A stretch of DNA of 64,000 nucleotides from positions 64,206 to 128,205 of the forward strand of contig JANQGM010000011.1 in NCBI GenBank assembly GCA_028277345.1, in the 5' to 3' direction. Position 1 is the first letter of the stretch, and each line of letters opens with the position of its first letter. The notes under the pieces were generated by a model. It searched no databases. It was not told where the DNA came from and was given only the letters and a program-made list of their open reading frames with translations. Shown here in pieces: positions 1 to 64,000 of the stretch. The position numbers and the translations under genes are program-made. Source of the stretch: Candidatus Bipolaricaulota bacterium (GTDB taxonomy: Bacteria; Bipolaricaulota; Bipolaricaulia; UBA7950; UBA9294).

Positions 1-478
1 GCCACGTTCCGTGACAGGTATGGGCGACATCCAATCCCCCTGTACAGATGGGATAGTCGTGCGCCATCCACTGGGTGATGCCGTCCTCCATATCGTAGAC
101 GGCATCGAATCCCAGATCCTCCATGATCCGATAGGTTTGGCCGGTACGGTTTCCTGTCCGGCAATAGATGAGATAGATTCGATCGCGGTCAAGTTGTGCC
201 AGATCATCTCGGAACGTATCGCTATAGAAGTCCAGATCCGCGGCGCCCGGGATGTGACCGGCTTCCACTTCAGCCGGCGTTCGGATATCGAGAAGCACGA
301 AACGATTGTCGTCTTCCAACGCCTGGATCACGGTCAGCGCCTCCTCTGTCGAAATCGTGCCGTACTCCGGCAATACGCCCGTATCCTTCGCTGGACCCGA
401 TGACGGCGTGTGAACACATCCCACCCCTCCCATCAGCAAGAGTCCGCACAGGAATCCAAGCCAGGGCCTTCGCTTCAT
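1..478 (-). CDS. Rhodanese-domain lipoprotein (partial, runs off left edge)
   Basis: The reading frame is open from the ATG at 478 to the window edge, so the C-terminus is missing. The start has a good ribosome-binding site (AGGAGG, 6 bases upstream). Residues 1-21 form a lipoprotein signal with lipobox GGVGC (Cys21). The rest is a rhodanese fold: an LLDIRTPAEVEAGHIPGA segment and the active-site loop CRTGNRTG at about residue 107. Single-domain rhodaneses carry sulfur on this loop cysteine. Anchored to the membrane, this one probably acts outside the cytoplasm. It lies 76 bases downstream of the NfeD-like gene on the same strand, so cotranscription is possible. The specific sulfur acceptor is unknown. 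Confidence 0.85.
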   Translation of the reverse strand, partial: MKRRPWLGFLCGLLLMGGVGCVHTPSSGPAKDTGVLPEYGTISTEEALTVIQALEDDNRFVLLDIRTPAEVEAGHIPGAADLDFYSDTFRDDLAQLDRDRIYLIYCRTGNRTGQTYRIMEDLGFDAVYDMEDGITQWMAHDYPICTGGLDVAHTCHGTW

Positions 479-554
479 CCTCGTCCTCCTCTTCTCAACA
501 TTGATTGCATGGCACGCCAGTGTGTCGTTGACGTATGTGTGAACCGCAGTCGGA

Positions 555-1043
555 TCATGAGGATTTGATGGAGACCGTAGCCTCTTCAGGTAACTTCTCG
601 CTGGCAGGACCTTCATCCTTGGGCAATCTCTCGACCTCCAGCATTCGATCCTTCACCGCGCACACCACCACCGGAAGCGCTGCAGGAAGCGACTGGCCGG
701 ACCGACTGACGGCAGTCCAGACTTCTCCATGAATGCGAACGTACCCCCGAGGCGAAAGCGACGACAAGGTCCGCCCCACATCTCCAATCCACGAGGCATC
801 GTCAAATCGCGCCTTCTGAAAAAAAAGGCGCCGCAAGAACAAGACATAGAATGCGCCCGAACTGACAAGCTTCATGGCGGGAAGAGCGCCCCACACCCAG
901 GCTGGTATCCGGACGATGGTATGAGCCACCATGAGCCCGGCAAGGAGGAGCGCGAACTCCATCGCTTCGCGCGCCAGATAGGCGTGCAGATTCTGCCTCT
1001 GCTTGTACGCTCGCTTTCGAATCACCCGCCGGCTAGAGCTCAT
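555..1043 (-). CDS. NfeD-like membrane protein (short form)
   Basis: A 162-residue protein with a basic N-terminus, two predicted membrane segments (about residues 27-46 and 52-72) and a C-terminal beta domain (about 88-142). The run GRTLSSLSPRGYVRIHGEVW resembles the OB-fold of NfeD proteins, which usually work beside stomatin/SPFH proteins in membrane quality control. No stomatin gene is visible here. The start overlaps the end of the upstream secreted-protein gene by 11 bases and lacks a clear Shine-Dalgarno, which suggests translational coupling. The NfeD assignment rests on the C-terminal pattern and is moderately sure. Confidence 0.65.
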   Translation of the reverse strand: MSSSRRVIRKRAYKQRQNLHAYLAREAMEFALLLAGLMVAHTIVRIPAWVWGALPAMKLVSSGAFYVLFLRRLFFQKARFDDASWIGDVGRTLSSLSPRGYVRIHGEVWTAVSRSGQSLPAALPVVVCAVKDRMLEVERLPKDEGPASEKLPEEATVSIKSS

Positions 1044-1695
1044 CCATTGGCACGTAGTGCAAGAATAGCGAGCCCATCGGAAGGACCAGCAGATCGTCAG
1101 AAACTCTTCCCAGAGGATTTGACATCCGGGTTGTATCCGTCAATACGGGTTGAAGCGTCAGACGCGTCTCAGCCCATCCCTGCTCAACAGCCTGAACCTC
1201 CAACGAGAGGGCCAAGGACGGAAGTTCAGACAATGGCAACAGGGACCAACCGTCCGAGTTGTTAGCGAGTGTAAGCACGGGCAGCGAAAGCGAGGCCGCC
1301 CCAACAAGCTCAGGAAAGAACGCCGTGCGCACGCCCGTATGAAGAAACGCGCCCAGAATCGGCCATTGCAATCCGCGCTCTTCGGAGAAGGGCCACAAGA
1401 TCGTGAGGCCTCCGCCGGATTCAAGATTGGCTGAAATATGATGATTGTACTGAACGCTTGCGCCCAGGCTCGTCAAGCCGGAATCGAGCAGAACCATCAC
1501 ATCGAGAGAATTGACGTCATCCAGTCCAAGGACGGCACCAAAGGAGAGCGACAACCCAAGCTCCCTCGGCGCGTCACTCCGTTCGACGGCTGGGATCAAA
1601 TGGAAGCCAAGGGACAGCGAATCAAGTTGCGCCACTGCTCCGAGCGATGAAATCAGGACTAGACCGGCGATTGTCAACAGAATTCTACGTTTCAC
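1033..1695 (-). CDS. Exported protein of unknown function
   Basis: A 220-residue protein read from a GTG start with an AGGGGGA ribosome-binding site. It has a clear signal peptide (about residues 1-22, ending GAVA-Q). The mature part alternates hydrophobic and polar residues and is rich in Gly, Ser and Leu, as in beta-sheet envelope proteins. I recognise no family. It is the first gene of a minus-strand unit with the NfeD-like gene (11-base overlap) and possibly the rhodanese lipoprotein. A small outer-membrane-type barrel is possible but not shown. Confidence 0.6.
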   Translation of the reverse strand: MKRRILLTIAGLVLISSLGAVAQLDSLSLGFHLIPAVERSDAPRELGLSLSFGAVLGLDDVNSLDVMVLLDSGLTSLGASVQYNHHISANLESGGGLTILWPFSEERGLQWPILGAFLHTGVRTAFFPELVGAASLSLPVLTLANNSDGWSLLPLSELPSLALSLEVQAVEQGWAETRLTLQPVLTDTTRMSNPLGRVSDDLLVLPMGSLFLHYVPMDEL

Positions 1696-1910
1696 GACTC
1701 CCCCTTCATCTCATGAATCGTTCACCGATACTACTGTCCATTCATGAACCTACGGTGAATCCTACCATGCATCGCTCGAAGAGGGAAACAACGCATCCTC
1801 TTTTTGGAACCTTCTCTGTATGGGGTGAGGGGCATGAACGCCTACGGCTGTTCAATCGCTTACGCAATCTCGATCGACCCGATAGAATGTGGACATAAAG
1901 GAGGACATCG

Positions 1911-2579
1911 ATGTCCGGACCCAGCTTGCTTGTTTTTCTCGCGATAGTCGCACTGGTCAGCCTCAGTTGGTGGTTTCGTGCCAAGCGAAGGAAAGAGTTG
2001 TTGGCTTGGGCGACTCAGTCCGGCCTATCGTTTTCGCCGCACTCGAACAGTTCCTACGACGATCGCTATCCAGCCTTCGGATGTCTTCGTCAAGGCCATA
2101 GCCGATCCGCCTACAACATCGCGTCCGGAGATTGGAATGACCGGCCAGTGGAGTCGTTTGACTACCGGTATGTCACCGGCCACGGCAAGAATCGCTCCAC
2201 GCACACCTTCTCCGCAGTTATTCTTCGAAGCGATGTTCCGTTGAAGTCCCTGCATCTGCGAACAGAGCATGCCTTCGACAAGCTGGCCGAGTTCTTTGGT
2301 GTCGATGATATCGATTTCGAGTCCGACGAGTTCAGCCGCGCATTTCATGTCAAGAGTCCGGACAAGAAATGGGCGTTCGATGTCCTGCATCAGCGAACCA
2401 TGGCCTTCCTCCTCGCCAGTCCGAGATTCTCCATTCAGTTCGATACGCATCACGTGATCTGCTGGCGAAACCGCCGCTTTGACATTCCTACGCGAGAAAG
2501 CGCCATTCATGTCGCTGAGGGCATCTTGGATCGATTGCCGGAGTATCTTGTTCGAGAGCAGAAGAAAGGAGTTTCATGA
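1911..2579 (+). CDS. Membrane-anchored protein upstream of LemA
   Basis: A 222-residue protein with one N-terminal membrane segment (about residues 5-22) followed by a KRRKE stop-transfer and a soluble domain of about 190 residues. The start is well supported by AAAGGAGG 6 bases upstream. The last four bases overlap the lemA start (ATGA), so the two are made together. The soluble part resembles the DUF3137-type proteins often found beside LemA, but I cannot point to a diagnostic motif. Function is unknown; the coupling suggests a shared role at the membrane. Confidence 0.7.
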   Translation: MSGPSLLVFLAIVALVSLSWWFRAKRRKELLAWATQSGLSFSPHSNSSYDDRYPAFGCLRQGHSRSAYNIASGDWNDRPVESFDYRYVTGHGKNRSTHTFSAVILRSDVPLKSLHLRTEHAFDKLAEFFGVDDIDFESDEFSRAFHVKSPDKKWAFDVLHQRTMAFLLASPRFSIQFDTHHVICWRNRRFDIPTRESAIHVAEGILDRLPEYLVREQKKGVS

Positions 2580-3139
2580 CTGCTGGATACGTTATCTTGG
2601 GGCTTGTCGCCGTCGTGCTGCTGTGGGGAATCGGCCTCTATAATTCGTTGATTCGAACCCGACAACACGTCAAGGAAAGCTGGTCGGCCATCGATACCGA
2701 GCTCAAGCGCCGGTATGATCTCATTCCCAATTTGGTCGAGACCGTGAAGGGCTATGCATCGCATGAGTCCGAGACGCTTGAAGCCGTCATCCACGCCCGT
2801 AATGCGGCAGCCGAGTCATCGGGAACGCCGCAGCAGCAAGCCCAAGACGAAAACATGCTGGTGGGCGCCTTGCGCCAGCTATTCGCCGTGGTGGAAGCCT
2901 ATCCCGATTTGAAGGCCAACCAGAACTTCATGCATCTACAGCAGGAACTCACCGTGACTGAAGATCGAATACAGGCCGCGCGCCGCTTCTACAATGGAAA
3001 CGTGCGAACGCTGAATACGCGGGTTGAAGTGTTCCCATCCAACATCCTGGCCTCGATGTTCGGCATCACCCAAGCCGAGTTCTTCGAGGTCGAAGACGCC
3101 GCCGTCCGGGAAGCGCCGTCGGTGAGCTTCGACACCTAG
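2576..3139 (+). CDS. lemA: LemA family protein
   Basis: A 187-residue protein of normal LemA length. An N-terminal membrane helix (residues 4-21) is followed by the family signature: YNSLIRTRQHVKESWSAID, then LKRRYDLIPNLVETVKGYA, and near the end RRFYNGNVRTLNTRVEVFPS. LemA proteins form a long helical bundle at the membrane; their biochemical role is poorly known. Translation is coupled to the upstream membrane gene by an ATGA overlap. It converges with the oxidoreductase gene on the other strand. Confidence 0.93.
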   Translation: MTAGYVILGLVAVVLLWGIGLYNSLIRTRQHVKESWSAIDTELKRRYDLIPNLVETVKGYASHESETLEAVIHARNAAAESSGTPQQQAQDENMLVGALRQLFAVVEAYPDLKANQNFMHLQQELTVTEDRIQAARRFYNGNVRTLNTRVEVFPSNILASMFGITQAEFFEVEDAAVREAPSVSFDT

Positions 3140-3172
3140 CCTTCGACACACCCGATACAACGGAGGCGTCGA

Positions 3173-3859
3173 TCAATCCCCGAACTTCGGGCCATCGGCG
3201 TCTCCGTCGTTGCTGTATCCGCGGCTTTCCCAGAATCCACGGAACTCGGACTGATCCGTGAGCTCGATCCGAGTAATCCAGCGGATCCACTTGTAGCCCC
3301 ACTTGTCCTCGGCCACCAACTGGAACGGAAAGCCGTTGGCCGGCGGGAGGGGAAGTCCGTTGATCCTGTCCGCAAGAATCAAGTTGCGATCCATGATGAA
3401 ATCCAGGGGCAGAGATGTCGTGTACCCATCCGAAGCATAGAAGATGACGGTGGTGGCGTCCTCAGCCGGCTGCACCTCAGCCAACAAGTCCGGAAGCGCA
3501 ATGCCTTCCCAAAGGACCTTGACCGACCATCCTTCGACACAGTTGATGGTCACCAGTTTGCCGATATGGTCCATCTCCTGAAGCTCCGCATAGCTCCAAC
3601 TCGCCGGCATTGCCACACGTCCATCGATCGCAAGGCGATAGTCATCGGGATCGAGATATTGCACTCCGCGAATTGAGTTTTCTCGGAAATCTTCAATGGA
3701 ACCCAGCTTTTCGCCCTGGTATTCCTGGATTTCGACGTGCTGAACATCCATCGGATCGCCCGCCTCGCCCTGTCCCAGCGATAGGAAGGCAAGCCAGGTG
3801 GCCACCGCAATCAAGACCAACACCAGAACCAGTCCATAGCGTTTCGTCGTCTTTGGCAT
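3173..3859 (-). CDS. Membrane-anchored molybdopterin oxidoreductase (sulfite oxidase fold)
   Basis: I place the start at 3859 because GGGGAGG lies 4 bases upstream; the open frame reaches 4120 but the extra part has no such signal. The 228-residue product has an N-terminal hydrophobic segment (about residues 8-27) that looks like an uncleaved anchor or signal. The following domain has the sulfite-oxidase/YedY core: DDYRLAIDGRV, the cofactor cysteine in TINCVEGWSVKVLWEG, and GFPFQLVAEDKWGYKWIRWI. Such proteins bind a molybdenum cofactor through the cysteine. No haem or YedZ partner is adjacent. The substrate is unknown. Confidence 0.85.
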   Translation of the reverse strand: MPKTTKRYGLVLVLVLIAVATWLAFLSLGQGEAGDPMDVQHVEIQEYQGEKLGSIEDFRENSIRGVQYLDPDDYRLAIDGRVAMPASWSYAELQEMDHIGKLVTINCVEGWSVKVLWEGIALPDLLAEVQPAEDATTVIFYASDGYTTSLPLDFIMDRNLILADRINGLPLPPANGFPFQLVAEDKWGYKWIRWITRIELTDQSEFRGFWESRGYSNDGDADGPKFGD

Positions 3860-3991
3860 ACGTCCTCCCCTTTGATGCAGCCTCAGGGTACGGTGAATCC
3901 ATGAATGTATCGTGGGAGGAGCATCAAGAAACGATGGAGACATGGAAACGAACTGAAGATGGCCTACACTCTGACGAAGGAGGAACGAGCG

Positions 3992-4681
3992 ATGAGAGAC
4001 GAACCCTATCAACTGACAATCGACAGCACGCTGGATCCATGCCCAGCCATTCTCGGACTCGTGTGGGCGGAAGGCCTTCGCCCTCCGACACCGACCCTCG
4101 AACCTCCTGCTTTTTTGCAAACCCTCATTTCAGCCGCCCAGGACAGTGGAGAGGAGTACGTTCCCCTCGATGTCCGGCAACGCGTTCGAAAGGTCCTTCG
4201 ATACGGGAAGTACAAACCCTCAGGCCGCGGGAAGCCGGCCTCGGAGTTTCTGCTTCGAGCCGCACTCCAAGATACGTTCCCTCTCGTCAACGGTCCCGTT
4301 GACGTCAACAATGCCATCAGCCTGGAATCCGGATTCCCGGGATCGATCTTCGACACAGCCCGATCGGGGCGTGATCTTCGGGTTCGGCGCGGATTCCCGG
4401 AGGAAACCTATGTCTTTAACACGTCCGGGCAAACCATCGACCTTCAAGACCTGCTCTTGATTTGCCGGAACACAGAATCCGATTGGCACCCATGCGGCAA
4501 TCCCGTGAAGGATGCCATGGAGACCAAGATCTCATCGGAGACTTCGGATGTGGTGGCCGTTCTCTACATGCCGATCGACGAACCCATCGAATCCGCCCAG
4601 GCGTGGCTCGAGCGGTACGCTCAGCGACTTCACACGCACTGCGGGGCTGAGCGTACGGGATTCAAGATCATTTACCCCTAG
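3992..4681 (+). CDS. Stand-alone B3/B4 domain protein
   Basis: A 229-residue protein. The start at 3992 is preferred because AAGGAGG sits 8 bases before it; the frame is open to 3905 without a comparable site. The middle carries GRGKPASEFLLRAALQ followed by FPLVNGPVDVNNAISLESGF, the hallmark of the B3/B4 domain of phenylalanyl-tRNA synthetase beta. Free-standing copies are thought to bind tRNA or act in trans editing or in amino-acid-related roles, but this is not settled. It diverges from the oxidoreductase gene and converges with the nitroreductase gene. Confidence 0.85.
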   Translation: MRDEPYQLTIDSTLDPCPAILGLVWAEGLRPPTPTLEPPAFLQTLISAAQDSGEEYVPLDVRQRVRKVLRYGKYKPSGRGKPASEFLLRAALQDTFPLVNGPVDVNNAISLESGFPGSIFDTARSGRDLRVRRGFPEETYVFNTSGQTIDLQDLLLICRNTESDWHPCGNPVKDAMETKISSETSDVVAVLYMPIDEPIESAQAWLERYAQRLHTHCGAERTGFKIIYP

Positions 4682-4687
4682 CTGAGG

Positions 4688-5194
4688 CTATCCGACGTAT
4701 GTCTCCCAATGGACGCGGCCATCGTCATACTGCGTTCGCTCCACCACGTCCTCATCCGGGATTCCGATGGGAATGAGGGCGAAGAAGGCGTTGTCATCAG
4801 GGATTGGGGCGAGCGCACGGACCCCTGCCTGCAGGTTTTCGGGCATGCCGCACCAGGTCGCACCCAAGCCTAGATTGGCGAGAGCAAGCAACAGGTTCTC
4901 CGTGGCCGCCGCCATGTCCTGGTCAAACCATGCATAGCCTTCCTTCTTTCCGAATGGCAAGATGACGGCGCCGGCACGTTCGCCAAATCCTGCATAGGGA
5001 TGGGCAGCGCAAATTGCCTTGACAGCTTCCGCCTCGGTGACGACAAGGAACTGCCAGGGTTGGGTATTCATGGCCGATGGCGCCGCCATCGCCGCCTTGA
5101 GCGCCGTCACCAGCAACTGCCGGTCCACGCTGTCCCCGGTGAATCGTCGAATGGAGCGTCGTTTGGTGATAAATCGGAGAACATCGGTATACAT
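4688..5194 (-). CDS. Nitroreductase family flavoprotein
   Basis: A 168-residue single-domain protein started at 5194, where GGGAGG lies 4 bases upstream; the longer open frame to 5299 lacks a site. It begins with the flavin-binding pattern TKRRSIRRFTGD, then APSAMNTQPWQFLVV, and ends with the conserved ALANLGLGATWCG and LIPIGIP segments. These enzymes bind FMN and use NAD(P)H to reduce nitro, quinone or related substrates. Its stop lies 6 bases from the convergent B3/4 gene. The physiological substrate cannot be read from sequence. Confidence 0.9.
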   Translation of the reverse strand: MYTDVLRFITKRRSIRRFTGDSVDRQLLVTALKAAMAAPSAMNTQPWQFLVVTEAEAVKAICAAHPYAGFGERAGAVILPFGKKEGYAWFDQDMAAATENLLLALANLGLGATWCGMPENLQAGVRALAPIPDDNAFFALIPIGIPDEDVVERTQYDDGRVHWETYVG

Positions 5195-5292
5195 GGTTCC
5201 TCCCATCATACGGTGTGACCCTTCCCGTCCCGTTTGCAACGCGTACCAACGGGGGTTCTGACCTGTGTTCCAGCTAGGTCCTTCACCTGCCC

Positions 5293-5320
5293 TTGACAAT
5301 GCAGATGCGGACAGTATACT
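5293..5320 (+). promoter_or_regulatory. Strong sigma70-type promoter of the first MFS gene
   Basis: TTGACA (5293-5298), a 16-base spacer and TATACT (5315-5320) make a near-consensus promoter 65 bases before the MFS start. The predicted first transcribed base is about 5327, inside the TTCCR-N5-YGGAA-like box that begins 2 bases after the -10. Confidence 0.7.
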
Positions 5321-5322
5321 TC

Positions 5323-5337
5323 GTCCATTTTGCGGTT
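5323..5337. promoter_or_regulatory. Candidate IclR-type operator box (degenerate), MFS promoter
   Basis: GTCCATTTTGCGGTT fits the island box (TTCCR-N5-YGGAA) in its left half and the CGG core. It sits 2 bases after the -10 element, where a repressor would block initiation. The 16-base run CTTCGTCCATTTTGCG around it recurs exactly near 6855. Confidence 0.45.
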
Positions 5338-5384
5338 CCAGACGCGCGAATTCGAGTCATGATTCGCGATCTGAGGGGAGTGAA

Positions 5385-6791
5385 ATGAGCAAGGCACTGC
5401 GGTCTTGGTGGCGCGACATCGAACCCTGGTACTTCGTGGTTGGGTTGGCCAATCTCGTACTCGGAACCTCATCAGTACTCATTCCATTGAGTGTGGCCAA
5501 GGTGTTCAACCACTCGGTGGGATCGGTTGGGCTGCTCGCCAGCTTGGTGAGCCTTGTCGGCGTTCTCGGTAGCCTGATATGGGGGCGGCTTTCGGACGCT
5601 TCGTATCGCCGGAAACCGTTCATCGTTCTTGGCTATGCCGCTGCAGGACTATGCTTTCTCGGCGTCTCTCTTGCCGGGTCGTTTCGCCAACTCGCCGTTC
5701 TCAACATGCTTCTCAACTTCTTCTGGGTCGCCAATGCATCGGTGACCGTTCTGATCGCGATCGAAAACAGCCGTGAATCCAGTTGGGAAGGCCGCATTAG
5801 TCGGCTCAATCAAATCGGCGCCATGGGCTGGGTCCTCGGATTGGCTTCAGGAAGCCTGTGGATGACCTTGATGCCGCAGCACCTCGGCGAATTAACCGCC
5901 ATCCGTCTGCTGTTCTGGGCCATGGGCCTCATCGGCTTATCCGCATCCCTGTTCGCCGTCGTCAGCATCCCACGTACGGTTCCCAAGTTCACGCAACGGA
6001 AATTCCGAGGGATCCGTCTGGCCATCGGGAATTTCATGTCCGAACGCGCGCGGTATGCGCCGCTTCACCTTTATCATCGCCTTCATCCCAAGCGCGTTTG
6101 GGCGATGCTGACGCATCCGGAAGGGTTTCGACCGGGCACGAAGCGTTTCCTCCTCTCCACACTCATCGCCTTCGTCGCGTTCGGCTTTTTCGGCATCCCG
6201 CTTCCGCTGCTTCTTTCCCAGAAGTTCGGCATGCCCTCGTCGAGCGTGTTCGTTCTGTTCCTGCTTCAACACATCGGCATCGTGCTCGCCTATCCATTGG
6301 CCAGCCGGCGCATTCGCAAGCTCGGAAACCGCTACGTGCAGATGGGCTCGCTCTGGGTGCGCGCCCTGCTCTTCGGCAGCTTCTCGGTGTACCTCGCTCT
6401 GCAGCGGACCGCGCCACCGACGGCCGTTCTTCTTGCCGGGTTCGTCATCTATGGCATCGCCTGGTCGTACTTCCAGCTGTCCGGAATCGCGCTGACCTCA
6501 CGCCTGGCCAGTGAGAAGAATCGAGGTCTGGCCCTCGGGCTGTACAACGCCATCGCAGGGACAGGCTGGATTCTGGCCGGCTTGGGAAGCGGGCTGGTAA
6601 CCGAACGATTCGGATATTTCGTCAGCTTCGCTATCGCGGCAGGGCTGCTTGCCGTTGGCTTGGGCGTGTTGTCGACGGTGCCGGACCCATCGGCGGTGGC
6701 AACGGGATCTCATCCCAAGGGCTCGCAGACGACCATCAAGCGGTGGACTCCCGCGACTCGAGGGCTACGATGGCATCGTGGCTCACACTAG
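5385..6791 (+). CDS. MFS transporter
   Basis: A 468-residue protein with about 12 hydrophobic segments and the MFS loop motif GRLSDASYRRKP after segment 2 (around residue 66). The start at 5385 follows GAGGGGAG by 4 bases; the open frame from 5265 would add a non-hydrophobic extension that contains the promoter region, so it is rejected. The long central loop (about residues 200-255) is basic, as is usual for the family. The substrate is unknown. The gene opens the catabolic island and carries the same promoter box as the amino-acid fermentation operon, so an amino-acid-derived substrate or product is a reasonable guess. Confidence 0.88.
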   Translation: MSKALRSWWRDIEPWYFVVGLANLVLGTSSVLIPLSVAKVFNHSVGSVGLLASLVSLVGVLGSLIWGRLSDASYRRKPFIVLGYAAAGLCFLGVSLAGSFRQLAVLNMLLNFFWVANASVTVLIAIENSRESSWEGRISRLNQIGAMGWVLGLASGSLWMTLMPQHLGELTAIRLLFWAMGLIGLSASLFAVVSIPRTVPKFTQRKFRGIRLAIGNFMSERARYAPLHLYHRLHPKRVWAMLTHPEGFRPGTKRFLLSTLIAFVAFGFFGIPLPLLLSQKFGMPSSSVFVLFLLQHIGIVLAYPLASRRIRKLGNRYVQMGSLWVRALLFGSFSVYLALQRTAPPTAVLLAGFVIYGIAWSYFQLSGIALTSRLASEKNRGLALGLYNAIAGTGWILAGLGSGLVTERFGYFVSFAIAAGLLAVGLGVLSTVPDPSAVATGSHPKGSQTTIKRWTPATRGLRWHRGSH

Positions 6792-6805
6792 CGACCTCGA
6801 TGAGG

Positions 6806-6820
6806 TTCCATATAATGGCA
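6806..6820. promoter_or_regulatory. Candidate IclR-type operator box between MFS and M14 genes
   Basis: TTCCATATAATGGCA matches the island box, with the right arm degenerate at its end. The same string with one change (TTCCATATAACGGCA) occurs at 10564, upstream of the second MFS gene. It lies 15 bases after the first MFS stop. Confidence 0.45.
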
Positions 6821-6854
6821 TAGCGTTCTTATCTACTCGCATTCGCGCGGCTTC

Positions 6855-6869
6855 GTCCATTTTGCGCGA
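6855..6869. promoter_or_regulatory. Second box between MFS and M14 genes
   Basis: GTCCATTTTGCGCGA lies inside a 16-base exact repeat (CTTCGTCCATTTTGCG) of the sequence at the 5.32 kb promoter. It is 49 bases after the 6806 box. Shared exact sequence between two non-coding sites 1.5 kb apart supports a regulatory role. Confidence 0.4.
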
Positions 6870-6989
6870 GTGTCCTGTCAAAGCTCCGGATAGGTACAAG
6901 AACCGCCTGAAAACGAGAGAAAATCGTCTCGTACTTGATCGTGTGCCGCCTCGGAGACAGCAGCATGATCCACCGCCCGATCCGTTTAA

Positions 6990-7018
6990 TTGCGGAACGC
7001 TATCACGTATTGTAGAAT
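6990..7018 (+). promoter_or_regulatory. Putative promoter of the M14 peptidase gene
   Basis: TTGCGG (6990-6995), a 17-base spacer and TAGAAT (7013-7018), 66 bases before the ATG. The rest of the 292-base gap to the first MFS gene holds the two boxes described and no other feature I can support. Confidence 0.45.
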
Positions 7019-7083
7019 AGATCGCTGTCTGACATTGGCGTCAATGAGTCGGCATGGCGCAGCGTGAAGGGAGAGGAGTACCG

Positions 7084-8766
7084 ATGGGTGGATTGAAAAT
7101 CGACTTCGCGAAGTACTACCGGCACGATGAAGTAATCTCTCATCTTAAGCAGTGGGCAGAGGAGTATCCCAAGATCGTATCCATGTTCTCGATCGGAAAG
7201 AGCTTCCGAGACCGTGACCTTTGGATCATGGAGATCGGGAATAAAGAGACTGGATCTCCGGAAGGAAAGCCCGCGTACTACATCGATGCGGTAACCCATC
7301 CCGAAGAAGTCTCAGGCGCAATGGTGGCGCAATATACGATCTGGTACCTCCTGGAGAACTACGGGAAGGATCCGCTGGTCACCCAGCTGCTTGATACCCA
7401 GACTGTGTATGTCTTGCCATTCGTCAATCCCGATGCTTACGAAATCTGCATGGACCGACTGTATTACGAATGGCATGGAACCGCTCGCTATCTGCCGGGC
7501 GACGATCAGGTGGGCCCCGGCTTGCACTACGCTGATATGGACGGCGACGGGTTCATCCTCAAGATGCGCGTTCCCGATCCCAAGGGCGAATGGAAGATTT
7601 CGGAGAAAGACAGCCGCATTATGCTCCGACGCGAACCGTTCGAGTTCGGCGGACAGTACTATCGCGTGCTTCCCGAGGGCGAAATCCACGATTACGATGG
7701 CGTGGCCATCGATATCCCGCGACCGCGCGACGGCAACCTGAACCGCAACTATCCGGCCAATTGGGGCACAGAGATCGAACAATACGGCGCCGGCGACGCG
7801 CCCATGTCCGAGCCCGAAACCCGCGCCTTGGTAAACTTCATCAAGACGCATCCCAATGTCGGAGGAATCGTCCACTACCACACCAACGCAGGCACCATCA
7901 TGCCGCCCTTCCGCCCCGCCGATGATCCGCTATCCTTCCGCGATGAGTTTCTGTTTCGAAAGATCGGAACGATGGGCGCCCACGAGACGGGCTATGCGCT
8001 CATCATGACTGAGGAGGAATTCAGCGGGAAGGCCAGCAAACCCCGCATGGGCACGTCGGGCAATTTCATGTACGGCCAAAACGGCATTCTCGTCTTTGTG
8101 ACCGAACTCTGGGATGTTTACAAGGAGACGGGAATCGGCGACCACAAGGTCTCCACTCAGCGGGAGCTTTCCGAAGACGATCAGCTCAAACTCTTGGCCT
8201 GGAACGACAAATACTTCAATGGCGATGTGTTCCGCGACTGGCGCGCATTCGACCATCCGCAGCTTGGCCCCGTCGAGATCGGCGGGTGGAAGACGTTGCT
8301 CATGTTCCGGAATCCTCCGCCTCAGCTTCTCCCGGACATGGCCCACAAGAACATGATGTTCACCATCAAACACGCGTTGGCGGCGCCCTTGCTGCGCATT
8401 ACAAAAGCTGAAGCCGTCAACCTTGCCGACGACGTCTATCGCATCGATGCCGTTGTCGAGAACCACGGGTACTTGTCGACGTTTATCACCGACCGCGCCG
8501 TCGATATGAAGGCCGTGGCGCCCTGCAACGCCTCACTTGAGCTTCCCGACGGCATCGAGCTCGTCAGCGGCTCGCTAAACGTTGAGTTGGGACATCTTGC
8601 CGGGTGGTCGGATCGGCCGGATGAATACACGCGGTTCTCCCAATGGAGCGCTCCCGCCAAGCGAGCACAGTGGGTGGTTCGTACGAACGGCTCGCTCGAT
8701 GGCGTGTGCGTTGTAGCAACCTCCACGCGCGCGGGAACGGACCGCAAGCAGATCGAGATTCACTGA
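7084..8766 (+). CDS. M14-family zinc carboxypeptidase-like enzyme
   Basis: A 560-residue protein starting at 7084 after GGGAGAGGAG. No signal peptide is visible, so it is probably cytoplasmic. The M14 catalytic set is present: zinc ligands in DAVTHPEEVSG (HxxE, about residue 79) and in VHYHTNAG (about 264), and the catalytic glutamate in VFVTELWDVYKETG (about 341). A substrate-carboxylate region NLNRNYPANWG precedes the second histidine. About 150 C-terminal residues form a beta-rich domain of unknown role. Family members hydrolyse C-terminal amino acids or related amides. It converges with the dipeptidase gene across a strong hairpin. Confidence 0.85.
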   Translation: MGGLKIDFAKYYRHDEVISHLKQWAEEYPKIVSMFSIGKSFRDRDLWIMEIGNKETGSPEGKPAYYIDAVTHPEEVSGAMVAQYTIWYLLENYGKDPLVTQLLDTQTVYVLPFVNPDAYEICMDRLYYEWHGTARYLPGDDQVGPGLHYADMDGDGFILKMRVPDPKGEWKISEKDSRIMLRREPFEFGGQYYRVLPEGEIHDYDGVAIDIPRPRDGNLNRNYPANWGTEIEQYGAGDAPMSEPETRALVNFIKTHPNVGGIVHYHTNAGTIMPPFRPADDPLSFRDEFLFRKIGTMGAHETGYALIMTEEEFSGKASKPRMGTSGNFMYGQNGILVFVTELWDVYKETGIGDHKVSTQRELSEDDQLKLLAWNDKYFNGDVFRDWRAFDHPQLGPVEIGGWKTLLMFRNPPPQLLPDMAHKNMMFTIKHALAAPLLRITKAEAVNLADDVYRIDAVVENHGYLSTFITDRAVDMKAVAPCNASLELPDGIELVSGSLNVELGHLAGWSDRPDEYTRFSQWSAPAKRAQWVVRTNGSLDGVCVVATSTRAGTDRKQIEIH

Positions 8767-8809
8767 CCTCCTCCTCTCCTCCTTGAGGGTGGAAGGGTGC
8801 CCGCAAGCC

Positions 8810-8836
8810 AGGTGCCTGGGGATTCCCCAGGCACCT
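8810..8836. terminator. Perfect 12-bp hairpin between convergent genes
   Basis: AGGTGCCTGGGG (8810-8821), loop ATT, and its exact complement (8825-8836). It lies between the stops of the convergent M14 and dipeptidase genes and would serve both strands. The downstream U-tract is weak, so termination may be helped by other factors. Confidence 0.7.
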
Positions 8837-8853
8837 TGTGCTTTGTGAGCTCT

Positions 8854-10440
8854 CTAGTAGACGGCGCCCGCGTTGTCCTTCCACGCCTGAATCGGCTCGT
8901 AGACGCGAGAGGTTTGCGGATTGTTGAGCAGCGCGATGCGCGTCCAGAGCGCGCCGAGCATGTCCCGCGCCATCTCAACCGCCCGGCATGCCTGGCCGAA
9001 GGAGTAGTCGGTGAGGTACTGAATCGCCTCATCTGGCCGGCGCTTGTACAGCTCGGAGGCCCATCGTTCGAGATCCGCCTGGCGGCGATAGAGGGTTTCC
9101 TCGAAGGCCTCCCATGGTGGTCGAACCAGCTCGACCGTGCCTTGATAGAACAGATTCATGAGGTTGCCGATGTTTTCGAACAGCCAGTAGGCCGAGTCCG
9201 GCTGATAGCGTCCGGCATCGCCGGCCTCTCCGATGCCGTACATTCTGGGAACGCTCGTGTTCTGAGCATACCAAGGAATGTGAGGACCGGCCGCCGTTGC
9301 CGCTAATCCGCCCCAGAAAACGCCGCCAATGGGCGCTGGCAAATGCGCGCGACTCTGCGTCACCCAGGATGTAATCGTCTGGGGGCAGCCGATGATGCGC
9401 GAACCACTCCATGCCGGCGCGCACCGATAGTGTCCGGTTTCCGGATCCACCACCGTAGGATAGGCGGCTTCCTGCGCCCCGTAGTCGTCCAGGAACGTCC
9501 CATCGTACGAATCCTTGAGCACGTTCAGCAGATCCCGAACCGCCAGCTTTTCAGTCGCTGGAACGAACAGCGGGTAGCGCTGCGTCGGTTCATAGGGATC
9601 CAATTCCAACCCCGGCGCCAACAAGCTGATGCCCCGCCAAATACGATGGAGGCTGTAATAGGGCTGCTCCAGCGCGCCGCGTGGCCGATTGCGTGCATTC
9701 GTCCCATAGGCCTCGGATGCTCGGAACGGCTCGTGTCCATCCGGATCCCACAGCCCATGTTCGATCGCGAACGAGATGAGATCCGGATCGCACAAGTAGT
9801 TCTCAGGATCATCGGGATCGATCTCCTGGAGGCGGAAAGAGTTCGCCTCGACAACAAAGCAGTCATCGGGAACCCGAGCTGCGGCCCAATGCGTTCCCTG
9901 ATACTGTTCGAACAGCCACGCTTCGTTGGCATCCCCCAGGATGTAGTTATCCGTCCGCCCCCCATAGGTCTCGGTCATCGCACCGCAGAAGAGAACGGCC
10001 TCCCGAGCCGTCTTGCAACGCTCCAGCACCAGTGTCATGAGGAAGTCGCCAATCACGGTTTCGGGCCAAGGCGTTAGCACCTCCACCTCATCCTTCACCC
10101 ATCCACCCGTGCTCGCACCGGCGCTGACCTGATGCTCGTTGATGCCGCCCATCACCATTCCCATGCTGTCGCCGGGCACGTACCGCATCGCCGCCGTGTA
10201 GGCGTAGGTTTCCTCAACCTGGGGAAGCGAGACCGGGCGCGCCACCCATCCGGAAGCAACCGCCTCGGCATTGGGCTTTTCCCGTGACACGGGAATCTCC
10301 AGACGCGATCCCGGAGCATGGCGCCGGCGCGGTACCGACACGATCCGTAGTGCGTCCGTCGAGACCGAATCGCAGTTTCGGGCAACCAGCACCGAGCCAT
10401 CCTGCGTCGCCTTCTTCCCTGCCGCAATCATGTAGCACAT
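8854..10440 (-). CDS. pepD: Peptidase C69 family dipeptidase
   Basis: A 528-residue N-terminal-nucleophile hydrolase. I start it at the ATG at 10440, because GGGGTGAT lies just upstream and this makes the catalytic cysteine residue 2 (MCYMIAAGKKATQDGSVL); a GTG three codons earlier is also open. The family pattern continues with VARNCDSV and GGINEHQVSAGAS. C69 enzymes cleave a broad range of dipeptides after exposing the N-terminal cysteine. No export signal is seen, so it is likely cytoplasmic. Expression probably starts in the 10.45-10.62 kb region shared with the divergent MFS gene, which contains two tandem boxes. Confidence 0.9.
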   Translation of the reverse strand: MCYMIAAGKKATQDGSVLVARNCDSVSTDALRIVSVPRRRHAPGSRLEIPVSREKPNAEAVASGWVARPVSLPQVEETYAYTAAMRYVPGDSMGMVMGGINEHQVSAGASTGGWVKDEVEVLTPWPETVIGDFLMTLVLERCKTAREAVLFCGAMTETYGGRTDNYILGDANEAWLFEQYQGTHWAAARVPDDCFVVEANSFRLQEIDPDDPENYLCDPDLISFAIEHGLWDPDGHEPFRASEAYGTNARNRPRGALEQPYYSLHRIWRGISLLAPGLELDPYEPTQRYPLFVPATEKLAVRDLLNVLKDSYDGTFLDDYGAQEAAYPTVVDPETGHYRCAPAWSGSRIIGCPQTITSWVTQSRAHLPAPIGGVFWGGLAATAAGPHIPWYAQNTSVPRMYGIGEAGDAGRYQPDSAYWLFENIGNLMNLFYQGTVELVRPPWEAFEETLYRRQADLERWASELYKRRPDEAIQYLTDYSFGQACRAVEMARDMLGALWTRIALLNNPQTSRVYEPIQAWKDNAGAVY

Positions 10441-10543
10441 CGTTATCACCCCAGAGCTAGATCCTACACGATATCACGATACGACAGAACGTGCCATTTA
10501 CCAGGCGATGCATGCGACATGAACGCCATAAGTCAACACTGCG

Positions 10544-10558
10544 TTCCATTTTACGATC
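10544..10558. promoter_or_regulatory. Tandem box, copy 1, between pepD and second MFS gene
   Basis: TTCCATTTTACGATC. It is 20 bases from copy 2 (start to start), about two helical turns. IclR proteins commonly bind neighbouring sites as pairs of dimers. It lies 104 bases upstream of pepD and 62 bases upstream of the end of the MFS leader. Confidence 0.45.
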
Positions 10559-10563
10559 TATGA

Positions 10564-10578
10564 TTCCATATAACGGCA
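10564..10578. promoter_or_regulatory. Tandem box, copy 2, between pepD and second MFS gene
   Basis: TTCCATATAACGGCA, identical at 14 of 15 positions to the box at 6806. With copy 1 it could control both divergent genes. I find no strong -35/-10 pair here on either strand. Confidence 0.5.
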
Positions 10579-10619
10579 TATATATCGCAAACGTGTCCCA
10601 AAACGCGTACCCTTAGGCC

Positions 10620-11798
10620 GTGAACGCATCGAGCGAGCCATCCACATCGCGAGCCGCCCGGCAGACCGTTCGTATCCTCGTTTTCGCAGCAACCCTACTG
10701 CTAACCATGGAAGCGGCCCTGGTCTTGCTGCTTCAGCTTTACCTCAAGGACCTCGGGGCATCGCCGCTGATCATCAGCCTGAGCGGAAGCCTCGCTTGGG
10801 CGGGAACCCTGCTCGCAAGCCCGGTTTGGGGAGCCTGGAGCGACCGATTTTCCAGCCGCCGCCTGGTCGGCATCATCTTCATCGGAAGCGTGGCGGCAAC
10901 CGCACCGCTTGCTGGACTTCTCGTCGCGCCAGCCGTTCTCGTCTTGGGCACGCTACGCCGTTTCCTCGCCAATGGTCTCGCTCCCATCGGCATGCGGTTG
11001 ATCTCGGCATCGAGCACGCATCGGAACAGGGGACGGAATCTGTCCTATTTATCGGCGGCGCGCGCCGCCGGATTCGTCTTCGGAGGCATCCTGGCGGGCG
11101 TATGGCTAGAGAGAATGGGATTCCGATGGACCTTCATCCTCGTCGCCGCCCTTCCCCTGTGTGTGCTCCCCTTCGTCTCTCGGCTCCCCCGCCGTTCCGA
11201 GGCCTCACGGGGCCGCGCTTCGTTTCGTTCACTCCGCGGCCTTGGGGCCATTTGGACGCCGCAACTGACGCTGCTGTACGCGGCCATCACGCTCCGGCAG
11301 TTGGCGACAACGGGGGTTGGCGCGCTGGCCTATGTGTATATGTCCTCTTTCGGCATCGGAAGCGAGATGATGGGCGTGATCGGCGCTGTGAATCCGGCGG
11401 TCGCCGTACTCGCCACGCTCGGCGTCGGCATGATTGTCGATCGCATCAACCGCAAGGCCGTCATCTCGCTCGGATTTGCCGTCGCCATGCTCTATCCGCT
11501 GGGCTATGCCTGGGCCACGACGCCGTGGATGTTCGCCTTGGCCGCCATGCCGTTGGGCCTCTCGTTTGGCGCCTATTACTCCGGATCAACCGCTCAGATT
11601 GGGCGGACCATCCCCTTCGAACATCAAGGCACCATGTTCGGATTGTTGGATTCGTTCAGGGGATTGGGCGGACTTCTCGGTCCGATCCTTGCGGGCGTGC
11701 TTGTCACCGCCTACGGCTACCGTCCCATGTTCTTGATCATGGCGGCCCTATCGGCGCTCGCCCTGTTGCTTTCCATTGCCGGAACCCGCGCGTCGTGA
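10620..11798 (+). CDS. MFS transporter
   Basis: A 392-residue protein with about 12 hydrophobic segments and the loop motif GAWSDRFSSRR after segment 2. It starts at a GTG at 10620; no convincing Shine-Dalgarno precedes it, so the exact start is uncertain. It is divergent from the C69 dipeptidase gene and shares its tandem-box region. The stop lies 26 bases from the convergent DegT gene. The sequence differs from the 5.4-kb MFS gene, so this is not a recent duplication. Uptake or export of a peptide breakdown product fits the setting but is inference. Confidence 0.88.
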   Translation: MNASSEPSTSRAARQTVRILVFAATLLLTMEAALVLLLQLYLKDLGASPLIISLSGSLAWAGTLLASPVWGAWSDRFSSRRLVGIIFIGSVAATAPLAGLLVAPAVLVLGTLRRFLANGLAPIGMRLISASSTHRNRGRNLSYLSAARAAGFVFGGILAGVWLERMGFRWTFILVAALPLCVLPFVSRLPRRSEASRGRASFRSLRGLGAIWTPQLTLLYAAITLRQLATTGVGALAYVYMSSFGIGSEMMGVIGAVNPAVAVLATLGVGMIVDRINRKAVISLGFAVAMLYPLGYAWATTPWMFALAAMPLGLSFGAYYSGSTAQIGRTIPFEHQGTMFGLLDSFRGLGGLLGPILAGVLVTAYGYRPMFLIMAALSALALLLSIAGTRAS

Positions 11799-11823
11799 TT
11801 CGCGCCGTCGCCCTCCCAGGCTT

Positions 11824-12987
11824 CTAAATCACGGCCTGTCTCAACACCTCCCCCACCCAATCCAGCTGATCGTCCGTCAAATGGGGATAGATGGGAAGCG
11901 TGAACAACTCGTCGGCAAGACGTTCGGTAACCGGAAGGTCGCCGCATCGGTATCCCAACTCGCGATAGACCGGTTGCAGGTGAAGCGGAGGCGTGTAGTG
12001 CATGCCCGTCGCAATGCCCCGTTCCGCCAGCCGTTCCCGGACCCGCTCCCGCTGCGGCGTGCGAACGACGTAGTTCCGATAGGCATGGGTGATGTCTCCG
12101 ACTTCCTCCGGAAGGATCAGATTCACCCCCTGGAGCCGCTCGCGATAGCCGTCTGCAATCCGCTGCCGGGCCTCAAGCCACTCCGGGAGATGGGGCAGTT
12201 TCGCCCGTAAGATGGCGGCGGAGATCTCGACCAATCGGCCGTGCATTCCTTCTTCGATAATCTCGAACCCGGTGTGCAACTCCAGCCCTCCGATGGATGC
12301 CCGCGAAGATCGGAGTTGCCAGTAGATGAACTGATGTCGGATGCGCTCAGCCAGCGCCTCATCCTGCATAACAACGCTCCCGCCATCGCCGCAATTGCCG
12401 AGGATCTTCGATGGTGCATGGCTGAAACAGCCGATATCTCCCATCGTTCCGACATAGTTTCCGCGGTAGGTTGCGCCCACGGCCACGGCGGCATCCTCGA
12501 TGATCCAGAGGCCGTATGCGTCCGCCAGGGCCCCGATCTCGGCCATATCGGCCGGGTGGCCATACATGTGAATGGCGAGAATGGCTTTGGTTCGTGGCGT
12601 GATTCGGGATCGAGCATCGTCTGGATCGAGATTGTGCGTCCGCTCGTCGATATCGGCGAACACGACCTCCGCGCCGGTTCGGCGGATCGCCACGGGACAG
12701 GCCACATCCGTATTGGCGGTCGTGATCACCTCATCCCCGGGCCCCACCCCCAAGGCGAGCATGCCGCGGTACATGGCGTCGTGGCACGATCCGGTCGAAA
12801 CGGCGACGGGAACGCCGAGGAATGCCGCGAACTCGCGCTCAAAGGACTCGACCTCGATCCCGTGTTCGTACTCCCCGCTGGAGAGGACGCGATGGATCGA
12901 GGCATCGATCTCCGGACGCAAGCGTTGGTACTCCGCGCCGTGATCATAGAAGGGCACCTTCGGCGTGCGCCGATCCTCGACTGACAC
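11824..12987 (-). CDS. DegT/DnrJ/EryC1-type PLP aminotransferase
   Basis: A 387-residue protein of full family length. The PLP lysine is in CFSHAPSKILGNCGDGG (about residue 186), the pyridine-binding Asp in IIEDAAVAVGA, and the C-terminal part has the family pattern HYTPPLHLQPVYRELGY. Such enzymes usually aminate keto-sugars bound to nucleotides. Here no sugar-nucleotide genes adjoin; instead the gene begins 4 bases after the iclR stop and shares its promoter. That suggests a role tied to the catabolic island, or a moonlighting sensor role, both speculative. The start is a GTG. Confidence 0.88.
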   Translation of the reverse strand: MSVEDRRTPKVPFYDHGAEYQRLRPEIDASIHRVLSSGEYEHGIEVESFEREFAAFLGVPVAVSTGSCHDAMYRGMLALGVGPGDEVITTANTDVACPVAIRRTGAEVVFADIDERTHNLDPDDARSRITPRTKAILAIHMYGHPADMAEIGALADAYGLWIIEDAAVAVGATYRGNYVGTMGDIGCFSHAPSKILGNCGDGGSVVMQDEALAERIRHQFIYWQLRSSRASIGGLELHTGFEIIEEGMHGRLVEISAAILRAKLPHLPEWLEARQRIADGYRERLQGVNLILPEEVGDITHAYRNYVVRTPQRERVRERLAERGIATGMHYTPPLHLQPVYRELGYRCGDLPVTERLADELFTLPIYPHLTDDQLDWVGEVLRQAVI

Positions 12988-12991
12988 GACG

Positions 12992-13774
12992 CTACGGAGC
13001 TTTCAGCGCTTCCGTCACCTTCGAGGCCACACGGGTGACGATCCTCGCGTATTCGTCGACGCGTTCCAGCTGAATGCGGCTCGTCGGGCCGGTGATGGAG
13101 AGCGCGGCGATCACTTGTCCCGAATCATCATGGATCGGAGCCGCGATGCAGCGTCCGCCACGTTCGGCTTCCTCGTTATCCATGGCATATCCACGCTCGG
13201 CCACCAACGCCACCTCGCGGCGCAGTTGCTCGGTATTGTCGATCGTGTTTTCCGTCAAGCGCGGAAGGCCGTGCTCTGCGGCGAGGTTCGCGATCTGTTC
13301 GTCCGAGAACGAGGTCAGCAGCACCTTGCCGACCGCCGTGCAGTGAAGGGGCAATTCGGACCCGATCGGCGGCACGCCGCGGATGATGCTATCCGTGAGA
13401 ACCTGCGCGAGATAGACGGCGCGCGTGCCCTCAAGCGCAGCGAACGACGCCGTTTCGCTGGTTTCATTGGCCAACTGCTCCAAGTACGGACGGACGATTC
13501 GCTCGAAGTCGAATTGATGCTCCGCCGCCTTTCCAAGATGGATGAGCGCCCAGCCCAGGCGATAGCGTCGCGTTTTGGAGTCTTGCTGAACGATGTTGTG
13601 CAGCTTCATCGTGTGCAGCAGGCGAACAAGCGTACTCTTGGGCAAGCCCGTCTGCTCGGCCAGTCCTGCGAGGTCCATATCCCGTTCCGCTTGCGACAAA
13701 GCCTGGAGAGCTGTGAACGCTTTGTCGACAACCCGCACAACTTGACCGCTTCCGTCATTTTGGTTCGTTGTCAT
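12992..13774 (-). CDS. IclR-family transcriptional regulator
   Basis: A 260-residue regulator of standard IclR length. Residues about 10-70 form the winged helix-turn-helix (GLAEQTGLPKSTLVRLLHTM). The rest is the ligand-binding domain with the typical LPLHCTAVGKVLLTS and RGGRCIAAPIHDDSGQVI segments. IclR proteins sense small carboxylates or aromatics and act as repressors or activators. It has its own promoter (13801-13829) and is followed 4 bases later by the DegT gene. It is the only regulator gene seen in the island, so I propose it binds the TTCCR-N5-YGGAA boxes; that link is inference. Confidence 0.93.
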   Translation of the reverse strand: MTTNQNDGSGQVVRVVDKAFTALQALSQAERDMDLAGLAEQTGLPKSTLVRLLHTMKLHNIVQQDSKTRRYRLGWALIHLGKAAEHQFDFERIVRPYLEQLANETSETASFAALEGTRAVYLAQVLTDSIIRGVPPIGSELPLHCTAVGKVLLTSFSDEQIANLAAEHGLPRLTENTIDNTEQLRREVALVAERGYAMDNEEAERGGRCIAAPIHDDSGQVIAALSITGPTSRIQLERVDEYARIVTRVASKVTEALKAP

Positions 13775-13800
13775 AGTTCCCCACCATTTCCCTTGGGTGC

Positions 13801-13829
13801 ATTCTAAGCGCTCATCCCTAGACGCTCAA
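13801..13829 (-). promoter_or_regulatory. Promoter of iclR-degT
   Basis: On the minus strand, TTGAGC (13829-13824), a 17-base spacer and TAGAAT (13806-13801), 27 bases before the iclR ATG. It lies between the pyrB stop and iclR, so iclR-degT is a separate transcription unit from the long operon upstream. No island box is seen here. Confidence 0.6.
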
Positions 13830-13866
13830 CAACTGAATCATCCGTCAGCACGGCCCACTCCGAGTC

Positions 13867-14796
13867 TCAGGCGCGTCCGCACACCAGCGCCAGCAGCGCC
13901 ATCCGAATCGGCACGCCATTGGCAGCCTGTCGGAAATAGGCGGCCCCGCTGTAATCGTCCATGTCTTCCGAAATCTCGTTCACCCGCGGCAGGGGATGCA
14001 TGACCGAAATTCCGGGCTTGGCCTTCTCCAGCAACGCGAGAGTCAGGACATAGCTGTCCTTCAATCGGTCGTATTCGGCGGGATCGGCAAAGCGCTCTCG
14101 CTGAATTCGCGTCATATAGAGGACGTCGCCTTCGGCCAGTCCGTCTGTGAGGTCTTCGGTTTCCTTTACATCCGTTCCATTCGCCTTCAGCCGATCCACG
14201 ATCTCGCGCGGCATCCGCAGTCCGTCGGGCGCCACGAAAACGAAGCGAACATCGTAGTCAGCCAACAGCAGCGCCAGCGAGTGAACGGTTCGCCCGTTCT
14301 TGAGATCGCCTGCGAGGACCACCGTCTGGCCATCCACCGTGCCCTTCTCTTTGGTGATCGTGTAGAAATCGAGCAACGATTGCGTCGGATGCTGGCCCGC
14401 GCCGTCGCCGGCATTGAGCACGGGTTTGTCGGTGGCTTTAGCCGCTTCTTCGGCCGATCCGATCTGTGGATGCCTCAGAACGATGACATCCGCATACCCC
14501 TCCACTGTTTTGATCGTGTCGTGAAGCGATTCCCCCTTCGACGCGGAACTGGACTTCGCCTCGGCGACGCTGATGACCTTCCCCCCCAATCGAAGCATGG
14601 CCGTTTCGAAGGAAAGGCGCGTCCGCGTGCTGGGTTCGTAGAACAGCGTGGACAACACGAGCCCCTTCATCACATCCAGGACCCTTCCCTCACTGAGAGC
14701 GGTCTCGTAGGTCGTTGCCAGTTCCATGATCAGCGCAATCTCATCCTTGCTGAACTGATCCGCCCGTAGAACATCTTTCTTTGCCAAACGTGGCAT
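13867..14796 (-). CDS. pyrB: Aspartate carbamoyltransferase, catalytic chain
   Basis: A 309-residue protein; the start at 14796 follows GGGAGG by 7 bases. It has the carbamoyl-phosphate loop EPSTRTRLSFE, the KGES lysine region, RHP and GAGQHPTQSLLD motifs, the aspartate-contact arginine in DLKNGRTVHSLALL, TRIQRERF, and MHPLPRVNEI. These match true ATCase rather than ornithine transcarbamylase. ATCase makes N-carbamoyl-aspartate for pyrimidines. The placement is odd: last gene of a long catabolic operon, 4 bases after an aminotransferase and two genes after a hydantoinase. It could run backwards, phosphorolysing a ureido acid to give carbamoyl phosphate; or it is simply the biosynthetic gene carried here. 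No regulatory chain is adjacent. Confidence 0.9.
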   Translation of the reverse strand: MPRLAKKDVLRADQFSKDEIALIMELATTYETALSEGRVLDVMKGLVLSTLFYEPSTRTRLSFETAMLRLGGKVISVAEAKSSSASKGESLHDTIKTVEGYADVIVLRHPQIGSAEEAAKATDKPVLNAGDGAGQHPTQSLLDFYTITKEKGTVDGQTVVLAGDLKNGRTVHSLALLLADYDVRFVFVAPDGLRMPREIVDRLKANGTDVKETEDLTDGLAEGDVLYMTRIQRERFADPAEYDRLKDSYVLTLALLEKAKPGISVMHPLPRVNEISEDMDDYSGAAYFRQAANGVPIRMALLALVCGRA

Positions 14797-14800
14797 CGTT

Positions 14801-15895
14801 TTACCTCCCGGTAACACTCATCTCTTGAATCACAGCGCCGACGTGCGTCAGCGCCGTCTCGATATCGTTTTCAGCCACCCCGCAAAACGGAATGCGAAGG
14901 AAGCGAGATCCATCTCCATCTGGAAAGAAGGCCCCTCCGTCACTCAGCGTGACGCCCTGCGCTTTCGCGCCCTCCCGAACAGCGCGCGCCGTGATTCCTT
15001 CGGGAAGCGTCACACCCAGGAAAAACCCGCCTTCCGGCTTCACCCAATGCGCGCCGGGCACGTGCCGCTCAAGGCTGTCAAGGCAGGCTCGAAGCCGAGG
15101 GGCGTAGAGCGCCTTGAGCCGCTCGAGCGCCGGCTCAAGCAAGCCGCGCCTCAGATACTCGTAAACCATGCCTTGCGGGATCATGCCGGGACAGATGCAC
15201 GCGGATTCAACCAGCGTGCTCATCGCCTCGATCATCGGTTCAGGCGCGATCATCCATCCCACGCGCATGCCGGGACTGATCAGTTTGGAGAATGAAGACA
15301 TCTGCACCAAGGGAGCGTCCCCGCAATCGGACAACGCCGGCGCATCTTGCCCCCAATACCGAAGCGGCCGATACGGAAGATCCGCGACCAGCAGCGTCTC
15401 ATACTGCGCCGCCAGCGACATGACCGCCGTTCGCTTGGCCGCACTCAACGTGGCTCCTGTTGGATTCTGGAAATCAGGAATCAGGTACAGCATGCGGGGC
15501 CGCCAGCGCTGCATGGCGCGTGTCAGCGCCTCGATCGCCAGACCGTCGGATTCAACGGGAATCCCGTGAACTTGGCATCCGGCACGGCGCAAGGCCTTGA
15601 TCGTCCGGTCGTAGGTCGGCCGCTCCACAAGCACGACATCACCGGGCGACAGCGTGGTTCGAATCAGCAGATCGAGCAATTGGATCGAGCCGTTACCAAG
15701 AATCACCTGTTCGACAGGCACGCCTTCGCGTTCGGCGATCGCCGCCCGCAACGGAAGAAACCCTTTTGGGGGATGGTATTGCAGGATCGTCGTCCCATAG
15801 TCGCGCAACGCCGATTCCGCGCACTCGACCAGATCGTCAATCGCAAAGGATTCATTGGCGGGAACGCCGCGTGTCAGGACAATCGACTCGCTCAT
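14801..15895 (-). CDS. Class I/II PLP aminotransferase
   Basis: A 364-residue fold-type I aminotransferase. It has the substrate-side YHPPKGFLPLRAAIAE, the cofactor pocket in YLIPDFQNPTGATLS, and the PLP lysine in SSFSKLISPGMRVGW (about residue 213). The pattern is closest to the 2-aminoadipate/aromatic (LysN, MocR-C-domain) group, which is broad in substrate. Its start overlaps the hydantoinase stop by 4 bases (ATGA) and pyrB follows 4 bases after its stop, so translation of the three is coupled. Its likely job is moving amino groups from amino acids released by the operon's hydrolases. Confidence 0.88.
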   Translation of the reverse strand: MSESIVLTRGVPANESFAIDDLVECAESALRDYGTTILQYHPPKGFLPLRAAIAEREGVPVEQVILGNGSIQLLDLLIRTTLSPGDVVLVERPTYDRTIKALRRAGCQVHGIPVESDGLAIEALTRAMQRWRPRMLYLIPDFQNPTGATLSAAKRTAVMSLAAQYETLLVADLPYRPLRYWGQDAPALSDCGDAPLVQMSSFSKLISPGMRVGWMIAPEPMIEAMSTLVESACICPGMIPQGMVYEYLRRGLLEPALERLKALYAPRLRACLDSLERHVPGAHWVKPEGGFFLGVTLPEGITARAVREGAKAQGVTLSDGGAFFPDGDGSRFLRIPFCGVAENDIETALTHVGAVIQEMSVTGR

Positions 15896-17268
15896 GACGC
15901 CCCCGCTGTGGGCGTTTGCAGCGTGGAGAGTGCAACGCGCCCGCTCGATGTCCGAAGGAATTGACCGTTTCCGGCAGAGGCATGAAGCTGCCCGTCCTTG
16001 AGCAGGATCCGGCCTCGCTGCATCGAGAGCACCGGCTTGCCGAGGACCTCCATGCCCTCGTACGCCGTGTACGACGCATTCGAGTGCTGGGATGCGTGCT
16101 CAATCCGCACCGCGGCCGTGGGATCATAGAGGACGAGGTCCGCATCGCTGCCGGGCAGAATGGCTCCTTTCTTCGGGTAGAGTCCGAAGATGCGGGCCGG
16201 ATTCTCGCACATCACCTGAGCTAGGCGAGCGGGGGAGAGCCAGCCGCCGTTTACGCCGCCATGGTAAGCGAGCGTCAGCATGGTTTCCGCTTGAGGCGAT
16301 CCATAGGGCGCCTCAAAGAAATCGTCCTCGCGCGTCTTTGCCTTGGCAGCATGGTCGCTGGCAATCGTGTCAAGCGTTCCATCCGCAAGTCCCCGCCACA
16401 AGGCCAAGCGGTCGGATTCCGCGCGAAGGGGCGGACCGATCTTGACCAAGGGGCCCTGCGTGCGGAGGGCGTCCTCAGTCAAGGTCAGATATTGCGGACA
16501 GGTCTCCGCATACACGCGATAGCCCAACGCGCGCGCGCGCGCCACTTCGGCCAATCCAAGTTCAGCCGTCATGTGCACGATGTACAGAGGGCAATCGCCC
16601 GCCTGGGCCATCGCGATTGCGCGATGGATGGCTTCGGCTTCCAAAATGGCGGGGCGAGTGGCAACGAACACGTCCTGAGGATCCGCGCCAGCCTCGTTGG
16701 TCTTGTCTTGGAGGTAGTCGGTGGCGAGTCCGTTTTCGGCATGCACCATCGCCATACCGCCAGCGGTGCCCAGAATATCCATCGTTCGCATGAGTTGATA
16801 GTCATCGGTCATCCAGCCGAGTTTGGCATAGGTCATGAACATCTTGTGCGATGTCACGCCAGCCTCTATCGCGTCAGGGACCTCATGCGACTGATTGGCA
16901 GGATCGAACAAGCCGCCGTGAAGGGCGAAATCAAGCACCGAGCCCGCTTCACCCTCCTCTCGAAACCGATGGATCGTGTCCAGCAACCCCTCTCCCGGTT
17001 TGGCATAGGCGAAGTGAATGACCGTCGTCACCCCGCCATAGGCCGCGGTGACGGGCAAGCTCTCTAAATCATCCAAGTAAACGGGGTGGGTATGTGCGTC
17101 GATGATACCGGGAAAGACGAGCAGCCCGGTTGCATCGATCGTCTCATCCGCCGTCCCGCCAAGATCACGGCCTACGGCGGCGATCACACCATCTTCAATG
17201 GCGACATCGAGGAGAGCCGTTCCCTGTGGGGTGACCACACGCCCTCCACGGACGATTCGTCGTACCAT
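15892..17268 (-). CDS. Dihydropyrimidinase / D-hydantoinase family amidohydrolase
   Basis: A 458-residue cyclic amidohydrolase with a complete binuclear metal site: HTH in GIIDAHTHPV, the carbamylated lysine in TSHKMFMTY (about residue 146), histidines in VHAEN and IVHMTAE, and the aspartate in IASDHAA. The spacing fits hydantoinase/dihydropyrimidinase better than dihydroorotase. The reaction opens a cyclic ureide to an N-carbamoyl amino acid. The same operon has an aminotransferase and ATCase, and two hydantoin racemases lie at 33.6-35.0 kb, which strengthens the hydantoin reading. No dedicated N-carbamoylase is seen. Confidence 0.88.
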   Translation of the reverse strand: MVRRIVRGGRVVTPQGTALLDVAIEDGVIAAVGRDLGGTADETIDATGLLVFPGIIDAHTHPVYLDDLESLPVTAAYGGVTTVIHFAYAKPGEGLLDTIHRFREEGEAGSVLDFALHGGLFDPANQSHEVPDAIEAGVTSHKMFMTYAKLGWMTDDYQLMRTMDILGTAGGMAMVHAENGLATDYLQDKTNEAGADPQDVFVATRPAILEAEAIHRAIAMAQAGDCPLYIVHMTAELGLAEVARARALGYRVYAETCPQYLTLTEDALRTQGPLVKIGPPLRAESDRLALWRGLADGTLDTIASDHAAKAKTREDDFFEAPYGSPQAETMLTLAYHGGVNGGWLSPARLAQVMCENPARIFGLYPKKGAILPGSDADLVLYDPTAAVRIEHASQHSNASYTAYEGMEVLGKPVLSMQRGRILLKDGQLHASAGNGQFLRTSSGRVALSTLQTPTAGAS

Positions 17269-17307
17269 CGTTCTCCCTTCTCGAACCGCTTCGTCTCGCT
17301 CCAGCCC

Positions 17308-18333
17308 TCAGGCGCCGGGGATGAAATCGTCACGAACCTCATCCACAACAGCGTAGAAACAGATCCATTCCCCTTCCATGACCTGGGGCCTCGACCTCAC
17401 GCCGGCAATCATGCCGTCGCACGGCGTGTCGATACGGGCAATGACCTCGCCGTGCAGGTCGTATAGGATACCCAGAGGTTCGCCGGCCTTCATTGGGCTC
17501 AGGAATTCGAGGCTTCGCTCGCCGACCCACATGCCGGTCCCCGGCGCCAATACCGTTTCTTGGTGTCCGACGTTCCAGGTTCCCGCATACTCCGCCTGTC
17601 CGTCGATCATGTTGTAATGCTTCATCACATTGAGGAACGAATCTCGCAAGGCATCGCCGACCTCGTGGAAATCGGCCGTCAGGGTACGGCACAATCCCCC
17701 CAACTCGATACTGATGGCGGGCACACCCTGGGCGACAAGCTGAGAGCTGGGGTTCCCTCCTCCGGAAGGGCTCGTCATGATCATGTTCCAGATCGGTCCC
17801 ATCGCCGCGCCCAGCTCGCGGCATGCCGGCGTATCGGCCGTAAACATGACCGAGGTCAGGTAGGAGTGATTGCCTCCGGAGTGAATGTTGATCTGCAAAT
17901 CGCAGGTCGGGAGCATGGCCGCGAAATGAGCGGCCGCGATCCGCGCCGTCGGGTATCCCTCGGCATCGCCCGGGTAAATCCGGTTCATGTCATAGGTGAA
18001 TCCATCCGCCGGATTTCCGCGCGCCCCCGTCAAAAAGGCGTCCGGATTCATCACGGGGCAGGCCACGATCGCACCGTTCACCTTGGAGACATCCAGCGCT
18101 TCGAACAGCTTGATGATGGAGATGGCGCCCTCGGCTTCATCTCCGTGCGTTCCCCCATTGAGCCAGAGGATGGGGCCGTCTCCAGCGCCGTTGAAGATGA
18201 CAATCGGGATATCCCGGTCGTTTCCAAAATGATCCTTCCCCGTTGGAATACCGCAGCGCACAATCTCGCCCGGCTTCGCCGTTCCCGTCCCAACGGACAA
18301 GGTTCCATCCGCATGTCGTTTGCTCTCAGGCAT
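17308..18333 (-). CDS. Succinylglutamate desuccinylase/aspartoacylase-like deacylase
   Basis: A 341-residue zinc enzyme of the AstE/AspA group. The zinc ligands are HGDE in WLNGGTHGDEAEGA (about residue 63) and the histidine in LQINIHSGGNHS; the catalytic glutamate is in AISIELGG. I use the second ATG (18333) because GAGAGG is 7 bases from it and only 1 base from the first ATG. These enzymes remove acyl groups from N-acylated amino acids. In this operon it could act on N-acyl or N-carbamoyl amino acids and thus stand in for a missing carbamoylase; that is inference. The gap to the hydantoinase gene is 39 bases. Confidence 0.85.
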   Translation of the reverse strand: MPESKRHADGTLSVGTGTAKPGEIVRCGIPTGKDHFGNDRDIPIVIFNGAGDGPILWLNGGTHGDEAEGAISIIKLFEALDVSKVNGAIVACPVMNPDAFLTGARGNPADGFTYDMNRIYPGDAEGYPTARIAAAHFAAMLPTCDLQINIHSGGNHSYLTSVMFTADTPACRELGAAMGPIWNMIMTSPSGGGNPSSQLVAQGVPAISIELGGLCRTLTADFHEVGDALRDSFLNVMKHYNMIDGQAEYAGTWNVGHQETVLAPGTGMWVGERSLEFLSPMKAGEPLGILYDLHGEVIARIDTPCDGMIAGVRSRPQVMEGEWICFYAVVDEVRDDFIPGA

Positions 18334-18348
18334 GTTCATTCCTCTCTT

Positions 18349-18759
18349 CTAACGTTCCGGTCCCATGAACTCGACAGCCGTGCCATGCATCTTCGACTGA
18401 TCGACGAAGTTGGTGAGCAGCCCATGAATGAGCTTGTGCTCAGCAAAGCGCAACGGCAACCCGGCCGCGATGGCCGCTCCCGCCGCCTTCTCGATGTCGT
18501 CAACTTCGAAGGCGATATGCTCGAGTCCCTCGCCGTTCTCCTCAAGGAACTTGGCCCACCGGCTGTCCGGATGCGTCGATTCGTTGAACACGAACCGGAT
18601 TCCGGCGATATCGAACGCTCCCAAGCGAACCTGCAGATCGGGATTAACCTTGATCTCGGCCTTGACGCCGAACAGCGTCTCCCACGCCTTCAACGTCTCG
18701 TCAAGATTCGCAACCACGAACCCGAGATGGTGAACGCCTTTGGTGTTGAATGTTTCCAT
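18349..18759 (-). CDS. VOC-family (glyoxalase fold) protein, methylmalonyl-CoA epimerase-like
   Basis: A 136-residue protein with two beta-alpha-beta-beta-beta units. Metal ligands expected for the family are visible: His in VHHLGFVVANLD, His in GEGLEHIAFEVDDI, and Glu in TAVEFMGPER. Length and pattern are close to methylmalonyl-CoA epimerase, which inverts 2-methylmalonyl-CoA. A role in processing branched or propionyl-type acyl-CoA from amino-acid fermentation would fit, but no mutase gene is present, so the epimerase call is tentative. It lies 15 bases upstream of the deacylase gene in the same operon. Confidence 0.8.
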   Translation of the reverse strand: METFNTKGVHHLGFVVANLDETLKAWETLFGVKAEIKVNPDLQVRLGAFDIAGIRFVFNESTHPDSRWAKFLEENGEGLEHIAFEVDDIEKAAGAAIAAGLPLRFAEHKLIHGLLTNFVDQSKMHGTAVEFMGPER

Positions 18760-18814
18760 GTCTTGCCTCCTGTCTATCGCAACGCGGCATCTGCCGCGGG
18801 TTTCGTTTCAGTGT

Positions 18815-19759
18815 TTAGCCGGCCTTGCTTCCTTTGGCTCCCAGTTCGCGTGCGTCGATGCCCGGCTGCTCGGTGTGCAAGTTCGCGGGCGCTTCCATCA
18901 CCATCGCGTTAAGCGATCCCAGGCCCAGTTTCACGGCCCCGGCCAGCTGTTCAATTTCTTCAACGGGAATATCCAACCGGTTTTCAGCGGGATAGGTCTT
19001 CAGCATGCGGACAGCCTCGCCATCGATGGCCACCATGTCTCCCGACGCCATGATAACGTTGGGATAGACGTAGTCGCCTCGCCCGTGCCAGGCAACCGTG
19101 CTTCGACGGCCATCGACGAGCACAAGATCGGGTTGCCACCCAGCGTTGATCTCGGGGATCTTGCGTCCGACGTTCTCGCGATCCTCATGAAGGATCTCAC
19201 GGTCGGCGGCGCTGATCCATCCAACGCCCAACTTCAAGGCCGCTGTATAGCGTCCGGTGGAGTGGCAGCGCATGTTGGCGAGGTAGATGCGCTTCTCCGC
19301 CTCGTAGATGGATCGAGGCACATGAATGCTGTCCCAGTATTCTCCCTTGACTTCGAGCTCGACCCATTCATCCTCCTCGAAGTTGAGGAACGACACGCCG
19401 TAACGGGCCAACGCCTTCTCTACGCCCAGCATCTGAATCACCCGGGATGTCGGCCCCGCCGCACGTCCCGACATCTCGCCGACCACGACCTGGCATCCGT
19501 AGTCCTGCAACCACTCAATTGTCGCCGCCAAGAAGGCAAGATCGGTCGAGAGCGGAAGCGCATACTCGCAGTTAAAATTCGGCTTGATCAACACGCGATC
19601 TCCGGGAGCCATCGTTCGATCCAATCCCCCCAAGAGGTCAACCCCCCGGGCAACCGACTGGCGGAGGGAATCCCCGTTGAGGTGCGGAACCTTCACGACA
19701 ATGGGCTGTTCGTCATACACATATGGGTTTGCTCGTCTCGGATGGGGTTTTACGATCAT
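18815..19759 (-). CDS. DUF362 family protein
   Basis: A 314-residue protein with the DUF362 hallmark GDRVLIKPNFN (about residue 53) and the following VVVGEMSG segment. DUF362 proteins are widespread in anaerobes and often accompany Fe-S proteins, but this one has no ferredoxin cysteine motif. Its ATG overlaps the stop of the M29/NicX-like gene (ATGA), so the two products are made together. Biochemical function is unknown. Its constant place within a peptide/ureide operon points to metabolism of the same substrate. Confidence 0.8.
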   Translation of the reverse strand: MIVKPHPRRANPYVYDEQPIVVKVPHLNGDSLRQSVARGVDLLGGLDRTMAPGDRVLIKPNFNCEYALPLSTDLAFLAATIEWLQDYGCQVVVGEMSGRAAGPTSRVIQMLGVEKALARYGVSFLNFEEDEWVELEVKGEYWDSIHVPRSIYEAEKRIYLANMRCHSTGRYTAALKLGVGWISAADREILHEDRENVGRKIPEINAGWQPDLVLVDGRRSTVAWHGRGDYVYPNVIMASGDMVAIDGEAVRMLKTYPAENRLDIPVEEIEQLAGAVKLGLGSLNAMVMEAPANLHTEQPGIDARELGAKGSKAG

Positions 19760-20838
19760 GAGCTTCCTTTCTCTAGCCTGTATCGTGCCTGAGGTGCGCC
19801 GTCGTCCACACGCAACTCACTCGGGATGAATGCTCCATTGCGTAACAATGGCTCACCATCAAGCCAGACGCTGCACCCCAGGCTACAGAGCCCGAGATGG
19901 GCATCGCTTTTATTCCTTCCTCGAAACATCACATCGTTATTGCTTCCAATTTCAACTTGGACATTGCCGTACGCCGCTTCGGCATCCGCGCCGCCGCCGC
20001 CGACTACGGGAAATTGATGCGTTTCGGCCGTCCATTGGGCTTTGGGATCCGTTCCAAAGGCCAGGTGACCGGCCAGCCACGCCGAGTCCTGGCGATAGGA
20101 GGCGAGCAGGCGATCGAGCATGCGGCCCACCATGCCTCCACGAATCGACTCGATGCGACCTTCGCGAAATTCGATACTCACCGGACGGTCCACGTACATG
20201 CCCAAATGAAAAACGAGGTCGCCTTCATCCAGGACGAGGCGTCCCTCCACCGTTCCTTCGAGAATCGCGGTCTGAAAGAACCCGGCGCCCCAGAAATCCA
20301 GATGCCCCGGGACATCCGCCACTCCGTAGCTCGCCACACCCGGACGTTCACCCTTCTGCATGCTCAGCTCGGTTCCCGCCTCCGAGCGAATCCGGATTTC
20401 GCGAGCGCGCTCGATGCGCTCAGCTCCCCATTGGGTTCGTCGAATGACATCGGGATCGGCCGTCCGCCGTTCGAGAATGTGAAAGGGCACAACGACCATC
20501 AATGCACGCGCGCCACGATCGAGCGCTCGCCGCATCGCGGAGCTGTAGTGCAGCGTATGCGTCGTCGAGTAGAGGATCAGATCGGCGGATGCAAGCAACG
20601 ATTCCAGCAGGCCCTCGGACGGCGGCGATCGGTGCGGCAGCGTAATCTGGGCGACATCCGCCCCCACCCTGCGGGCGCTCGCCATTCCTGCAGCGGCATA
20701 GTAGGGGTGAAAGGCGGTGTCCGTGATCACGAGAACCGTCTCGCTCTCGCGAAGGCGGCAATGGGCAAGCTGGTGGTCGAAGAGGTCCACCCACTCACCC
20801 AGCATCGCCGGATTCAGATACAGCTGCCCGTAGGCCAT
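19756..20838 (-). CDS. M29 aminopeptidase / NicX-like metalloprotein
   Basis: A 360-residue protein. The N-terminal half has a Rossmann-like pattern (LVITDTAFHPYYAAAGMASA, then ADLILYSTTHTLHYSSAMRR), as in M29 peptidases and 2,5-dihydroxypyridine dioxygenase NicX. The C-terminal half carries GNVQVEIGSNNDVMFRG and NKSDAHLGLCSLG, where M29/NicX enzymes hold metal-binding His and Asp. Not every M29 ligand is recognisable, so the chemistry is open: peptide cleavage, ring opening or something else. It is coupled to the DUF362 gene by a 4-base overlap and follows the amidohydrolase gene by 20 bases. Confidence 0.6.
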   Translation of the reverse strand: MAYGQLYLNPAMLGEWVDLFDHQLAHCRLRESETVLVITDTAFHPYYAAAGMASARRVGADVAQITLPHRSPPSEGLLESLLASADLILYSTTHTLHYSSAMRRALDRGARALMVVVPFHILERRTADPDVIRRTQWGAERIERAREIRIRSEAGTELSMQKGERPGVASYGVADVPGHLDFWGAGFFQTAILEGTVEGRLVLDEGDLVFHLGMYVDRPVSIEFREGRIESIRGGMVGRMLDRLLASYRQDSAWLAGHLAFGTDPKAQWTAETHQFPVVGGGGADAEAAYGNVQVEIGSNNDVMFRGRNKSDAHLGLCSLGCSVWLDGEPLLRNGAFIPSELRVDDGAPQARYRLEKGSS

Positions 20839-20858
20839 GTGCCTTCCCCTTCCTTAGT

Positions 20859-22103
20859 CTAGAGGGACGGTGTGACGTTGACGCCATCCATGTAGACGGC
20901 CATGATATTCGCTCGGTCGAGCAACAGACTGGGGTCAGCGAGCACATCGCCATTCACGATAACAAAGTCCGCTCGCTTGCCCACTTCGATCGACCCGATC
21001 TCATTCCCCATGCCGATGCATTCGGCGGCGGTTTGCGTCGCTGCGACCAGGGCTTCCATGGGCGTGAATCCACCCTTGATCAGTTCGAGTATCTCCAGCG
21101 CGTTTTCTCCATGTGGAACGACAAAACCGGCATCGGTTCCAGCCGCGATCTTGACGCCGACTTCTTTGGCTCGGCGCAACGTCTCCCATTTCTCCTCATA
21201 GACCTTGTTCAGCCAAGCCCAAGCCTCTGGCGACACATCGCGCTGACCGCCCCCCTGCTCGACACTGCGCGTATTGACAATGAGCGTGGGTACGTAAAAA
21301 GTGCCTGCCGCCACCATGGTTTCAAGTTGCTCATCCGTCAGCCAGTGCGCGTGCTCCAATGTGTCGACGCCAGCTCGAAGTGAATCCGTGATTCCCCGCC
21401 CCCCGGCAGTGTGGGCGGCCACCATCTTTCCGGCCCAATGGGCCTCTTCGCAAATGGGCTGGATCTCCTCGTACGTCATCTCCTGACGCCATGGCGTGTG
21501 CAGGTTGCGGTAGTCGCCAACGCACGGATTGATTTTTAAGACATCGGCGCCCCATTTCAGCTGAGTCCGCGCCGCCTTGCGGCAGGCCCACGGACCATCG
21601 CAAACGCCCGTTCGCCCCTCGACGTTCAGGTCGGGAGACCACCAGGCCTTGTCCATGTGTCCGCCAGTCGCCGTCAATCCTTGCCCCGCAACTTTCAAGC
21701 GAGGCCCCGGGAGGATGCCTCCATCGATCGAATCTCGCACAGAGATGTCGACATAGGCCGGCGATGACAGGCTGCGAAGCGCCGTGTATCCCATCGAGAG
21801 ATCGACGAGCACATGCTTGTAGGTTTCCAACGCCAACGCGCCAAGGGACCCTTTGAGCTGCGCCAGTGCGTAGTTGTCCGTCGGGCCTCCAGGGGTATGA
21901 ATATGCGTATGCGCATCGATCAGACCGGGCAGCACCGTGTACGTGCTCGCATCGATCACGCCTTCGTTCCCACGCTCCGGCTGCGGAGCCTGGGGCTCAA
22001 TCGACACGAACCGGCCATCACGAATCGTCACACTCATGTTGTGGGCGGGGGCCTTTCCTGTTCCATCGATCAGCGTTCCCGCCGTCAGACGCATCGTATT
22101 CAC
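20859..22103 (-). CDS. Metal-dependent amidohydrolase (imidazolonepropionase/prolidase-like)
   Basis: A 414-residue amidohydrolase with GTG start preceded by AAGGAG. The metal site is complete: HTHIH in GLIDAHTHIHTPGG (about residue 65), a lysine in GADVLKINPC, His in MVAAHTAGG and DTLEHAHWLTD, and Asp in AAGTDAGF. This layout is shared by the Sgx9260-like carboxypeptidases that cleave Xaa-Pro or Xaa-Arg/Lys dipeptides and N-acyl amino acids. It lies directly after the ABC permease genes, so its substrate is probably what that importer brings in. Confidence 0.88.
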   Translation of the reverse strand: MNTMRLTAGTLIDGTGKAPAHNMSVTIRDGRFVSIEPQAPQPERGNEGVIDASTYTVLPGLIDAHTHIHTPGGPTDNYALAQLKGSLGALALETYKHVLVDLSMGYTALRSLSSPAYVDISVRDSIDGGILPGPRLKVAGQGLTATGGHMDKAWWSPDLNVEGRTGVCDGPWACRKAARTQLKWGADVLKINPCVGDYRNLHTPWRQEMTYEEIQPICEEAHWAGKMVAAHTAGGRGITDSLRAGVDTLEHAHWLTDEQLETMVAAGTFYVPTLIVNTRSVEQGGGQRDVSPEAWAWLNKVYEEKWETLRRAKEVGVKIAAGTDAGFVVPHGENALEILELIKGGFTPMEALVAATQTAAECIGMGNEIGSIEVGKRADFVIVNGDVLADPSLLLDRANIMAVYMDGVNVTPSL

Positions 22104-22118
22104 GTTTACAACTCCTTA

Positions 22119-23021
22119 TCAATTCCTTGATCGGCGATATCGGGGATCCAACAACTCTCGAAGACGATCTCCCAGTAGGTTGACAGCCATCACAGTAATG
22201 AACAACGCCATGCCGGGGAAGACGGTCATCCACCACGCATGCCGCATGTAGGCGCGTCCCTCGTTCAACATCAATCCCCATTCCGCTGTCGGAGGCTGTG
22301 CACCCATGCCCAAGAAACTCAACGATGCCGCCGAAATGATGGCCCCAGCCACCTGAAGCGTGGAGAGAACGATCACAGAAGACAACACATTGGGAACGAT
22401 GTGGATCATGATAATGCGCCAGGACGGCGCTCCGATGGCATGGGATGCCTCAACGAACGACATTTCGCGAACCGACAACACCTGCGCTCGAACGATACGA
22501 GCCAGCCGAGGAATACCGCTGATCCCAACCGCCATGATGACGTTGTTCACGCCCTTCCCCAGAATCGTCACAATGGCCAGGGCGAAGATTAGTGGAGGGA
22601 AGCCCAGCCAAATATCGACGACCTTCATGAGGACGGAATCGACCTTGCCTCCGTAGAAACCGGAAATGCTGCCCAGGATCACGCCAAACACCAACGAGAA
22701 GGCGGCGGATAGAATGCCCACGACCAGCGAAAGCTGAGAGCCATAGATCATGCGGCTGAGAATGTCCCGCCCCAACACATCCGTTCCGAACGGGAATTGC
22801 CACGACGGAGCGCTCAGCCGCGGACCGATGTAGGTCGCATACGGGTCGCGGGGACTGATCGCGGGCGCCAACACGGCCATCAGGACCAACAGCAGTAGGA
22901 GGACAAGCGAAATCGCAGCGCCCGGACTCTCCGCGATCTTCTTGTACCAATACCACGATCGCTTCAGAACGTAACGACACCACTGTCCTGTCTCTTCGCT
23001 CAGTCGACGAAATCGCTTCAT
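22119..23021 (-). CDS. Peptide-type ABC transporter permease (DppC-like)
   Basis: A 300-residue inner-membrane protein with the N-terminal helix followed by PFGTDVLGRDILSRMIYGS, typical of the second permease of oligopeptide/nickel importers. Five further hydrophobic segments and the EAA loop (EASHAIGAPSWRIIMIHIVPN region, about residue 200) for contact with the ATPase are present. It partners the permease gene 10 bases upstream and the solute-binding protein gene at 24.0-25.6 kb. No ATPase subunit genes are in the window. Confidence 0.93.
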   Translation of the reverse strand: MKRFRRLSEETGQWCRYVLKRSWYWYKKIAESPGAAISLVLLLLLVLMAVLAPAISPRDPYATYIGPRLSAPSWQFPFGTDVLGRDILSRMIYGSQLSLVVGILSAAFSLVFGVILGSISGFYGGKVDSVLMKVVDIWLGFPPLIFALAIVTILGKGVNNVIMAVGISGIPRLARIVRAQVLSVREMSFVEASHAIGAPSWRIIMIHIVPNVLSSVIVLSTLQVAGAIISAASLSFLGMGAQPPTAEWGLMLNEGRAYMRHAWWMTVFPGMALFITVMAVNLLGDRLRELLDPRYRRSRN

Positions 23022-23030
23022 TCTTCCGCC

Positions 23031-23951
23031 CTAGTCATAGCGAATGCGGGGATCGATAAACGCATAGAGCATGTCGATCGCCAGGTTGATGAAGACATAG
23101 GCCGATGTCGTAAACAGGATTCCGAATTGAACGATTGGATAGTCTTTCTCCAGCACGGAATCCACCAGCAGCTTGCCGATCCCTTGGCGCGCAAAGACCG
23201 TTTCCGTGATTGCAGCACCGCCGAAAAACAAGGCAAGCTGCAATCCCATCAGCGTCAGGACAGGGATGGACGCGTTCCTTGCCGCATGCCCCAAGACGAC
23301 GCGTCGCTCAATGAGCCCCTTGGCTCGCGCGGTTCGGATATAGTCCTCGTTCATCACATCGAGGATGGCCGAGCGAATCAAACGCGCCAGGTTGCCGGCC
23401 GCCCACAGACCACTCGAGATGGACGGCAATATCAATCCCATGAATCCTCCGCCGACCACGGGAATCCACCTCAGAATCACCGAGAAGACGAGAATGAGGA
23501 GCATGGCACTGTAGAAGGTCGGCATGGAGACCCCGATCAGCGCGAGAAACATGAAAGAGGTATCCAACCAGGAGTCCGGGAACAATCCTGAAACAATGCC
23601 CAGCAGTCCACCAACAAGGATGCCGACGAGGATGCCTCCCGCCGCCAATTGCAAGGTCGCCGGAAGTTGCTGAAAGAAGACCTTGGTGACCGGTTGCCGG
23701 TTCCGGTATGAGATGCCGAAATCTCCTACGAACGCATTCCGCATAAACCCGAAGTACTGCTTGTAAACGGGCTCATCCAGATTGAAGTAGGCGCGAAGGT
23801 TGTCCATCACTTGCTGAGACACGGGCTGCCCACCGATGATGTTACGCACGGGGTCGCCGGGAATTAGACGAATGACCGCGAAGGCCAACGTCATCACGAT
23901 TAGCAGGACGGGGATAATGCCCACCAACCGTCGTCCCAGGTACTGCAGCAT
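23031..23951 (-). CDS. Peptide-type ABC transporter permease (DppB-like)
   Basis: A 306-residue permease started at 23951, where GGAGG lies 7 bases upstream; the longer frame to 23990 is rejected because it overlaps the hairpin. It opens with MLQYLGRRLVGIIPVLL, has the MDNLRAYFNLDEPVYKQY periplasmic-loop pattern, and ends FINLAIDMLYAFIDPRIRYD, all typical of DppB/OppB. It forms the membrane channel with the DppC-like protein. A strong hairpin separates it from the binding-protein gene upstream. Confidence 0.93.
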   Translation of the reverse strand: MLQYLGRRLVGIIPVLLIVMTLAFAVIRLIPGDPVRNIIGGQPVSQQVMDNLRAYFNLDEPVYKQYFGFMRNAFVGDFGISYRNRQPVTKVFFQQLPATLQLAAGGILVGILVGGLLGIVSGLFPDSWLDTSFMFLALIGVSMPTFYSAMLLILVFSVILRWIPVVGGGFMGLILPSISSGLWAAGNLARLIRSAILDVMNEDYIRTARAKGLIERRVVLGHAARNASIPVLTLMGLQLALFFGGAAITETVFARQGIGKLLVDSVLEKDYPIVQFGILFTTSAYVFINLAIDMLYAFIDPRIRYD

Positions 23952-23967
23952 GCCTTCGCCTCCAAAG

Positions 23968-23998
23968 GATCCCCCGCGCAGTCTCCACACGGGGGATC
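23968..23998 (-). terminator. Intra-operon hairpin between binding protein and permeases
   Basis: GATCCCCCG (23968-23976) pairs with CGGGGGATC (23990-23998), 9 bp with a 13-base loop. It lies after the binding-protein stop and just before the permease ribosome-binding site. Such hairpins stabilise or partly terminate the message, giving more binding protein than permease. Confidence 0.7.
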
Positions 23999-24034
23999 GG
24001 ACTCATTTCAGGTGCCTATTACGGCGCCGTCATC

Positions 24035-25618
24035 CTAATCCGCGAGCTGAACGTCATAGAAAATAGCTTGGTAGTTGCCCACTTCCCATCGAAGTCCAGT
24101 CAGGTTCGACGCGTACACTACGGTTTGCGTCGTTTCCTGTAGCGGCACCATCAGCGCGAGGTCATAGACCAACTCCTGTAGCGTTGCATAGATCGAACAA
24201 CGCTCGTCAGGAGACGTTGCCGATTCCGCTTCCGCCAACAGACGGTCAATAACCGAACTGGAGTAATGCTGCCAGTTGAACTTGAAGTATCCCGGAGCAG
24301 GAATGTTGTCCGTGTGCATGAGAATACCAAGAACGCTTGGATCGGTGGCCACCCATCGCACAAGACCGGCCTCGTACTCGTTGTTCATAATGAGCTCGTC
24401 CTGGCGTGCCTTGGTGACGTTTTCGACGTTGAGGTCGATCCCCACTTTCCTAAGCTCGGCTTGAACCGCCGTCATCAGTGTCGCCTTGAAGATGATGGGA
24501 CAATAGATGCTCAATTCTTGCCCGAACTTATCGCGGATACCATTTCCATTCGTATCGACCCAGCCGGCTTCTTCAAGAATCGCTTCCGCCTTCGCAGGGT
24601 CGTACGGATAGTAGCCGTCGCCACCGGGCCAATAGCAGAAGGTACTGGAGGCCAGCACGCCAGTCGCCGCTTTCAGGTAGCCGAAGAACACGTTGTCGAC
24701 GATGGTTTCCAAGTCAAGGGCGTGGAAGATCGCCTGACGCACCGCACGGTCATTCGTCGGGAATCGGCTTGTATTGAGATAGAGCGTAACCGGCACACCG
24801 CCGACGCGGCCGAGGAAGACATCGAAATCGTCGTCGCCTTCGAATGCCATCACATCGAGGGGATCCATGAGATCGCCGACGTGAATTTCGCCGGTTTCCA
24901 ATGCGGCCGCTCGCGTCGAGTTCTCCTTGATGAATTTGAATCCGAGGGTATCGATGTAGGCGGGGCCGTTGTGAAGTGCGTTGGCGGGCGCCCAATTGTA
25001 CTCCGTGTTCTTCACGAGCGTAATGTGGCTTCGCCGTACCCACTCAACGAATTTGAAGGGCCCCGTTCCCACGGGATTCTCAGCGAACCACGCATCGCCG
25101 TTTGCCTGCACAGCCGTCGGCGAGACAGGCGCCAAATACGTCAGAACGAAGCCGCTGATCATGGCGCCATACGGACGCGTGTATTCCACGGTGAAGGTAA
25201 GATCATCGTGCACCACCGTGCCTTTATAGGGACCGAGGTAATCGATGGCGGCCTGCGACCCGGTCGCTGGATCGGCAATCGAATCGTAGGTGAATTTGAA
25301 GGCATCCGCATTACACGGTGTGCCATCATGAAATAGGATTCCCGGTTTCAGGTGGAAGGTAATCGACGTATAGTCTGCCGCAACATCCCAGCTTTCAGCC
25401 AACCACGGGACTGGGTTCCCCGCGTCGTCCAAGGTAATCAACGAATCGAAGACCTGTCGGATCACCTGCAACTCATGTCTGGATTGTGTAATGCGAGGAT
25501 CCAGGGTCGCTAAATCATCACGATCTTCGCCCCAGACCACGGTTAGATCCGCAAGTGCTGCGACAGACGTCAACAGCAACAATAAACCAAGAAGTACCCC
25601 TAACCATCGCCTATGCAT
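24035..25618 (-). CDS. Peptide-type ABC transporter solute-binding protein (family 5)
   Basis: A 527-residue exported binding protein. The start at 25618 has AAGGAGG 7 bases upstream. The signal peptide is residues 1 to about 23 (LLLLLTSVAALA-D). Family 5 features follow: DDLATLDPRITQSRHELQVI, ESWDVAADYTSITFHLKPGI, and HDGTPCNADAFKFTYD. These proteins capture oligopeptides or similar solutes for the two permeases downstream. It is the first gene of the operon running to pyrB, with a good promoter at 25728-25755. Confidence 0.93.
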   Translation of the reverse strand: MHRRWLGVLLGLLLLLTSVAALADLTVVWGEDRDDLATLDPRITQSRHELQVIRQVFDSLITLDDAGNPVPWLAESWDVAADYTSITFHLKPGILFHDGTPCNADAFKFTYDSIADPATGSQAAIDYLGPYKGTVVHDDLTFTVEYTRPYGAMISGFVLTYLAPVSPTAVQANGDAWFAENPVGTGPFKFVEWVRRSHITLVKNTEYNWAPANALHNGPAYIDTLGFKFIKENSTRAAALETGEIHVGDLMDPLDVMAFEGDDDFDVFLGRVGGVPVTLYLNTSRFPTNDRAVRQAIFHALDLETIVDNVFFGYLKAATGVLASSTFCYWPGGDGYYPYDPAKAEAILEEAGWVDTNGNGIRDKFGQELSIYCPIIFKATLMTAVQAELRKVGIDLNVENVTKARQDELIMNNEYEAGLVRWVATDPSVLGILMHTDNIPAPGYFKFNWQHYSSSVIDRLLAEAESATSPDERCSIYATLQELVYDLALMVPLQETTQTVVYASNLTGLRWEVGNYQAIFYDVQLAD

Positions 25619-25727
25619 GCAACAACCTCCTTGACTCCAAATCTCAAAGGACTCCAAAGATTTCTAGACTCCGTCCGAAAGGTGTTCGGAGCTTGCATCA
25701 CCTCCAGCTAGGCGATCTACGGTCTTC

Positions 25728-25755
25728 AGTATAGTGGAATTTCAACCACAGTCAA
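25728..25755 (-). promoter_or_regulatory. Promoter of the long transporter-hydantoinase operon
   Basis: On the minus strand, TTGACT (25755-25750), a 16-base spacer and TATACT (25733-25728), about 110 bases before the binding-protein ATG. The -35 overlaps a tandem direct repeat. The 15-bp island box is not found at this promoter. Confidence 0.6.
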
Positions 25756-25760
25756 CCACA
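25742..25760 (-). promoter_or_regulatory. Tandem 9-base direct repeat over the -35
   Basis: Read on the minus strand, TGTGGTTGA occurs twice with one base between (10-base period, one helical turn). It covers the -35 hexamer of the operon promoter. A regulator binding as a head-to-tail dimer is a plausible use. Confidence 0.45.
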
Positions 25761-25875
25761 ATAAGCAACAGTGTTCCTTCATACGCAATAGAATGAATCG
25801 CACAAGATTCTTCCTCTCACGACAGCACGTCGTCGATCAATGCCGTGAATTGCCTTTTCATATGGGACTATTGAG

Positions 25876-25905
25876 CCATTCGCTCGCTCAAAACCGAGCG
25901 AATGG
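25876..25905. other. 11-bp perfect inverted repeat of unknown role
   Basis: CCATTCGCTCG (25876-25886), 8-base loop, and its exact complement (25895-25905). It lies 56 bases past the terminator of the upstream operon and about 120 bases before the promoter of the next one. It has no U-tract on either side, so it could be an operator or a backup terminator. Confidence 0.4.
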
Positions 25906-25960
25906 TGTGAGAGATACGCGCATCCGATAGCTCGATAGAATTCTATAATGTGAAATGAAG

Positions 25961-25995
25961 CCACGTGAGGCGCTCGTCACAAGCACCTCACGTGG
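25961..25995 (-). terminator. Terminator of the second importer operon
   Basis: CCACGTGAGG (25961-25970) pairs with CCTCACGTGG (25986-25995) around a 15-base loop, 34 bases after the permease stop. On the minus strand a pyrimidine-rich run (CTTCATTTCACATT) follows. Confidence 0.7.
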
Positions 25996-26029
25996 AGGCA
26001 ACGCACCACACGCTCGACAGCTTCGCGCT

Positions 26030-26911
26030 CTAATGAACACCTCGCATACGCGGATCGAAAACATCGCGAAGGGCATCCCCGAGGATGTTCCACGAGAGAA
26101 CGAACAAGAACAGGATGCCGCCGGGGAAGATCACCGTGTACCAGTACTGGAACGCCCCTTGTGCTCCTCCAATGATCCAGTTTCGGGCCAAGCTGATAAG
26201 CTGTCCCCAGTCCGCATATCCCGCTTCGACGCCCAGTCCGAGGAAGCTCAACGCCGATGCCGACATGACGACACGGCCGATATCCATGCTCGCTTGGATC
26301 ATCGCAGGGTACACACAGTTGGGAAGGATATGCCGAACCAGGACACGCCAATTCGGGGCACCGATGGCATGCGCTGCCTCCACAAACGTGATCTGCTTGA
26401 GTCGGAGAACCTCAGCGCGAACCAACCGCGCATACGTCATCCACCGAAACACAACCAAGGCGATGATCATGCTTCCCAAGCCCTTGCCCAGTACCGTCGC
26501 AAGAACCATGGCCGCCAGCAGAAAGGGGAACGAGAGGAAAATGTCGGTAATCCTCATCGTTATCTCATCGATGACGCCCCCATAGAAACCGGAGATCCCA
26601 CCGATCAGAATACCGAGTACAAACCCACAGCTCACGACGACCGCAGCGATTTTGAAGGCCGTGCGCGTCCCCCAGACTACACCGTGAAAGATGTCAAACT
26701 GCCCTTCCGTTGTTCCGAACCAGTGCTCGGCACTCGGCGGTTTAGGCGCAATAGCAAACCCGTCTCTGGGGATCTCGTAGGGCGATCGATACGGTGTCGG
26801 CGGAGCAATCAAGGGGGCGAAAATCGCGACCAGCGTATAGACAAGAAGGATCGCGCCGCTCAGAAGTCCAATCGGATTCTTGATAAACAGGTTCTTCAGT
26901 GTCTTTATCAT
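26030..26911 (-). CDS. Peptide-type ABC transporter permease (DppC-like), second system
   Basis: A 293-residue permease started at the ATG at 26911, 2 bases after the stop of the upstream permease gene. The frame stays open to 27283, but that part overlaps the upstream gene and is not membrane-like. It has the N-terminal helix (about residues 16-38), the EHWFGTTEGQFDIFHGVVWG entry motif, the EAA loop (EAAHAIGAPNWRVLVRHILPN region) and the C-terminal WNILGDALRDVFDPR. It pairs with the GTG-started permease gene next to it. Confidence 0.93.
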   Translation of the reverse strand: MIKTLKNLFIKNPIGLLSGAILLVYTLVAIFAPLIAPPTPYRSPYEIPRDGFAIAPKPPSAEHWFGTTEGQFDIFHGVVWGTRTAFKIAAVVVSCGFVLGILIGGISGFYGGVIDEITMRITDIFLSFPFLLAAMVLATVLGKGLGSMIIALVVFRWMTYARLVRAEVLRLKQITFVEAAHAIGAPNWRVLVRHILPNCVYPAMIQASMDIGRVVMSASALSFLGLGVEAGYADWGQLISLARNWIIGGAQGAFQYWYTVIFPGGILFLFVLSWNILGDALRDVFDPRMRGVH

Positions 26912-26913
26912 GG

Positions 26914-27948
26914 CTAGTCCAATCTCACTCGGGGATCGAGGAAGGCATACGTTAAATCGACAATCAGGTTCATCGAGATCATCAGCGTCCCAAAGAACAT
27001 AGCAAACCCCAAAATGCCAGCAAAATCCAATTGCTGCGCAGCCGCCGCTGCGAAACTGCCCACGCCTTCGTAGTTGAAGATCGTCTCCGTAATGACGACG
27101 CCCGCGAGCAACCATGCCACGAGCATTCCGCCGAATGTAACCGCAGGGAGCAGGGCATTTCGCAAGGCATGCCGGAATACGACAATCCGCTCTTGCTGCC
27201 CTTTGGCTCGTGCCGTTCGAACGTAATCCTGATGAAGGGACTCCAACATACTTGAGCGTGTGATGCGGCAAAGCGCGGCCCAATCAACGAGTACAAGGCT
27301 CAGGACCGGCATCATGATGTGCCGTAGGGCATCGCCAACAATATCCCAGCGGCCGTTGAGCATTCCATCAAGGATGTTCAACCCTGTGTAGCGAACGAAC
27401 TCGGCGGATAAGACGATGTCCTTGGCCCAATAGCTCAATCTCTGGGGAAGAAACCAACGCAGCTCCCCATAAAACAGCATCATGATCAGAAGCGCGAGAA
27501 GAAACGTCGGCATGGACCAGCCCGTGATCGCAATCAGACGCATGCCATGATCGAGCGGCTTGTTGTGATGGGCTGCAGAAAGCACACCGAGGACAATGCC
27601 GCCGAGAATGATGGGTATGATGGCAAGTAAAACCAATTCCAATGTGGCAGGCAAGCGTTTCGCGATCGCCTGCGCGACGGGTTCTTGCGCTGTTGTTGAG
27701 AATCCGAGATTCCCTTGGAGAACGCCCTTCAACCACCTCCAGTACTGCTCATAGAGGGGATCGGTTAGACCGTGTTTCTCCAACATCTGGGCAACCACTT
27801 CCGGTCCTCGGACCTGCAGGGGGCTGTGGATATAGGCCATCAGCCGCTCTTCTGGCGTTAGGAATGCGCTCAGTGAAAAAACGAGAATCGATAACCCCAA
27901 CAGCGTCACCGGGAAGATCAATAGCCTTCGCGCGATGTAAGCCCACAC
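26914..27948 (-). CDS. Peptide-type ABC transporter permease (DppB-like), second system
   Basis: A 344-residue permease with a GTG start after AGGTGA (6 bases). It opens MWAYIARRLLIFPVTLLGLS, contains the LQGNLGFSTTAQEPVAQAI loop and an EAA-like segment (SLHQDYVRTARAKGQ, about residue 235), and ends NLIVDLTYAFLDPRVRLD. All are standard for the first permease of family-5 importers. It works with the DppC-like permease downstream and the binding protein upstream. The ATPases must be encoded elsewhere. Confidence 0.93.
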   Translation of the reverse strand: MWAYIARRLLIFPVTLLGLSILVFSLSAFLTPEERLMAYIHSPLQVRGPEVVAQMLEKHGLTDPLYEQYWRWLKGVLQGNLGFSTTAQEPVAQAIAKRLPATLELVLLAIIPIILGGIVLGVLSAAHHNKPLDHGMRLIAITGWSMPTFLLALLIMMLFYGELRWFLPQRLSYWAKDIVLSAEFVRYTGLNILDGMLNGRWDIVGDALRHIMMPVLSLVLVDWAALCRITRSSMLESLHQDYVRTARAKGQQERIVVFRHALRNALLPAVTFGGMLVAWLLAGVVITETIFNYEGVGSFAAAAAQQLDFAGILGFAMFFGTLMISMNLIVDLTYAFLDPRVRLD

Positions 27949-28020
27949 GTCGATTCACCTCGTCTCGATTGGGATCTCTTCGGATCCATTTGTGAGTTCT
28001 CCCTATTAGATCGGAGAGAT

Positions 28021-28050
28021 GGGTGCCGGTCAAGAGATCGACCGGCACCC
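28021..28050 (-). terminator. Intra-operon hairpin after the second binding protein
   Basis: GGGTGCCGGTC (28021-28031) pairs perfectly with GACCGGCACCC (28040-28050), 11 bp with an 8-base loop. It lies 50 bases after the binding-protein stop and 73 bases before the permease start, mirroring the arrangement in the first importer. Confidence 0.75.
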
Positions 28051-28099
28051 CCGATTGATCGGCTGACCTGGCTCGTCAGCCATCTTCAAGTACGTACAG

Positions 28100-29941
28100 C
28101 TAGTCTTTGTAGAGCGAGTACCAGTCGATCCCCGGCATGTTGATGCCCGGCTGAACGGGACTGTGGTACCAGCCCTTGACTTCGCTTCGGTACACCATCT
28201 GGACGGCTTCTTCGACGAGCCAAAGGTGCGTGGCGTTTTCATAAGAAATCGTCATGACTTCGGCAAGCAGTTCGTTTCGCTCGACATCGTCAAACGTCCG
28301 AAGCGCCTTGTCGAGAATCTCGTCAATTCCGCCCGGCTGCTGAGCAAGCTCAACCAGTCCCGGCATGTAGGGGTTGAAGTATCCATCGCTGGCCATGTAG
28401 GCGTTGACCGTACCGTAGCCCGCGGGATCATCAAAGCCCCAGCCGCTGTAGAACATCGGAATCTGGCTGCTCGTCCGCAACGGAATGAATTCGTTCCACG
28501 TCGAGGCGTGAATCTCGAAATCGAACTTCGGATTCATGGCGCGCAGCTCTTCGCGGATCATTTCCAACGCCGATTTGGCGAGGAAGTTGCCCGCATTGTG
28601 AACGGCCGTGAACTTGAATCCGTTCTCCCAGACTTCTCCATCAAAGGCCGCCTTGAAATACTGTTCGGCCAGTGCGGGGTCGTAGGAGTACACAGGAATA
28701 TCGAGCTCATTCGGCGCACAAAGCCTTGAGCAAGCGCCCTTGATCTGGAAGGCGTTTCCACCCAGCAGTTCGTTGATGTATCGGTCCCAATCCAGCGAAT
28801 GCAGGATGGCCTTTCGCACATTGATGTCCGAGAAGAAATCGTATGGAATTCCATCGCCATCCAGTTGGCCGCTTCCGAGGAAACGAGAATCCTCAGCAAT
28901 GATCTGCTGGAAGAAGACGACGCGAATGACGCCGGACGGTGACGGATCGGCCACAGTCACATTCGGAAGTCCTGCCACTTGAGGCATGAAGTTCGGCGGG
29001 ACGTAGGCAAAGTCGGCATCGCCATTTTGCAGCATCAGCAGTCGCGTCGACCACTCTTCAACATACTGAAGGCGAATGGTCTTGATGGCGGCGGGCCCTC
29101 TCCAATAGTCGTCGAACCGCGTCAACGACATCTCCTGGTTAGTGATGTCCCAGCGCGCGATCTTGAACGGACCCGTTCCATTGGCGACACCATAGAGAAC
29201 GGTATCTTCCTCGTTCGGATTGTAGAAGTCCTTCCAGGTCTCCGCCGTTCCCGGCCACGCACCCTGAAGAACCGTCCATTCCTTGTCAATAATGATTCCG
29301 GCAGCTTGATAGTGCGAGATGAACTGCAGGAACAGACCCGTCGGCTGGGTCAGCCGGAAGGTCACGTTGATTCCGTCAACCGTAATGGCGCCGTCGAGCA
29401 CGGCAAACATCGCCTGAACCGTCGCATCAGAGGCTTCTGAGAACGTTTCGATCGCCGGTTCGAAGGCTTGCGCCCACGCATCCAGGTTCTCGTATCCGGT
29501 CAAGGCCTGAAGGACGACAGAGGACTCTCCACCAGGACCCTCGAGCGTCAGTTTTCGCAGGTAGCTGTACTTGACGTCATCAGCTGTCAGGTCGCCGCCG
29601 TTGTGGAACTTCACACCCTCGCGAATGGGGAACGTGATCAGCGTTTCGCCGCCGGGCGTGTCGATGATCAGCCCATTATCTCGAGACGGAACAACGGTGG
29701 CCAGCATCGGCACATAGCTCGTCAGAGAGTCTTTGGCAAAGTTTAGCAGCGTTTCATAAACCGCGCTGTACACGGTGTTGGAATTGCTAGACCAGTTTGC
29801 ATAGGACGGATCGATGCTCGTGATCTGTCCGATATGTGCAACCACGATCTCATCGCTTGCCGTGGCGAATGCAGCGGCACTCAGCGTAAGAATGCCCACA
29901 ACCACTGCAAGGAAGAGCCTACTCATTGTCTTCTTGTTCAC
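28100..29941 (-). CDS. Peptide-type ABC transporter solute-binding protein (family 5), second system
   Basis: A 613-residue exported binding protein, somewhat longer than average. I choose the GTG at 29941 because GGGAGG lies 8 bases upstream; the frame continues to 29998 without a site. Residues to about 31 form a signal peptide (MSRLFLAVVVGILTLSAAAF then ATA). Family 5 patterns include VKFHNGGDLTADDVKYSYLR and GVANGTGPFKIARWD. It is only distantly like the first binding protein, so the two importers probably take different solutes. A near-consensus promoter and two palindromes lie upstream. Confidence 0.93.
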   Translation of the reverse strand: MNKKTMSRLFLAVVVGILTLSAAAFATASDEIVVAHIGQITSIDPSYANWSSNSNTVYSAVYETLLNFAKDSLTSYVPMLATVVPSRDNGLIIDTPGGETLITFPIREGVKFHNGGDLTADDVKYSYLRKLTLEGPGGESSVVLQALTGYENLDAWAQAFEPAIETFSEASDATVQAMFAVLDGAITVDGINVTFRLTQPTGLFLQFISHYQAAGIIIDKEWTVLQGAWPGTAETWKDFYNPNEEDTVLYGVANGTGPFKIARWDITNQEMSLTRFDDYWRGPAAIKTIRLQYVEEWSTRLLMLQNGDADFAYVPPNFMPQVAGLPNVTVADPSPSGVIRVVFFQQIIAEDSRFLGSGQLDGDGIPYDFFSDINVRKAILHSLDWDRYINELLGGNAFQIKGACSRLCAPNELDIPVYSYDPALAEQYFKAAFDGEVWENGFKFTAVHNAGNFLAKSALEMIREELRAMNPKFDFEIHASTWNEFIPLRTSSQIPMFYSGWGFDDPAGYGTVNAYMASDGYFNPYMPGLVELAQQPGGIDEILDKALRTFDDVERNELLAEVMTISYENATHLWLVEEAVQMVYRSEVKGWYHSPVQPGINMPGIDWYSLYKD

Positions 29942-30096
29942 TAGCGATACCTCCCTAACCATTGGGTCGTACTGATCAATGCATGAGGCAAGGATCAAAG
30001 CGCTACGCTATCAAACGCGCAGCTGTTGTATGCATGCGCCTGATTCTCACCCCCTTGAATACTCTAGTGGAAGGCACGGTGTTAGTGGTTCTTCCG

Positions 30097-30116
30097 GATA
30101 TGAGGCGTTTCATATC
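30097..30116. promoter_or_regulatory. Palindromic operator candidate in the leader of the second importer
   Basis: GATATGA (30097-30103), 6-base spacer, TCATATC (30110-30116): perfect 7-bp arms. It lies about 20-40 bases after the predicted start of transcription on the minus strand, a usual place for a repressor operator. It differs from the 15-bp island box. Confidence 0.5.
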
Positions 30117-30141
30117 ACGGCACGCAATGCCATTTGATTTC

Positions 30142-30170
30142 ATCATAGAACAAGCGCCGCCCCTTGTCAA
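30142..30170 (-). promoter_or_regulatory. Near-consensus promoter of the second importer
   Basis: On the minus strand, TTGACA (30170-30165), a 17-base spacer and TATGAT (30147-30142). Predicted transcription start is near 30135. The leader to the GTG is about 190 bases. Confidence 0.7.
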
Positions 30171-30245
30171 TTCCCTAGAAATGCGGATTATCCCTTTATA
30201 CCTGCCCTTTGTTGGTCAAGAGTGGCATCTGCAGCATCCACACCA

Positions 30246-30260
30246 TTCCGCAATATGGAA
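30246..30260. promoter_or_regulatory. Candidate IclR-type operator box upstream of second importer
   Basis: TTCCGCAATATGGAA lies within a 17-base palindrome ATTCC-N7-GGAAT. It is one of the two best copies of the island box. It lies 25 bases past the dehydrogenase stop and about 110 bases upstream of the importer's transcription start, a position more usual for an activator. Confidence 0.5.
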
Positions 30261-30285
30261 TAATATCCTTCAAAGCTCCCAATCT

Positions 30286-31269
30286 CTACCCTTCGGATAG
30301 AAGCGCGTGAAGCTGATCCCGCTGATCGGCTCGACCTGTTCCCGCGCCACCGCCGATATGCGGTGACAACACGACGTTCTCCAATTGGGTTAGCGGATGG
30401 TCGAACGGAAGCGGTTCCTCGACAAAAACATCGAGTCCGGCACCGGCGATTTCCCCGGTTCGCAGCGCATCAACCAGCGCTTCTTCGTCGATCACGCCGC
30501 CTCGACACGCGTTGAGCAGATACGCCGTTGATTTCATGCGCTTCAACTCAGCCGCACCGATAAGCTTCTCCGTTGCCGGCGTATGCGGAATATGCAGTGA
30601 AATGAAGTCGGATTGCGCCAACAAGGATTCCATATCGCGATACTCCGCTCCGAGCGATGCTTCCAGATCTGCGGGAGGACGGAACTGATCGTGATACAAG
30701 ACAGTCATCCCGAAGGCCCGGGCTCGAACAGCCAGCTCCTTCCCAATTTCACCGAATCCGATAATCCCTAGGGTTTGGCCATACGGCTCCACCGGCGTCA
30801 CGGGAATCCACTTGAAGGCGAAACTCCGCTCCGACGTCACCGCGGGCGTCAGCCCATAGGACCGATACGAACCATCGACCACGCCCATGTGGGAGCGAAT
30901 CATGTCTCGTGCGCACATCAGCAGAAATGTCATGGCGTGTTCGGCGACGGTGATGCATCCGAGTTGCGCCACGTTTTTCACATCGACGTTTCGCTGACGG
31001 CAAGCCTCAAGGTCTATTCCGATGGACCAGCGGCTCAGCTTGATCACACGACGAAGCGAGGCGCCAGCTGCATCCAGCAACGCAGCATCGACCGTGCGCC
31101 GCCGCGTCACCAGTACATGTGCGCCTGCGACAGCTTGGACGAGCGCCGCCTTGCCGTCTTCCTTAAGCAAAACAAGGTCGATGGGGAGGCCGGATAGGTC
31201 CTCGCGCCAACGCTTCTCAAACTCATCACTGACGGGGTCGATCACAACAACCTTCATTCGTTCTGTCAT
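30286..31269 (-). CDS. D-2-hydroxyacid dehydrogenase (phosphoglycerate dehydrogenase family)
   Basis: A 327-residue NAD-dependent dehydrogenase. The start at 31269 has GAGGAGG 5 bases upstream. It shows the NAD-binding GIIGFGEIGKELAVRARAFG (about residue 155), the catalytic arginine in LLNACRGGVIDEEALVD, the glutamate in FVEEPLPFDHPL and the histidine in LSPHIGGG. Such enzymes interconvert 2-oxoacids and D-2-hydroxyacids. As the last gene of the fermentation operon it could reduce 2-oxoacids made by the aminotransferase and dispose of electrons. No regulatory ACT domain is present. Confidence 0.9.
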   Translation of the reverse strand: MTERMKVVVIDPVSDEFEKRWREDLSGLPIDLVLLKEDGKAALVQAVAGAHVLVTRRRTVDAALLDAAGASLRRVIKLSRWSIGIDLEACRQRNVDVKNVAQLGCITVAEHAMTFLLMCARDMIRSHMGVVDGSYRSYGLTPAVTSERSFAFKWIPVTPVEPYGQTLGIIGFGEIGKELAVRARAFGMTVLYHDQFRPPADLEASLGAEYRDMESLLAQSDFISLHIPHTPATEKLIGAAELKRMKSTAYLLNACRGGVIDEEALVDALRTGEIAGAGLDVFVEEPLPFDHPLTQLENVVLSPHIGGGAGTGRADQRDQLHALLSEG

Positions 31270-31279
31270 AGGGACCTCC

Positions 31280-32296
31280 TCAACCGCCGAAAAGCGGCTC
31301 ATCACCCAATGCGATCCTTCCTCGAGCCCAGCTCACGTAATCCTCCAACCCGGCATTGATGGTGAACTCGGGTTGGAATGCGCAGTCTTGCTTCAGACGA
31401 GCAATATCCAGTGGACCTCGCGCCCAAGGGATCGATGCATGAATCGTGGCCTCATTCGGATCCTCTACGAATCGATAGCGAAACTCCGGACAAAGCTCAG
31501 CCAGCGTCCCCAGAACGTGGCCGATCGATGTCACGACACCACCCGTCACGTTGTAGATCGAGTGATGCAAGTTCGACGCATCGACGCTGGCCAGCTGTAC
31601 GCAGCCACGCGCAATGTCACGCATGTGCGTCCAATCCCGAGTCAGCTCGCGCCCATAAACGACCGCTTCTTCTCCGCGAACCGCGAGATCGACCAATTGA
31701 TAGATCGTGGACATGCCCTTACGCGTGCGGGTCGGTCGCTCCCATGGCCCGTACGGCGAACCGATTCGAGCAATCGCCACCTTGAAGGCGCCGTGATGCT
31801 CAAAGTTTTGACATACCATCTCGCTGTAAATCTTGCAGGTCCTGTACATGCCGACACTGCCCGGCACGATGGCAACCGTTTCCGGAACAGGAGCCACGCC
31901 CTGCCCATAGGAATCGTAGATGCCCGACGAACTGACATAGACGAAACGCTCGACGCCGCCTTCTCGCGCCGCCTCAAGCAGGTTGAGCGTACCCAGCGCA
32001 TTGACCTCCGTCATCCGCCGCTCTCGCCCCACTTCGTCATCTCCGAGGACGGTCATAACCGCAGCATGGATGACCTGCCGAACGGGGTGCCGCTCGAAGA
32101 CGGACTGCACGGCTTGTGCGTCGCTGATATCGCACGTCTCGAAGCGCCAACGCCCCCGTCCCGCATCGTCCAAGTAGGCGTCCACGCCTGGAGGAAACCC
32201 GGAGGTTCCCAACGCTGTGACCTCTTGTCCTGCCTCAAGCAGCAATCTGACAGCATGAACACCGAAGAAGCCGGCTGCGCCTGTTACAACGACCAC
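31280..32296 (-). CDS. NAD-dependent epimerase/dehydratase
   Basis: A 338-residue extended short-chain dehydrogenase. It begins at once with the NAD motif TGAAGFFG and has the catalytic pair in MYRTCKIYSEM (Tyr-x3-Lys, about residue 149). The GTG start has AAGGAGG 4 bases upstream, placed over the stop codon of the aminotransferase gene. The family acts mostly on nucleotide sugars, but members such as threonine dehydrogenase-like enzymes act on amino acids. The catabolic operon context favours a non-sugar substrate; this is inference. Confidence 0.85.
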   Translation of the reverse strand: MVVVTGAAGFFGVHAVRLLLEAGQEVTALGTSGFPPGVDAYLDDAGRGRWRFETCDISDAQAVQSVFERHPVRQVIHAAVMTVLGDDEVGRERRMTEVNALGTLNLLEAAREGGVERFVYVSSSGIYDSYGQGVAPVPETVAIVPGSVGMYRTCKIYSEMVCQNFEHHGAFKVAIARIGSPYGPWERPTRTRKGMSTIYQLVDLAVRGEEAVVYGRELTRDWTHMRDIARGCVQLASVDASNLHHSIYNVTGGVVTSIGHVLGTLAELCPEFRYRFVEDPNEATIHASIPWARGPLDIARLKQDCAFQPEFTINAGLEDYVSWARGRIALGDEPLFGG

Positions 32297-32305
32297 GTAT
32301 CCTCC

Positions 32306-33496
32306 TTAGGTATCGGACGCTCCGAGATATCCGCGGACCGCATTTCCCATCCGCTCCATGGCCATGCGGAGCACGTCAGCGGGGGCCAGGAATGAGATCC
32401 GCACGAATCCCTCCGTGCCATAGGTTGTGCCTGGGAAAATCTGGACACCGGCGTCCTTTAGCAAATCCCGGCAGAACTCAAACGCCGTTTTCCCCGTGGG
32501 TTCAATGTTGACGAACACGTACATGGCCCCACCGGGATAGGAGTAGGTTAGTCCCATGTCGTCCAGAGCGTCCATCATGACGCGACGGCGCTCACTGTAG
32601 ATCGCCCGAGTTTTTTCGATGCTTCGCTGTCCTTCTGGACTCAGGGCCGCAAGCGCCGCCGCTTGCGTTGCATGATTCACCGAGATCGTCAAGTTGTATT
32701 TCACCATCTGGACCTGATCGACGAAATCCCTCGGTGCAGCGAAATAGCCGATTCTCCAACCCGTCATAGAATAGGCTTTTGAAAATCCATTGAGCACAAC
32801 CGTGCGCTCCCGCATCCCAGGAAATGTAGCGATACTCACGTGCTGGATATCGTCAAACACGATCTGCTCGTAGATTTCGTCCGACACCACGATCAGATCA
32901 CGAGCGACCGCCACCTTGGCAATTGCTTCCAAGGTTTCCGGTGGGATCACGGAGCCCGTTGGATTGTTCGGCGATACGACGATCAAGACTTTGGTTTTGT
33001 CGGTAATCGCTGCTTCAACCTGGTCCGCTTGCAGGGCGAAATCATCCTCTCGGTTCGTTGGGATCGTCCGAACCACACCGCCAGCGAGGTCCACAACACT
33101 TTTGTACGCCGTGTAGTAGGGATCGGCGATCAGCACTTCGTCGCCGTCGTTGATCAGTCCCTGGAAGATCACGTTCATGGCTTCTTGTCCGCCGGTGGTG
33201 ACGACGATTTCCCCGTTGGGGTCATAGAGAAGACCGTTGTCCCGGCGCAGCTTCTCGGCAATCGCCGCTCGAAGCTCCGGGATCCCTGCCCAATGGGTGT
33301 AGTGGGTGTATCCATTACGCAACGCATCCACCGCCGCCTCGATGATGACGTCCGGCGTGTCCAAATCCGGGTCGCCTCGTCCGAGCTTAATCAGATCCTT
33401 GTGCTGCTGAGCCAGTTCCAGAAGAATCTCGCGCTCACCACGCGGTGCTCTTCCAACTCGACGTGCCGTCTTCCTCGCCAGAACGCTTTCAGACAT
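32306..33496 (-). CDS. Class I aminotransferase (AspC-like)
   Basis: A 396-residue aminotransferase; the start at 33496 follows AGGAGG by 6 bases. It has LGRGDPDLDTPDVIIEAA at the N-terminus, VVSPNNPTGSVIPPE, VVSDEIYEQIVFDD and the PLP lysine in LNGFSKAYSMTGWRIGYF (about residue 237). This is the I-gamma type found in Thermus, Bacillus and archaea, with aspartate, aromatic or branched substrates. It sits in the same operon as IorAB, so it most likely makes the 2-oxoacids that IorAB oxidises. Confidence 0.92.
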   Translation of the reverse strand: MSESVLARKTARRVGRAPRGEREILLELAQQHKDLIKLGRGDPDLDTPDVIIEAAVDALRNGYTHYTHWAGIPELRAAIAEKLRRDNGLLYDPNGEIVVTTGGQEAMNVIFQGLINDGDEVLIADPYYTAYKSVVDLAGGVVRTIPTNREDDFALQADQVEAAITDKTKVLIVVSPNNPTGSVIPPETLEAIAKVAVARDLIVVSDEIYEQIVFDDIQHVSIATFPGMRERTVVLNGFSKAYSMTGWRIGYFAAPRDFVDQVQMVKYNLTISVNHATQAAALAALSPEGQRSIEKTRAIYSERRRVMMDALDDMGLTYSYPGGAMYVFVNIEPTGKTAFEFCRDLLKDAGVQIFPGTTYGTEGFVRISFLAPADVLRMAMERMGNAVRGYLGASDT

Positions 33497-33570
33497 TGTC
33501 ATCCTCCTACTCACACGCACTGTCATCGTCTAGCACTCTCCGGACGAATCAGATGCGCGATGGCAACTTC

Positions 33571-34278
33571 TTAGTTGAATTCCTTCGGTAATGGGGGGGA
33601 GTACAACCCGACTCGGCTGTGTGTGACGCCCATGTCCGCGATCATCTCGGCATACTTGAAGGCCACCACAGTCGGATCGAGCACGGGAACACCGAGTTGC
33701 TTCTGAAGATCCTCACCATAGCCGGCCATGGCCGCGCACCCGAGGATCAACACCTCAGCGCCATCTTTCACGACCATCTCCTCGGCAAGAGCCAGTCCCC
33801 GGCGTTTCGTTTCCTCCGGATGTGCATCCAGGTCCGCCGTCGACAGCTCCAGTGCTCGAATGCATGCCAGCCGCGCAAGCAATCCGGCGCGTCGAACGTG
33901 CCGTTCCTTCATGGCCATTCGCTCGCGTTTCTCGGTGAGCAGGCCGAATTTGCTTCCCAAGGTCAAGGCCACGGCGTAGGTCGCCTCTTCCATGGCGATC
34001 ACGGGAATGGATGAAATCTCCCGCGCCGCTTCCACCCCCGCATCGCAGAAACACGCCAATAAAATGGCATCGTAGTCGCTTTCTTGTGCGCTCTTGACAA
34101 GCTCCAGGGTCGGAGGAACGGCATAGGCTTCGTCATAGGACGAGTCGATCGTCACAGGCCCTTTCTCAGGGCACACGACGTCAACTTCAGTATCCGTTCG
34201 CTTAATTCGCTCGACAACGCTTCGAATCTTGTTTGTGATGGTCTCAGAAGTATTGATGTTGGCGACGAGTATTTTCAC
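33571..34278 (-). CDS. Asp/Glu/hydantoin racemase family protein
   Basis: A 235-residue protein with the two-cysteine racemase site: first cysteine in AILLACFCDAGVEAAREIS (about residue 75), second in LILGCAAMAGYGEDL (about 182). N-terminal MKILVANINTSETIT resembles hydantoin racemase rather than glutamate racemase. The reaction inverts 5-substituted hydantoins or amino acids without a cofactor. Its start overlaps the stop of a second racemase gene by 4 bases, and the two proteins are clearly related but divergent. Confidence 0.88.
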   Translation of the reverse strand: MKILVANINTSETITNKIRSVVERIKRTDTEVDVVCPEKGPVTIDSSYDEAYAVPPTLELVKSAQESDYDAILLACFCDAGVEAAREISSIPVIAMEEATYAVALTLGSKFGLLTEKRERMAMKERHVRRAGLLARLACIRALELSTADLDAHPEETKRRGLALAEEMVVKDGAEVLILGCAAMAGYGEDLQKQLGVPVLDPTVVAFKYAEMIADMGVTHSRVGLYSPPLPKEFN

Positions 34279-34988
34279 GCGGCTTCACCTCCTCGAGAGC
34301 GAGGCGACGCATACAACGCTCGCTTCGAATGCCGAACGCCGGTTTCCGTCATCGCTTCGGCGAGCTTAAAGGTTACCGTTGTCGGGTCCAGAACGACAAT
34401 CCCCAACTCTCGTTCAAGTTCATCGGCATAGCCGACCATGCCGGCGCAGCCAAGGATAATCACTTCAGCGCCATCCTGCTCGATCGCCAGCCGAGAAACA
34501 TCCTTGACTCGGCGCTTGGTCAATCCGGGATCGGCCTCGGTTTGAGCGACTGACAGATCCAGGGCGCGCACCGAAGCACAGGCCGGATCCAATCGGAAAC
34601 GGCGAACATCTTGCTCCTTGGAAGGAATCCGTGTGGAAAGCGGCGTCAGGATGGAATAGGTATGACCCAACATGGTGGCCACAGCCAAGGTCGTTTGCTC
34701 GATGCCAAGCACGAGGATGTTCGCCGCTTCGCGAGCGGGCTCCAAACCAGGATCCGAGAAGCAGGCGATGATGGCGGCATCATATCCCTCGGCCTCGGCC
34801 CAGCGCACCTTCTCCAGCAACGGAGGAACGGACATCGCCATATCGGTCGCGGACTCGATCGCCGACGGCGCCCCTTCCCCACAACACACCTCAAGCACCG
34901 TCTCAGGCCGGCGAACGCGTTCCAGCGACTCCCGAATGGATTCCGTCATCTCCTTTGAGCTATTGGGATTGATGACCACGATTTTCAT
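34275..34988 (-). CDS. Asp/Glu/hydantoin racemase family protein (second copy)
   Basis: A 237-residue paralogue of the downstream racemase. It starts at 34988 with GGAGGAG 5 bases upstream, overlapping the iorB stop (ATGA). It has MKIVVINPNSSKEMTESI, the first cysteine in IIACFSDPGLEPAREAAN and the second in VIILGCAGMVGYADELE. Two different racemases in tandem suggest either two substrate ranges or a hetero-oligomer. With the hydantoinase at 15.9-17.3 kb they could convert L- and D-hydantoins to one enantiomer. Confidence 0.88.
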   Translation of the reverse strand: MKIVVINPNSSKEMTESIRESLERVRRPETVLEVCCGEGAPSAIESATDMAMSVPPLLEKVRWAEAEGYDAAIIACFSDPGLEPAREAANILVLGIEQTTLAVATMLGHTYSILTPLSTRIPSKEQDVRRFRLDPACASVRALDLSVAQTEADPGLTKRRVKDVSRLAIEQDGAEVIILGCAGMVGYADELERELGIVVLDPTTVTFKLAEAMTETGVRHSKRALYASPRSRGGEAA

Positions 34989-35581
34989 GACTTCTCCTCC
35001 CCAAGCAATGCACGTCCAGCCCGAAACGCCGCCGCATTGAGATCCGCATGTTTCGTGGGCACGCTGGCCAGGACGACCTTCTCCCACAGTTCCGCATCCA
35101 CCTCAAACAGGGTGGAGAAGGCGCCCAACATCACAACGTTCGTCACACGTGGATTTCCCAGATCCATGGCCGTTCGGGTCGCATCGATCAGATCGACCGA
35201 ACGAACGGAACCCCGAAGCGATGCAGCGATGGCTTCATCAGCCGGATACTCCAGTTTACCGCTACTGACAGAGATCGGAATGATGGGCTGCGCGTTGCAC
35301 AACGCGCGCGCATCAGGGTGCATGAGCGGAAGACCGCGAAGAGCCTCCAGTGGCTCGAAGGCCAAGAGGTAGTTCATCCCGCCCGTTCTCACCACAGGCG
35401 ATGCCACCTCATCACCCCAGCGGACGTGGCTCAAGACGCTGCCGCCCCGGACCGCGAGTCCGAGAACATCGGATTTCTTGACATCGTATCCCGCGCATAG
35501 CCCTACCTCCGCCAAAATGTTGCTTGCAAGCAGGGTTCCCTGGCCTCCGACACCTGCGACAAGAATATCGGCTCGCTTCAT
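34985..35581 (-). CDS. iorB: Indolepyruvate (2-oxoacid):ferredoxin oxidoreductase, beta subunit
   Basis: A 198-residue gamma-type subunit. It opens DILVAGVGGQGTLLASNILA and continues KKSDVLGLAVRGGSVLSHVR, both diagnostic of IorB and the related OFOR gamma domain. With IorA it oxidatively decarboxylates aryl or other 2-oxoacids to acyl-CoA, passing electrons to ferredoxin. Start at 35581 overlaps the iorA stop (ATGA), so the subunits are made in step. Common in anaerobes and archaea that ferment amino acids. Confidence 0.92.
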   Translation of the reverse strand: MKRADILVAGVGGQGTLLASNILAEVGLCAGYDVKKSDVLGLAVRGGSVLSHVRWGDEVASPVVRTGGMNYLLAFEPLEALRGLPLMHPDARALCNAQPIIPISVSSGKLEYPADEAIAASLRGSVRSVDLIDATRTAMDLGNPRVTNVVMLGAFSTLFEVDAELWEKVVLASVPTKHADLNAAAFRAGRALLGEEKS

Positions 35582-37371
35582 GAGGTCGTCTCCTCTCCTG
35601 GACGAGCGATCGCTGATGTCGGGCAAACTTGCCGACACATATCGCATCCAACGCACAACGTCAGATCGATCTGCGCCTTTCGCTTGCCGGTCTTTTCATC
35701 GATTTCGCTTGCCTTGACAATGGCCGGACAGCCGAGTTTGAAACAGGTTCCACAGGCGATGCATCGCTCCGCGTCGACAACGTAAGCGGCTAGATCGGGC
35801 TTGGACACCTGAACGCACAGTCCTTCAGTGATCAGAACGGACGGCCCATCGAAAGCGAGGCACACGTCCAAGCCGTCCTTGACGGCGGCCATATCAAACG
35901 CGTCCACCACCTCAACCACCTCGACACCCATCGCTCTCACCAGAGGTTCGATGGGAATCCTCAACGCCCCTTTCCCATGGAGCGCCCAGTCTGTCCCAGG
36001 GTGATCTTGATGCCCCGTCATGGCCGTCGTCCCGTTGTCCATCACGATGACCACGCCGCGCCCCTGGTTGTGCACCATGTTCGCCAGCGCAGGAAGTCCG
36101 GAATGAAAGAGCGTTGAATCACCGATTGTGGCCACCGCCTTCTCGGGAAGCTCGGCAATCGCCATGCCGTGCAGCACGCCGATGCTCGCACCCATGCATC
36201 CCATCGTGTGCTGGGCGTTGAACGGGGGCAGACAGCCTAAGTTGTAGCACCCGATGTCTCCGGCGACGGCAATCCCCATCTTGGCCAACCAGTAATAGCT
36301 CGACCGGTGTGGGCACCCCGCGCAAAGGACCGGCGTTCGAGGCGGAAGATCCAGGTCGAGAGCGATCGGGTCCGCGATGGCCTCCTCGCGAATCAACCCG
36401 GCTTTGGTAGACAGCGATGCCAGTCGATCCGGTATCAACTCATCGTACGGCGGATAGAACGCCTTCCCTTTTACATCAAGTCCCATCGCTCGAATCTCCC
36501 CTTCGAGAAAGGGATCGAGTTCCTCGACGACAACCGCCTGCTCCACGCGCTCCACAAACGAGCGAATGAGGTTCCTAGGCAACGGATACGTCATGCCCAA
36601 CTTGAGAACCGAGGCCGTTGGAAAGACCTCTCGGACATAGGTGTAGGTCACGCCGCTGGTGATCATCCCGAGTGAGGAATCCCTCATCTCCACGCGATTG
36701 GATGCCAGGGTTTCCGCGTAGTCGGCCAAGTCAACCAGCCTCTGCTCGACAAGAGGGTGCCGTTCCTTCGCCCACATCGCCGTGCAAACGTATTTGCGTT
36801 GATTCCTAACGAACGGTGGCACGCTATCAGGCATCGGTGAACGCTCGCCGAGCGTCACGATGCTCTTTGAGTGGGATACGCGCATGGTCGTTCGGATCAG
36901 AACGGGTGTATCGTACTGTTCGGAGATATCAATCGCCTGAAGAACGGCATCCTTGGCTTCTTGGCTGTCCGCTGGCTCAAGAAGCGGAACCTTGGCCAGC
37001 TTCGCATACCACCGATTGTCCTGCTCGTTCTGCGAGCTGAACATGCCGGGATCATCGGCTGTCACAATCACCAATCCCGCCTCACTGCCTGTATAGGCGG
37101 CATAGAAGAGAGAATCCGCAAGCACGTTCATCCCGACTTGTTTCGTCGTGACCAAGGTTCTCCGACCGGAGTAAGCGGCACCTGCAGCAGCATCCATCGC
37201 AACCTTCTCGTTGGTCGACCATTCCGCATAGATGTCGGAGCCGTACTCGCGAGCGATGGCTTCCAGAATCTCGGAACTGGGCGTTCCAGGATACCCTGTC
37301 GCGACCTGGATGCCTGCTTCGTAGGCACCTCGGGCTAATGCTTCGTTTCCTGACAAGAGCACTTTGCTCAT
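35578..37371 (-). CDS. iorA: Indolepyruvate (2-oxoacid):ferredoxin oxidoreductase, alpha subunit
   Basis: A 597-residue subunit. I place the start at 37371 (MSKVLLSGNEALARGAYEAG), the usual IorA beginning; the frame opens 15 codons earlier. It holds the pyruvate-oxidoreductase domain (TGYPGTPSSEI), the thiamine-diphosphate domain (ATIGDSTLFHSG and VIVMDNGTTAMTGHQDHPGT), and two C-terminal 4Fe-4S clusters, CIACGTCFKLGCP (about 541) and CVGCDMCRQVCP (about 576). The enzyme is oxygen-sensitive and cytoplasmic. Neighbours supply its 2-oxoacids and use its acyl-CoA. Confidence 0.94.
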   Translation of the reverse strand: MSKVLLSGNEALARGAYEAGIQVATGYPGTPSSEILEAIAREYGSDIYAEWSTNEKVAMDAAAGAAYSGRRTLVTTKQVGMNVLADSLFYAAYTGSEAGLVIVTADDPGMFSSQNEQDNRWYAKLAKVPLLEPADSQEAKDAVLQAIDISEQYDTPVLIRTTMRVSHSKSIVTLGERSPMPDSVPPFVRNQRKYVCTAMWAKERHPLVEQRLVDLADYAETLASNRVEMRDSSLGMITSGVTYTYVREVFPTASVLKLGMTYPLPRNLIRSFVERVEQAVVVEELDPFLEGEIRAMGLDVKGKAFYPPYDELIPDRLASLSTKAGLIREEAIADPIALDLDLPPRTPVLCAGCPHRSSYYWLAKMGIAVAGDIGCYNLGCLPPFNAQHTMGCMGASIGVLHGMAIAELPEKAVATIGDSTLFHSGLPALANMVHNQGRGVVIVMDNGTTAMTGHQDHPGTDWALHGKGALRIPIEPLVRAMGVEVVEVVDAFDMAAVKDGLDVCLAFDGPSVLITEGLCVQVSKPDLAAYVVDAERCIACGTCFKLGCPAIVKASEIDEKTGKRKAQIDLTLCVGCDMCRQVCPTSAIARPGEETTS

Positions 37372-37393
37372 TCGTGCAGTCCCTTCTTCTTTG

Positions 37394-39523
37394 CTAACAG
37401 CGCTTTGCGAACTCAATCAACGCATCAACCGCTACAACACCTCGCCCGCCCGATAGCACGAGCAGTGGGTTCATTTCGATCGCCACCAGCGATTCCGGAC
37501 ACGACAACGCAAGATCACTGATGCACAGAACGACGTCTTCAAGTGCATGCCGTTCGTCCACACCGAGTCCACGCGATTCGCTCAGGAGCCTCCCTTCCGC
37601 GAGGGAAGAGAGCATTCGATGCACATCTGGACGATTTAGGGGCGGGAGGCCGATCGCGCGCTCCCGTACGATCTCAACCCGCGTGCCTCCCAATCCAACG
37701 ATGACAAAGGGGCCGAACGCCGCGTCCCTGGCCATCCCAACAAGTAGTTCCACTTGCACTCCCTCGACCATGCGCTGAACGACCAGGGAGGGCGAACGAA
37801 CGGAAAGCTGCTGCATGACATCGAGCAACTCCTGAGCCCCATTTCGCACGTCGTCCGCGCTTCGCAATCCCAATCTGACAAGTCCGTGATCCGACTTGTG
37901 CGCAACAGAGGAGGTCGCTCCCTTGAGAACGACCGGATACCCCATGGTGTTCGCCTGCGCGATGGCGGCCTCCACGCTGTCACAGCGGTATTCCTCAACA
38001 CAGGGAATCCCCGCACGTGAGAGCAGCGCCTTGCCCTCGATTTCATCGAGCACGCCAGTCCGAGTTCCATCGAACAGATCGCTCCTATCGATGAATGCGC
38101 GTTCACGGCGTGACGCAAGCCGCTCTTCGCCGTACCGCGCAAGGTGGCGTATGGCCAGCAGCCCTTCGCGAGTTCCTTGTAGCAGAGGGATTCGGCCTTC
38201 AGCGAATTGCTGTCGCAGCTCCGGGTTCAGACCTCCGGACAGGTGGCTGAACGCCACCATCGGCTTGCGCGTTCTGAGGCTCACCTCGGCGGCCGTTCTG
38301 GCCACCACAGAGAATTGCTCGCGTTGCGCGTCTGAGAGGCCGGAGGGTGCGTCCTGCGCGAAGACAACCATGTCAACCGCATCAGCAACAACCGCGTCGA
38401 CACAAGCCTTGTACGTCTCTTCAAGCCGGCCGCTCCCCCAGGCATCGAGCGGGTTGGCAATCTCCGCATAGTCCGGAAGGACACGGCGGAGCGCTGCGGC
38501 CGTTCGTTCCGACCAGTCGGGGAAAAGAAGCCCCGACGCCTCAGCAAGGTCGGCGGAAAGGCTGATCGCGCCCCCTGATAGCGTGAGCATCCCGACGCGC
38601 GCTCCGGCGGGATAGGCTCCGCTCAAGACGGCAAATGCGATCGCCGTTTGGACCAACTCGTTGAGATCATGAACTCGGATGACTCCGTACTTCCGAAACA
38701 CGGCATCGTAAACGTCGTCCGCGCCTGCGAGCGCTCCTGTATGAGCGACCGTGGCGCGTCGAGCGATGTCGGAGCGTCCGACCTTGAGAATAATGAGCGG
38801 TTTACCCACCTCTTGCGCCAGTTCGGCAACACGCACAAACTGCTCGGGGCGGCGAAACTCTTCGATGAACGCGGCAACGACACGCGTCTCAGGATCGTTC
38901 AGGAAATACCGTAGATAGTCCGTGCTATCGAGAACGGCCTCATTCCCGCTCGACACGACCGTACGCAGCCCCATGTCTCGCGCTCCATTGATCAGCGTCA
39001 ACCCGATGGACCCGCTCTGAGAGACAAAAGCGATCGAGCCCGGCGGAAAATCGTGCGGTAGCGGCGCGCTAAACAATGCGCTTGACGTCCCCGGATTGGA
39101 GATGCCGACACAGTTCGGTCCGCAAAACGCTATCCCGTACTCTGCGCAAAGCGACTGCAGCGCCTTCTGGAGTTCCCTTCCTCTTGAGTCGGATTCTCCG
39201 AACCCACTGGCGAACGCCCACCCGGCTCGGATGCCCAGTTCAGCCGCTTCCTCCAGCACGGGGACGACACGATCACGACCGAGAAGAATGGCGACGGCAT
39301 CGATGGCTCCATCGCAAGCAACGGCATCCGAGAGTGATGGATAACAGGGATAGCCGTGAACTTGATCGTAGTTGGGATTGATCGGAAGGATCCGTCCCGA
39401 GAAACCCAGGGCATCCAGATTCCGAATCGCTTGACTCCCCGGTCCCGGTTTTTGAGAGGCACCGACAATCGCCACAGAGGAGGGCGCAAGTAGATGCCGA
39501 ATCGAATCGTGCGGATTCATCAT
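37394..39523 (-). CDS. NDP-forming acyl-CoA synthetase (alpha-beta fusion)
   Basis: A 709-residue fused enzyme. The N-terminal CoA-binding part has SVAIVGASQKPG, the active-site phospho-histidine lies in ATVAHTGALAGADD (about residue 257), and the C-terminal ATP-grasp domain has YPVVLKGATSSVAHKSDHG. It converts acyl-CoA, phosphate and ADP (or GDP) to acid, CoA and NTP, the energy-conserving step of archaeal-type amino-acid fermentation. It is first in the operon, 22 bases before iorA, under a strong promoter overlapped by two boxes. The start may be either of two adjacent ATGs. Confidence 0.93.
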   Translation of the reverse strand: MMNPHDSIRHLLAPSSVAIVGASQKPGPGSQAIRNLDALGFSGRILPINPNYDQVHGYPCYPSLSDAVACDGAIDAVAILLGRDRVVPVLEEAAELGIRAGWAFASGFGESDSRGRELQKALQSLCAEYGIAFCGPNCVGISNPGTSSALFSAPLPHDFPPGSIAFVSQSGSIGLTLINGARDMGLRTVVSSGNEAVLDSTDYLRYFLNDPETRVVAAFIEEFRRPEQFVRVAELAQEVGKPLIILKVGRSDIARRATVAHTGALAGADDVYDAVFRKYGVIRVHDLNELVQTAIAFAVLSGAYPAGARVGMLTLSGGAISLSADLAEASGLLFPDWSERTAAALRRVLPDYAEIANPLDAWGSGRLEETYKACVDAVVADAVDMVVFAQDAPSGLSDAQREQFSVVARTAAEVSLRTRKPMVAFSHLSGGLNPELRQQFAEGRIPLLQGTREGLLAIRHLARYGEERLASRRERAFIDRSDLFDGTRTGVLDEIEGKALLSRAGIPCVEEYRCDSVEAAIAQANTMGYPVVLKGATSSVAHKSDHGLVRLGLRSADDVRNGAQELLDVMQQLSVRSPSLVVQRMVEGVQVELLVGMARDAAFGPFVIVGLGGTRVEIVRERAIGLPPLNRPDVHRMLSSLAEGRLLSESRGLGVDERHALEDVVLCISDLALSCPESLVAIEMNPLLVLSGGRGVVAVDALIEFAKRC

Positions 39524-39628
39524 GGTTGCTTCGACGCGTTGACGGATTCCTCTGTGCCCTTCACATCCGAATGAAGGACCATGTCAAGCGTGTGTCAGCC
39601 TCCTCCACGTCTTGGAATGGGAAATATG

Positions 39629-39643
39629 TTCCGACATACGGAA
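39629..39643. promoter_or_regulatory. Tandem box A of the fermentation operon
   Basis: TTCCGACATACGGAA, the most perfect copy of the island box (5-bp arms, 5-base centre). It lies about 16-30 bases after the predicted transcription start and 21 bases from box B, two helical turns. Confidence 0.55.
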
Positions 39644-39649
39644 TCTCCA

Positions 39650-39664
39650 TTCCGTTTCATGGAG
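39650..39664. promoter_or_regulatory. Tandem box B of the fermentation operon
   Basis: TTCCGTTTCATGGAG, one mismatch in the right arm. It begins 1 base after the -10 element on the minus strand, the same geometry as at 5323. Binding here should block transcription. Confidence 0.55.
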
Positions 39665-39665
39665 C

Positions 39666-39694
39666 AGTGTAGCTACAATCGGGAGCGAGGTCAA
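39666..39694 (-). promoter_or_regulatory. Promoter of the acyl-CoA synthetase-iorAB operon
   Basis: On the minus strand, TTGACC (39694-39689), a 17-base spacer and TACACT (39671-39666). Predicted transcription start is near 39659, leaving a leader of about 135 bases. Confidence 0.65.
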
Positions 39695-39825
39695 GATGAG
39701 TTATTCGTGACCTGGAAACAATAAACAGCAGAAGAATGGAATCTCTCGGCTTTTCACGCACACAAACATGCGGATAATAGTTGGGATAACATTCCACGAT
39801 TCAGGATACTTCTCAAATATCAAGA

Positions 39826-39856
39826 GAGATCCCGCCCCATCCATCAGCGGGATCTC
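39826..39856 (-). terminator. Terminator of the DUF4384 gene
   Basis: GAGATCCCGC (39826-39835) pairs with GCGGGATCTC (39847-39856), 10 bp and an 11-base loop, 21 bases after the stop. A U-rich run (TTGATATTTGA on the minus strand) follows. Confidence 0.75.
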
Positions 39857-39877
39857 AATGGAGCACTCGCACTTCCA

Positions 39878-40600
39878 CTAGAACCAAACCCAGCTCAGGT
39901 GCCAGTTGTAATCGATACCGTAGTGCCAATACCATCCCGAAGACGGAACGCCGTACGCCCAGCCATGTTCCGTCCAATGCCACGATTCACCCGGAGTTCC
40001 GGGAAATGTCGGCAAGGGCGGCATGGCAGGAAACACCGTTCCGCCCACAGGGTCGAACTCGGGTTCCGGCTCCCCTACGATCTGAAGCGCCGTCCATCCG
40101 ACGCCCCAAGTCGTCGTCCCATCGATTGCCGCGAGAAGTGAGACCAACTGATCGATGGCTTCCGCCGGATTTGTCGCAAAAACAGGGAAGGGATCGGCGA
40201 GGGACCCCAGAGGAATAGGCAAAGGACGTGTCGAGGCAAAGACGAGGAGTTCCTCAATTCCCGTCGGCGGCTGAGCAACTAAGCGATAGTCGGCATCCGG
40301 CAAAACCACCTCGCGTGAGAAATAGTTGCTGGCGGAGTAGACGTTCGGAAACAACATCCGAACGACGCCATCCGGTTGAAGATCGAACAGATAGATGAAC
40401 GCATCGCGGCTGGCGGCCAGATGGATCTCAATCGATTCTCCGATCTCGAACCGGGACTCCATCGTCCAAACGTAGGCCTCCAGCGGCTCGTCCGTCGATC
40501 CCGAGGAGGGAAGCAACCCGAGTGGGAAGGACTGCGCATTCGCGATGACAACCAGCGCCGCAGCGCAGAGAAGCGCGGTGATACTCAGAACCCGTTTCAT
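39878..40600 (-). CDS. Exported DUF4384-domain protein
   Basis: A 240-residue protein; the ATG at 40600 follows GAGGTGAG. A signal peptide ends near ANAQ (residue 23). Residues about 40-120 match DUF4384, with LFDLQPDGVVRMLFPN and the typical VVLPDADYRL. DUF4384 domains are envelope domains found with lipoproteins and protease-related proteins; their function is not established. The C-terminal tail is rich in Trp, Tyr and Pro (GWYWHYGIDYNWHLSWVWF), perhaps a surface-binding segment. The gene stands alone with its own terminator. Confidence 0.8.
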   Translation of the reverse strand: MKRVLSITALLCAAALVVIANAQSFPLGLLPSSGSTDEPLEAYVWTMESRFEIGESIEIHLAASRDAFIYLFDLQPDGVVRMLFPNVYSASNYFSREVVLPDADYRLVAQPPTGIEELLVFASTRPLPIPLGSLADPFPVFATNPAEAIDQLVSLLAAIDGTTTWGVGWTALQIVGEPEPEFDPVGGTVFPAMPPLPTFPGTPGESWHWTEHGWAYGVPSSGWYWHYGIDYNWHLSWVWF

Positions 40601-40690
40601 ATGACTCACCTCACGTCATCTACAAAAAAAGGCCGCAGTCGTTTCCTGAGAATGGCCGGCGACGAAGGTACAATCTCGTTGGAGGCCCCC

Positions 40691-41875
40691 ATGTTCGACT
40701 ACCGACAACTCGACGATCCCCAACAGATTTTGCCCATTGCCACGTCGGCATTCGCACTTCGATTGGCCGAGCAATCCTCGGCGGATGCGTGGTTGAACGA
40801 CTCCGTGAGGGATGGGAGAGAGCTTTTCGGCGTCTACGAAGAGGACCGGCTTCTTTCAGGCTACATGCTCTACGATTATCGAATGCGATTGCGAAAGTCG
40901 GTCATCCCCATGGGGGGTATTGGGTTGCTCTGCTCTAGACTGGATGCGCGAGGGAAGGGCGCTGTTCGGCGCATGATCGGTGGCTGTCTGAAGACCATGC
41001 AGGAAAAGGGACAGGTCGTATCTGTGCTAGACCCGTTCGATGAGTCATTCTATCGGAACTACGGCTGGGAGAAGTTTTCGCGGCTTCAGTGCGTCGAGTT
41101 CTCTCCCGGTCTTCTCGCCGTTCCTGAGGAGGTGGGCCATGATATCGTAGCTACCGATCTGAGTTATCCGGATGAGGCCAGCATGGCATTCTACAACGAC
41201 TATGCAGCAACCCATTACACCCTCGCCCAGCGCCATCATCCCGAATGGCACAGCCGAACCCGGCTCCTTTCGTGGGCACAAGATACCGCAGCACGGGGTG
41301 TGGTGCGATTCAACCACGGAGAACACGTTGTCGGATTGATGGGATACGACATTCGACGTAAGACCGGAGAGTATCACTCCACATTTGCCGTCAACTTGCT
41401 TGCCTACAGAACAGAGACCACCCTCCGCGCCATGCTGAGATACATCCGCCGGCTGTCCCACCAAGTGAGCGCCGTCCACCTCGAGCTTCCCATGGACGCC
41501 CACATCTGGCCCTATCTGGCCAATCGCCCGGCGAAAAACGAGATTCGCGACATGTTCATGATCCGCATCGTTTCGATAGCCGATCTCGACGGCTTGGGCA
41601 TCGAGGCCCCCGATCTCACACTCGGGATTGAGGTTGAAGACCCCCTTGCGCCCTGGAATGAGGGCGCGTGGACCCTGAGCATCGACTCCGGACGATTGGC
41701 GGTTGCCCAAGGCGGCACTCCGGCGATCCGCTGCGGCATCGGCCCACTCTCCAGCGTCCTCTCGGGGTTCTCGTCCTTTGTGGAGATGATCGCGGCGGGC
41801 AAGGCAGAGGCCCTGGAGTCCTATCGCGGACAAGACCTTCCCAAAACAACGCCGTTCTTGGCAGACTACTTCTAG
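40691..41875 (+). CDS. Eis-like GNAT N-acetyltransferase
   Basis: A 394-residue protein started at 40691 after GGAGG (5 bases); the frame is open from 40376, but that part overlaps the divergent gene. The N-terminal GNAT domain has RKSVIPMGGIGLLCSRLD and RGKGAVRRMIGGCLKTM, the acetyl-CoA loop. A second GNAT-like domain and a C-terminal SCP2-type domain complete the Eis layout. Eis proteins acetylate amines such as aminoglycosides or lysines. The true substrate here is unknown. It is 27 bases upstream of the sulfoxide reductase gene. Confidence 0.85.
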   Translation: MFDYRQLDDPQQILPIATSAFALRLAEQSSADAWLNDSVRDGRELFGVYEEDRLLSGYMLYDYRMRLRKSVIPMGGIGLLCSRLDARGKGAVRRMIGGCLKTMQEKGQVVSVLDPFDESFYRNYGWEKFSRLQCVEFSPGLLAVPEEVGHDIVATDLSYPDEASMAFYNDYAATHYTLAQRHHPEWHSRTRLLSWAQDTAARGVVRFNHGEHVVGLMGYDIRRKTGEYHSTFAVNLLAYRTETTLRAMLRYIRRLSHQVSAVHLELPMDAHIWPYLANRPAKNEIRDMFMIRIVSIADLDGLGIEAPDLTLGIEVEDPLAPWNEGAWTLSIDSGRLAVAQGGTPAIRCGIGPLSSVLSGFSSFVEMIAAGKAEALESYRGQDLPKTTPFLADYF

Positions 41876-41902
41876 ACCGAATGCTCAGCGAGAGGAGGAG
41901 GC

Positions 41903-42367
41903 ATGGATGAACGCAGACGGGCACGCTACGAACGGATCTATCACCAGCTTGACGCGCTGATCACGGATAAATCTCCCACCTTGACCGCCGCCATGGCGAC
42001 GTTGTGTGCGGTCCTTCATGCGAAAATGCCTCATCATTTCTGGACAGGCTTCTACTTCGTCTCTCGCGAGGATGAACTCCATATCGGTCCTTACCAAGGT
42101 CCAGTCGCGTGCCAAATTCTTCGCGGGCAGGGCGTTTGTGTGGACGCCGTCAAGTCACGGACCCCGATCGTCGTTCCCAATGTGGAGGACTATCCCGGGC
42201 ATATCGCGTGCGATGCTCGCTCCAAGAGTGAAGTTGTGATCCCTCTTCTCAAAGATGAGCGTCCGATCGCCGTCTTGGATATCGATTCCGCAGATCTTGC
42301 TCAGTTCACCGAAATCGATGTGGCTCCCTTGCAGAAACTCGTTTCCCTTCTCACGCCCTTGGCTTAG
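41903..42367 (+). CDS. msrC: Free methionine-(R)-sulfoxide reductase (GAF domain)
   Basis: A 154-residue single GAF-domain protein. The three cysteines of the family are all present: GPVACQILRGQGVCVDAV (two) and YPGHIACDARSKSEVVIP (one). Length and motif match fRMsr (YebR), which reduces free methionine-R-sulfoxide with thioredoxin. The ATG follows GAGAGGAGG. It is probably cotranscribed with the acetyltransferase gene. Its last bases overlap the end of the convergent M20 gene. Confidence 0.92.
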   Translation: MDERRRARYERIYHQLDALITDKSPTLTAAMATLCAVLHAKMPHHFWTGFYFVSREDELHIGPYQGPVACQILRGQGVCVDAVKSRTPIVVPNVEDYPGHIACDARSKSEVVIPLLKDERPIAVLDIDSADLAQFTEIDVAPLQKLVSLLTPLA

Positions 42368-43666
42368 CGAACGCCGTATCGCCGCAAGACATCGGTCAGC
42401 ACGCGAACGCCGAAATCCAGACAATCAATGGGAATGCGCTCATCGGATGCATGGATCATGTCGAAGAACCGAAACCCAGGAGGCAAATTCATGGGGAGGT
42501 ACCCATAGGTTTGAATGCCCAAGCCTGCAAAGAAGCGCGCGTCCGAGCTTCCCGGAAGCAGATAGGGAATCGGGGATGACCCGGGATGGGCACGGGCAAG
42601 GCTATCGGCGAGAAGAGGAAACAGGCCGAAGTCAGGCGTCGCTTCATAGCGATCGTAGAGGCAGACCTCGACATCCACGCAATCGGAGAGGACGTGGCTC
42701 ATTTCACGAAAAAGGTCGTCCGGCCCAAATCCGGATAACAGCCGCGCATCCAGCCCTACGGTGATTTCCGAAGGAATGACGTTCGCCTTCTCGCCACCTC
42801 GAACGAGGGTCGCGTTAATCGTGTTCCGAAAGAGGGGTTCGAGATGCCGTCCTGTCTCGCCAAGTCGACAAAGGATCGCATCCGTCAGGTTCGGGCGGAG
42901 CAGCTGCTTGAAGAGCGTGCGTTTCGGCCATGCCAATGCATTGGCCATGGACATCACCATGTGCTCCGTGATCGGGGTAATGTGAATGGGCAATCGGAGG
43001 CCGCTCAAGTCGGACAAGAATCTCCCCAGGGTTGCCATCGCGCATCGGCCGGGCGCCGTGCCCGCCTGGACCACGGATTGTCGCTTCGATCCAGCACGGT
43101 TGCTTCTCTCCCAGTTGGATCATGTACAGCGGCCTCCCATCGACAAAGAGTGGGAATCCGCCGAACTCACCCAGCGCGTACTTCGCTCCCGCGAACAGCT
43201 CGGCGTGCGATTCGACCATGTACCGTGCGCCCATCGCGCCGCCCGCTTCTTCGTCACTCACCGCAAGGAACAGCACATCGCCGGCAGGGCGATGGCCGGA
43301 AGCATGGAGCGCAAGGACGGCTGAAATCATCATGGCGATTCCCGCCTTCATATCGAGCGCCCCTCGTCCCCAGAGCATGCCGTCACGAATCAGGCCGTCA
43401 AACGGCGGAACGGACCACGCCTGTCCAGCCGTTGTCACGACATCGACATGTCCAAACAGCATCAGACCCGGCTCGACCCCTTCGCCAGGCACACGAACGA
43501 GGAGATTGGGCCGCTCGGGATCCTGAGCAACGATCCGCGGTGTCAGGTCGGCTTGAACCAACAAACGCTCCAGATACTCGATGCACGCCCGCTCATGTCC
43601 AGGGGGATTGGTGGTGTTGAATCGGATGAGGCGCTGCAGGATCTCGGATGGCTTCGGAATCGACAT
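42364..43666 (-). pseudogene. M20 peptidase (ArgE/DapE family) broken by a frameshift
   Basis: Two overlapping reading frames together make one M20 peptidase of about 430 residues. The first (from 43666, AGGAGG 4 bases upstream) has LMLFGHVDVV, GRGALDMKAGIAMM, AVSDEEAGGAMGARYMVESH and GPGGHGARPMR, then leaves frame near 43040. The second frame continues ATLGRFLSDLSGLRL through KANVIPSEITVGLDARLLSG to LLPGSSDARFFAGLG and stops at 42364. Metal ligands and the catalytic glutamate are intact on either side. The break lies in a CGCGATGGC context, so a few bases lost or a sequencing error are both possible. If intact, it would be an aminoacylase or dipeptidase. Confidence 0.85.
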
Positions 43667-43716
43667 GGGGCCTCCTGCCGACAGCTTACGTCGCGACATC
43701 GAGTGTGAAAAGAGAC

Positions 43717-43749
43717 GCGGGGGCTGATGAGGTGGGACTGAGCCCCCGC
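43717..43749 (-). terminator. Hairpin with U-tract, minus strand
   Basis: GCGGGGGCT (43717-43725) pairs with AGCCCCCGC (43741-43749), 9 bp. On the minus strand it is followed by CTCTTTTC. It lies 213 bases after the small membrane-protein gene ending at 43962 and before the M20 gene. The stretch 43750-43961 holds nothing else I can support. Confidence 0.6.
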
Positions 43750-43961
43750 TTGTTCACTAGGTTGTAGCATGGAGGCGAGAACCTCACTCACTACATGCAG
43801 ATTGTGGTCTTCCCAGATGAAGAAGGACTGAACGGACTGTGGAGTTCCTGCGTGGCTTATTGTCTCGGCTGAACCATGCCTACTCTATGGATAACAGCGG
43901 ACAACAGCACGCTCATGGTTCATGCCAAGGGAATCCTTTGAGAATCACACGCATGGGATCC

Positions 43962-44396
43962 TTACAAGCCGGAGTGAGAACGGCGAGCGTTTTCCTGAAA
44001 AGACTCCGCTCTCTTCGTTTGCAGCTTTCGGATTTCGTCTCGAAGTAGCTTCTCTTCGGATCCAATCCAGACCGATAAGAGCCGGGACAGGAGCGCACGA
44101 ACGACAAGTAGAAGTGGAGATATCACGACAAACAAAGCAAGCACCGTCCGAGAACGCGTCCCCACAAAAGCGAGCCCGGGCAGCCCTAGCAAAAGATGGA
44201 GTGGCAGATTCTTTCGCAACCAGATCCGACGGCGAACTCGTTTTTCGGCTTCGAAGATAAGCCGATCGCGATCCGGCACATGTCGTTCAGTGCGCGTTCG
44301 GGAATGTAGTTCATCGCGCAGGCGGCCGGAGGCCTCACGATGGAGTGCCTTCAGCGAGAAGGGCCGGGGCGGGCGTTTCTGTTGCGGTTTCATCAT
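43962..44396 (-). CDS. Small two-helix membrane protein
   Basis: A 144-residue basic protein started at 44396 (GAGG 5 bases upstream). Two adjacent hydrophobic segments lie at about residues 66-82 and 85-103, then a charged tail EEKLLRDEIRKLQTKRAES likely to be helical. I recognise no function. The layout (basic N-terminus, helical hairpin, charged coiled tail) is shared with the gene at 44885-45418, suggesting two related membrane proteins either side of the acylphosphatase gene. Confidence 0.6.
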   Translation of the reverse strand: MMKPQQKRPPRPFSLKALHREASGRLRDELHSRTRTERHVPDRDRLIFEAEKRVRRRIWLRKNLPLHLLLGLPGLAFVGTRSRTVLALFVVISPLLLVVRALLSRLLSVWIGSEEKLLRDEIRKLQTKRAESFQENARRSHSGL

Positions 44397-44504
44397 GGGA
44401 TCCTCGTTGCCATCGTCCTGCGCGCTAATGAAGATTCTGTGAGCACGCGAGCACGTGTGAAACCTCTTTTCGATATGGCAACGACTGCGTACACTTTGGA
44501 CAGG

Positions 44505-44795
44505 ATGAAGAGAGCGGCGGGGAAACATCGACTGGTGGCTGTGGTGCACGGACGTGTCCAAGGGGTTTTCTTTCGTCACTTTACCCAGATCGAGGCCACT
44601 CGGCTCGGATTGACGGGGACTGTTGAGAACCTGCCGGACGGCACAGTTCGCGTTCTGGCGGAGGGCGCCATCGCCCCGCTTCATGACCTTCTTGCTTGGC
44701 TTCAGAATGGCCCCGAGCTGGCTTCTGTGTCGCAGGTCGAGACCCTCTGGGAGAAGGCGCGCAACGAAGTAGATGTCTTTCATATTCTCCGCTAA
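44505..44795 (+). CDS. acyP: Acylphosphatase
   Basis: A 96-residue protein of usual length. It carries the phosphate loop VVHGRVQGVFFRHFTQ (arginine at about 24) and the catalytic asparagine in GTVENLPDGTVRV. It hydrolyses acyl-phosphates such as carbamoyl or acetyl phosphate. I use the ATG at 44505, which gives the standard length, though its ribosome-binding site is weak and the frame is open further upstream. It diverges from the small membrane-protein gene with 108 bases between. Confidence 0.9.
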   Translation: MKRAAGKHRLVAVVHGRVQGVFFRHFTQIEATRLGLTGTVENLPDGTVRVLAEGAIAPLHDLLAWLQNGPELASVSQVETLWEKARNEVDVFHILR

Positions 44796-44884
44796 GGCAT
44801 TCCTCCCAGCAAACGCTCAAGCATCTACGACATTCCATTCACGCAAGTTCTGCGCTACGCAATCTTAGGCAAAACGTGTGATCG

Positions 44885-45418
44885 CTAGACCCGTCGCGAA
44901 GCGGCGCGGGGTCCGAAGCTCGACTTCTTGAGATGCCACCCAGACATGAGCAGCTGGCGACGATGGCTCATTCGAAAGGTCACATCCGATCGGCTCAGAC
45001 GCAAGACCGCGCTTTCCCTGGGCTGAGTTTGCATGAGCGCCTTGGTCCGCAGCTTGACGAGTTCTTTCCGTGTTCGGATCTCAGCAGATCCTGAGACAAT
45101 CGTCCATTGTCCAACCGCAATGGCAATGATCCCAGCGATAAACAACGGGAAGGCGTACCAAAGCGCAATAACAATTCGTTTATCCGGGCAGAAGATCGAG
45201 ACTCCCCAGAACGGCACCATAAAGCTCCAGATCCATTTTCGCTGATTCCAGAACGCTTTTCGGCGTCCTCGATTGCTGGCCTTGATGTAGAGCACGTCAT
45301 CGTTCGCTCGTGTGAGCGGGAGAGGGCAAGGCAGGCCCCAGAAGAGGAAAAAGCGTACGAGCGAGAAACGAATCGGTCCCAGACTCTGTTTCATCGTCTT
45401 AAGAACCCAGTTGAGCAT
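44885..45418 (-). CDS. Membrane protein of unknown function
   Basis: A 177-residue protein started at 45418 after GGGGGAG. Hydrophobic stretches lie at about residues 18-34, 62-77 and 85-105, and a charged segment EIRTRKELVKLRTKALMQ follows, similar in style to the tail of the 43962-44396 product. No family is recognised. It is divergent from uvrB. Confidence 0.55.
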   Translation of the reverse strand: MLNWVLKTMKQSLGPIRFSLVRFFLFWGLPCPLPLTRANDDVLYIKASNRGRRKAFWNQRKWIWSFMVPFWGVSIFCPDKRIVIALWYAFPLFIAGIIAIAVGQWTIVSGSAEIRTRKELVKLRTKALMQTQPRESAVLRLSRSDVTFRMSHRRQLLMSGWHLKKSSFGPRAASRRV

Positions 45419-45564
45419 GGACATCTCCCCCGCTTTCTTCACCGTAGCTCGTTGATGTGAAGGTTTTATGATCAAGGAATCGTCGATTTCGCGTCTGGCC
45501 CCTCGGACATGGGATTGGATGTCCGTTGATCGACAATCAAACGATTAGTAGACTCTACACTAGG

Positions 45565-47559
45565 ATGAGACTCCCAAGAGCCGGCGAGAAAGCCGGATTC
45601 CAACTGTCAAATCGACTCTCGCCTTGTGGTGACCAACCCAAGGCGATTGCGTCGCTTGTGGACGGCTTGCAAGCCGGTCATCGGTTCCAGACTCTATTGG
45701 GGGCCACCGGGACGGGAAAGACGTTCACCATGGCCAACGTCATTCAGAGCGTTCAACGTCCGACGCTCATCATTGCCCATAATAAGACGCTGACCGCTCA
45801 GTTGTGCAGCGAACTTCGCGAGCTCTTCCCCGACAATGCCGTTCACTACTTCGTGTCGTACTACGACTACTATCAACCTGAAGCCTATCTTCCGCAAACG
45901 GATACCTACATCGAGAAGGACTCCTCAATCAACGACGAAATCGATCGTCTGCGGCATGCCGCCACATCATCGCTGTTCGAGCGGCGCGATGTCATCATCG
46001 TCGCCTCGGTCTCCTGCATCTACGGTCTGGGATCTCCAACAAGTTATCTCGATATGTCGCTCATTCTCCATCGCGGCGAGATGCGGGATCGTGATGACAT
46101 CATGCGATCCATGATCCAGCTCCAGTACACGCGAAATGAAATTGGATTCGAGCGAGGCACCTTCCGAGCCCGCGGGGATACGCTGGAGATCATTCCTGCG
46201 TACGAAGAGAAGGTCATTCGATTGGAGTTCTTCGGGGATGAGATTGACCGCATCGCGATCCTGGACCCCATTACCGGCCACCCCGTTCGCGAGGTCGAGG
46301 AGATCCATATCTACCCTGCATCCCACTTCATCACTCCCACCGAACGCTTGGAGTTGGCAGTGGACGCCATCCAGGGAGAACTAGAAGATCGTCTCAAGCG
46401 ATTCAAGGAAACCGGCCGGCTGCTGGAGGCGCAACGTTTGGAACAGCGCACGCGGTACGACATCGAGATGATTCAAGAAATGGGCTACTGCTCGGGCATC
46501 GAGAACTATTCCCTTCACCTTGACGGCCGGCGCAACGGCCAGCCGCCATCCGTTCTCATCGACTACTTTCCTTCGGATTTCCTGCTCATCATCGACGAAT
46601 CTCACCAGACTGTTCCTCAAATCCGCGGCATGTATCACGGGGATCGATCGCGCAAGACAACGCTCGTCGATTACGGCTTCCGCCTCCCTTCGGCCCTCGA
46701 CAACCGGCCGCTCACCTTCACGGAGTTTGAGGAGCGCATCGGCCAAGCCGTGTTCATGTCCGCCACTCCAGGCCCGTACGAGAACGAGCATTCCGAGAAG
46801 GTGATCGAGCAGCTCATCCGCCCCACCGGACTCATCGACCCCGAAGTCACCCTGCATCCTGTCAAGGGACAGGTCGATCACCTGCTTGGCGAAGTCCGCA
46901 AAGTCGTCGATCGTTCCGAGCGTGTGCTGATCACGACCTTGACCAAACGCATGGCCGAGGATCTTACGGAGTACCTTGTCGAGCTCGGCATTCGAGCGAG
47001 ATACCTGCACTCCGAGATCGACACTCTGGATCGCATCGATATTCTCCGAGACCTTCGATTGGGGACCTTCGATGTTCTGGTCGGCATCAATCTCCTACGC
47101 GAAGGGCTTGACCTGCCGGAGGTGGCTCTGGTTGCGGTACTGGATGCCGACAAGGAAGGTTTCCTCCGCTCCGGGACCTCGCTCATTCAAACCATCGGTC
47201 GAGCGGCCCGGAATGTCCGAGGCAAGGTCCTGCTCTATGCCGACAAGCAAACCGATTCCATCCGCTATGCGGTCAGCGAAACCGATCGGAGGCGCGCCAT
47301 TCAGATCGCCTACAATGAGGAACACGGCATCGTTCCCCAGACGGTGCGTCGAGAGATTACGGATATCGTCCAGTCGTTGCGCGGCGTCGAAACTCAACCC
47401 CAAGAGGTTCGCGAACATCCATCGCCACGTTCCAAGGCCGACGTCCTCGCACTCATTCGAGAATTGGAAGACAAGATGCATACCGCTGCCGACCGGTTGG
47501 AATTCGAGCTGGCGGCGACACTGCGCGATGAAATCAGAACACTGAAGAAGGATCTATGA
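45565..47559 (+). CDS. uvrB: Excinuclease ABC subunit B
   Basis: A 664-residue UvrB. The Walker A is [11 protein letters not shown] (about residue 48), the damage-probing beta-hairpin is [20 protein letters not shown], the helicase motif II is [13 protein letters not shown], and the later helicase part has [18 protein letters not shown]. The final 40 residues are the UVR domain that meets UvrC. The frame begins at a TTG at 45526; I prefer the ATG at 45565, though neither has a strong ribosome-binding site. It is coupled to uvrA by an ATGA overlap. Confidence 0.96.
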
Positions 47560-50399
47560 GCGTCATTCATATTAAGGGAGCACGCGAACACAACCTGAAG
47601 AACATCAACATCGAACTCCCCCGCGACAAGCTGATCGTGATCACCGGCATCTCGGGTTCTGGGAAGAGTTCGCTGGCCTTCGATACAATCTATGCCGAAG
47701 GGCAGCGTCGGTATGTCGAATCCCTCTCGGCCTATGCGCGGCAGTTTCTCGGTCAGATGGAGAAACCGGATGTCGATCTGATCGAAGGACTATCTCCGGC
47801 CATCTCAATCGATCAAAAGACGCGGTCGCACAATCCGCGTTCCACCGTGGGAACCGTCACTGAGATCTACGATTACTTGCGGCTCCTCTTTGCACGCATC
47901 GGTCATCCGCACTGTCCGCAATGCGGGGATCCGATCTCGCAGCAATCGGCTGAGCAGATCGTCGACATGGTGATGGGAATGCCCCAGGGCACGAAGATCC
48001 AAATCATGGCGCCCATCGTCCGAGGACGAAAGGGCGAGTACAAGAAAACGTTCGACGAGATTCGACAAGAGGGCTTCAGCCGAGTTCGAGTGGATGGCGT
48101 CATTCGCACGCTCTACGAAGAAATCGAATTGGCCAAGCAACAGAAGCACACGATCGAGATCGTCGTCGATCGAATGGTTGTTGAAGCTGCCAAGCGATCG
48201 CGCATCGCCGACTCCATCGAGACCGCGCTCAAGCACGGAGGTGGCCTCGTTAACATCGGCACAGACGAAGGAGAGCACCTCTACTCCGAGCACTATGCGT
48301 GCATCAACTGCAGCATCAGCTATGAGGAACTATCGCCCCGCATGTTCTCGTTCAACAGTCCGTTCGGCGCCTGTCCCACCTGCAGCGGATTGGGGTATCG
48401 CAAGGAAATCGATCCGGATGCCATCATCGACAAGCGCAAGGGCGTGATGAATGGCGGCATCATTCCATTCGCCAATTCGTCCAGCGCTTGGTACAAGTCG
48501 CAGATGACGGCGCTCGCAGCGTTGCTTGATATCGGACTGGAACAGCCGTTGGGGGAGATTGCAAAGAAGAAGCTCGATGTCATCCTCTACGGAACGGGGA
48601 AGAAGAACCTGACGTTTCACTACAAGTCACCCTCAGGGTACGAGCGAACGGTTGAACGACCATTCCGAGGGATGGTGCCGGCCATGGAACGCTGGTACGA
48701 GCAAACAAGTTCCGATCATTGGCGCAAGGAGCTTGAGCAGTATCTCTCCACACTCCCCTGCCCCGACTGCCACGGCGCTCGCCTCAAGCCCGAAATCCTC
48801 GCTGTCACGGTCGACGGACTGAACATCCATCAAGTGACTGCCCTCTCCATCCGGGCCGCACTCACTTTTTTCGAGAATCTGACGCTCTCCACGAGAGAGG
48901 AAATGATCGCTGTTCAGATCCTCAAGGAAATCACCGCCCGGCTGGGCTTCATGGTGTCCGTCGGACTGGACTACCTGACCTTGGATCGGCAAGCGGGAAC
49001 GCTGGCCGGCGGAGAAGCGCAGCGGATTCGACTGGCGACCCAAATCGGCTCCCAGCTTACCGGCGTGCTCTACGTTCTTGATGAACCGTCCATCGGACTC
49101 CATCAGAGAGACAATCGCCGGCTGTTGAGGACGCTCAAAGGACTTCGCGATCTCGGAAATACCGTCATCGTCGTTGAGCATGACGAGGAAACAATGCGCG
49201 AGTCCGATTTCTTGCTCGATCTTGGCCCCGGCGCGGGCATTCACGGAGGCCGAGTTGTCGTGTCGGGGACTCCCGAAGATGTCGAGCGCTGCGCCAAATC
49301 GCTGACCGGCCAATACTTATCGGGCAAGCTGGCCATCCCCATTCCCGCGACCCGGCGTCAGGGGAATGGCCACAAGCTGAAGGTCCTCGGAGCATCCGAG
49401 CACAATCTCCGAGACATCGATGTGGAGTTCCCGCTCGGACGATTCGTCTGTGTCACCGGCGTATCGGGCTCCGGCAAGAGCACGCTGGTCGAGGACATTC
49501 TCTATCGCGGGGTCGCGCACGAGCTCCATCTGGCCGCTCGGCGCGCTGGCGCTCACGAGGAGATCGCCGGCATCGAGCATATCGACAAGGTTATCGAGAT
49601 CGACCAGTCGCCCATCGGGCGAACGCCTCGATCCAACCCCGCCACCTACACCAAGGTTTTCGACGACATCCGTTCGCTGTTCTCCAAGACGCCGGACGCC
49701 CGGTTGCGGGCGTATGCAACCGGGCGATTCAGCTTCAATGTCAAGGGCGGTCGTTGCGAATCCTGCCAAGGTCAGGGGCAAGAAAAGATTGAGATGCACT
49801 TCCTTCCCGATATCTACGTTCCATGCGAAGTGTGCAAGGGCACGCGCTATAACCGAGAAACTCTCCAAGTGAAATACAAGGGAAAGTCGATCGCCGATGT
49901 CCTTGCCATGTCCGTTGAAGAAGCCCTGTCCTTCTTCGAGAACGTCCCGCGCATCAAACGCCGGCTTCAGACACTGCATGACGTGGGACTGACCTACATC
50001 ACGCTCGGCCAACCGGCCACCGAGCTCTCGGGGGGAGAGGCGCAACGCATCAAGCTGGCCAAAGAACTCTCCAGACGCTCGACAGGGAAAACGCTCTATA
50101 TCCTCGATGAACCGACCACCGGACTCCATGCCGCGGATGTTCACAAGCTCCTCGATGTTCTCCATCGGCTGGTGGAGTCCGGGAATACAGCCATCGTCAT
50201 CGAGCACAACCTCGATGTCATCAAGACAGCGGATTGGATCATCGATCTGGGGCCAGAGGGAGGCGATGGCGGGGGCATGATCATCGCCACAGGAACACCG
50301 GAGGACATCGTCGAGGTCGAGGAATCTCATACGGGAGCCTTCCTTGGCCGGGTGCTTGAGCTGCCCGCCATGAGCGAGTCGACATCGTCCGCACGCTAG
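47556..50399 (+). CDS. uvrA: Excinuclease ABC subunit A
   Basis: A 947-residue UvrA with both ABC modules: Walker [17 protein letters not shown] and [15 protein letters not shown], signatures [14 protein letters not shown] and [14 protein letters not shown]. Zinc-binding cysteine pairs are seen in [24 protein letters not shown] and [25 protein letters not shown]. It finds DNA damage and loads UvrB. The uvrBA order with 4-base overlap gives coupled production. uvrC is not in the window. Confidence 0.97.
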
Positions 50400-50425
50400 A
50401 CCGCACCCGCTTCAAGAGGAGAACC

Positions 50426-51196
50426 ATGCGCAAACGACCGGCCGCCTTGCTCATTGGAGCCATCCTGCTGCTCTTCTGTGTCGCCGTCTCGGGTTCATCG
50501 AGAACCCATCACGGCTATTACACGTGCCTTCCCGGCACGTTAACCGCGCTCGTTCTGACGAACGCATCGGAGTATGCCTCCGACGAGGCTTTCACCGTGA
50601 CCGTGTTCGATGCACACGGCGTTCCGATGGTCTCGATCACCGACAGTTTGGACACCTATCAATCGAAGGTGCTTTTCCTCAACGACCACATTCCCGAGAT
50701 CGACGAGTTTTGCTGGGGATCCATCAACATCGAGTCTGAACTTCTGCTCCAAGTCGGCCTTTGGCTGGGCACCGAAGCCGAATGGGTCTCGGTCAGCAAC
50801 CTTAGCGCGAAAACCTTATCCACGGACGGCTATGATGTCGTCTACTTCTGGTACGGCGCCAATTACGCCAACACAGCCAACCGAAGAACGGGGATTGGAT
50901 TGGTCAATCCCGGTGGCGAAACCGTTCATGGCACAACGTACGTCTACGATGCATCAGGGACGCTTCAAAGCCACAGCGATTTCGAACTCGCACCTCATCA
51001 GTCGTTGTATTTCAAGCCTGAGACCATCTTTCCGATTGATGGCGAGATGTGGGGGCTCATTGATGTACGCGCCTCCGCGCCCATTGTCGTCGCTGCCGAG
51101 TATTTCGATGCGAACGATCGGCTGATTGACGTGGATATCATCGATAGCGTCTACTATCTGCAGGTTCAAACCACAGAAAACGGGGACTCGCCATGA
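50426..51196 (+). CDS. Exported protein of unknown function
   Basis: A 256-residue protein; ATG follows AGAGGAG by 4 bases. A signal peptide covers about residues 1-23. The mature part is beta-rich, with two similar stretches around residues 30-110 and 140-225 (both have a value-like phrase of the type LVLTN/GLVNPGG then a cost/weight phrase ending FCWGSINIES or MWGLIDVRAS), suggesting an internal duplication. I recognise no family. It may be cotranscribed with uvrBA (26-base gap) and ends in a terminator whose stem includes the stop codon. Confidence 0.65.
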   Translation: MRKRPAALLIGAILLLFCVAVSGSSRTHHGYYTCLPGTLTALVLTNASEYASDEAFTVTVFDAHGVPMVSITDSLDTYQSKVLFLNDHIPEIDEFCWGSINIESELLLQVGLWLGTEAEWVSVSNLSAKTLSTDGYDVVYFWYGANYANTANRRTGIGLVNPGGETVHGTTYVYDASGTLQSHSDFELAPHQSLYFKPETIFPIDGEMWGLIDVRASAPIVVAAEYFDANDRLIDVDIIDSVYYLQVQTTENGDSP

Positions 51197-51204
51197 GTCC
51201 CCGT
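51180..51204 (+). terminator. Terminator overlapping the stop codon
   Basis: ACGGGGACT (51180-51188), 7-base loop, AGTCCCCGT (51196-51204), then CATTCTTC. The TGA stop lies at the loop/stem boundary. It would end the uvrBA-exported-protein transcript. Confidence 0.7.
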
Positions 51205-51229
51205 CATTCTTCATCAAGCAGTGAAGAAG

Positions 51230-52195
51230 CTAGTAGCAGCTGGCCGCTCCGATCGAGATCGGCCCTTTGGCCGTCCCGATTCCGCCACCTTCGTCGACAA
51301 CGGTTAGCGTAATGATGTAGGTCCATGGCTTCTCATAGACGTGCGTCACGATCGCTCCGTTGCCCGTCGTGCCATCGCCGAAATCCCAGTAATAGGACAC
51401 CATCTTGCCTACGGCCGGACGGGACGCGGAGGCATCCAACTCGATGGGAACCCCGACTTCTCCGGCATTGGTGCACGAGAAATTCTGGCTGGTAATGATG
51501 GCCAGGGGTTGAACGTCGCTGCCGCAGCTGTTCGAGTTGTCATCCCCACACTGACTCTGACCGGGCTGAACGTTCATATTCAAATGCGTTTGGGACGCTT
51601 CACCGGAATCATCGGTGACCGTCAGGGTAACGACGTAATAGCCGCCCTGAATGTAGGTATGCTCAGCTACCTTTCCGGTGCCGGTCTGGCCGTCTCCGAA
51701 TGCCCAGTGATAGGACACGATGTTGCCTTGCAAATCATGCGATCCCTCCGCCGTGAAAATCACGACATTGCCGGGAAGTGGAGCTTCGTTATTGACGGAT
51801 GCCACAGCAATTGGAGGCGCATCCGTGACGACGATGGCGAGTTGTTGCGATCCAACGGCGCCTTCGTCATCGATGACCGTCAGCTTCACGAGATACGTCC
51901 CGGGGTGTGCGAAGGTATGTGTCGTCGTCTGATCGAGCGCGGACTGCGTGTCCATGGGATCGCCGAAATTCCAACGGTACTCCACAATCGTTCCATCATC
52001 CTTGGAGTACTGTCCATTGAAGTTCACGTTGAGTGGCGCGCTGCCTTCCCTTGGTGAGGCTTGAATCACAGCTTCAGGATGCTCGTTGACAATGTCATCG
52101 AGGATCGTCTCCAACACACATCCGGACAGGAACAGAGGCGCAGCGACAAGCGCCATCACCATCAGGCCTCGTAATCGTTTTACTCGCATGACCAT
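51230..52195 (-). CDS. PKD-domain lipoprotein, three repeats
   Basis: A 321-residue lipoprotein. Start at 52195 follows AGGAG by 7 bases. The lipobox is LSGC (about residue 24). Three PKD domains follow, each with the WxFGD core: YRWNFGDPMD, YHWAFGDGQTGTG and YYWDFGDGTTGNG, ending VTLTVTDDSG-type strands. PKD domains mediate protein or polysaccharide contact on the cell surface. The gene overlaps the upstream PKD gene by 16 bases. Confidence 0.9.
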   Translation of the reverse strand: MVMRVKRLRGLMVMALVAAPLFLSGCVLETILDDIVNEHPEAVIQASPREGSAPLNVNFNGQYSKDDGTIVEYRWNFGDPMDTQSALDQTTTHTFAHPGTYLVKLTVIDDEGAVGSQQLAIVVTDAPPIAVASVNNEAPLPGNVVIFTAEGSHDLQGNIVSYHWAFGDGQTGTGKVAEHTYIQGGYYVVTLTVTDDSGEASQTHLNMNVQPGQSQCGDDNSNSCGSDVQPLAIITSQNFSCTNAGEVGVPIELDASASRPAVGKMVSYYWDFGDGTTGNGAIVTHVYEKPWTYIITLTVVDEGGGIGTAKGPISIGAASCY

Positions 52196-52851
52196 GGCAC
52201 ATCTCCTGTAATGTCGGCATTGCACGGCTGCCCTCCGATGACCTTGATCTGCTCGATACACGTTGAGCTATCGCCATCGTTATCCGTAACCGTGAGAACG
52301 ACGTTGTAGGTTCCCGGCCACAACCAGCGATACTCGACGATTTGGCCTTCGGCTTCGTTGCCATCTCCGAAATTCCAGCGATAGGTCACGACCTCACCAT
52401 CGTCGCTTGACTGCGCACCGTCGAAGGTGATCCACTCCGAGGCGCTTACGACAAGATCCTCATCCATCGTACTTCGCGGCGAGTAGGAGAACTCAGCCGT
52501 CGGGAGTGGATTCAAGGCACGGATACTGGCAGAGACGCTATCCGTGCGTCCCTCCGAGTCAAAAACCGTCAGCGTCACTTCATAGACGCCGTCACGCTCG
52601 TAGACATGGTCAACGACAGGTCCTGAATCGGTTCCACCGTCGCCGAATGTCCAGAGGTAGGACACGATCTCTCCTTCCGGATTGTAAGAGAGCGTTCCAT
52701 CGAAGCTGGCGGTGAACGGAATCACATGCTGTGCTTCGGACGCCGTAAACATGGCCTTCGGTTCCGTAAGTTGTACTTGCAAACATCCAGACATCGACAT
52801 CGCCAAGAGACCGATCGTGACGAGTGCACCCATCCATTTTCCCCGCTTCAT
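52180..52851 (-). CDS. PKD-domain lipoprotein, two repeats
   Basis: A 223-residue lipoprotein with lipobox MSGC (about residue 23). Two PKD domains carry YLWTFGDGGTDSG and YRWNFGDGNEAEG. It looks like a shorter relative of the next gene, probably by duplication. Its ATG overlaps the stop of the barrel-like gene upstream (ATGA), so all three genes form one coupled operon for envelope proteins. Confidence 0.9.
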   Translation of the reverse strand: MKRGKWMGALVTIGLLAMSMSGCLQVQLTEPKAMFTASEAQHVIPFTASFDGTLSYNPEGEIVSYLWTFGDGGTDSGPVVDHVYERDGVYEVTLTVFDSEGRTDSVSASIRALNPLPTAEFSYSPRSTMDEDLVVSASEWITFDGAQSSDDGEVVTYRWNFGDGNEAEGQIVEYRWLWPGTYNVVLTVTDNDGDSSTCIEQIKVIGGQPCNADITGDVPWSCE

Positions 52852-53651
52852 TGCAACGACTCCTTTCCTCCATCAAGAGAGAGGTCGATATTGATCGAAA
52901 AGGTAAACATCACGGCAAGACCGTTGAGACTGAGCGATTCAGCGCTCCCATCGCCATCGAGATCCAAAGGGATATCAAGCGAAGTCGTCAGCGAATCAAC
53001 GGTTCCCGTGTGATAAAGAACATGCGTCCCCACGGTCAGCCACTCCACGATGGGGTAGCTGAGCGATAGCCCGGCTTCGAAGCCCAAAGCGCCGCCCGTA
53101 TAGCGGTCATCCCCCTCGGGCGGAAGCCCGGCGATGATGTCCGGATATTCCTCCGGCACCTGGAAGACGACCTTGTGGTCGAAGATGGTGTGGAAATAGC
53201 CTATCCCTCCGAACGCGCCCAAGCGGATGCCGAGATCAACGAAGGTCACATCTCCACCGAGGACAAGGCCAAGAATATGCGAACGATAGGAGATATCGAT
53301 CTGGGAGATCTCGTTTCCTTGGTAAAACCCGATCGTGTCACTCGACGCTCGCGTATATTCCACGTGCGCGCCCAAAGCGAACCAATCGGTCAATCGATAG
53401 CGTTCAGAAGCAAAGAGCGACCACCCCGTGCCCATATCGGACAAGGGAACAATGGTTCCGGAGACATCGGGGTGAACCTCAAATGTCTCATTCAGATGTT
53501 CGATCAGCGTGTTCAACGTGGTGATCGATTCGTTGAATGAATCCAATGAAGTAAACGACGGACCGACCCCGAGACCCAACTCGAGTGGTCCTGCCACCGC
53601 AGTGCCCCCTACCAGGACAATTCCTATAAGTACAGACGCTAGCCCTTTCAT
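52848..53651 (-). CDS. Predicted outer-membrane-type beta-barrel protein
   Basis: A 267-residue exported protein (signal peptide to about residue 20, TAVAG). Alternating strands such as WFALGAHVEYTRASSD, LGIRLGAFGGIGYF and ALGFEAGLSLSYPIVEW fit a small porin-like barrel, but no family is certain and it does not end in the usual aromatic residue. It is first in the operon with two PKD lipoproteins and has a long structured leader (53652-53812). Confidence 0.6.
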   Translation of the reverse strand: MKGLASVLIGIVLVGGTAVAGPLELGLGVGPSFTSLDSFNESITTLNTLIEHLNETFEVHPDVSGTIVPLSDMGTGWSLFASERYRLTDWFALGAHVEYTRASSDTIGFYQGNEISQIDISYRSHILGLVLGGDVTFVDLGIRLGAFGGIGYFHTIFDHKVVFQVPEEYPDIIAGLPPEGDDRYTGGALGFEAGLSLSYPIVEWLTVGTHVLYHTGTVDSLTTSLDIPLDLDGDGSAESLSLNGLAVMFTFSINIDLSLDGGKESLQ

Positions 53652-53812
53652 CGCTTCCCCCTCTAAGGTCCGATGAGCCGGGCCAGACGTGCCTCTCGCA
53701 GCTATCGAGAGACGCGTCCACCACCCGGTACCCAGACGATAGGCGCTGAGGGCACCGTCTCGAAGCGCATCGAGGGCGTCTTCAACCGACCTGTTTCAGG
53801 GGGATGCGGGAC
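53652..53812 (-). other. Structured 161-base leader or spacer
   Basis: No gene is seen. On the minus strand it could fold into several hairpins: CTCGA-TGCGCT-TCGAG, an AGACG...CGTCT stem enclosing GGTGC-CCTCA-GCGCC, and CTCTCG-ATAGCTG-CGAGAG. It matches no riboswitch consensus I know. It may be the leader of the barrel-PKD operon or the tail of the aldolase transcript. Confidence 0.35.
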
Positions 53813-54892
53813 TTACGTCCCAACGAGGCAAGACCGAAGTATGGACAGTGCGGCATCGATGTCTGCGGTCGTCACATCGAGGTGGGTCACCATCCGCATC
53901 TGAAGGCCGTCGCTTCCAAGTGCGTGAGCCCAAACCCCACAGGCTTTCAACTCGCGGGATAGGTCAACGGCATTGAACCCCGGGCGACCAAGCCCATCGC
54001 CGTCAACCGTGAAGTAGACAAGGTTCGTCCACGCGCCGCGCAAAGGGGGCGACGCTTGCGCGCAGGCAAGCCCCGGAATCTCGGAAATCCCGCGCGCCAG
54101 GTGGAGCGCGTTCGCATGATCGTCGGCCAGGCGATCGAGATGATGGTCAAGCGCGTACAGCCCGGCGGCCGCCAGAATGCCGACCTGCCGCATCCCGCCG
54201 CCGAGCATCTTTCGGATTCGAAGGGCGTCTCGGATAAAGTCTTTCGGCCCGCACAAGACCGAGCCCACGGGAGCCCCCAGTCCTTTGGAGAGGCAGACGG
54301 TTACTGAATCGAACATCGCCGTCAGATCGGCGGGGGAGCGACTCAAGCCAACGGCCGCGTTGAAGAGCCGTGCGCCATCCAAATGGATCACGAGCCCATT
54401 GGCTCGAGCGATATCCGCGACTTGTCGGCAGTACTCGGCCGTCAGGGCAATGCCTCCGCACCGATTGTGCGTGTTCTCCAGCACAATCATGCGTGACAGG
54501 GGGTCGTGCGGGTTCTCGGGGTCCCGCATGGCAAGGCGGACGCGCTCCAGATCGAGCGTGCCATCCTCTAGATTGGGAAGAAGGTGGGAGTGAAGGCTTC
54601 CGAGTGCCGCGCTCCCTCCAGCCTCATAGAGAAAGGTATGCGATAAATCGCCGAGAATGATCTCGTCTCCGCGCCCAGCGTGCGCCAACAGAGCCACCAA
54701 ATTCCCCATGGTCCCTGACGCGACGAAGAGTCCGGCTTCTTTGCCAAGAAGGTCGGCCATGCGCTCTTCTAATACGCGTACCGTCGGATCTTCGCCATAC
54801 ACGTCATCTCCGACCACCGCGCGTGCCATAGCCGCTCGCATGGCGTCTGTGGGGCGGGTTACAGTGTCGGATCGAAGATCGATGGTTTGCAT
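53813..54892 (-). CDS. ltaE: Low-specificity L-threonine aldolase
   Basis: A 359-residue fold-type I PLP enzyme; start at 54892 has AGGAGG 5 bases upstream. It opens IDLRSDTVTRPTDAM, has GDLSHTFLYEAGG, IHLDGARLFNAAV and the PLP lysine in VTVCLSKGLGAPVGSVLCG (about residue 197). It splits L-threonine or allo-threonine into glycine and acetaldehyde. It is last in a unit with Pcm and TrmY genes on the minus strand. Confidence 0.93.
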   Translation of the reverse strand: MQTIDLRSDTVTRPTDAMRAAMARAVVGDDVYGEDPTVRVLEERMADLLGKEAGLFVASGTMGNLVALLAHAGRGDEIILGDLSHTFLYEAGGSAALGSLHSHLLPNLEDGTLDLERVRLAMRDPENPHDPLSRMIVLENTHNRCGGIALTAEYCRQVADIARANGLVIHLDGARLFNAAVGLSRSPADLTAMFDSVTVCLSKGLGAPVGSVLCGPKDFIRDALRIRKMLGGGMRQVGILAAAGLYALDHHLDRLADDHANALHLARGISEIPGLACAQASPPLRGAWTNLVYFTVDGDGLGRPGFNAVDLSRELKACGVWAHALGSDGLQMRMVTHLDVTTADIDAALSILRSCLVGT

Positions 54893-54911
54893 GGGCTCCT
54901 CCTGCTCACAG

Positions 54912-55559
54912 TTAGTGCGTCCATCCGTTGAAGCCGACCAGGGGTACAAACCGGCAGGCACACAACGTCTCAACAGTCATTTGTTGCGGATGGTACACGA
55001 TCCGTACCATTTCCTGAATAGTCCGTCGCCCGACAGAGCCGACGAAACTGCCGCCATCTCTCAGTTGCGCGAGTAACGGTGCCGGCGCCTCGGGGAGACT
55101 GCCCGTCGCCAGGATGTGGTCGAAGGGCGCGGCTTCCGGCCATCCCATCGTTCCGTCGGCGCAGCGATAGTTGATGTTTCGATAACCCAAGCCGTGCAAG
55201 AGAGCCTTCGCATCGCACTGCAGCGAGGCATCGCGCTCGATCGTCCACACTCGCGCACCAAGTTCACCGAGAATGGCGGTCTGATATCCTGACCCTGTTC
55301 CGATTTCAAGCACGCGCGCACCCTTGCTTACAGCCAGCGCCGCCGTCATGAGCGCGACGATATAGGGCTGAGAGATTGTCTGACCGTTGCCAATCGGGAG
55401 CGGAGCGTCAGCATAGGCGTTCAGCCGGTGCTCGTAGGGCACGAATTCATGTCGCGGTACAGCTCGAAATGCTTCCAGAAGACGATCATCCCGAATCCCA
55501 CGAGCGCGCAGATCGAGAGCAATCATTCTCTCCAGGTCATCTCGCCAGTGTCGTTGCAT
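54912..55559 (-). CDS. pcm: Protein-L-isoaspartate O-methyltransferase
   Basis: A 215-residue methyltransferase. It has the substrate-side YADAPLPIGNGQTISQPYIV, the SAM loop VLEIGTGSGYQTAILGEL (about residue 85) and the late motif APAPLLAQLRDGG. It methylates damaged isoaspartyl residues to start their repair. I prefer the ATG at 55559 (GAGG upstream), 5 codons into the open frame. The aldolase gene follows after 19 bases. Confidence 0.93.
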   Translation of the reverse strand: MQRHWRDDLERMIALDLRARGIRDDRLLEAFRAVPRHEFVPYEHRLNAYADAPLPIGNGQTISQPYIVALMTAALAVSKGARVLEIGTGSGYQTAILGELGARVWTIERDASLQCDAKALLHGLGYRNINYRCADGTMGWPEAAPFDHILATGSLPEAPAPLLAQLRDGGSFVGSVGRRTIQEMVRIVYHPQQMTVETLCACRFVPLVGFNGWTH

Positions 55560-55595
55560 GCTTGCCTCGCTCAACGTCGAATCAAGGCATCTCGG

Positions 55596-56414
55596 CTATT
55601 CGTCCGTCGGCTCCTCGAAATAGTCGGCGATGATCTGCTGAGCTTTGGAGGCGTCGCGGGAACGCACCATGATACGGACCTCCGCCATGCCATCGACGAC
55701 CATGGGGAAAATGCCGGGTGGCGACTGTGCCATTCGAACAACGGGAATGTCGAAATCCTCCAACAACGAAGTAATCATGAGTGCCTTGGGGTCGCCCCAG
55801 ACCTTGTGAACCAACACAAGATCGGCATCCAATTCGGCATCTTCTTCGTCCTGCTGGTCGAGAAGATAATGGGCGATCGTGATCGCTTGACTGGTGTGCA
55901 GCGCGCGCGCGCCCAGCGAAAGGCGAGGCAACTCAGCCAAGACCCTCTGATCCGTCTCTGAAAACTCCATATGATCGGAAAGGATGAATGCCGGATCCGA
56001 CGGGAAGATGAAGTCCGCCGCTGGCACGCCCTCTTCATGAAGCACGATCGGAGAAGCGCCCACACGGATGAACTCATCGACAACTTGGCTCAGATCGCAC
56101 CGCTCGATCTCGACACCCGGCGTACTTCTCGTCTTGCCCTCTTCCAGCGCGACGAGTGCATGCTTGACGATGGCCGCCGTCGATCGCTCGTCCGGATTTA
56201 GTCGTTTGACATACTGCCCACTCACTCGGATGCGAATCTGATTCTGCAGCAGAAGATGCGTTTCGACATCGCGGCGAATTCCATGCGAAAGAAACAGCGT
56301 GGCGCCCAGCGCGCGACAGAGCACATCCAAACGTCCCGCAGCACCAGGAAGATCGTTGAGCGTGAAGCTCGGGTCGATGGCCGCTTTGTGTCCCAGAATC
56401 AAGAATCGTTTCAT
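55596..56414 (-). CDS. trmY: TrmY-type tRNA pseudouridine-54 methyltransferase fused to a DUF2007-like domain
   Basis: A 272-residue protein. Residues 1 to about 195 match archaeal TrmY: FTLNDLPGAAGRLDVLCRAL, LFLSHGIRRDVETHL, LNPDERSTAAIVKHALVALE and FILSDHMEFSETDQ, then LSLGARALHTSQAITIAHYL, the SPOUT knot. TrmY N1-methylates pseudouridine 54 of tRNA. Residues about 203-265 (LVHKVWGDPKALMITSLLED to RIMVRSRDASKAQQIIADY) resemble DUF2007. TrmY is mainly archaeal, and I know of no such fusion. There is no clear ribosome-binding site. Six tRNA genes lie 1.6 kb away. Confidence 0.82.
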   Translation of the reverse strand: MKRFLILGHKAAIDPSFTLNDLPGAAGRLDVLCRALGATLFLSHGIRRDVETHLLLQNQIRIRVSGQYVKRLNPDERSTAAIVKHALVALEEGKTRSTPGVEIERCDLSQVVDEFIRVGASPIVLHEEGVPAADFIFPSDPAFILSDHMEFSETDQRVLAELPRLSLGARALHTSQAITIAHYLLDQQDEEDAELDADLVLVHKVWGDPKALMITSLLEDFDIPVVRMAQSPPGIFPMVVDGMAEVRIMVRSRDASKAQQIIADYFEEPTDE

Positions 56415-56649
56415 AGGGCGAGTCTACATCCCGCGCGATTCCCGATCAATCCACTCTACCTGAACGACTCCCTATGTCGATCCGTGCGGGGACGTATGCT
56501 GAGCGAACAGGTGATCGGTTTCCCCTTCCACGTGGTCGGGCAACGTGTCGATCTGCCCGGAAGCGAAGTAGGGTCTTAGCAAACGTCTGAACGACGTTGG
56601 ATGGACACACTATGGACTGGACGAAACGATCATCGAGGGGGAGACCATC

Positions 56650-57891
56650 GTGAATGCTCGATACCTACTCATAAGCCTTATCCTTTTGCTTAGCACCATC
56701 GCTGTTTATGGTGATGGGTTCACTGGAAGCTGGGACGCCGAGATTGGCATCTCTCCCCAATTAGCCGCTCCGTTTCATTCTTTCCAGTCCACATTGGATG
56801 TAGGTTTGAGCCTGAGTTTCGTCACCGTGTCCAGCATCTCCGATTTCTTGTTCGAAGGATGGCTTTGGCAGGAATTCGATCTGGAAGCCGATTTCACCAT
56901 TCTGCATTTCGAAGGGCAAATGCTGTTCGATCCTCAGTCGGGATCGTTCCTTTACACGCAGGGGTACTTGAGCATCGACCTGGGGTTGATCTACTTCGGC
57001 GTTCATGCTGCCGCCATCGGAGCCACGCAAAGCGAGTCCGCCAATCATGGGTGGGTCTTCACCATCGGCGGCGATATTCTGCCGGGCATGGTCAGCTTCG
57101 AAAGCAACACGTTCTTTGGCGCCGACCTATCAGGCATCACGTTTCATTCTGGATCCTCACAAACCGATTCCTCGTTGATTTCGAAGACCTTCCTGACGGA
57201 TCCAACGATCGATACGCTCCCACTGACGTTCTCAGGCCAGGAATTCCGCTTCCAAGCACTGGCCTTCGGGTGCGCAGAGATCGATGCCCTAACAACCTTC
57301 ACAAAGACGGGATTCGAGAGCCAAGAGATCGAACTGACATTCCTGAATCTGTTTGGATTGCCCATGCAGATGACATTCGATTTCATTTACACCCTCCAAA
57401 CCAAGAGCTATACGTTCACACCATCATTACAAACGGACTTCGGCTGCCTGTCCATCTACACAAATCTGCTTCGCACAGGCAACGCCATCACGGGGGTTGA
57501 GATCTATGGACTGGCGTTTGAATTCACCATTGCAGGAGCCACGCTGACCAGCATCTCCAATCTCAATACCTCGGACTACGTAATCACAACGCCAGCCTTT
57601 GGCCTCCTCGTCGAATCAGAGGCAGTGGCCATTGCCGAAGGCCACCTCTACTATCCGCAAGATTATTGGCAGATTGTCTCGCTTGATGTCGATATCCCGC
57701 CCTACGGCAGTGGATTCTCATTCGAGGTCGATACGTTCTTCAGCACCTCGACCGGCCTGTTATTCGACTGGGCGCAGAGTACGATGGGCGTCACCCTTGC
57801 CCTGGGATCGACTATTGAGGCTACCAGCGAGATCACCGTCGATACGACCGGCTTCAAGGAATGGCGGCTGAGCGCCAAGGTTTCCTGGTAG
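56650..57891 (+). CDS. Exported beta-rich protein of unknown function
   Basis: A 413-residue protein from a GTG start after GAGGGGGAG. The signal peptide ends about residue 21. The mature chain is rich in Phe, Ser, Thr and Gly with repeated alternating strands (for example FTIGGDILPGMVSFESNTFF and FGLLVESEAVAIAEGHLYY), and ends LSAKVSW with a terminal aromatic, as outer-membrane barrels do. I recognise no family. It stands alone between the TrmY gene and the tRNA array. Confidence 0.65.
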   Translation: MNARYLLISLILLLSTIAVYGDGFTGSWDAEIGISPQLAAPFHSFQSTLDVGLSLSFVTVSSISDFLFEGWLWQEFDLEADFTILHFEGQMLFDPQSGSFLYTQGYLSIDLGLIYFGVHAAAIGATQSESANHGWVFTIGGDILPGMVSFESNTFFGADLSGITFHSGSSQTDSSLISKTFLTDPTIDTLPLTFSGQEFRFQALAFGCAEIDALTTFTKTGFESQEIELTFLNLFGLPMQMTFDFIYTLQTKSYTFTPSLQTDFGCLSIYTNLLRTGNAITGVEIYGLAFEFTIAGATLTSISNLNTSDYVITTPAFGLLVESEAVAIAEGHLYYPQDYWQIVSLDVDIPPYGSGFSFEVDTFFSTSTGLLFDWAQSTMGVTLALGSTIEATSEITVDTTGFKEWRLSAKVSW

Positions 57892-57964
57892 GTGCGGGTA
57901 TCCCCCGAAAGAAGGGTTCATAGAAAACCGAAATCCAATCTCACATCGATCGGCAATAGAAAAA

Positions 57965-57984
57965 GAGACGTACATTGACGTCTC
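57965..57984 (-). terminator. Terminator of the tRNA array
   Basis: GAGACGT (57965-57971), 6-base loop, ACGTCTC (57978-57984), followed on the minus strand by TTTTTC. It lies 5 bases after the tRNA-Ala 3' end. Confidence 0.85.
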
Positions 57985-57988
57985 CATT

Positions 57989-58065
57989 TGGTGGAGGCGA
58001 GCGGATTCGAACCGCCAACCTCTGCGTTGCGAACGCAGCGCTCTCCCGATTAGAGCTACGCCCCC
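57989..58065 (-). tRNA. tRNA-Ala (CGC)
   Basis: Full cloverleaf; acceptor GGGGGCG pairs with CGCCTCC, giving the G3-U70 pair that marks alanine tRNA. The anticodon loop TTCGCAA reads CGC. The 3' CCA is encoded. Last gene of the array. Confidence 0.95.
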
Positions 58066-58082
58066 AAACAAAGAAAAAACTC

Positions 58083-58156
58083 TAGCGGCGCAGGGACTCG
58101 AACCCCGAACCTTTCGGATATGAGCCGAACGCTCTAACCAGTTGAGCTACGCCGCC
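58083..58156 (-). tRNA. tRNA-Met (CAT), elongator
   Basis: Acceptor GGCGGCG with CGCCGCT (G1-U72, as in Bacillus elongator Met), anticodon loop CTCATAT. No C1-A72 mismatch, so not initiator. CCA is not encoded. A tRNA-Ile2 reading (lysidine-modified CAT) is less likely but not excluded. Confidence 0.9.
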
Positions 58157-58164
58157 CTGATGTC

Positions 58165-58241
58165 TGGTTGCGGGGGCCGGATTCGAACCGGCAACCTCCG
58201 GGTTATGAGCCCGACGAGCTTCCTGATTGCTCCACCCCGCG
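58165..58241 (-). tRNA. tRNA-fMet (CAT), initiator
   Basis: Has the initiator marks: a C1-A72 mismatch (CGCGGGG with CCCCGCA) and three G-C pairs in the anticodon stem around CTCATAA. CCA is encoded. Confidence 0.96.
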
Positions 58242-58252
58242 TCGTCTTCTTC

Positions 58253-58337
58253 TGCCGGGAGCGGGAGTCGAACCCGCACGAGGTTAACCCTCAAAGGATT
58301 TTAAGTCCCTTGCGTCTGCCAATTCCGCCATCCCGGC
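58253..58337 (-). tRNA. tRNA-Leu (TAA)
   Basis: Class II tRNA with a long variable arm; acceptor GCCGGGA with TCCCGGC, anticodon loop CTTAAAA. CCA is not encoded (discriminator A then GA). Confidence 0.95.
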
Positions 58338-58367
58338 GTTGTTTTCGACTTCCCGGCAATACTGTTC

Positions 58368-58442
58368 TGGAGCGGGAAAGGAGATTCGAACTCCCGACCC
58401 CTGCCTTGGCAAGGCAGTGCTCTACCGCTGAGCTATTCCCGC
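58368..58442 (-). tRNA. tRNA-Gly (GCC)
   Basis: Acceptor GCGGGAA with TTCCCGC, anticodon loop TTGCCAA, discriminator T, CCA encoded. Confidence 0.96.
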
Positions 58443-58486
58443 AGAGAACGAGGCTGATTGTAGCCTCCAACCAAATCCCTTTCAAC

Positions 58487-58568
58487 TGCGAAGGGCGGGA
58501 TTCGAACCCGCACGCCCGAAGGCACTAGCTCCTAAGGCTAGCGCGTCTGCCAATTCCGCCACCCTCGC
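58487..58568 (-). tRNA. tRNA-Leu (TAG)
   Basis: Class II tRNA; acceptor GCGAGGG with CCTTCGC, anticodon loop CTTAGGA, long variable arm. CCA is not encoded. First gene of the array, about 3 bases after the predicted transcription start. Confidence 0.94.
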
Positions 58569-58577
58569 GATGGAAAA

Positions 58578-58606
58578 AGCGTATCCGGCAAGGTGCGGCG
58601 GGTCAA
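58578..58606 (-). promoter_or_regulatory. Putative promoter of the tRNA array
   Basis: On the minus strand, TTGACC (58606-58601), a 17-base spacer and TACGCT (58583-58578). Predicted start is near 58571, just before tRNA-Leu. The -35 touches the U-tract of the upstream terminator. Confidence 0.5.
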
Positions 58607-58614
58607 GAAAAAAC

Positions 58615-58639
58615 GAAGTGGAGGCATCGCCCCCACTTC
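58615..58639 (-). terminator. Strong terminator of the cysteine-rich protein gene
   Basis: An 11-bp stem (58615-58625 with 58629-58639, one G-U pair) with a 3-base loop, followed on the minus strand by GTTTTTTC. It lies 24 bases after the stop. Confidence 0.88.
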
Positions 58640-58663
58640 AGTCTGCATCAGCTAATCAGCTAT

Positions 58664-59224
58664 CTAAGGGCAGGTTGAGCAGCCCGAATTGCAGGTCGAA
58701 CATCCCCACTGGAAAAGCGGGAAACCACACGTCGTGCAATCATCGACAAAGACCAATGAGGTGCGGCACGAGCAGTTGGTGATGGTCGATACATCCTGAC
58801 ACACGCAGGACACGCAAGACGACCTGCACCAGGTGCACGCGCACGGGTCCTTGATCGAGAAACACTTCGACAGCGTTCCCACGGAGGTATCCACGACCAA
58901 CCGATATTGCCCCGCGATCACGGCCATTCCGTTGATATCCGTCTGTAGCCAACTTCCTTGCCAGATGGATGCGGAAACGGGCGCGTCGTGAATCACCGAG
59001 TAGACGACTTGCCCCGCCGTCGTCTCGATACGCCAACCTAGCACGAGCGACTCTTCACACGCGCAACATCCCCACCACCATGTTGAGGAATCCTGAACCT
59101 TGAATCGGATTTCGTCCCCCAAATCGTAGCTCGTCCCAAAGAGAGACGACGCCCATGCAGCGGGTCCAACAAGCAATGTAACAAGCAAAACAGCCCAGCC
59201 AATCCTTACCCACGTTGAACGCAC
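58664..59224 (-). CDS. Exported cysteine-rich protein
   Basis: A 186-residue protein. I choose the GTG at 59224, since GGAGGTGA lies 5 bases upstream; ATGs at 59251 and 59260 are also open. A signal peptide ends near PAAWA-S (residue 25). The mature N-terminal half is a beta-type domain with a WWWGCCACEE patch. The last 70 residues hold 15 cysteines, many in CxC or CxxC pairs, ending WGCSTCNSGCSTCP. Disulfide cross-linking or metal binding are possible. No family is recognised. It has a strong terminator, and a -10-like TATAGT lies at 59257-59252 with a weak -35. Confidence 0.65.
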   Translation of the reverse strand: MRSTWVRIGWAVLLVTLLVGPAAWASSLFGTSYDLGDEIRFKVQDSSTWWWGCCACEESLVLGWRIETTAGQVVYSVIHDAPVSASIWQGSWLQTDINGMAVIAGQYRLVVDTSVGTLSKCFSIKDPCACTWCRSSCVSCVCQDVSTITNCSCRTSLVFVDDCTTCGFPLFQWGCSTCNSGCSTCP

Positions 59225-59381
59225 AGCGCTCACCTCCAGTACCAAGTACATACTATACACACGACTGAGGGATTGGTGTCATGCACATTACATCCGACCC
59301 GATAGCGCAGGTGCACGGAGCCGATCATCGTTTGCATCAGCGTGCAAATTCTCGATACCCTTGCAGCAGGAGGTGTTGCGC

Positions 59382-59555
59382 ATGACGCGTAAGGAATTGA
59401 CAGATAAGCTCTCTATTTACATTCCACAAGGAAAGATCGAGAGTCAACCGGTTGAGCGCTTGATGGATTTGGGAAAGCAGAAGGATCGCTCGGTCAACTA
59501 TCTTGTTGTCGAGGCCATTCTGGAATACCTGGATAACGAAGAAGCTCGCAACTAA
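59382..59555 (+). CDS. Small ribbon-helix-helix-like protein
   Basis: A 57-residue protein; ATG at 59382 follows AGGAGGTG by 6 bases. The sequence DRSVNYLVVEAILEYLDNE matches the helix-helix part of CopG/Arc-type DNA-binding proteins (RSvnylv-EA--eYL), preceded by a short strand LSIYIPQ. Such proteins act as small repressors or antitoxins. No toxin gene is adjacent. It may regulate itself or the P-type ATPase gene 116 bases downstream. Confidence 0.65.
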   Translation: MTRKELTDKLSIYIPQGKIESQPVERLMDLGKQKDRSVNYLVVEAILEYLDNEEARN

Positions 59556-59671
59556 CTCAGCGGCCACGCGTAGGAGATTCCTTGGCCTAGCGAAAACGTA
59601 GGCCGATCCCCTGCACGTGGCCTTTGTCTCTGTATCTTCACTCATTCCCTTCGTTCGAAAGGACCGCAAGA

Positions 59672-62425
59672 ATGAGCTACTCATCTCCATCCCCAGCGGA
59701 ACTGAAGGATCTGTCGTTCTTCGACCGCTCTGTTGACGACACCCTTGCCGTATTAGCAACGACCCAAGATTGGGGACTCTCGCGTCAAACCGCTCAAGAG
59801 CGGTTGATCCACTATGGAGCGAATCAGCTTGCCGCGAAAAAGACGCCCTCCTTTCTGTTGACCTTTCTTCGCCAAATGAAGGGCTTCTTGATCCTCATTC
59901 TTGTCCTGGCCGTCGTTATCTCGGCACTTGTCGGCGATTGGATCGAAGCCGCCGTCATTCTCGCCATCATCCTGCTCAACGCCCTGGTGGGAACGATTCA
60001 GGAACGACGTGCGGAACGTGCGCTCCAAAGTCTGAAGGCGCTGGCTGCGCCCGAGGCCCGCGTGCTCCGAGATGGGAACATCCAAATGATCCCCGCGCGC
60101 GAACTTGTCCCCGGCGATGTGGTCTCCCTTGAGGCCGGAGCCGTCGTGCCCGCCGATCTGCGCTTGATCGACGCCTCGCGCCTTCAAGTCGACGAAGCCT
60201 CGCTCACCGGCGAAGCCGTTCCCGTCGACAAGGATGCCTCCGTGCGCCTCGATGCAACGGCCCAGCTTGGCGATCATCTCAACTGCGCCTATGCAAGCAC
60301 ACGTGTGACCTATGGGCGAGGCCTCGGCGTGGTCACTGCAACCGGGCAGCAAACCCAGGTCGGACGCATCGCCACACTCTTGGATGCGCCTGAGGACGCC
60401 CCGCCGCTTCAACAGAAACTGGAGACCTTCGGACGCGTGATGGGTGGAATCGTTCTCATCATCTGTGGGTTTCTCTTCATCGTCGGCATCGTCCGCAACG
60501 CAGAGTTGTCGACGTTGTTCTCACAGGGGTTTGCCGTATTCTGGAGCCAGCAGCAAGAGACCGTTCTCGGCCTGTTGCTCGTCGCGGTGAGCTTGGCCGT
60601 CGCCGCCGTTCCCGAAGGGTTGCCCGCCGTCGTCACAATGACGCTGGCTCTGGGAACTCAACGCATGCTCGCTCGCAACACCTTGGTACGCCATCTCCCC
60701 TCGGTAGAGACGCTGGGTTCTGCCACTGTCATTTGCACCGACAAGACCGGAACCTTGACGCAAAACCGAATGACGGTCACCGAGATTTGGACGACTCAAG
60801 GCGTCCACGATCCGCAAGACGCTCCGTTGGATGCATCGCACCGATCGCCGGTGCTGGACAAGGTCCTGCTGATCGGCTTGTCCTGCAACGACGCCGAAAT
60901 ATCCGTTGACGAAGAAGCCGGCTTTGTCGGCGACCCGACGGAAGGCGCACTACTCCTCGTAGCTCAAAATGCAGGAGTCACGTCCAAGATCGCGAGGACC
61001 GCCGAGATCCCGTTCGATTCGAAGCGGAAGCGAATGACGACACTCCATTCGGCTGAGCAGGCGTCCCCCTTCGACCTTCCCGATGGCCGATCAGTGGCGT
61101 TCGTCAAGGGAGCTGGCGATGGGATGCTGCCGCTCTGCTCGATGATCGAATCGAACGAGGGCCTTCAGCCTCTGACCAGCGAGCATCGCGCCGCCATCCA
61201 GTCGGCCAACGACGCTCTCGGAGAAAAGGGACTTCGCGTTTTGTGCATGGCCTATCGTCCGCTGGACAGCATCGCCATTGATCCCACGGCTGAGGAGATC
61301 GAACGCGATCTCGTATTTGCCGGTCTCGTCGCGATGCAAGACCCGCCGCGCCCGGAAGTGGCGGCCGCTGTCGAAACAGCGTCTCGCGCCGGGCTCCGCT
61401 CCATCATGATCACCGGAGACCATGCCGCCACAGCCGCTGCGATCGCTCAGCAAATCGGAATTCTGAGACCGAACGGACAGGTCGTCGAGGGGCACGAACT
61501 GGAAGCGATGTCCGACGAATCCCTGAAGGAACGCATCGTGGGCATCGACGTGTTCGCGCGTGTCTCTCCTCATCACAAGGTCCGCATCGTCGAAGCGTTG
61601 AAGGTGCAAGGCCACATCGTGGCCATGACCGGAGACGGCGTCAATGACGCACCGGCATTGAAGAATGCGGATATCGGAATCGCCATGGGCATTACAGGCA
61701 CCGATGTTGCCAAGGAATCCGCGGATATGGTTCTCGTGGACGACAACTACGCCTCCATCATTTCCGCCATTGAGCAGGGGCGGATTGTCTACGACAACAT
61801 CCGCAAGACGGTGTTCTACTTGCTGACATGCAATTTCGCGGAGATCGGTATTCTGCTTGTGGCGACGCTGCTTGGATGGCCGCCGCCGCTCACCGCCATT
61901 CAATTGCTGTGGCTGAACCTCGTAACCGACGGAGCACCCGCCCTCGCCTTGGCCATGGAGCGCGCTGAGCCCAACATCATGCAGCGCCCGCCGCGTCCCA
62001 CCGACCAGCCCATCATCGATCGCCGGATGCTTCGCGGCTTCCTCGTTCAATCGACAGCACTGGCTGGAAGCGTGTTGAGCGTCTTTGTTATCGCGCTTCA
62101 GAGCGCGTGGTCCACGCTGGCGGGAACGCTCGCCTTCGTCACGCTCGTATTGGCGGAACTCTTTCGCGCCTACAGTGTGCGCTCCGAAGATACGCCTCTG
62201 CTCTCGTCGGACGGGTCCGGCAATCGGTGGATGCATATCGCCGTGCTAACATCCGGCGTTCTCTTGCTGCTCGTGCTTTACGTTCCCCCGTTTCAGCACC
62301 TGTTTGAGGTGCAGGGCTTGCGGCTCAGCCATTGGGGGCTCGTACTGCCCTTTGCTCTGATCGCGATGCTGGCCACCGAATCGAGAAAACTCGTGCAGCG
62401 CGCCTGGCAAGCGCGCAAATCATGA
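59672..62425 (+). CDS. Cation-transporting P-type ATPase (Ca2+ type, P2)
   Basis: A 917-residue pump. Start at 59672 follows AAAGGA. Phosphorylation site [14 protein letters not shown] (Asp at about 366), actuator loop [14 protein letters not shown] (TGEA where TGES is usual), hinge [22 protein letters not shown]. Helix M4 has [13 protein letters not shown] and M6 [19 protein letters not shown], as in SERCA/PMCA-like Ca2+ pumps; ten membrane segments are expected. It probably exports Ca2+ or Mn2+ with ATP. The N-terminal cation-ATPase domain (about residues 20-85) is intact. Confidence 0.92.
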
Positions 62426-62482
62426 CGACGGCCCCGAATCACACCGTTGAAATCCCATCGATTGAGAACCCCGGAGGGTGGA

Positions 62483-63943
62483 ATGAATCAACAGGGCATC
62501 AGGAAGCGTCAGCAGCAAATGGAGAAGGGCGAACTAACCAGCCTCCAGTTGGTGGATCAGTATCTTGAGCGTATCGATGCCATCGACAGAGGAGAAAAGG
62601 GGATTCACGCGATCCTTGAACTCAACCCTGACGCAAGGGATACCGCCGTGATGCTGGACGCCGAGCGTGCACAAGGAACCGTCAGAGGTCCTTTGCACGG
62701 CATTCCCGTCGTCCTCAAGGCTAACATTGACACAGCGGACCGCATGGCGACAACCGCCGGATCGCTGGCTCTTGAGGGGAACCACCCCGACAAGGATGCG
62801 TTCCTAGTCTCTCAGCTTCGCGCAGCCGGCGCTGTGATTCTCGGGAAGGCCAATCTCTCGGAATGGGCGAATTTCCGAGGCAAGCGATCGATCAGCGGCT
62901 GGAGCGGCCTCGGTGGCCAAACGCGCAACCCACATGATTTGCAACGCTCTCCGTGTGGGTCCAGCTCGGGTTCAGCCGCCGCCGTGGCCGCCGAACTTTG
63001 TACGATCGCTGTTGGCACGGAAACCGATGGATCGATCGTTTGTCCCGCTCAGACCTGCGGAGTCGTCGGCATCAAACCCACGCTAGGGTTGATTAGCCGC
63101 TCAGGCATCATCCCGATCGCTCACAGCCAAGATACGGCAGGGCCGATGGCACGACACGTGGAAGACGCGGCTCACCTACTCACGATCCTTGCAGCAGAAG
63201 ATCCGCTGGACTCCGCAACCGTCCATATTCCCATCGATCGGAACGTCGATTTCGGCCACGGCTTGACGCCGACGGCGCTTCGCGGAGCCCGACTGGGCGT
63301 GGTACGCTCTTACTTCGGCGTCCATCCTAAGATCGACCGACTGATGGAACCGGCTCTCGATCGCCTGAGGGACCTCGGGGCGGAGCTTGTAGATCCTGTT
63401 GAAATCAGTACCGACGGGCAATGGAGCGAGAGTGAATTCGAAGTCCTCCTCTACGAGTTCAAACACGATCTCAATGCTTATTTATCCGCGCTTGGCCCTA
63501 ATGCGCCGATGAAAAACCTCGCGGACATCATCGACTTCAATCGAAGACATGCTCAACAAACGATGCCTCACTTCGGCCAGGAGTTGATGGAAATGGCTGA
63601 AGCAAAAGGCCCGCTGACCGAGCCCGCCTATCTGAAGGCCCTTGCCACCAACCATCGCCTGACTCAAGCAGAAGGGATTGATGCCGTCCTGGAAACGCAT
63701 CGACTCGATGCGCTCGTCGCGCCAACAGGTGGTCCTGCCTGGCTGATCGACACCGTTCTCGGCGATGTTTGGGTCGGTGGAAGATGTTCATCCGCCCCTG
63801 CTGTCGCTGGCTATCCTCACATCACGATTCCTGCGGGAGACATCGACGGCCTTCCCGTTGGGATCTCCTTCATGTCAACGGCATGGACGGATGCCCGCTT
63901 GATACAGTACGCCTTTGCACTGGAGCAAACGCTCATCCCTTGA
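62483..63943 (+). CDS. Amidase signature family hydrolase
   Basis: A 486-residue amidase; ATG at 62483 has GGAGG 5 bases upstream. The Ser-cisSer-Lys triad is visible: lysine in GIPVVLKANIDTAD (about residue 80), cis-serine in SPCGSSSGSAAAVAAE and nucleophile serine in VGTETDGSIVCPAQTCG. It lacks the GatB/GatC context of tRNA amidotransferase, so it is likely a free amidase acting on small amides or peptides. No signal peptide is seen. It ends 57 bases before the window edge. Confidence 0.92.
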   Translation: MNQQGIRKRQQQMEKGELTSLQLVDQYLERIDAIDRGEKGIHAILELNPDARDTAVMLDAERAQGTVRGPLHGIPVVLKANIDTADRMATTAGSLALEGNHPDKDAFLVSQLRAAGAVILGKANLSEWANFRGKRSISGWSGLGGQTRNPHDLQRSPCGSSSGSAAAVAAELCTIAVGTETDGSIVCPAQTCGVVGIKPTLGLISRSGIIPIAHSQDTAGPMARHVEDAAHLLTILAAEDPLDSATVHIPIDRNVDFGHGLTPTALRGARLGVVRSYFGVHPKIDRLMEPALDRLRDLGAELVDPVEISTDGQWSESEFEVLLYEFKHDLNAYLSALGPNAPMKNLADIIDFNRRHAQQTMPHFGQELMEMAEAKGPLTEPAYLKALATNHRLTQAEGIDAVLETHRLDALVAPTGGPAWLIDTVLGDVWVGGRCSSAPAVAGYPHITIPAGDIDGLPVGISFMSTAWTDARLIQYAFALEQTLIP

Positions 63944-64000
63944 TTAATGCAGACTCTCAATCAGATTGTCGACCCATCGTACCGAGACTAGGGAATCCCT

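What the first reader, a model, noticed from the sequence alone, without database searches (positions are those of the whole stretch)
5385..39523. A 34-kb island that may take cyclic ureides and peptides all the way to ATP
Seen: peptidases (M14, C69), amidohydrolase, hydantoinase, AstE-like deacylase, two hydantoin-type racemases, three aminotransferases, IorAB, NDP-forming acyl-CoA synthetase, 2-hydroxyacid dehydrogenase, two ABC importers, two MFS carriers and one IclR regulator. Established: IorAB plus NDP-forming acyl-CoA synthetase gives substrate-level ATP from 2-oxoacids. Inference: the island is one pathway, with racemase and hydantoinase feeding unusual (D- or cyclised) amino acids into ferredoxin-linked fermentation. 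I do not know of this exact combination being described.
Basis: partly seen in the sequence, partly recalled or inferred. Interest (0 to 1): 0.75.

Follow-up and report, generated by a model that had tools for sequence, protein, structure and literature searches.

The report
Hydantoinase-type pyrimidine pair in mosaic island
In this uncultured bacterium (Candidatus Bipolaricaulota), the 'hydantoinase' of a supposed ureide-eating island sits beside an overlooked aspartate carbamoyltransferase, and the two look like the cell's only genes for early pyrimidine (DNA/RNA base) synthesis, while the peptide and 2-oxoacid fermentation genes around them are extra blocks that a close relative lacks at that place.

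Summary
That unit changes the interpretation. The ATCase is the only one found in the genome. Among 40 relatives it never co-occurs with the usual PyrB-PyrI, and its genomes lack a canonical dihydroorotase and carbamoyl-phosphate synthetase. Yet this genome keeps pyrK-D-F-E. All four ATCase motifs are present. In spirochaetes the same hydantoinase subfamily lies beside pyrK-pyrD or pyrE-pyrF-pyrD. Most likely the pair is a stand-in PyrC-PyrB that makes a cyclic ureide (dihydroorotate). Synteny with a congener shows two blocks (about 7 and 23 kb), carrying the peptidase, Opp, IorAB, acyl-CoA synthetase and racemase genes, flanking this core in the window and absent from that place in the congener. 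One genome carries that cluster besides a complete pyr operon, so a catabolic or dual use is not excluded. No enzyme activity was tested.

The parts
5265..6791 (+). MFS transporter; borders the core directly in congener G004
   Evidence: Pfam MFS_1; 69% identical homologue next to ATCase in G004:C74
7054..8766 (+). M14 zinc carboxypeptidase (in extra block 1)
   Evidence: PF00246; absent from this place in G004
8854..10449 (-). C69 dipeptidase-like (in extra block 1)
   Evidence: PF03577; NF033678 212 bits, below its cut-off of 250
10620..11798 (+). MFS transporter (in extra block 1)
   Evidence: PF07690
11824..12987 (-). DegT-family PLP aminotransferase (in extra block 1)
   Evidence: PF01041
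12992..13774 (-). IclR regulator; IclR also directly follows the ATCase in relatives G010 and G019
   Evidence: PF01614/PF09339
13867..14817 (-).
   Evidence: TIGR00670 368.5 bits; motifs STRT/HPTQ/HPLP/RIQ and the GRT arginine conserved; only ATCase in the genome
14801..15895 (-). MocR-like aminotransferase domain; lies between hydantoinase and ATCase in most loci that carry it; inferred to serve aspartate
   Evidence: PF00155/PF12897
15892..17268 (-). Hydantoinase/dihydropyrimidinase-fold amidohydrolase; proposed non-canonical dihydroorotase (PyrC')
   Evidence: TIGR02033 386.1 bits, just under its cut-off of 393.25; nearest solved structures are D-hydantoinase and dihydropyrimidinase; lacks the HxHxR arginine and MANT asparagine seen in PyrC of G008
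17308..18339 (-). AstE/aspartoacylase-like deacylase (extra block 2)
   Evidence: PF24827
18349..18759 (-). Glyoxalase/VOC-like protein (extra block 2)
   Evidence: PF13669
18815..19759 (-). DUF362 protein (extra block 2)
   Evidence: PF04015
19756..20838 (-). NicX / M29 aminopeptidase-like protein without Pfam match (extra block 2)
   Evidence: Foldseek to 2,5-dihydroxypyridine dioxygenase 7cn3, E 1.8e-27, and to AmpT/PepS; mean pLDDT 69.7
20859..22103 (-). Amidohydrolase, closest to the Xaa-Pro dipeptidase model but below its cut-off (extra block 2)
   Evidence: PF01979, NF051886 291.5 bits vs cut-off 500
22119..25657 (-). Opp-type permeases (OppC, OppB) and solute-binding protein, set 1; no ATPase
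   Evidence: PF00528, PF00496
26030..29998 (-). Opp-type permeases and solute-binding protein, set 2; no ATPase
   Evidence: PF00528, PF00496
30286..31305 (-). D-2-hydroxyacid dehydrogenase
   Evidence: PF02826
31280..32296 (-). NAD-dependent epimerase/dehydratase-like protein
   Evidence: PF01370
32306..33526 (-). Class I/II aminotransferase
   Evidence: PF00155
33571..34278 (-). Hydantoin/allantoin-type racemase 1
   Evidence: PF01177; allantoin racemase 5lfd E 2.3e-30
34275..35087 (-). Hydantoin/allantoin-type racemase 2
   Evidence: PF01177
34985..35656 (-). IorB-like subunit
   Evidence: PF01558; NF005322 208 bits vs cut-off 237
35578..37416 (-). IorA-like 2-oxoacid:ferredoxin oxidoreductase subunit
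   Evidence: TIGR03336 642 bits vs cut-off 650.9; 55-69% identical to IorA of eight of the nine hydantoinase-linked IorA loci elsewhere, 34% to the ninth
37394..39523 (-). NDP-forming acyl-CoA synthetase (Acd)
   Evidence: PF13549/PF13607/PF13380

Best explanation
The window holds a mosaic, not one ureide-degrading pathway. Its core, 13867-17268 (-), is a hydantoinase-aminotransferase-ATCase unit. Inferred mechanism: the ATCase joins carbamoyl phosphate to L-aspartate; the hydantoinase-fold enzyme, standing in for PyrC, closes N-carbamoyl-aspartate to dihydroorotate; PyrK-D, PyrE and PyrF, encoded on contig C20, finish UMP; and the aminotransferase supplies aspartate. With no carbamoyl-phosphate synthetase detected, carbamoyl phosphate would come from carbamate kinase or from ureide/arginine catabolism. 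The flanking blocks import peptides or ureido/acyl amino acids, trim and transaminate them, and pass 2-oxoacids to IorAB and the NDP-forming acyl-CoA synthetase for reduced ferredoxin and ATP. Shown: gene content, motifs, absence and presence patterns, synteny. Inferred: every substrate and direction.
For: ATCase passes TIGR00670 and all four authentic-ATCase motifs of Barba 2013 Table 1 (our residues); in A. aeolicus the Arg and Gln of the RxQ motif bind the C5 carboxyl of PALA (PMC3880350). It is the sole ATCase in G000. Of 27 of 40 genomes with an ATCase over cut-off, 16 have PyrI, 10 have the hydantoinase-linked type, none has both, and one is a contig-edge fragment without PyrI. Hydantoinase-linked genomes show no canonical dihydroorotase (G012's one hit over the cut-off, 282.9 vs 279.05, also scores 386 as a hydantoinase and lies elsewhere), and no genome of the family shows CPSase over its cut-off. 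OMPDC is present in 8 of the 10, and G000 has a pyrK-D-F-E operon. The hydantoinase subfamily lies beside PyrK-PyrD in L117, L119, L145, before PyrE-PyrF-PyrDK in L121, and beside PyrE in L143. G010 and G019 have hydantoinase-carbamate kinase-ATCase. Synteny with G004 separates the core from the fermentation blocks. ATCase adjoins PEPCK in L103, fitting an oxaloacetate/aspartate link.
Against: The hydantoinase-fold enzyme lacks the Arg and Asn that canonical dihydroorotase has and scores as a hydantoinase. G040 carries the hydantoinase-aminotransferase-ATCase-Acd-IorAB-racemase cluster in addition to a complete pyrF-E-B-I-K-C-D operon, so there the pair does something else. In Chloroflexota L129 and Conexibacter L144 the hydantoinase is paired with an M20 carbamoylase, a catabolic pairing. 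The racemase is nearest to allantoin/hydantoin racemases. Acd-IorAB linkage is not explained by pyrimidine synthesis. The genome is a MAG (89.6% complete), so absences in it alone are weak. G012 and G019 showed no OMPDC.
Confidence: 0.6

Rival explanations
1. Catabolic phosphorolysis (improved form of the first reader's idea): racemase and hydantoinase open a 5-substituted hydantoin or dihydropyrimidine, the carbamoyltransferase passes the carbamoyl group to phosphate, carbamate kinase makes ATP, and the freed amino acid goes through aminotransferase, IorAB and acyl-CoA synthetase for a second ATP.
For: Acd, IorA, IorB, racemase, hydantoinase, aminotransferase and ATCase together in L090, L091, L098, with closely similar sets in L104, L112 and L113; G040 keeps this cluster besides a full pyr operon; carbamate kinase adjacent in G010, G019, L090 and beside the ATCase in L121; IclR next to the ATCase; YgeW and UGTCase precedents for catabolic transcarbamoylation.
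Against: ATCase keeps all aspartate-site motifs, unlike the catabolic pseudo-ATCases; it is the sole authentic-type ATCase in the hydantoinase-ATCase genomes checked except G040, apart from a tandem second copy in G054 and weaker pseudo-ATCase-like hits; pyrE-F-D lie in the same locus in L121; aspartate would give oxaloacetate, not a known IorAB substrate (own knowledge).
Confidence: 0.15
2. Dual use: one hydantoinase-ATCase pair runs forward for pyrimidine synthesis and backward to harvest carbamoyl phosphate and aspartate from dihydroorotate or carbamoyl-aspartate, which would explain both the pyr linkage and the Ior/Acd linkage.
For: Both linkages occur in L121; no CPSase in the family, so carbamoyl phosphate economy is unusual; the pair is single-copy in nearly all genomes.
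Against: No direct evidence of reversal; in the window the Ior block is about 17 kb away and separable.
Confidence: 0.2
3. Chance neighbours: unrelated amino-acid genes gathered in a MAG with no functional link.
For: Congener G004 lacks both flanking blocks.
Against: Nine of 72 loci carry IorA within 10 kb, eight of these nine IorA proteins being 55-69% identical to the window's, several in the same gene order across phyla; about one would be expected if genomes carry about two such genes per 3 Mb (rough estimate, not computed).
Confidence: 0.05

Closest known systems
PyrB-PyrC (ATCase-dihydroorotase) pair of de novo pyrimidine synthesis, e.g. the DHO-ATC complex of Aquifex aeolicus (PMC3880350)
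   Same: Authentic-type ATCase next to a cyclic amidohydrolase of the dihydroorotase superfamily; sole ATCase in the genome; pyrKDFE elsewhere
   Different: The partner belongs to the hydantoinase/dihydropyrimidinase side of the superfamily, with a shortened loop after HTH and without the HxHxR arginine; no PyrI; aminotransferase inserted
Pseudo-ATCase / ureidoglycine carbamoyltransferase clusters (Barba et al. 2013, PMC4016543)
   Same: ATCase homologue with allantoinase/hydantoinase and carbamate kinase genes nearby
   Different: Those have HPLA/H[ST]LP and lost RxQ motifs; this one keeps HPLP and RIQ
YgeW-hydantoinase-carbamate kinase ureide/purine clusters
   Same: Hydantoinase with carbamoyltransferase and carbamate kinase; this genome has one too, on contig C29
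   Different: YgeW is a different carbamoyltransferase (window gene scores 39.9 bits vs cut-off 453)
Hydantoin utilisation (hydantoin racemase, hydantoinase, carbamoylase)
   Same: Racemase and hydantoinase families; carbamoylase partner in L129 and L144
   Different: No carbamoylase identified in the window core; a carbamoyltransferase instead
IorAB plus NDP-forming acyl-CoA synthetase amino-acid fermentation
   Same: Both enzymes adjacent with an aminotransferase in the same run of genes
   Different: Extra racemases and the recurring linkage to hydantoinase-ATCase

Membership tests
Authentic ATCase (PyrB) | Motifs S[TR]RT, HP[ST]Q, HP[LG]P, RxQ (Barba 2013 Table 1) | tested here: met
   STRT, HPTQ, HPLP, RIQ in the window gene and relatives
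Authentic ATCase (PyrB) | Score over the TIGR00670 cut-off | tested here: met
   368.5 bits vs 236.95
Authentic ATCase (PyrB) | Carbamoylates aspartate | not testable with these tools
   Needs an enzyme assay
Pseudo-ATCase / UGTCase | Loss of RxQ and HPLP motifs | tested here: not met
   Motifs retained
YgeW knotted carbamoyltransferase | NF005538/TIGR03316 cut-off | tested here: not met
   39.9 vs 453 and 36.8 vs 500
D-hydantoinase/dihydropyrimidinase | TIGR02033 cut-off | tested here: inconclusive
   386.1 vs 393.25, just under; best structural match
D-hydantoinase/dihydropyrimidinase | Metal-site residues: HxH, carboxylated Lys, His, Asp | tested here: met
   H59, H61, K142, H176, H232, D305 invariant in 10 relatives; that they are the ligands is by homology
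D-hydantoinase/dihydropyrimidinase | Full-length loop after HTH | tested here: not met
   7 residues shorter than 1nfg in the alignment; short in all subfamily members shown
Canonical dihydroorotase (type I) | TIGR00857 cut-off | tested here: not met
   225.7 vs 279.05
Canonical dihydroorotase (type I) | HxHxR arginine and asparagine of the substrate clamp | tested here: not met
   HTHPVYLDD and HFAYAKPG against HTHFRDPG and MANT in PyrC of G008; their role in binding carboxylate is from general knowledge
Canonical dihydroorotase (type I) | Genomic role: linked to ATCase or pyrD/E/F and no other dihydroorotase | tested here: met
IorAB | TIGR03336 and IorB equivalog cut-offs | tested here: inconclusive
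   642 vs 650.9; 208.4 vs 237
NDP-forming acyl-CoA synthetase | CoA-binding, succinyl-CoA ligase-like and ATP-grasp domains | tested here: met
   PF13380, PF13607, PF13549
Hydantoin racemase | Asp/Glu/hydantoin racemase family, nearest to hydantoin/allantoin racemases | tested here: met
   substrate untested
Single conserved pathway island | Same gene set linked in near relatives | tested here: not met
   Two blocks absent from the syntenic place in G004

The most novel reading that the evidence does not exclude
An authentic ATCase and a hydantoinase-type dihydroorotase are run in reverse, or both ways, with carbamate kinase in CPSase-less anaerobes, so that a cyclic ureide gives carbamoyl phosphate (one ATP) and an amino acid whose 2-oxoacid gives a second ATP through IorAB and NDP-forming acyl-CoA synthetase; the linked set is conserved across several bacterial phyla.
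Probability: 0.2. Interest if true: 0.8.

Novelty: new variant of a known kind. Interest (0 to 1): 0.52.

Why it matters
If right, a hydantoinase-type enzyme replaces dihydroorotase in a single-copy pair with ATCase in Bipolaricaulota, and homologues suggest the same in Thermodesulfobacteriota/Myxococcota, Chloroflexota and Spirochaetota. That would fill a pathway gap and correct a common 'hydantoinase' annotation. With no CPSase detected in the Bipolaricaulota family, it also makes the origin of carbamoyl phosphate a testable question, parallel to the recent work in Thermococcales (PMC13260591). The recurring junction with the Acd-IorAB-racemase cassette is unexplained and could reveal a link between amino-acid fermentation and pyrimidine or ureide metabolism.

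Tried and rejected
Pseudo-ATCase/UGTCase and YgeW identities were rejected on motifs and scores. The idea that the ATCase is a spare next to a normal PyrB was rejected for this genome by the census. TIGR01740 missed pyrF in the family, so PF00215 was used instead. The TIGR00857 hits over cut-off in Caldisericota and Coprothermobacterota carry HVHFDDPG or HVHLDDPG, not HxHxR, and most sit near thymidylate kinase and DNA-replication-type genes, so they were not counted as clear dihydroorotases. Paper searches for hydantoinase with carbamoyltransferase and carbamate kinase, and with ATCase gene clusters, gave only the Barba paper; hydantoin racemase with indolepyruvate oxidoreductase gave one unrelated transcriptome paper. 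The held library is open-access only. AlphaFold models used shallow alignments (mean pLDDT about 69) and support fold, not substrate.
Full report
Origin. The window is bases 64206-128205 of contig C33 of a 2.76-Mb, 40-contig metagenome-assembled genome, 89.6% complete. Its nearest named relatives are mostly Candidatus Bipolaricaulota/Acetothermia MAGs.

Observation. The run from 39523 down to 11824 lies on the minus strand. Missed were an ATCase-type carbamoyltransferase at 13867-14817, which overlaps the end of the aminotransferase gene, plus DUF362, a glyoxalase-like protein, an epimerase, and a 360-aa protein without Pfam match whose predicted fold resembles 2,5-dihydroxypyridine dioxygenase and M29 aminopeptidases. 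The only ABC-ATPase-like frame found in the window is UvrA, so neither Opp set has its own ATPase. A terminator-like 16-pair hairpin at 25961-25995 and promoter-like sites at 30170 and 25755 suggest at least three transcription units, although counts of such sites are near the shuffled expectation.

The core. The ATCase scores 368.5 bits against TIGR00670 and aligns over its whole length with solved ATCases. It has the four authentic-ATCase motifs of Barba et al. 2013 and none of the pseudo-ATCase changes. The Arg and Gln of the RxQ motif are those that bind the C5 carboxyl of the inhibitor PALA in A. aeolicus. The adjacent 458-aa enzyme scores 386 bits to D-hydantoinase, slightly under the cut-off. 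Its best structural matches are dihydropyrimidinase and D-hydantoinase, but a loop after HTH is shortened, and it lacks the HxHxR arginine and the asparagine seen in PyrC of relative G008.

Census. Among 40 genomes of the class, 27 have an ATCase over cut-off. Sixteen of these have PyrI. Ten, including this genome, have an ATCase linked to the hydantoinase and no PyrI. None has both, and the remaining one, G026, is a fragment at a contig edge next to OMPDC. Eight of the ten have OMPDC, and in this genome it lies in a pyrK-D-F-E operon on contig C20. The dihydroorotase model finds nothing over cut-off in nine of the ten. In G012 it finds one hit, 282.9 against 279.05, which also scores 386 as a hydantoinase and lies elsewhere than the ATCase. 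CPSase large subunit is absent at cut-off from every genome of the family. The family therefore appears to need a dihydroorotase and an ATCase, and this pair is the only candidate detected.

Wider relatives. A scan of GTDB genomes with the hydantoinase profile gave 74 loci; 40 of 72 loci with a clear hydantoinase have an ATCase within 10 kb. These ATCases mostly form one group, with a separate spirochaete/Myxococcota group, apart from PyrI-linked PyrB; two label changes on the tree against 12.6 in shuffles. Patterns seen: hydantoinase-ATCase alone; hydantoinase-carbamate kinase-ATCase-IclR (G010, G019); OTC-hydantoinase-ATCase-carbamate kinase, or this without the kinase found, in Thermodesulfobacteriota/Myxococcota; PyrK-PyrD-hydantoinase in spirochaetes; ATCase, carbamate kinase, hydantoinase, PyrE, PyrF, PyrDK and aminotransferase in one spirochaete locus (L121); hydantoinase-M20 carbamoylase in L129 and L144. 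In genomes reached through the hydantoinase-ATCase loci, that ATCase is again the only strong one except in G040 and a tandem copy in G054; weaker hits of 240-260 bits in four genomes look like pseudo-ATCases, some of them near other carbamoyltransferases. G040 holds a complete pyrF-E-B-I-K-C-D operon as well. G040 is the best evidence that the cluster can have another purpose.

The fermentation cassette. Acd, IorA, IorB and a racemase adjoin hydantoinase-aminotransferase-ATCase in L090, L091 and L098, with close variants in L104 (no aminotransferase between) and L112/L113 (transport and amino-acid genes between), partly in L121, and as Acd-IorA-IorB-racemase-hydantoinase-PyrE in L143. IorA in eight of the nine loci that carry it is 55-69% identical to the window's; the ninth, L103, is 34% identical. 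The association is therefore real, and in L104 AstE, DegT, glyoxalase-like and DUF362 homologues are nearby as well. Its biochemical reason is not shown.

Synteny. In congener G004, window 1.97-6.6, 13.88-17.21, 40.8-43.6 and 45.5-51.5 kb align in order on one 34-kb contig. The stretches 6.8-13.87 and 17.3-40.3 kb are missing there, with essentially no and about 0.26 kb between flanking genes. Whether the window gained them or G004 lost them is not resolved. In the stretches read around the pair in G005, G012 and G016 none of the block-2 fermentation genes was found. The claimed 34-kb island thus falls into a stable core and two variable blocks.

Interpretation. The best-supported reading is that the core makes dihydroorotate and the flanking blocks ferment imported peptides or modified amino acids. 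The direction of the core is inferred from single-copy status, motifs and pyr linkage, not from any assay. A catabolic or dual use stays open because of G040, the racemase, and the cross-phylum Ior/Acd linkage.

Compared with what is known. No description of this pairing was found in the held open-access library; the nearest is the 2013 reaction-module paper on pseudo-ATCases. Anabolic carbamate kinase and CPSase-free carbamoyl-phosphate supply are described for Thermococcales.

Noticed in passing
G000:C29:2390-8400 (L003, L005): A second hydantoinase lies with carbamate kinase and two tandem YgeW-type carbamoyltransferases, a typical ureide/purine cluster; the kinase is the genome's only match to the arcC model.
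   Followed up: partly
G000:C28:98463-101924 (L002): A further carbamoyltransferase is followed by a protein that reads like a corrinoid protein and preceded by a dehydrogenase-like gene; substrate unknown.
   Followed up: no
Family of the window genome (G000-G024): No carbamoyl-phosphate synthetase large subunit over cut-off in any genome, although pyr genes are present.
   Followed up: partly
L117, L119, L145 (Spirochaetota): The same hydantoinase subfamily directly follows pyrK-pyrD, suggesting a stand-in dihydroorotase there too.
   Followed up: partly
L129 (Chloroflexota) and L144 (Conexibacter): Hydantoinase paired with an M20 carbamoylase instead of ATCase, so the partner has been swapped.
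   Followed up: partly
G048:C63, G049:C22, G050:C35, G051:C133: A dihydroorotase-like gene with HVHFDDPG/HVHLDDPG in place of HxHxR, in three of the four near thymidylate kinase-like genes, in Caldisericota and Coprothermobacterota.
   Followed up: no
L114:10789-11835 (Syntrophaceae): A second, very divergent ATCase copy with altered motifs (PSNRT, TQIP) lies two genes after the first.
   Followed up: no
window 45526-50399: uvrB and uvrA are adjacent and syntenic with congener G004, anchoring the comparison.
   Followed up: yes
window 57989-58568: A cluster of six tRNA genes on the minus strand.
   Followed up: no
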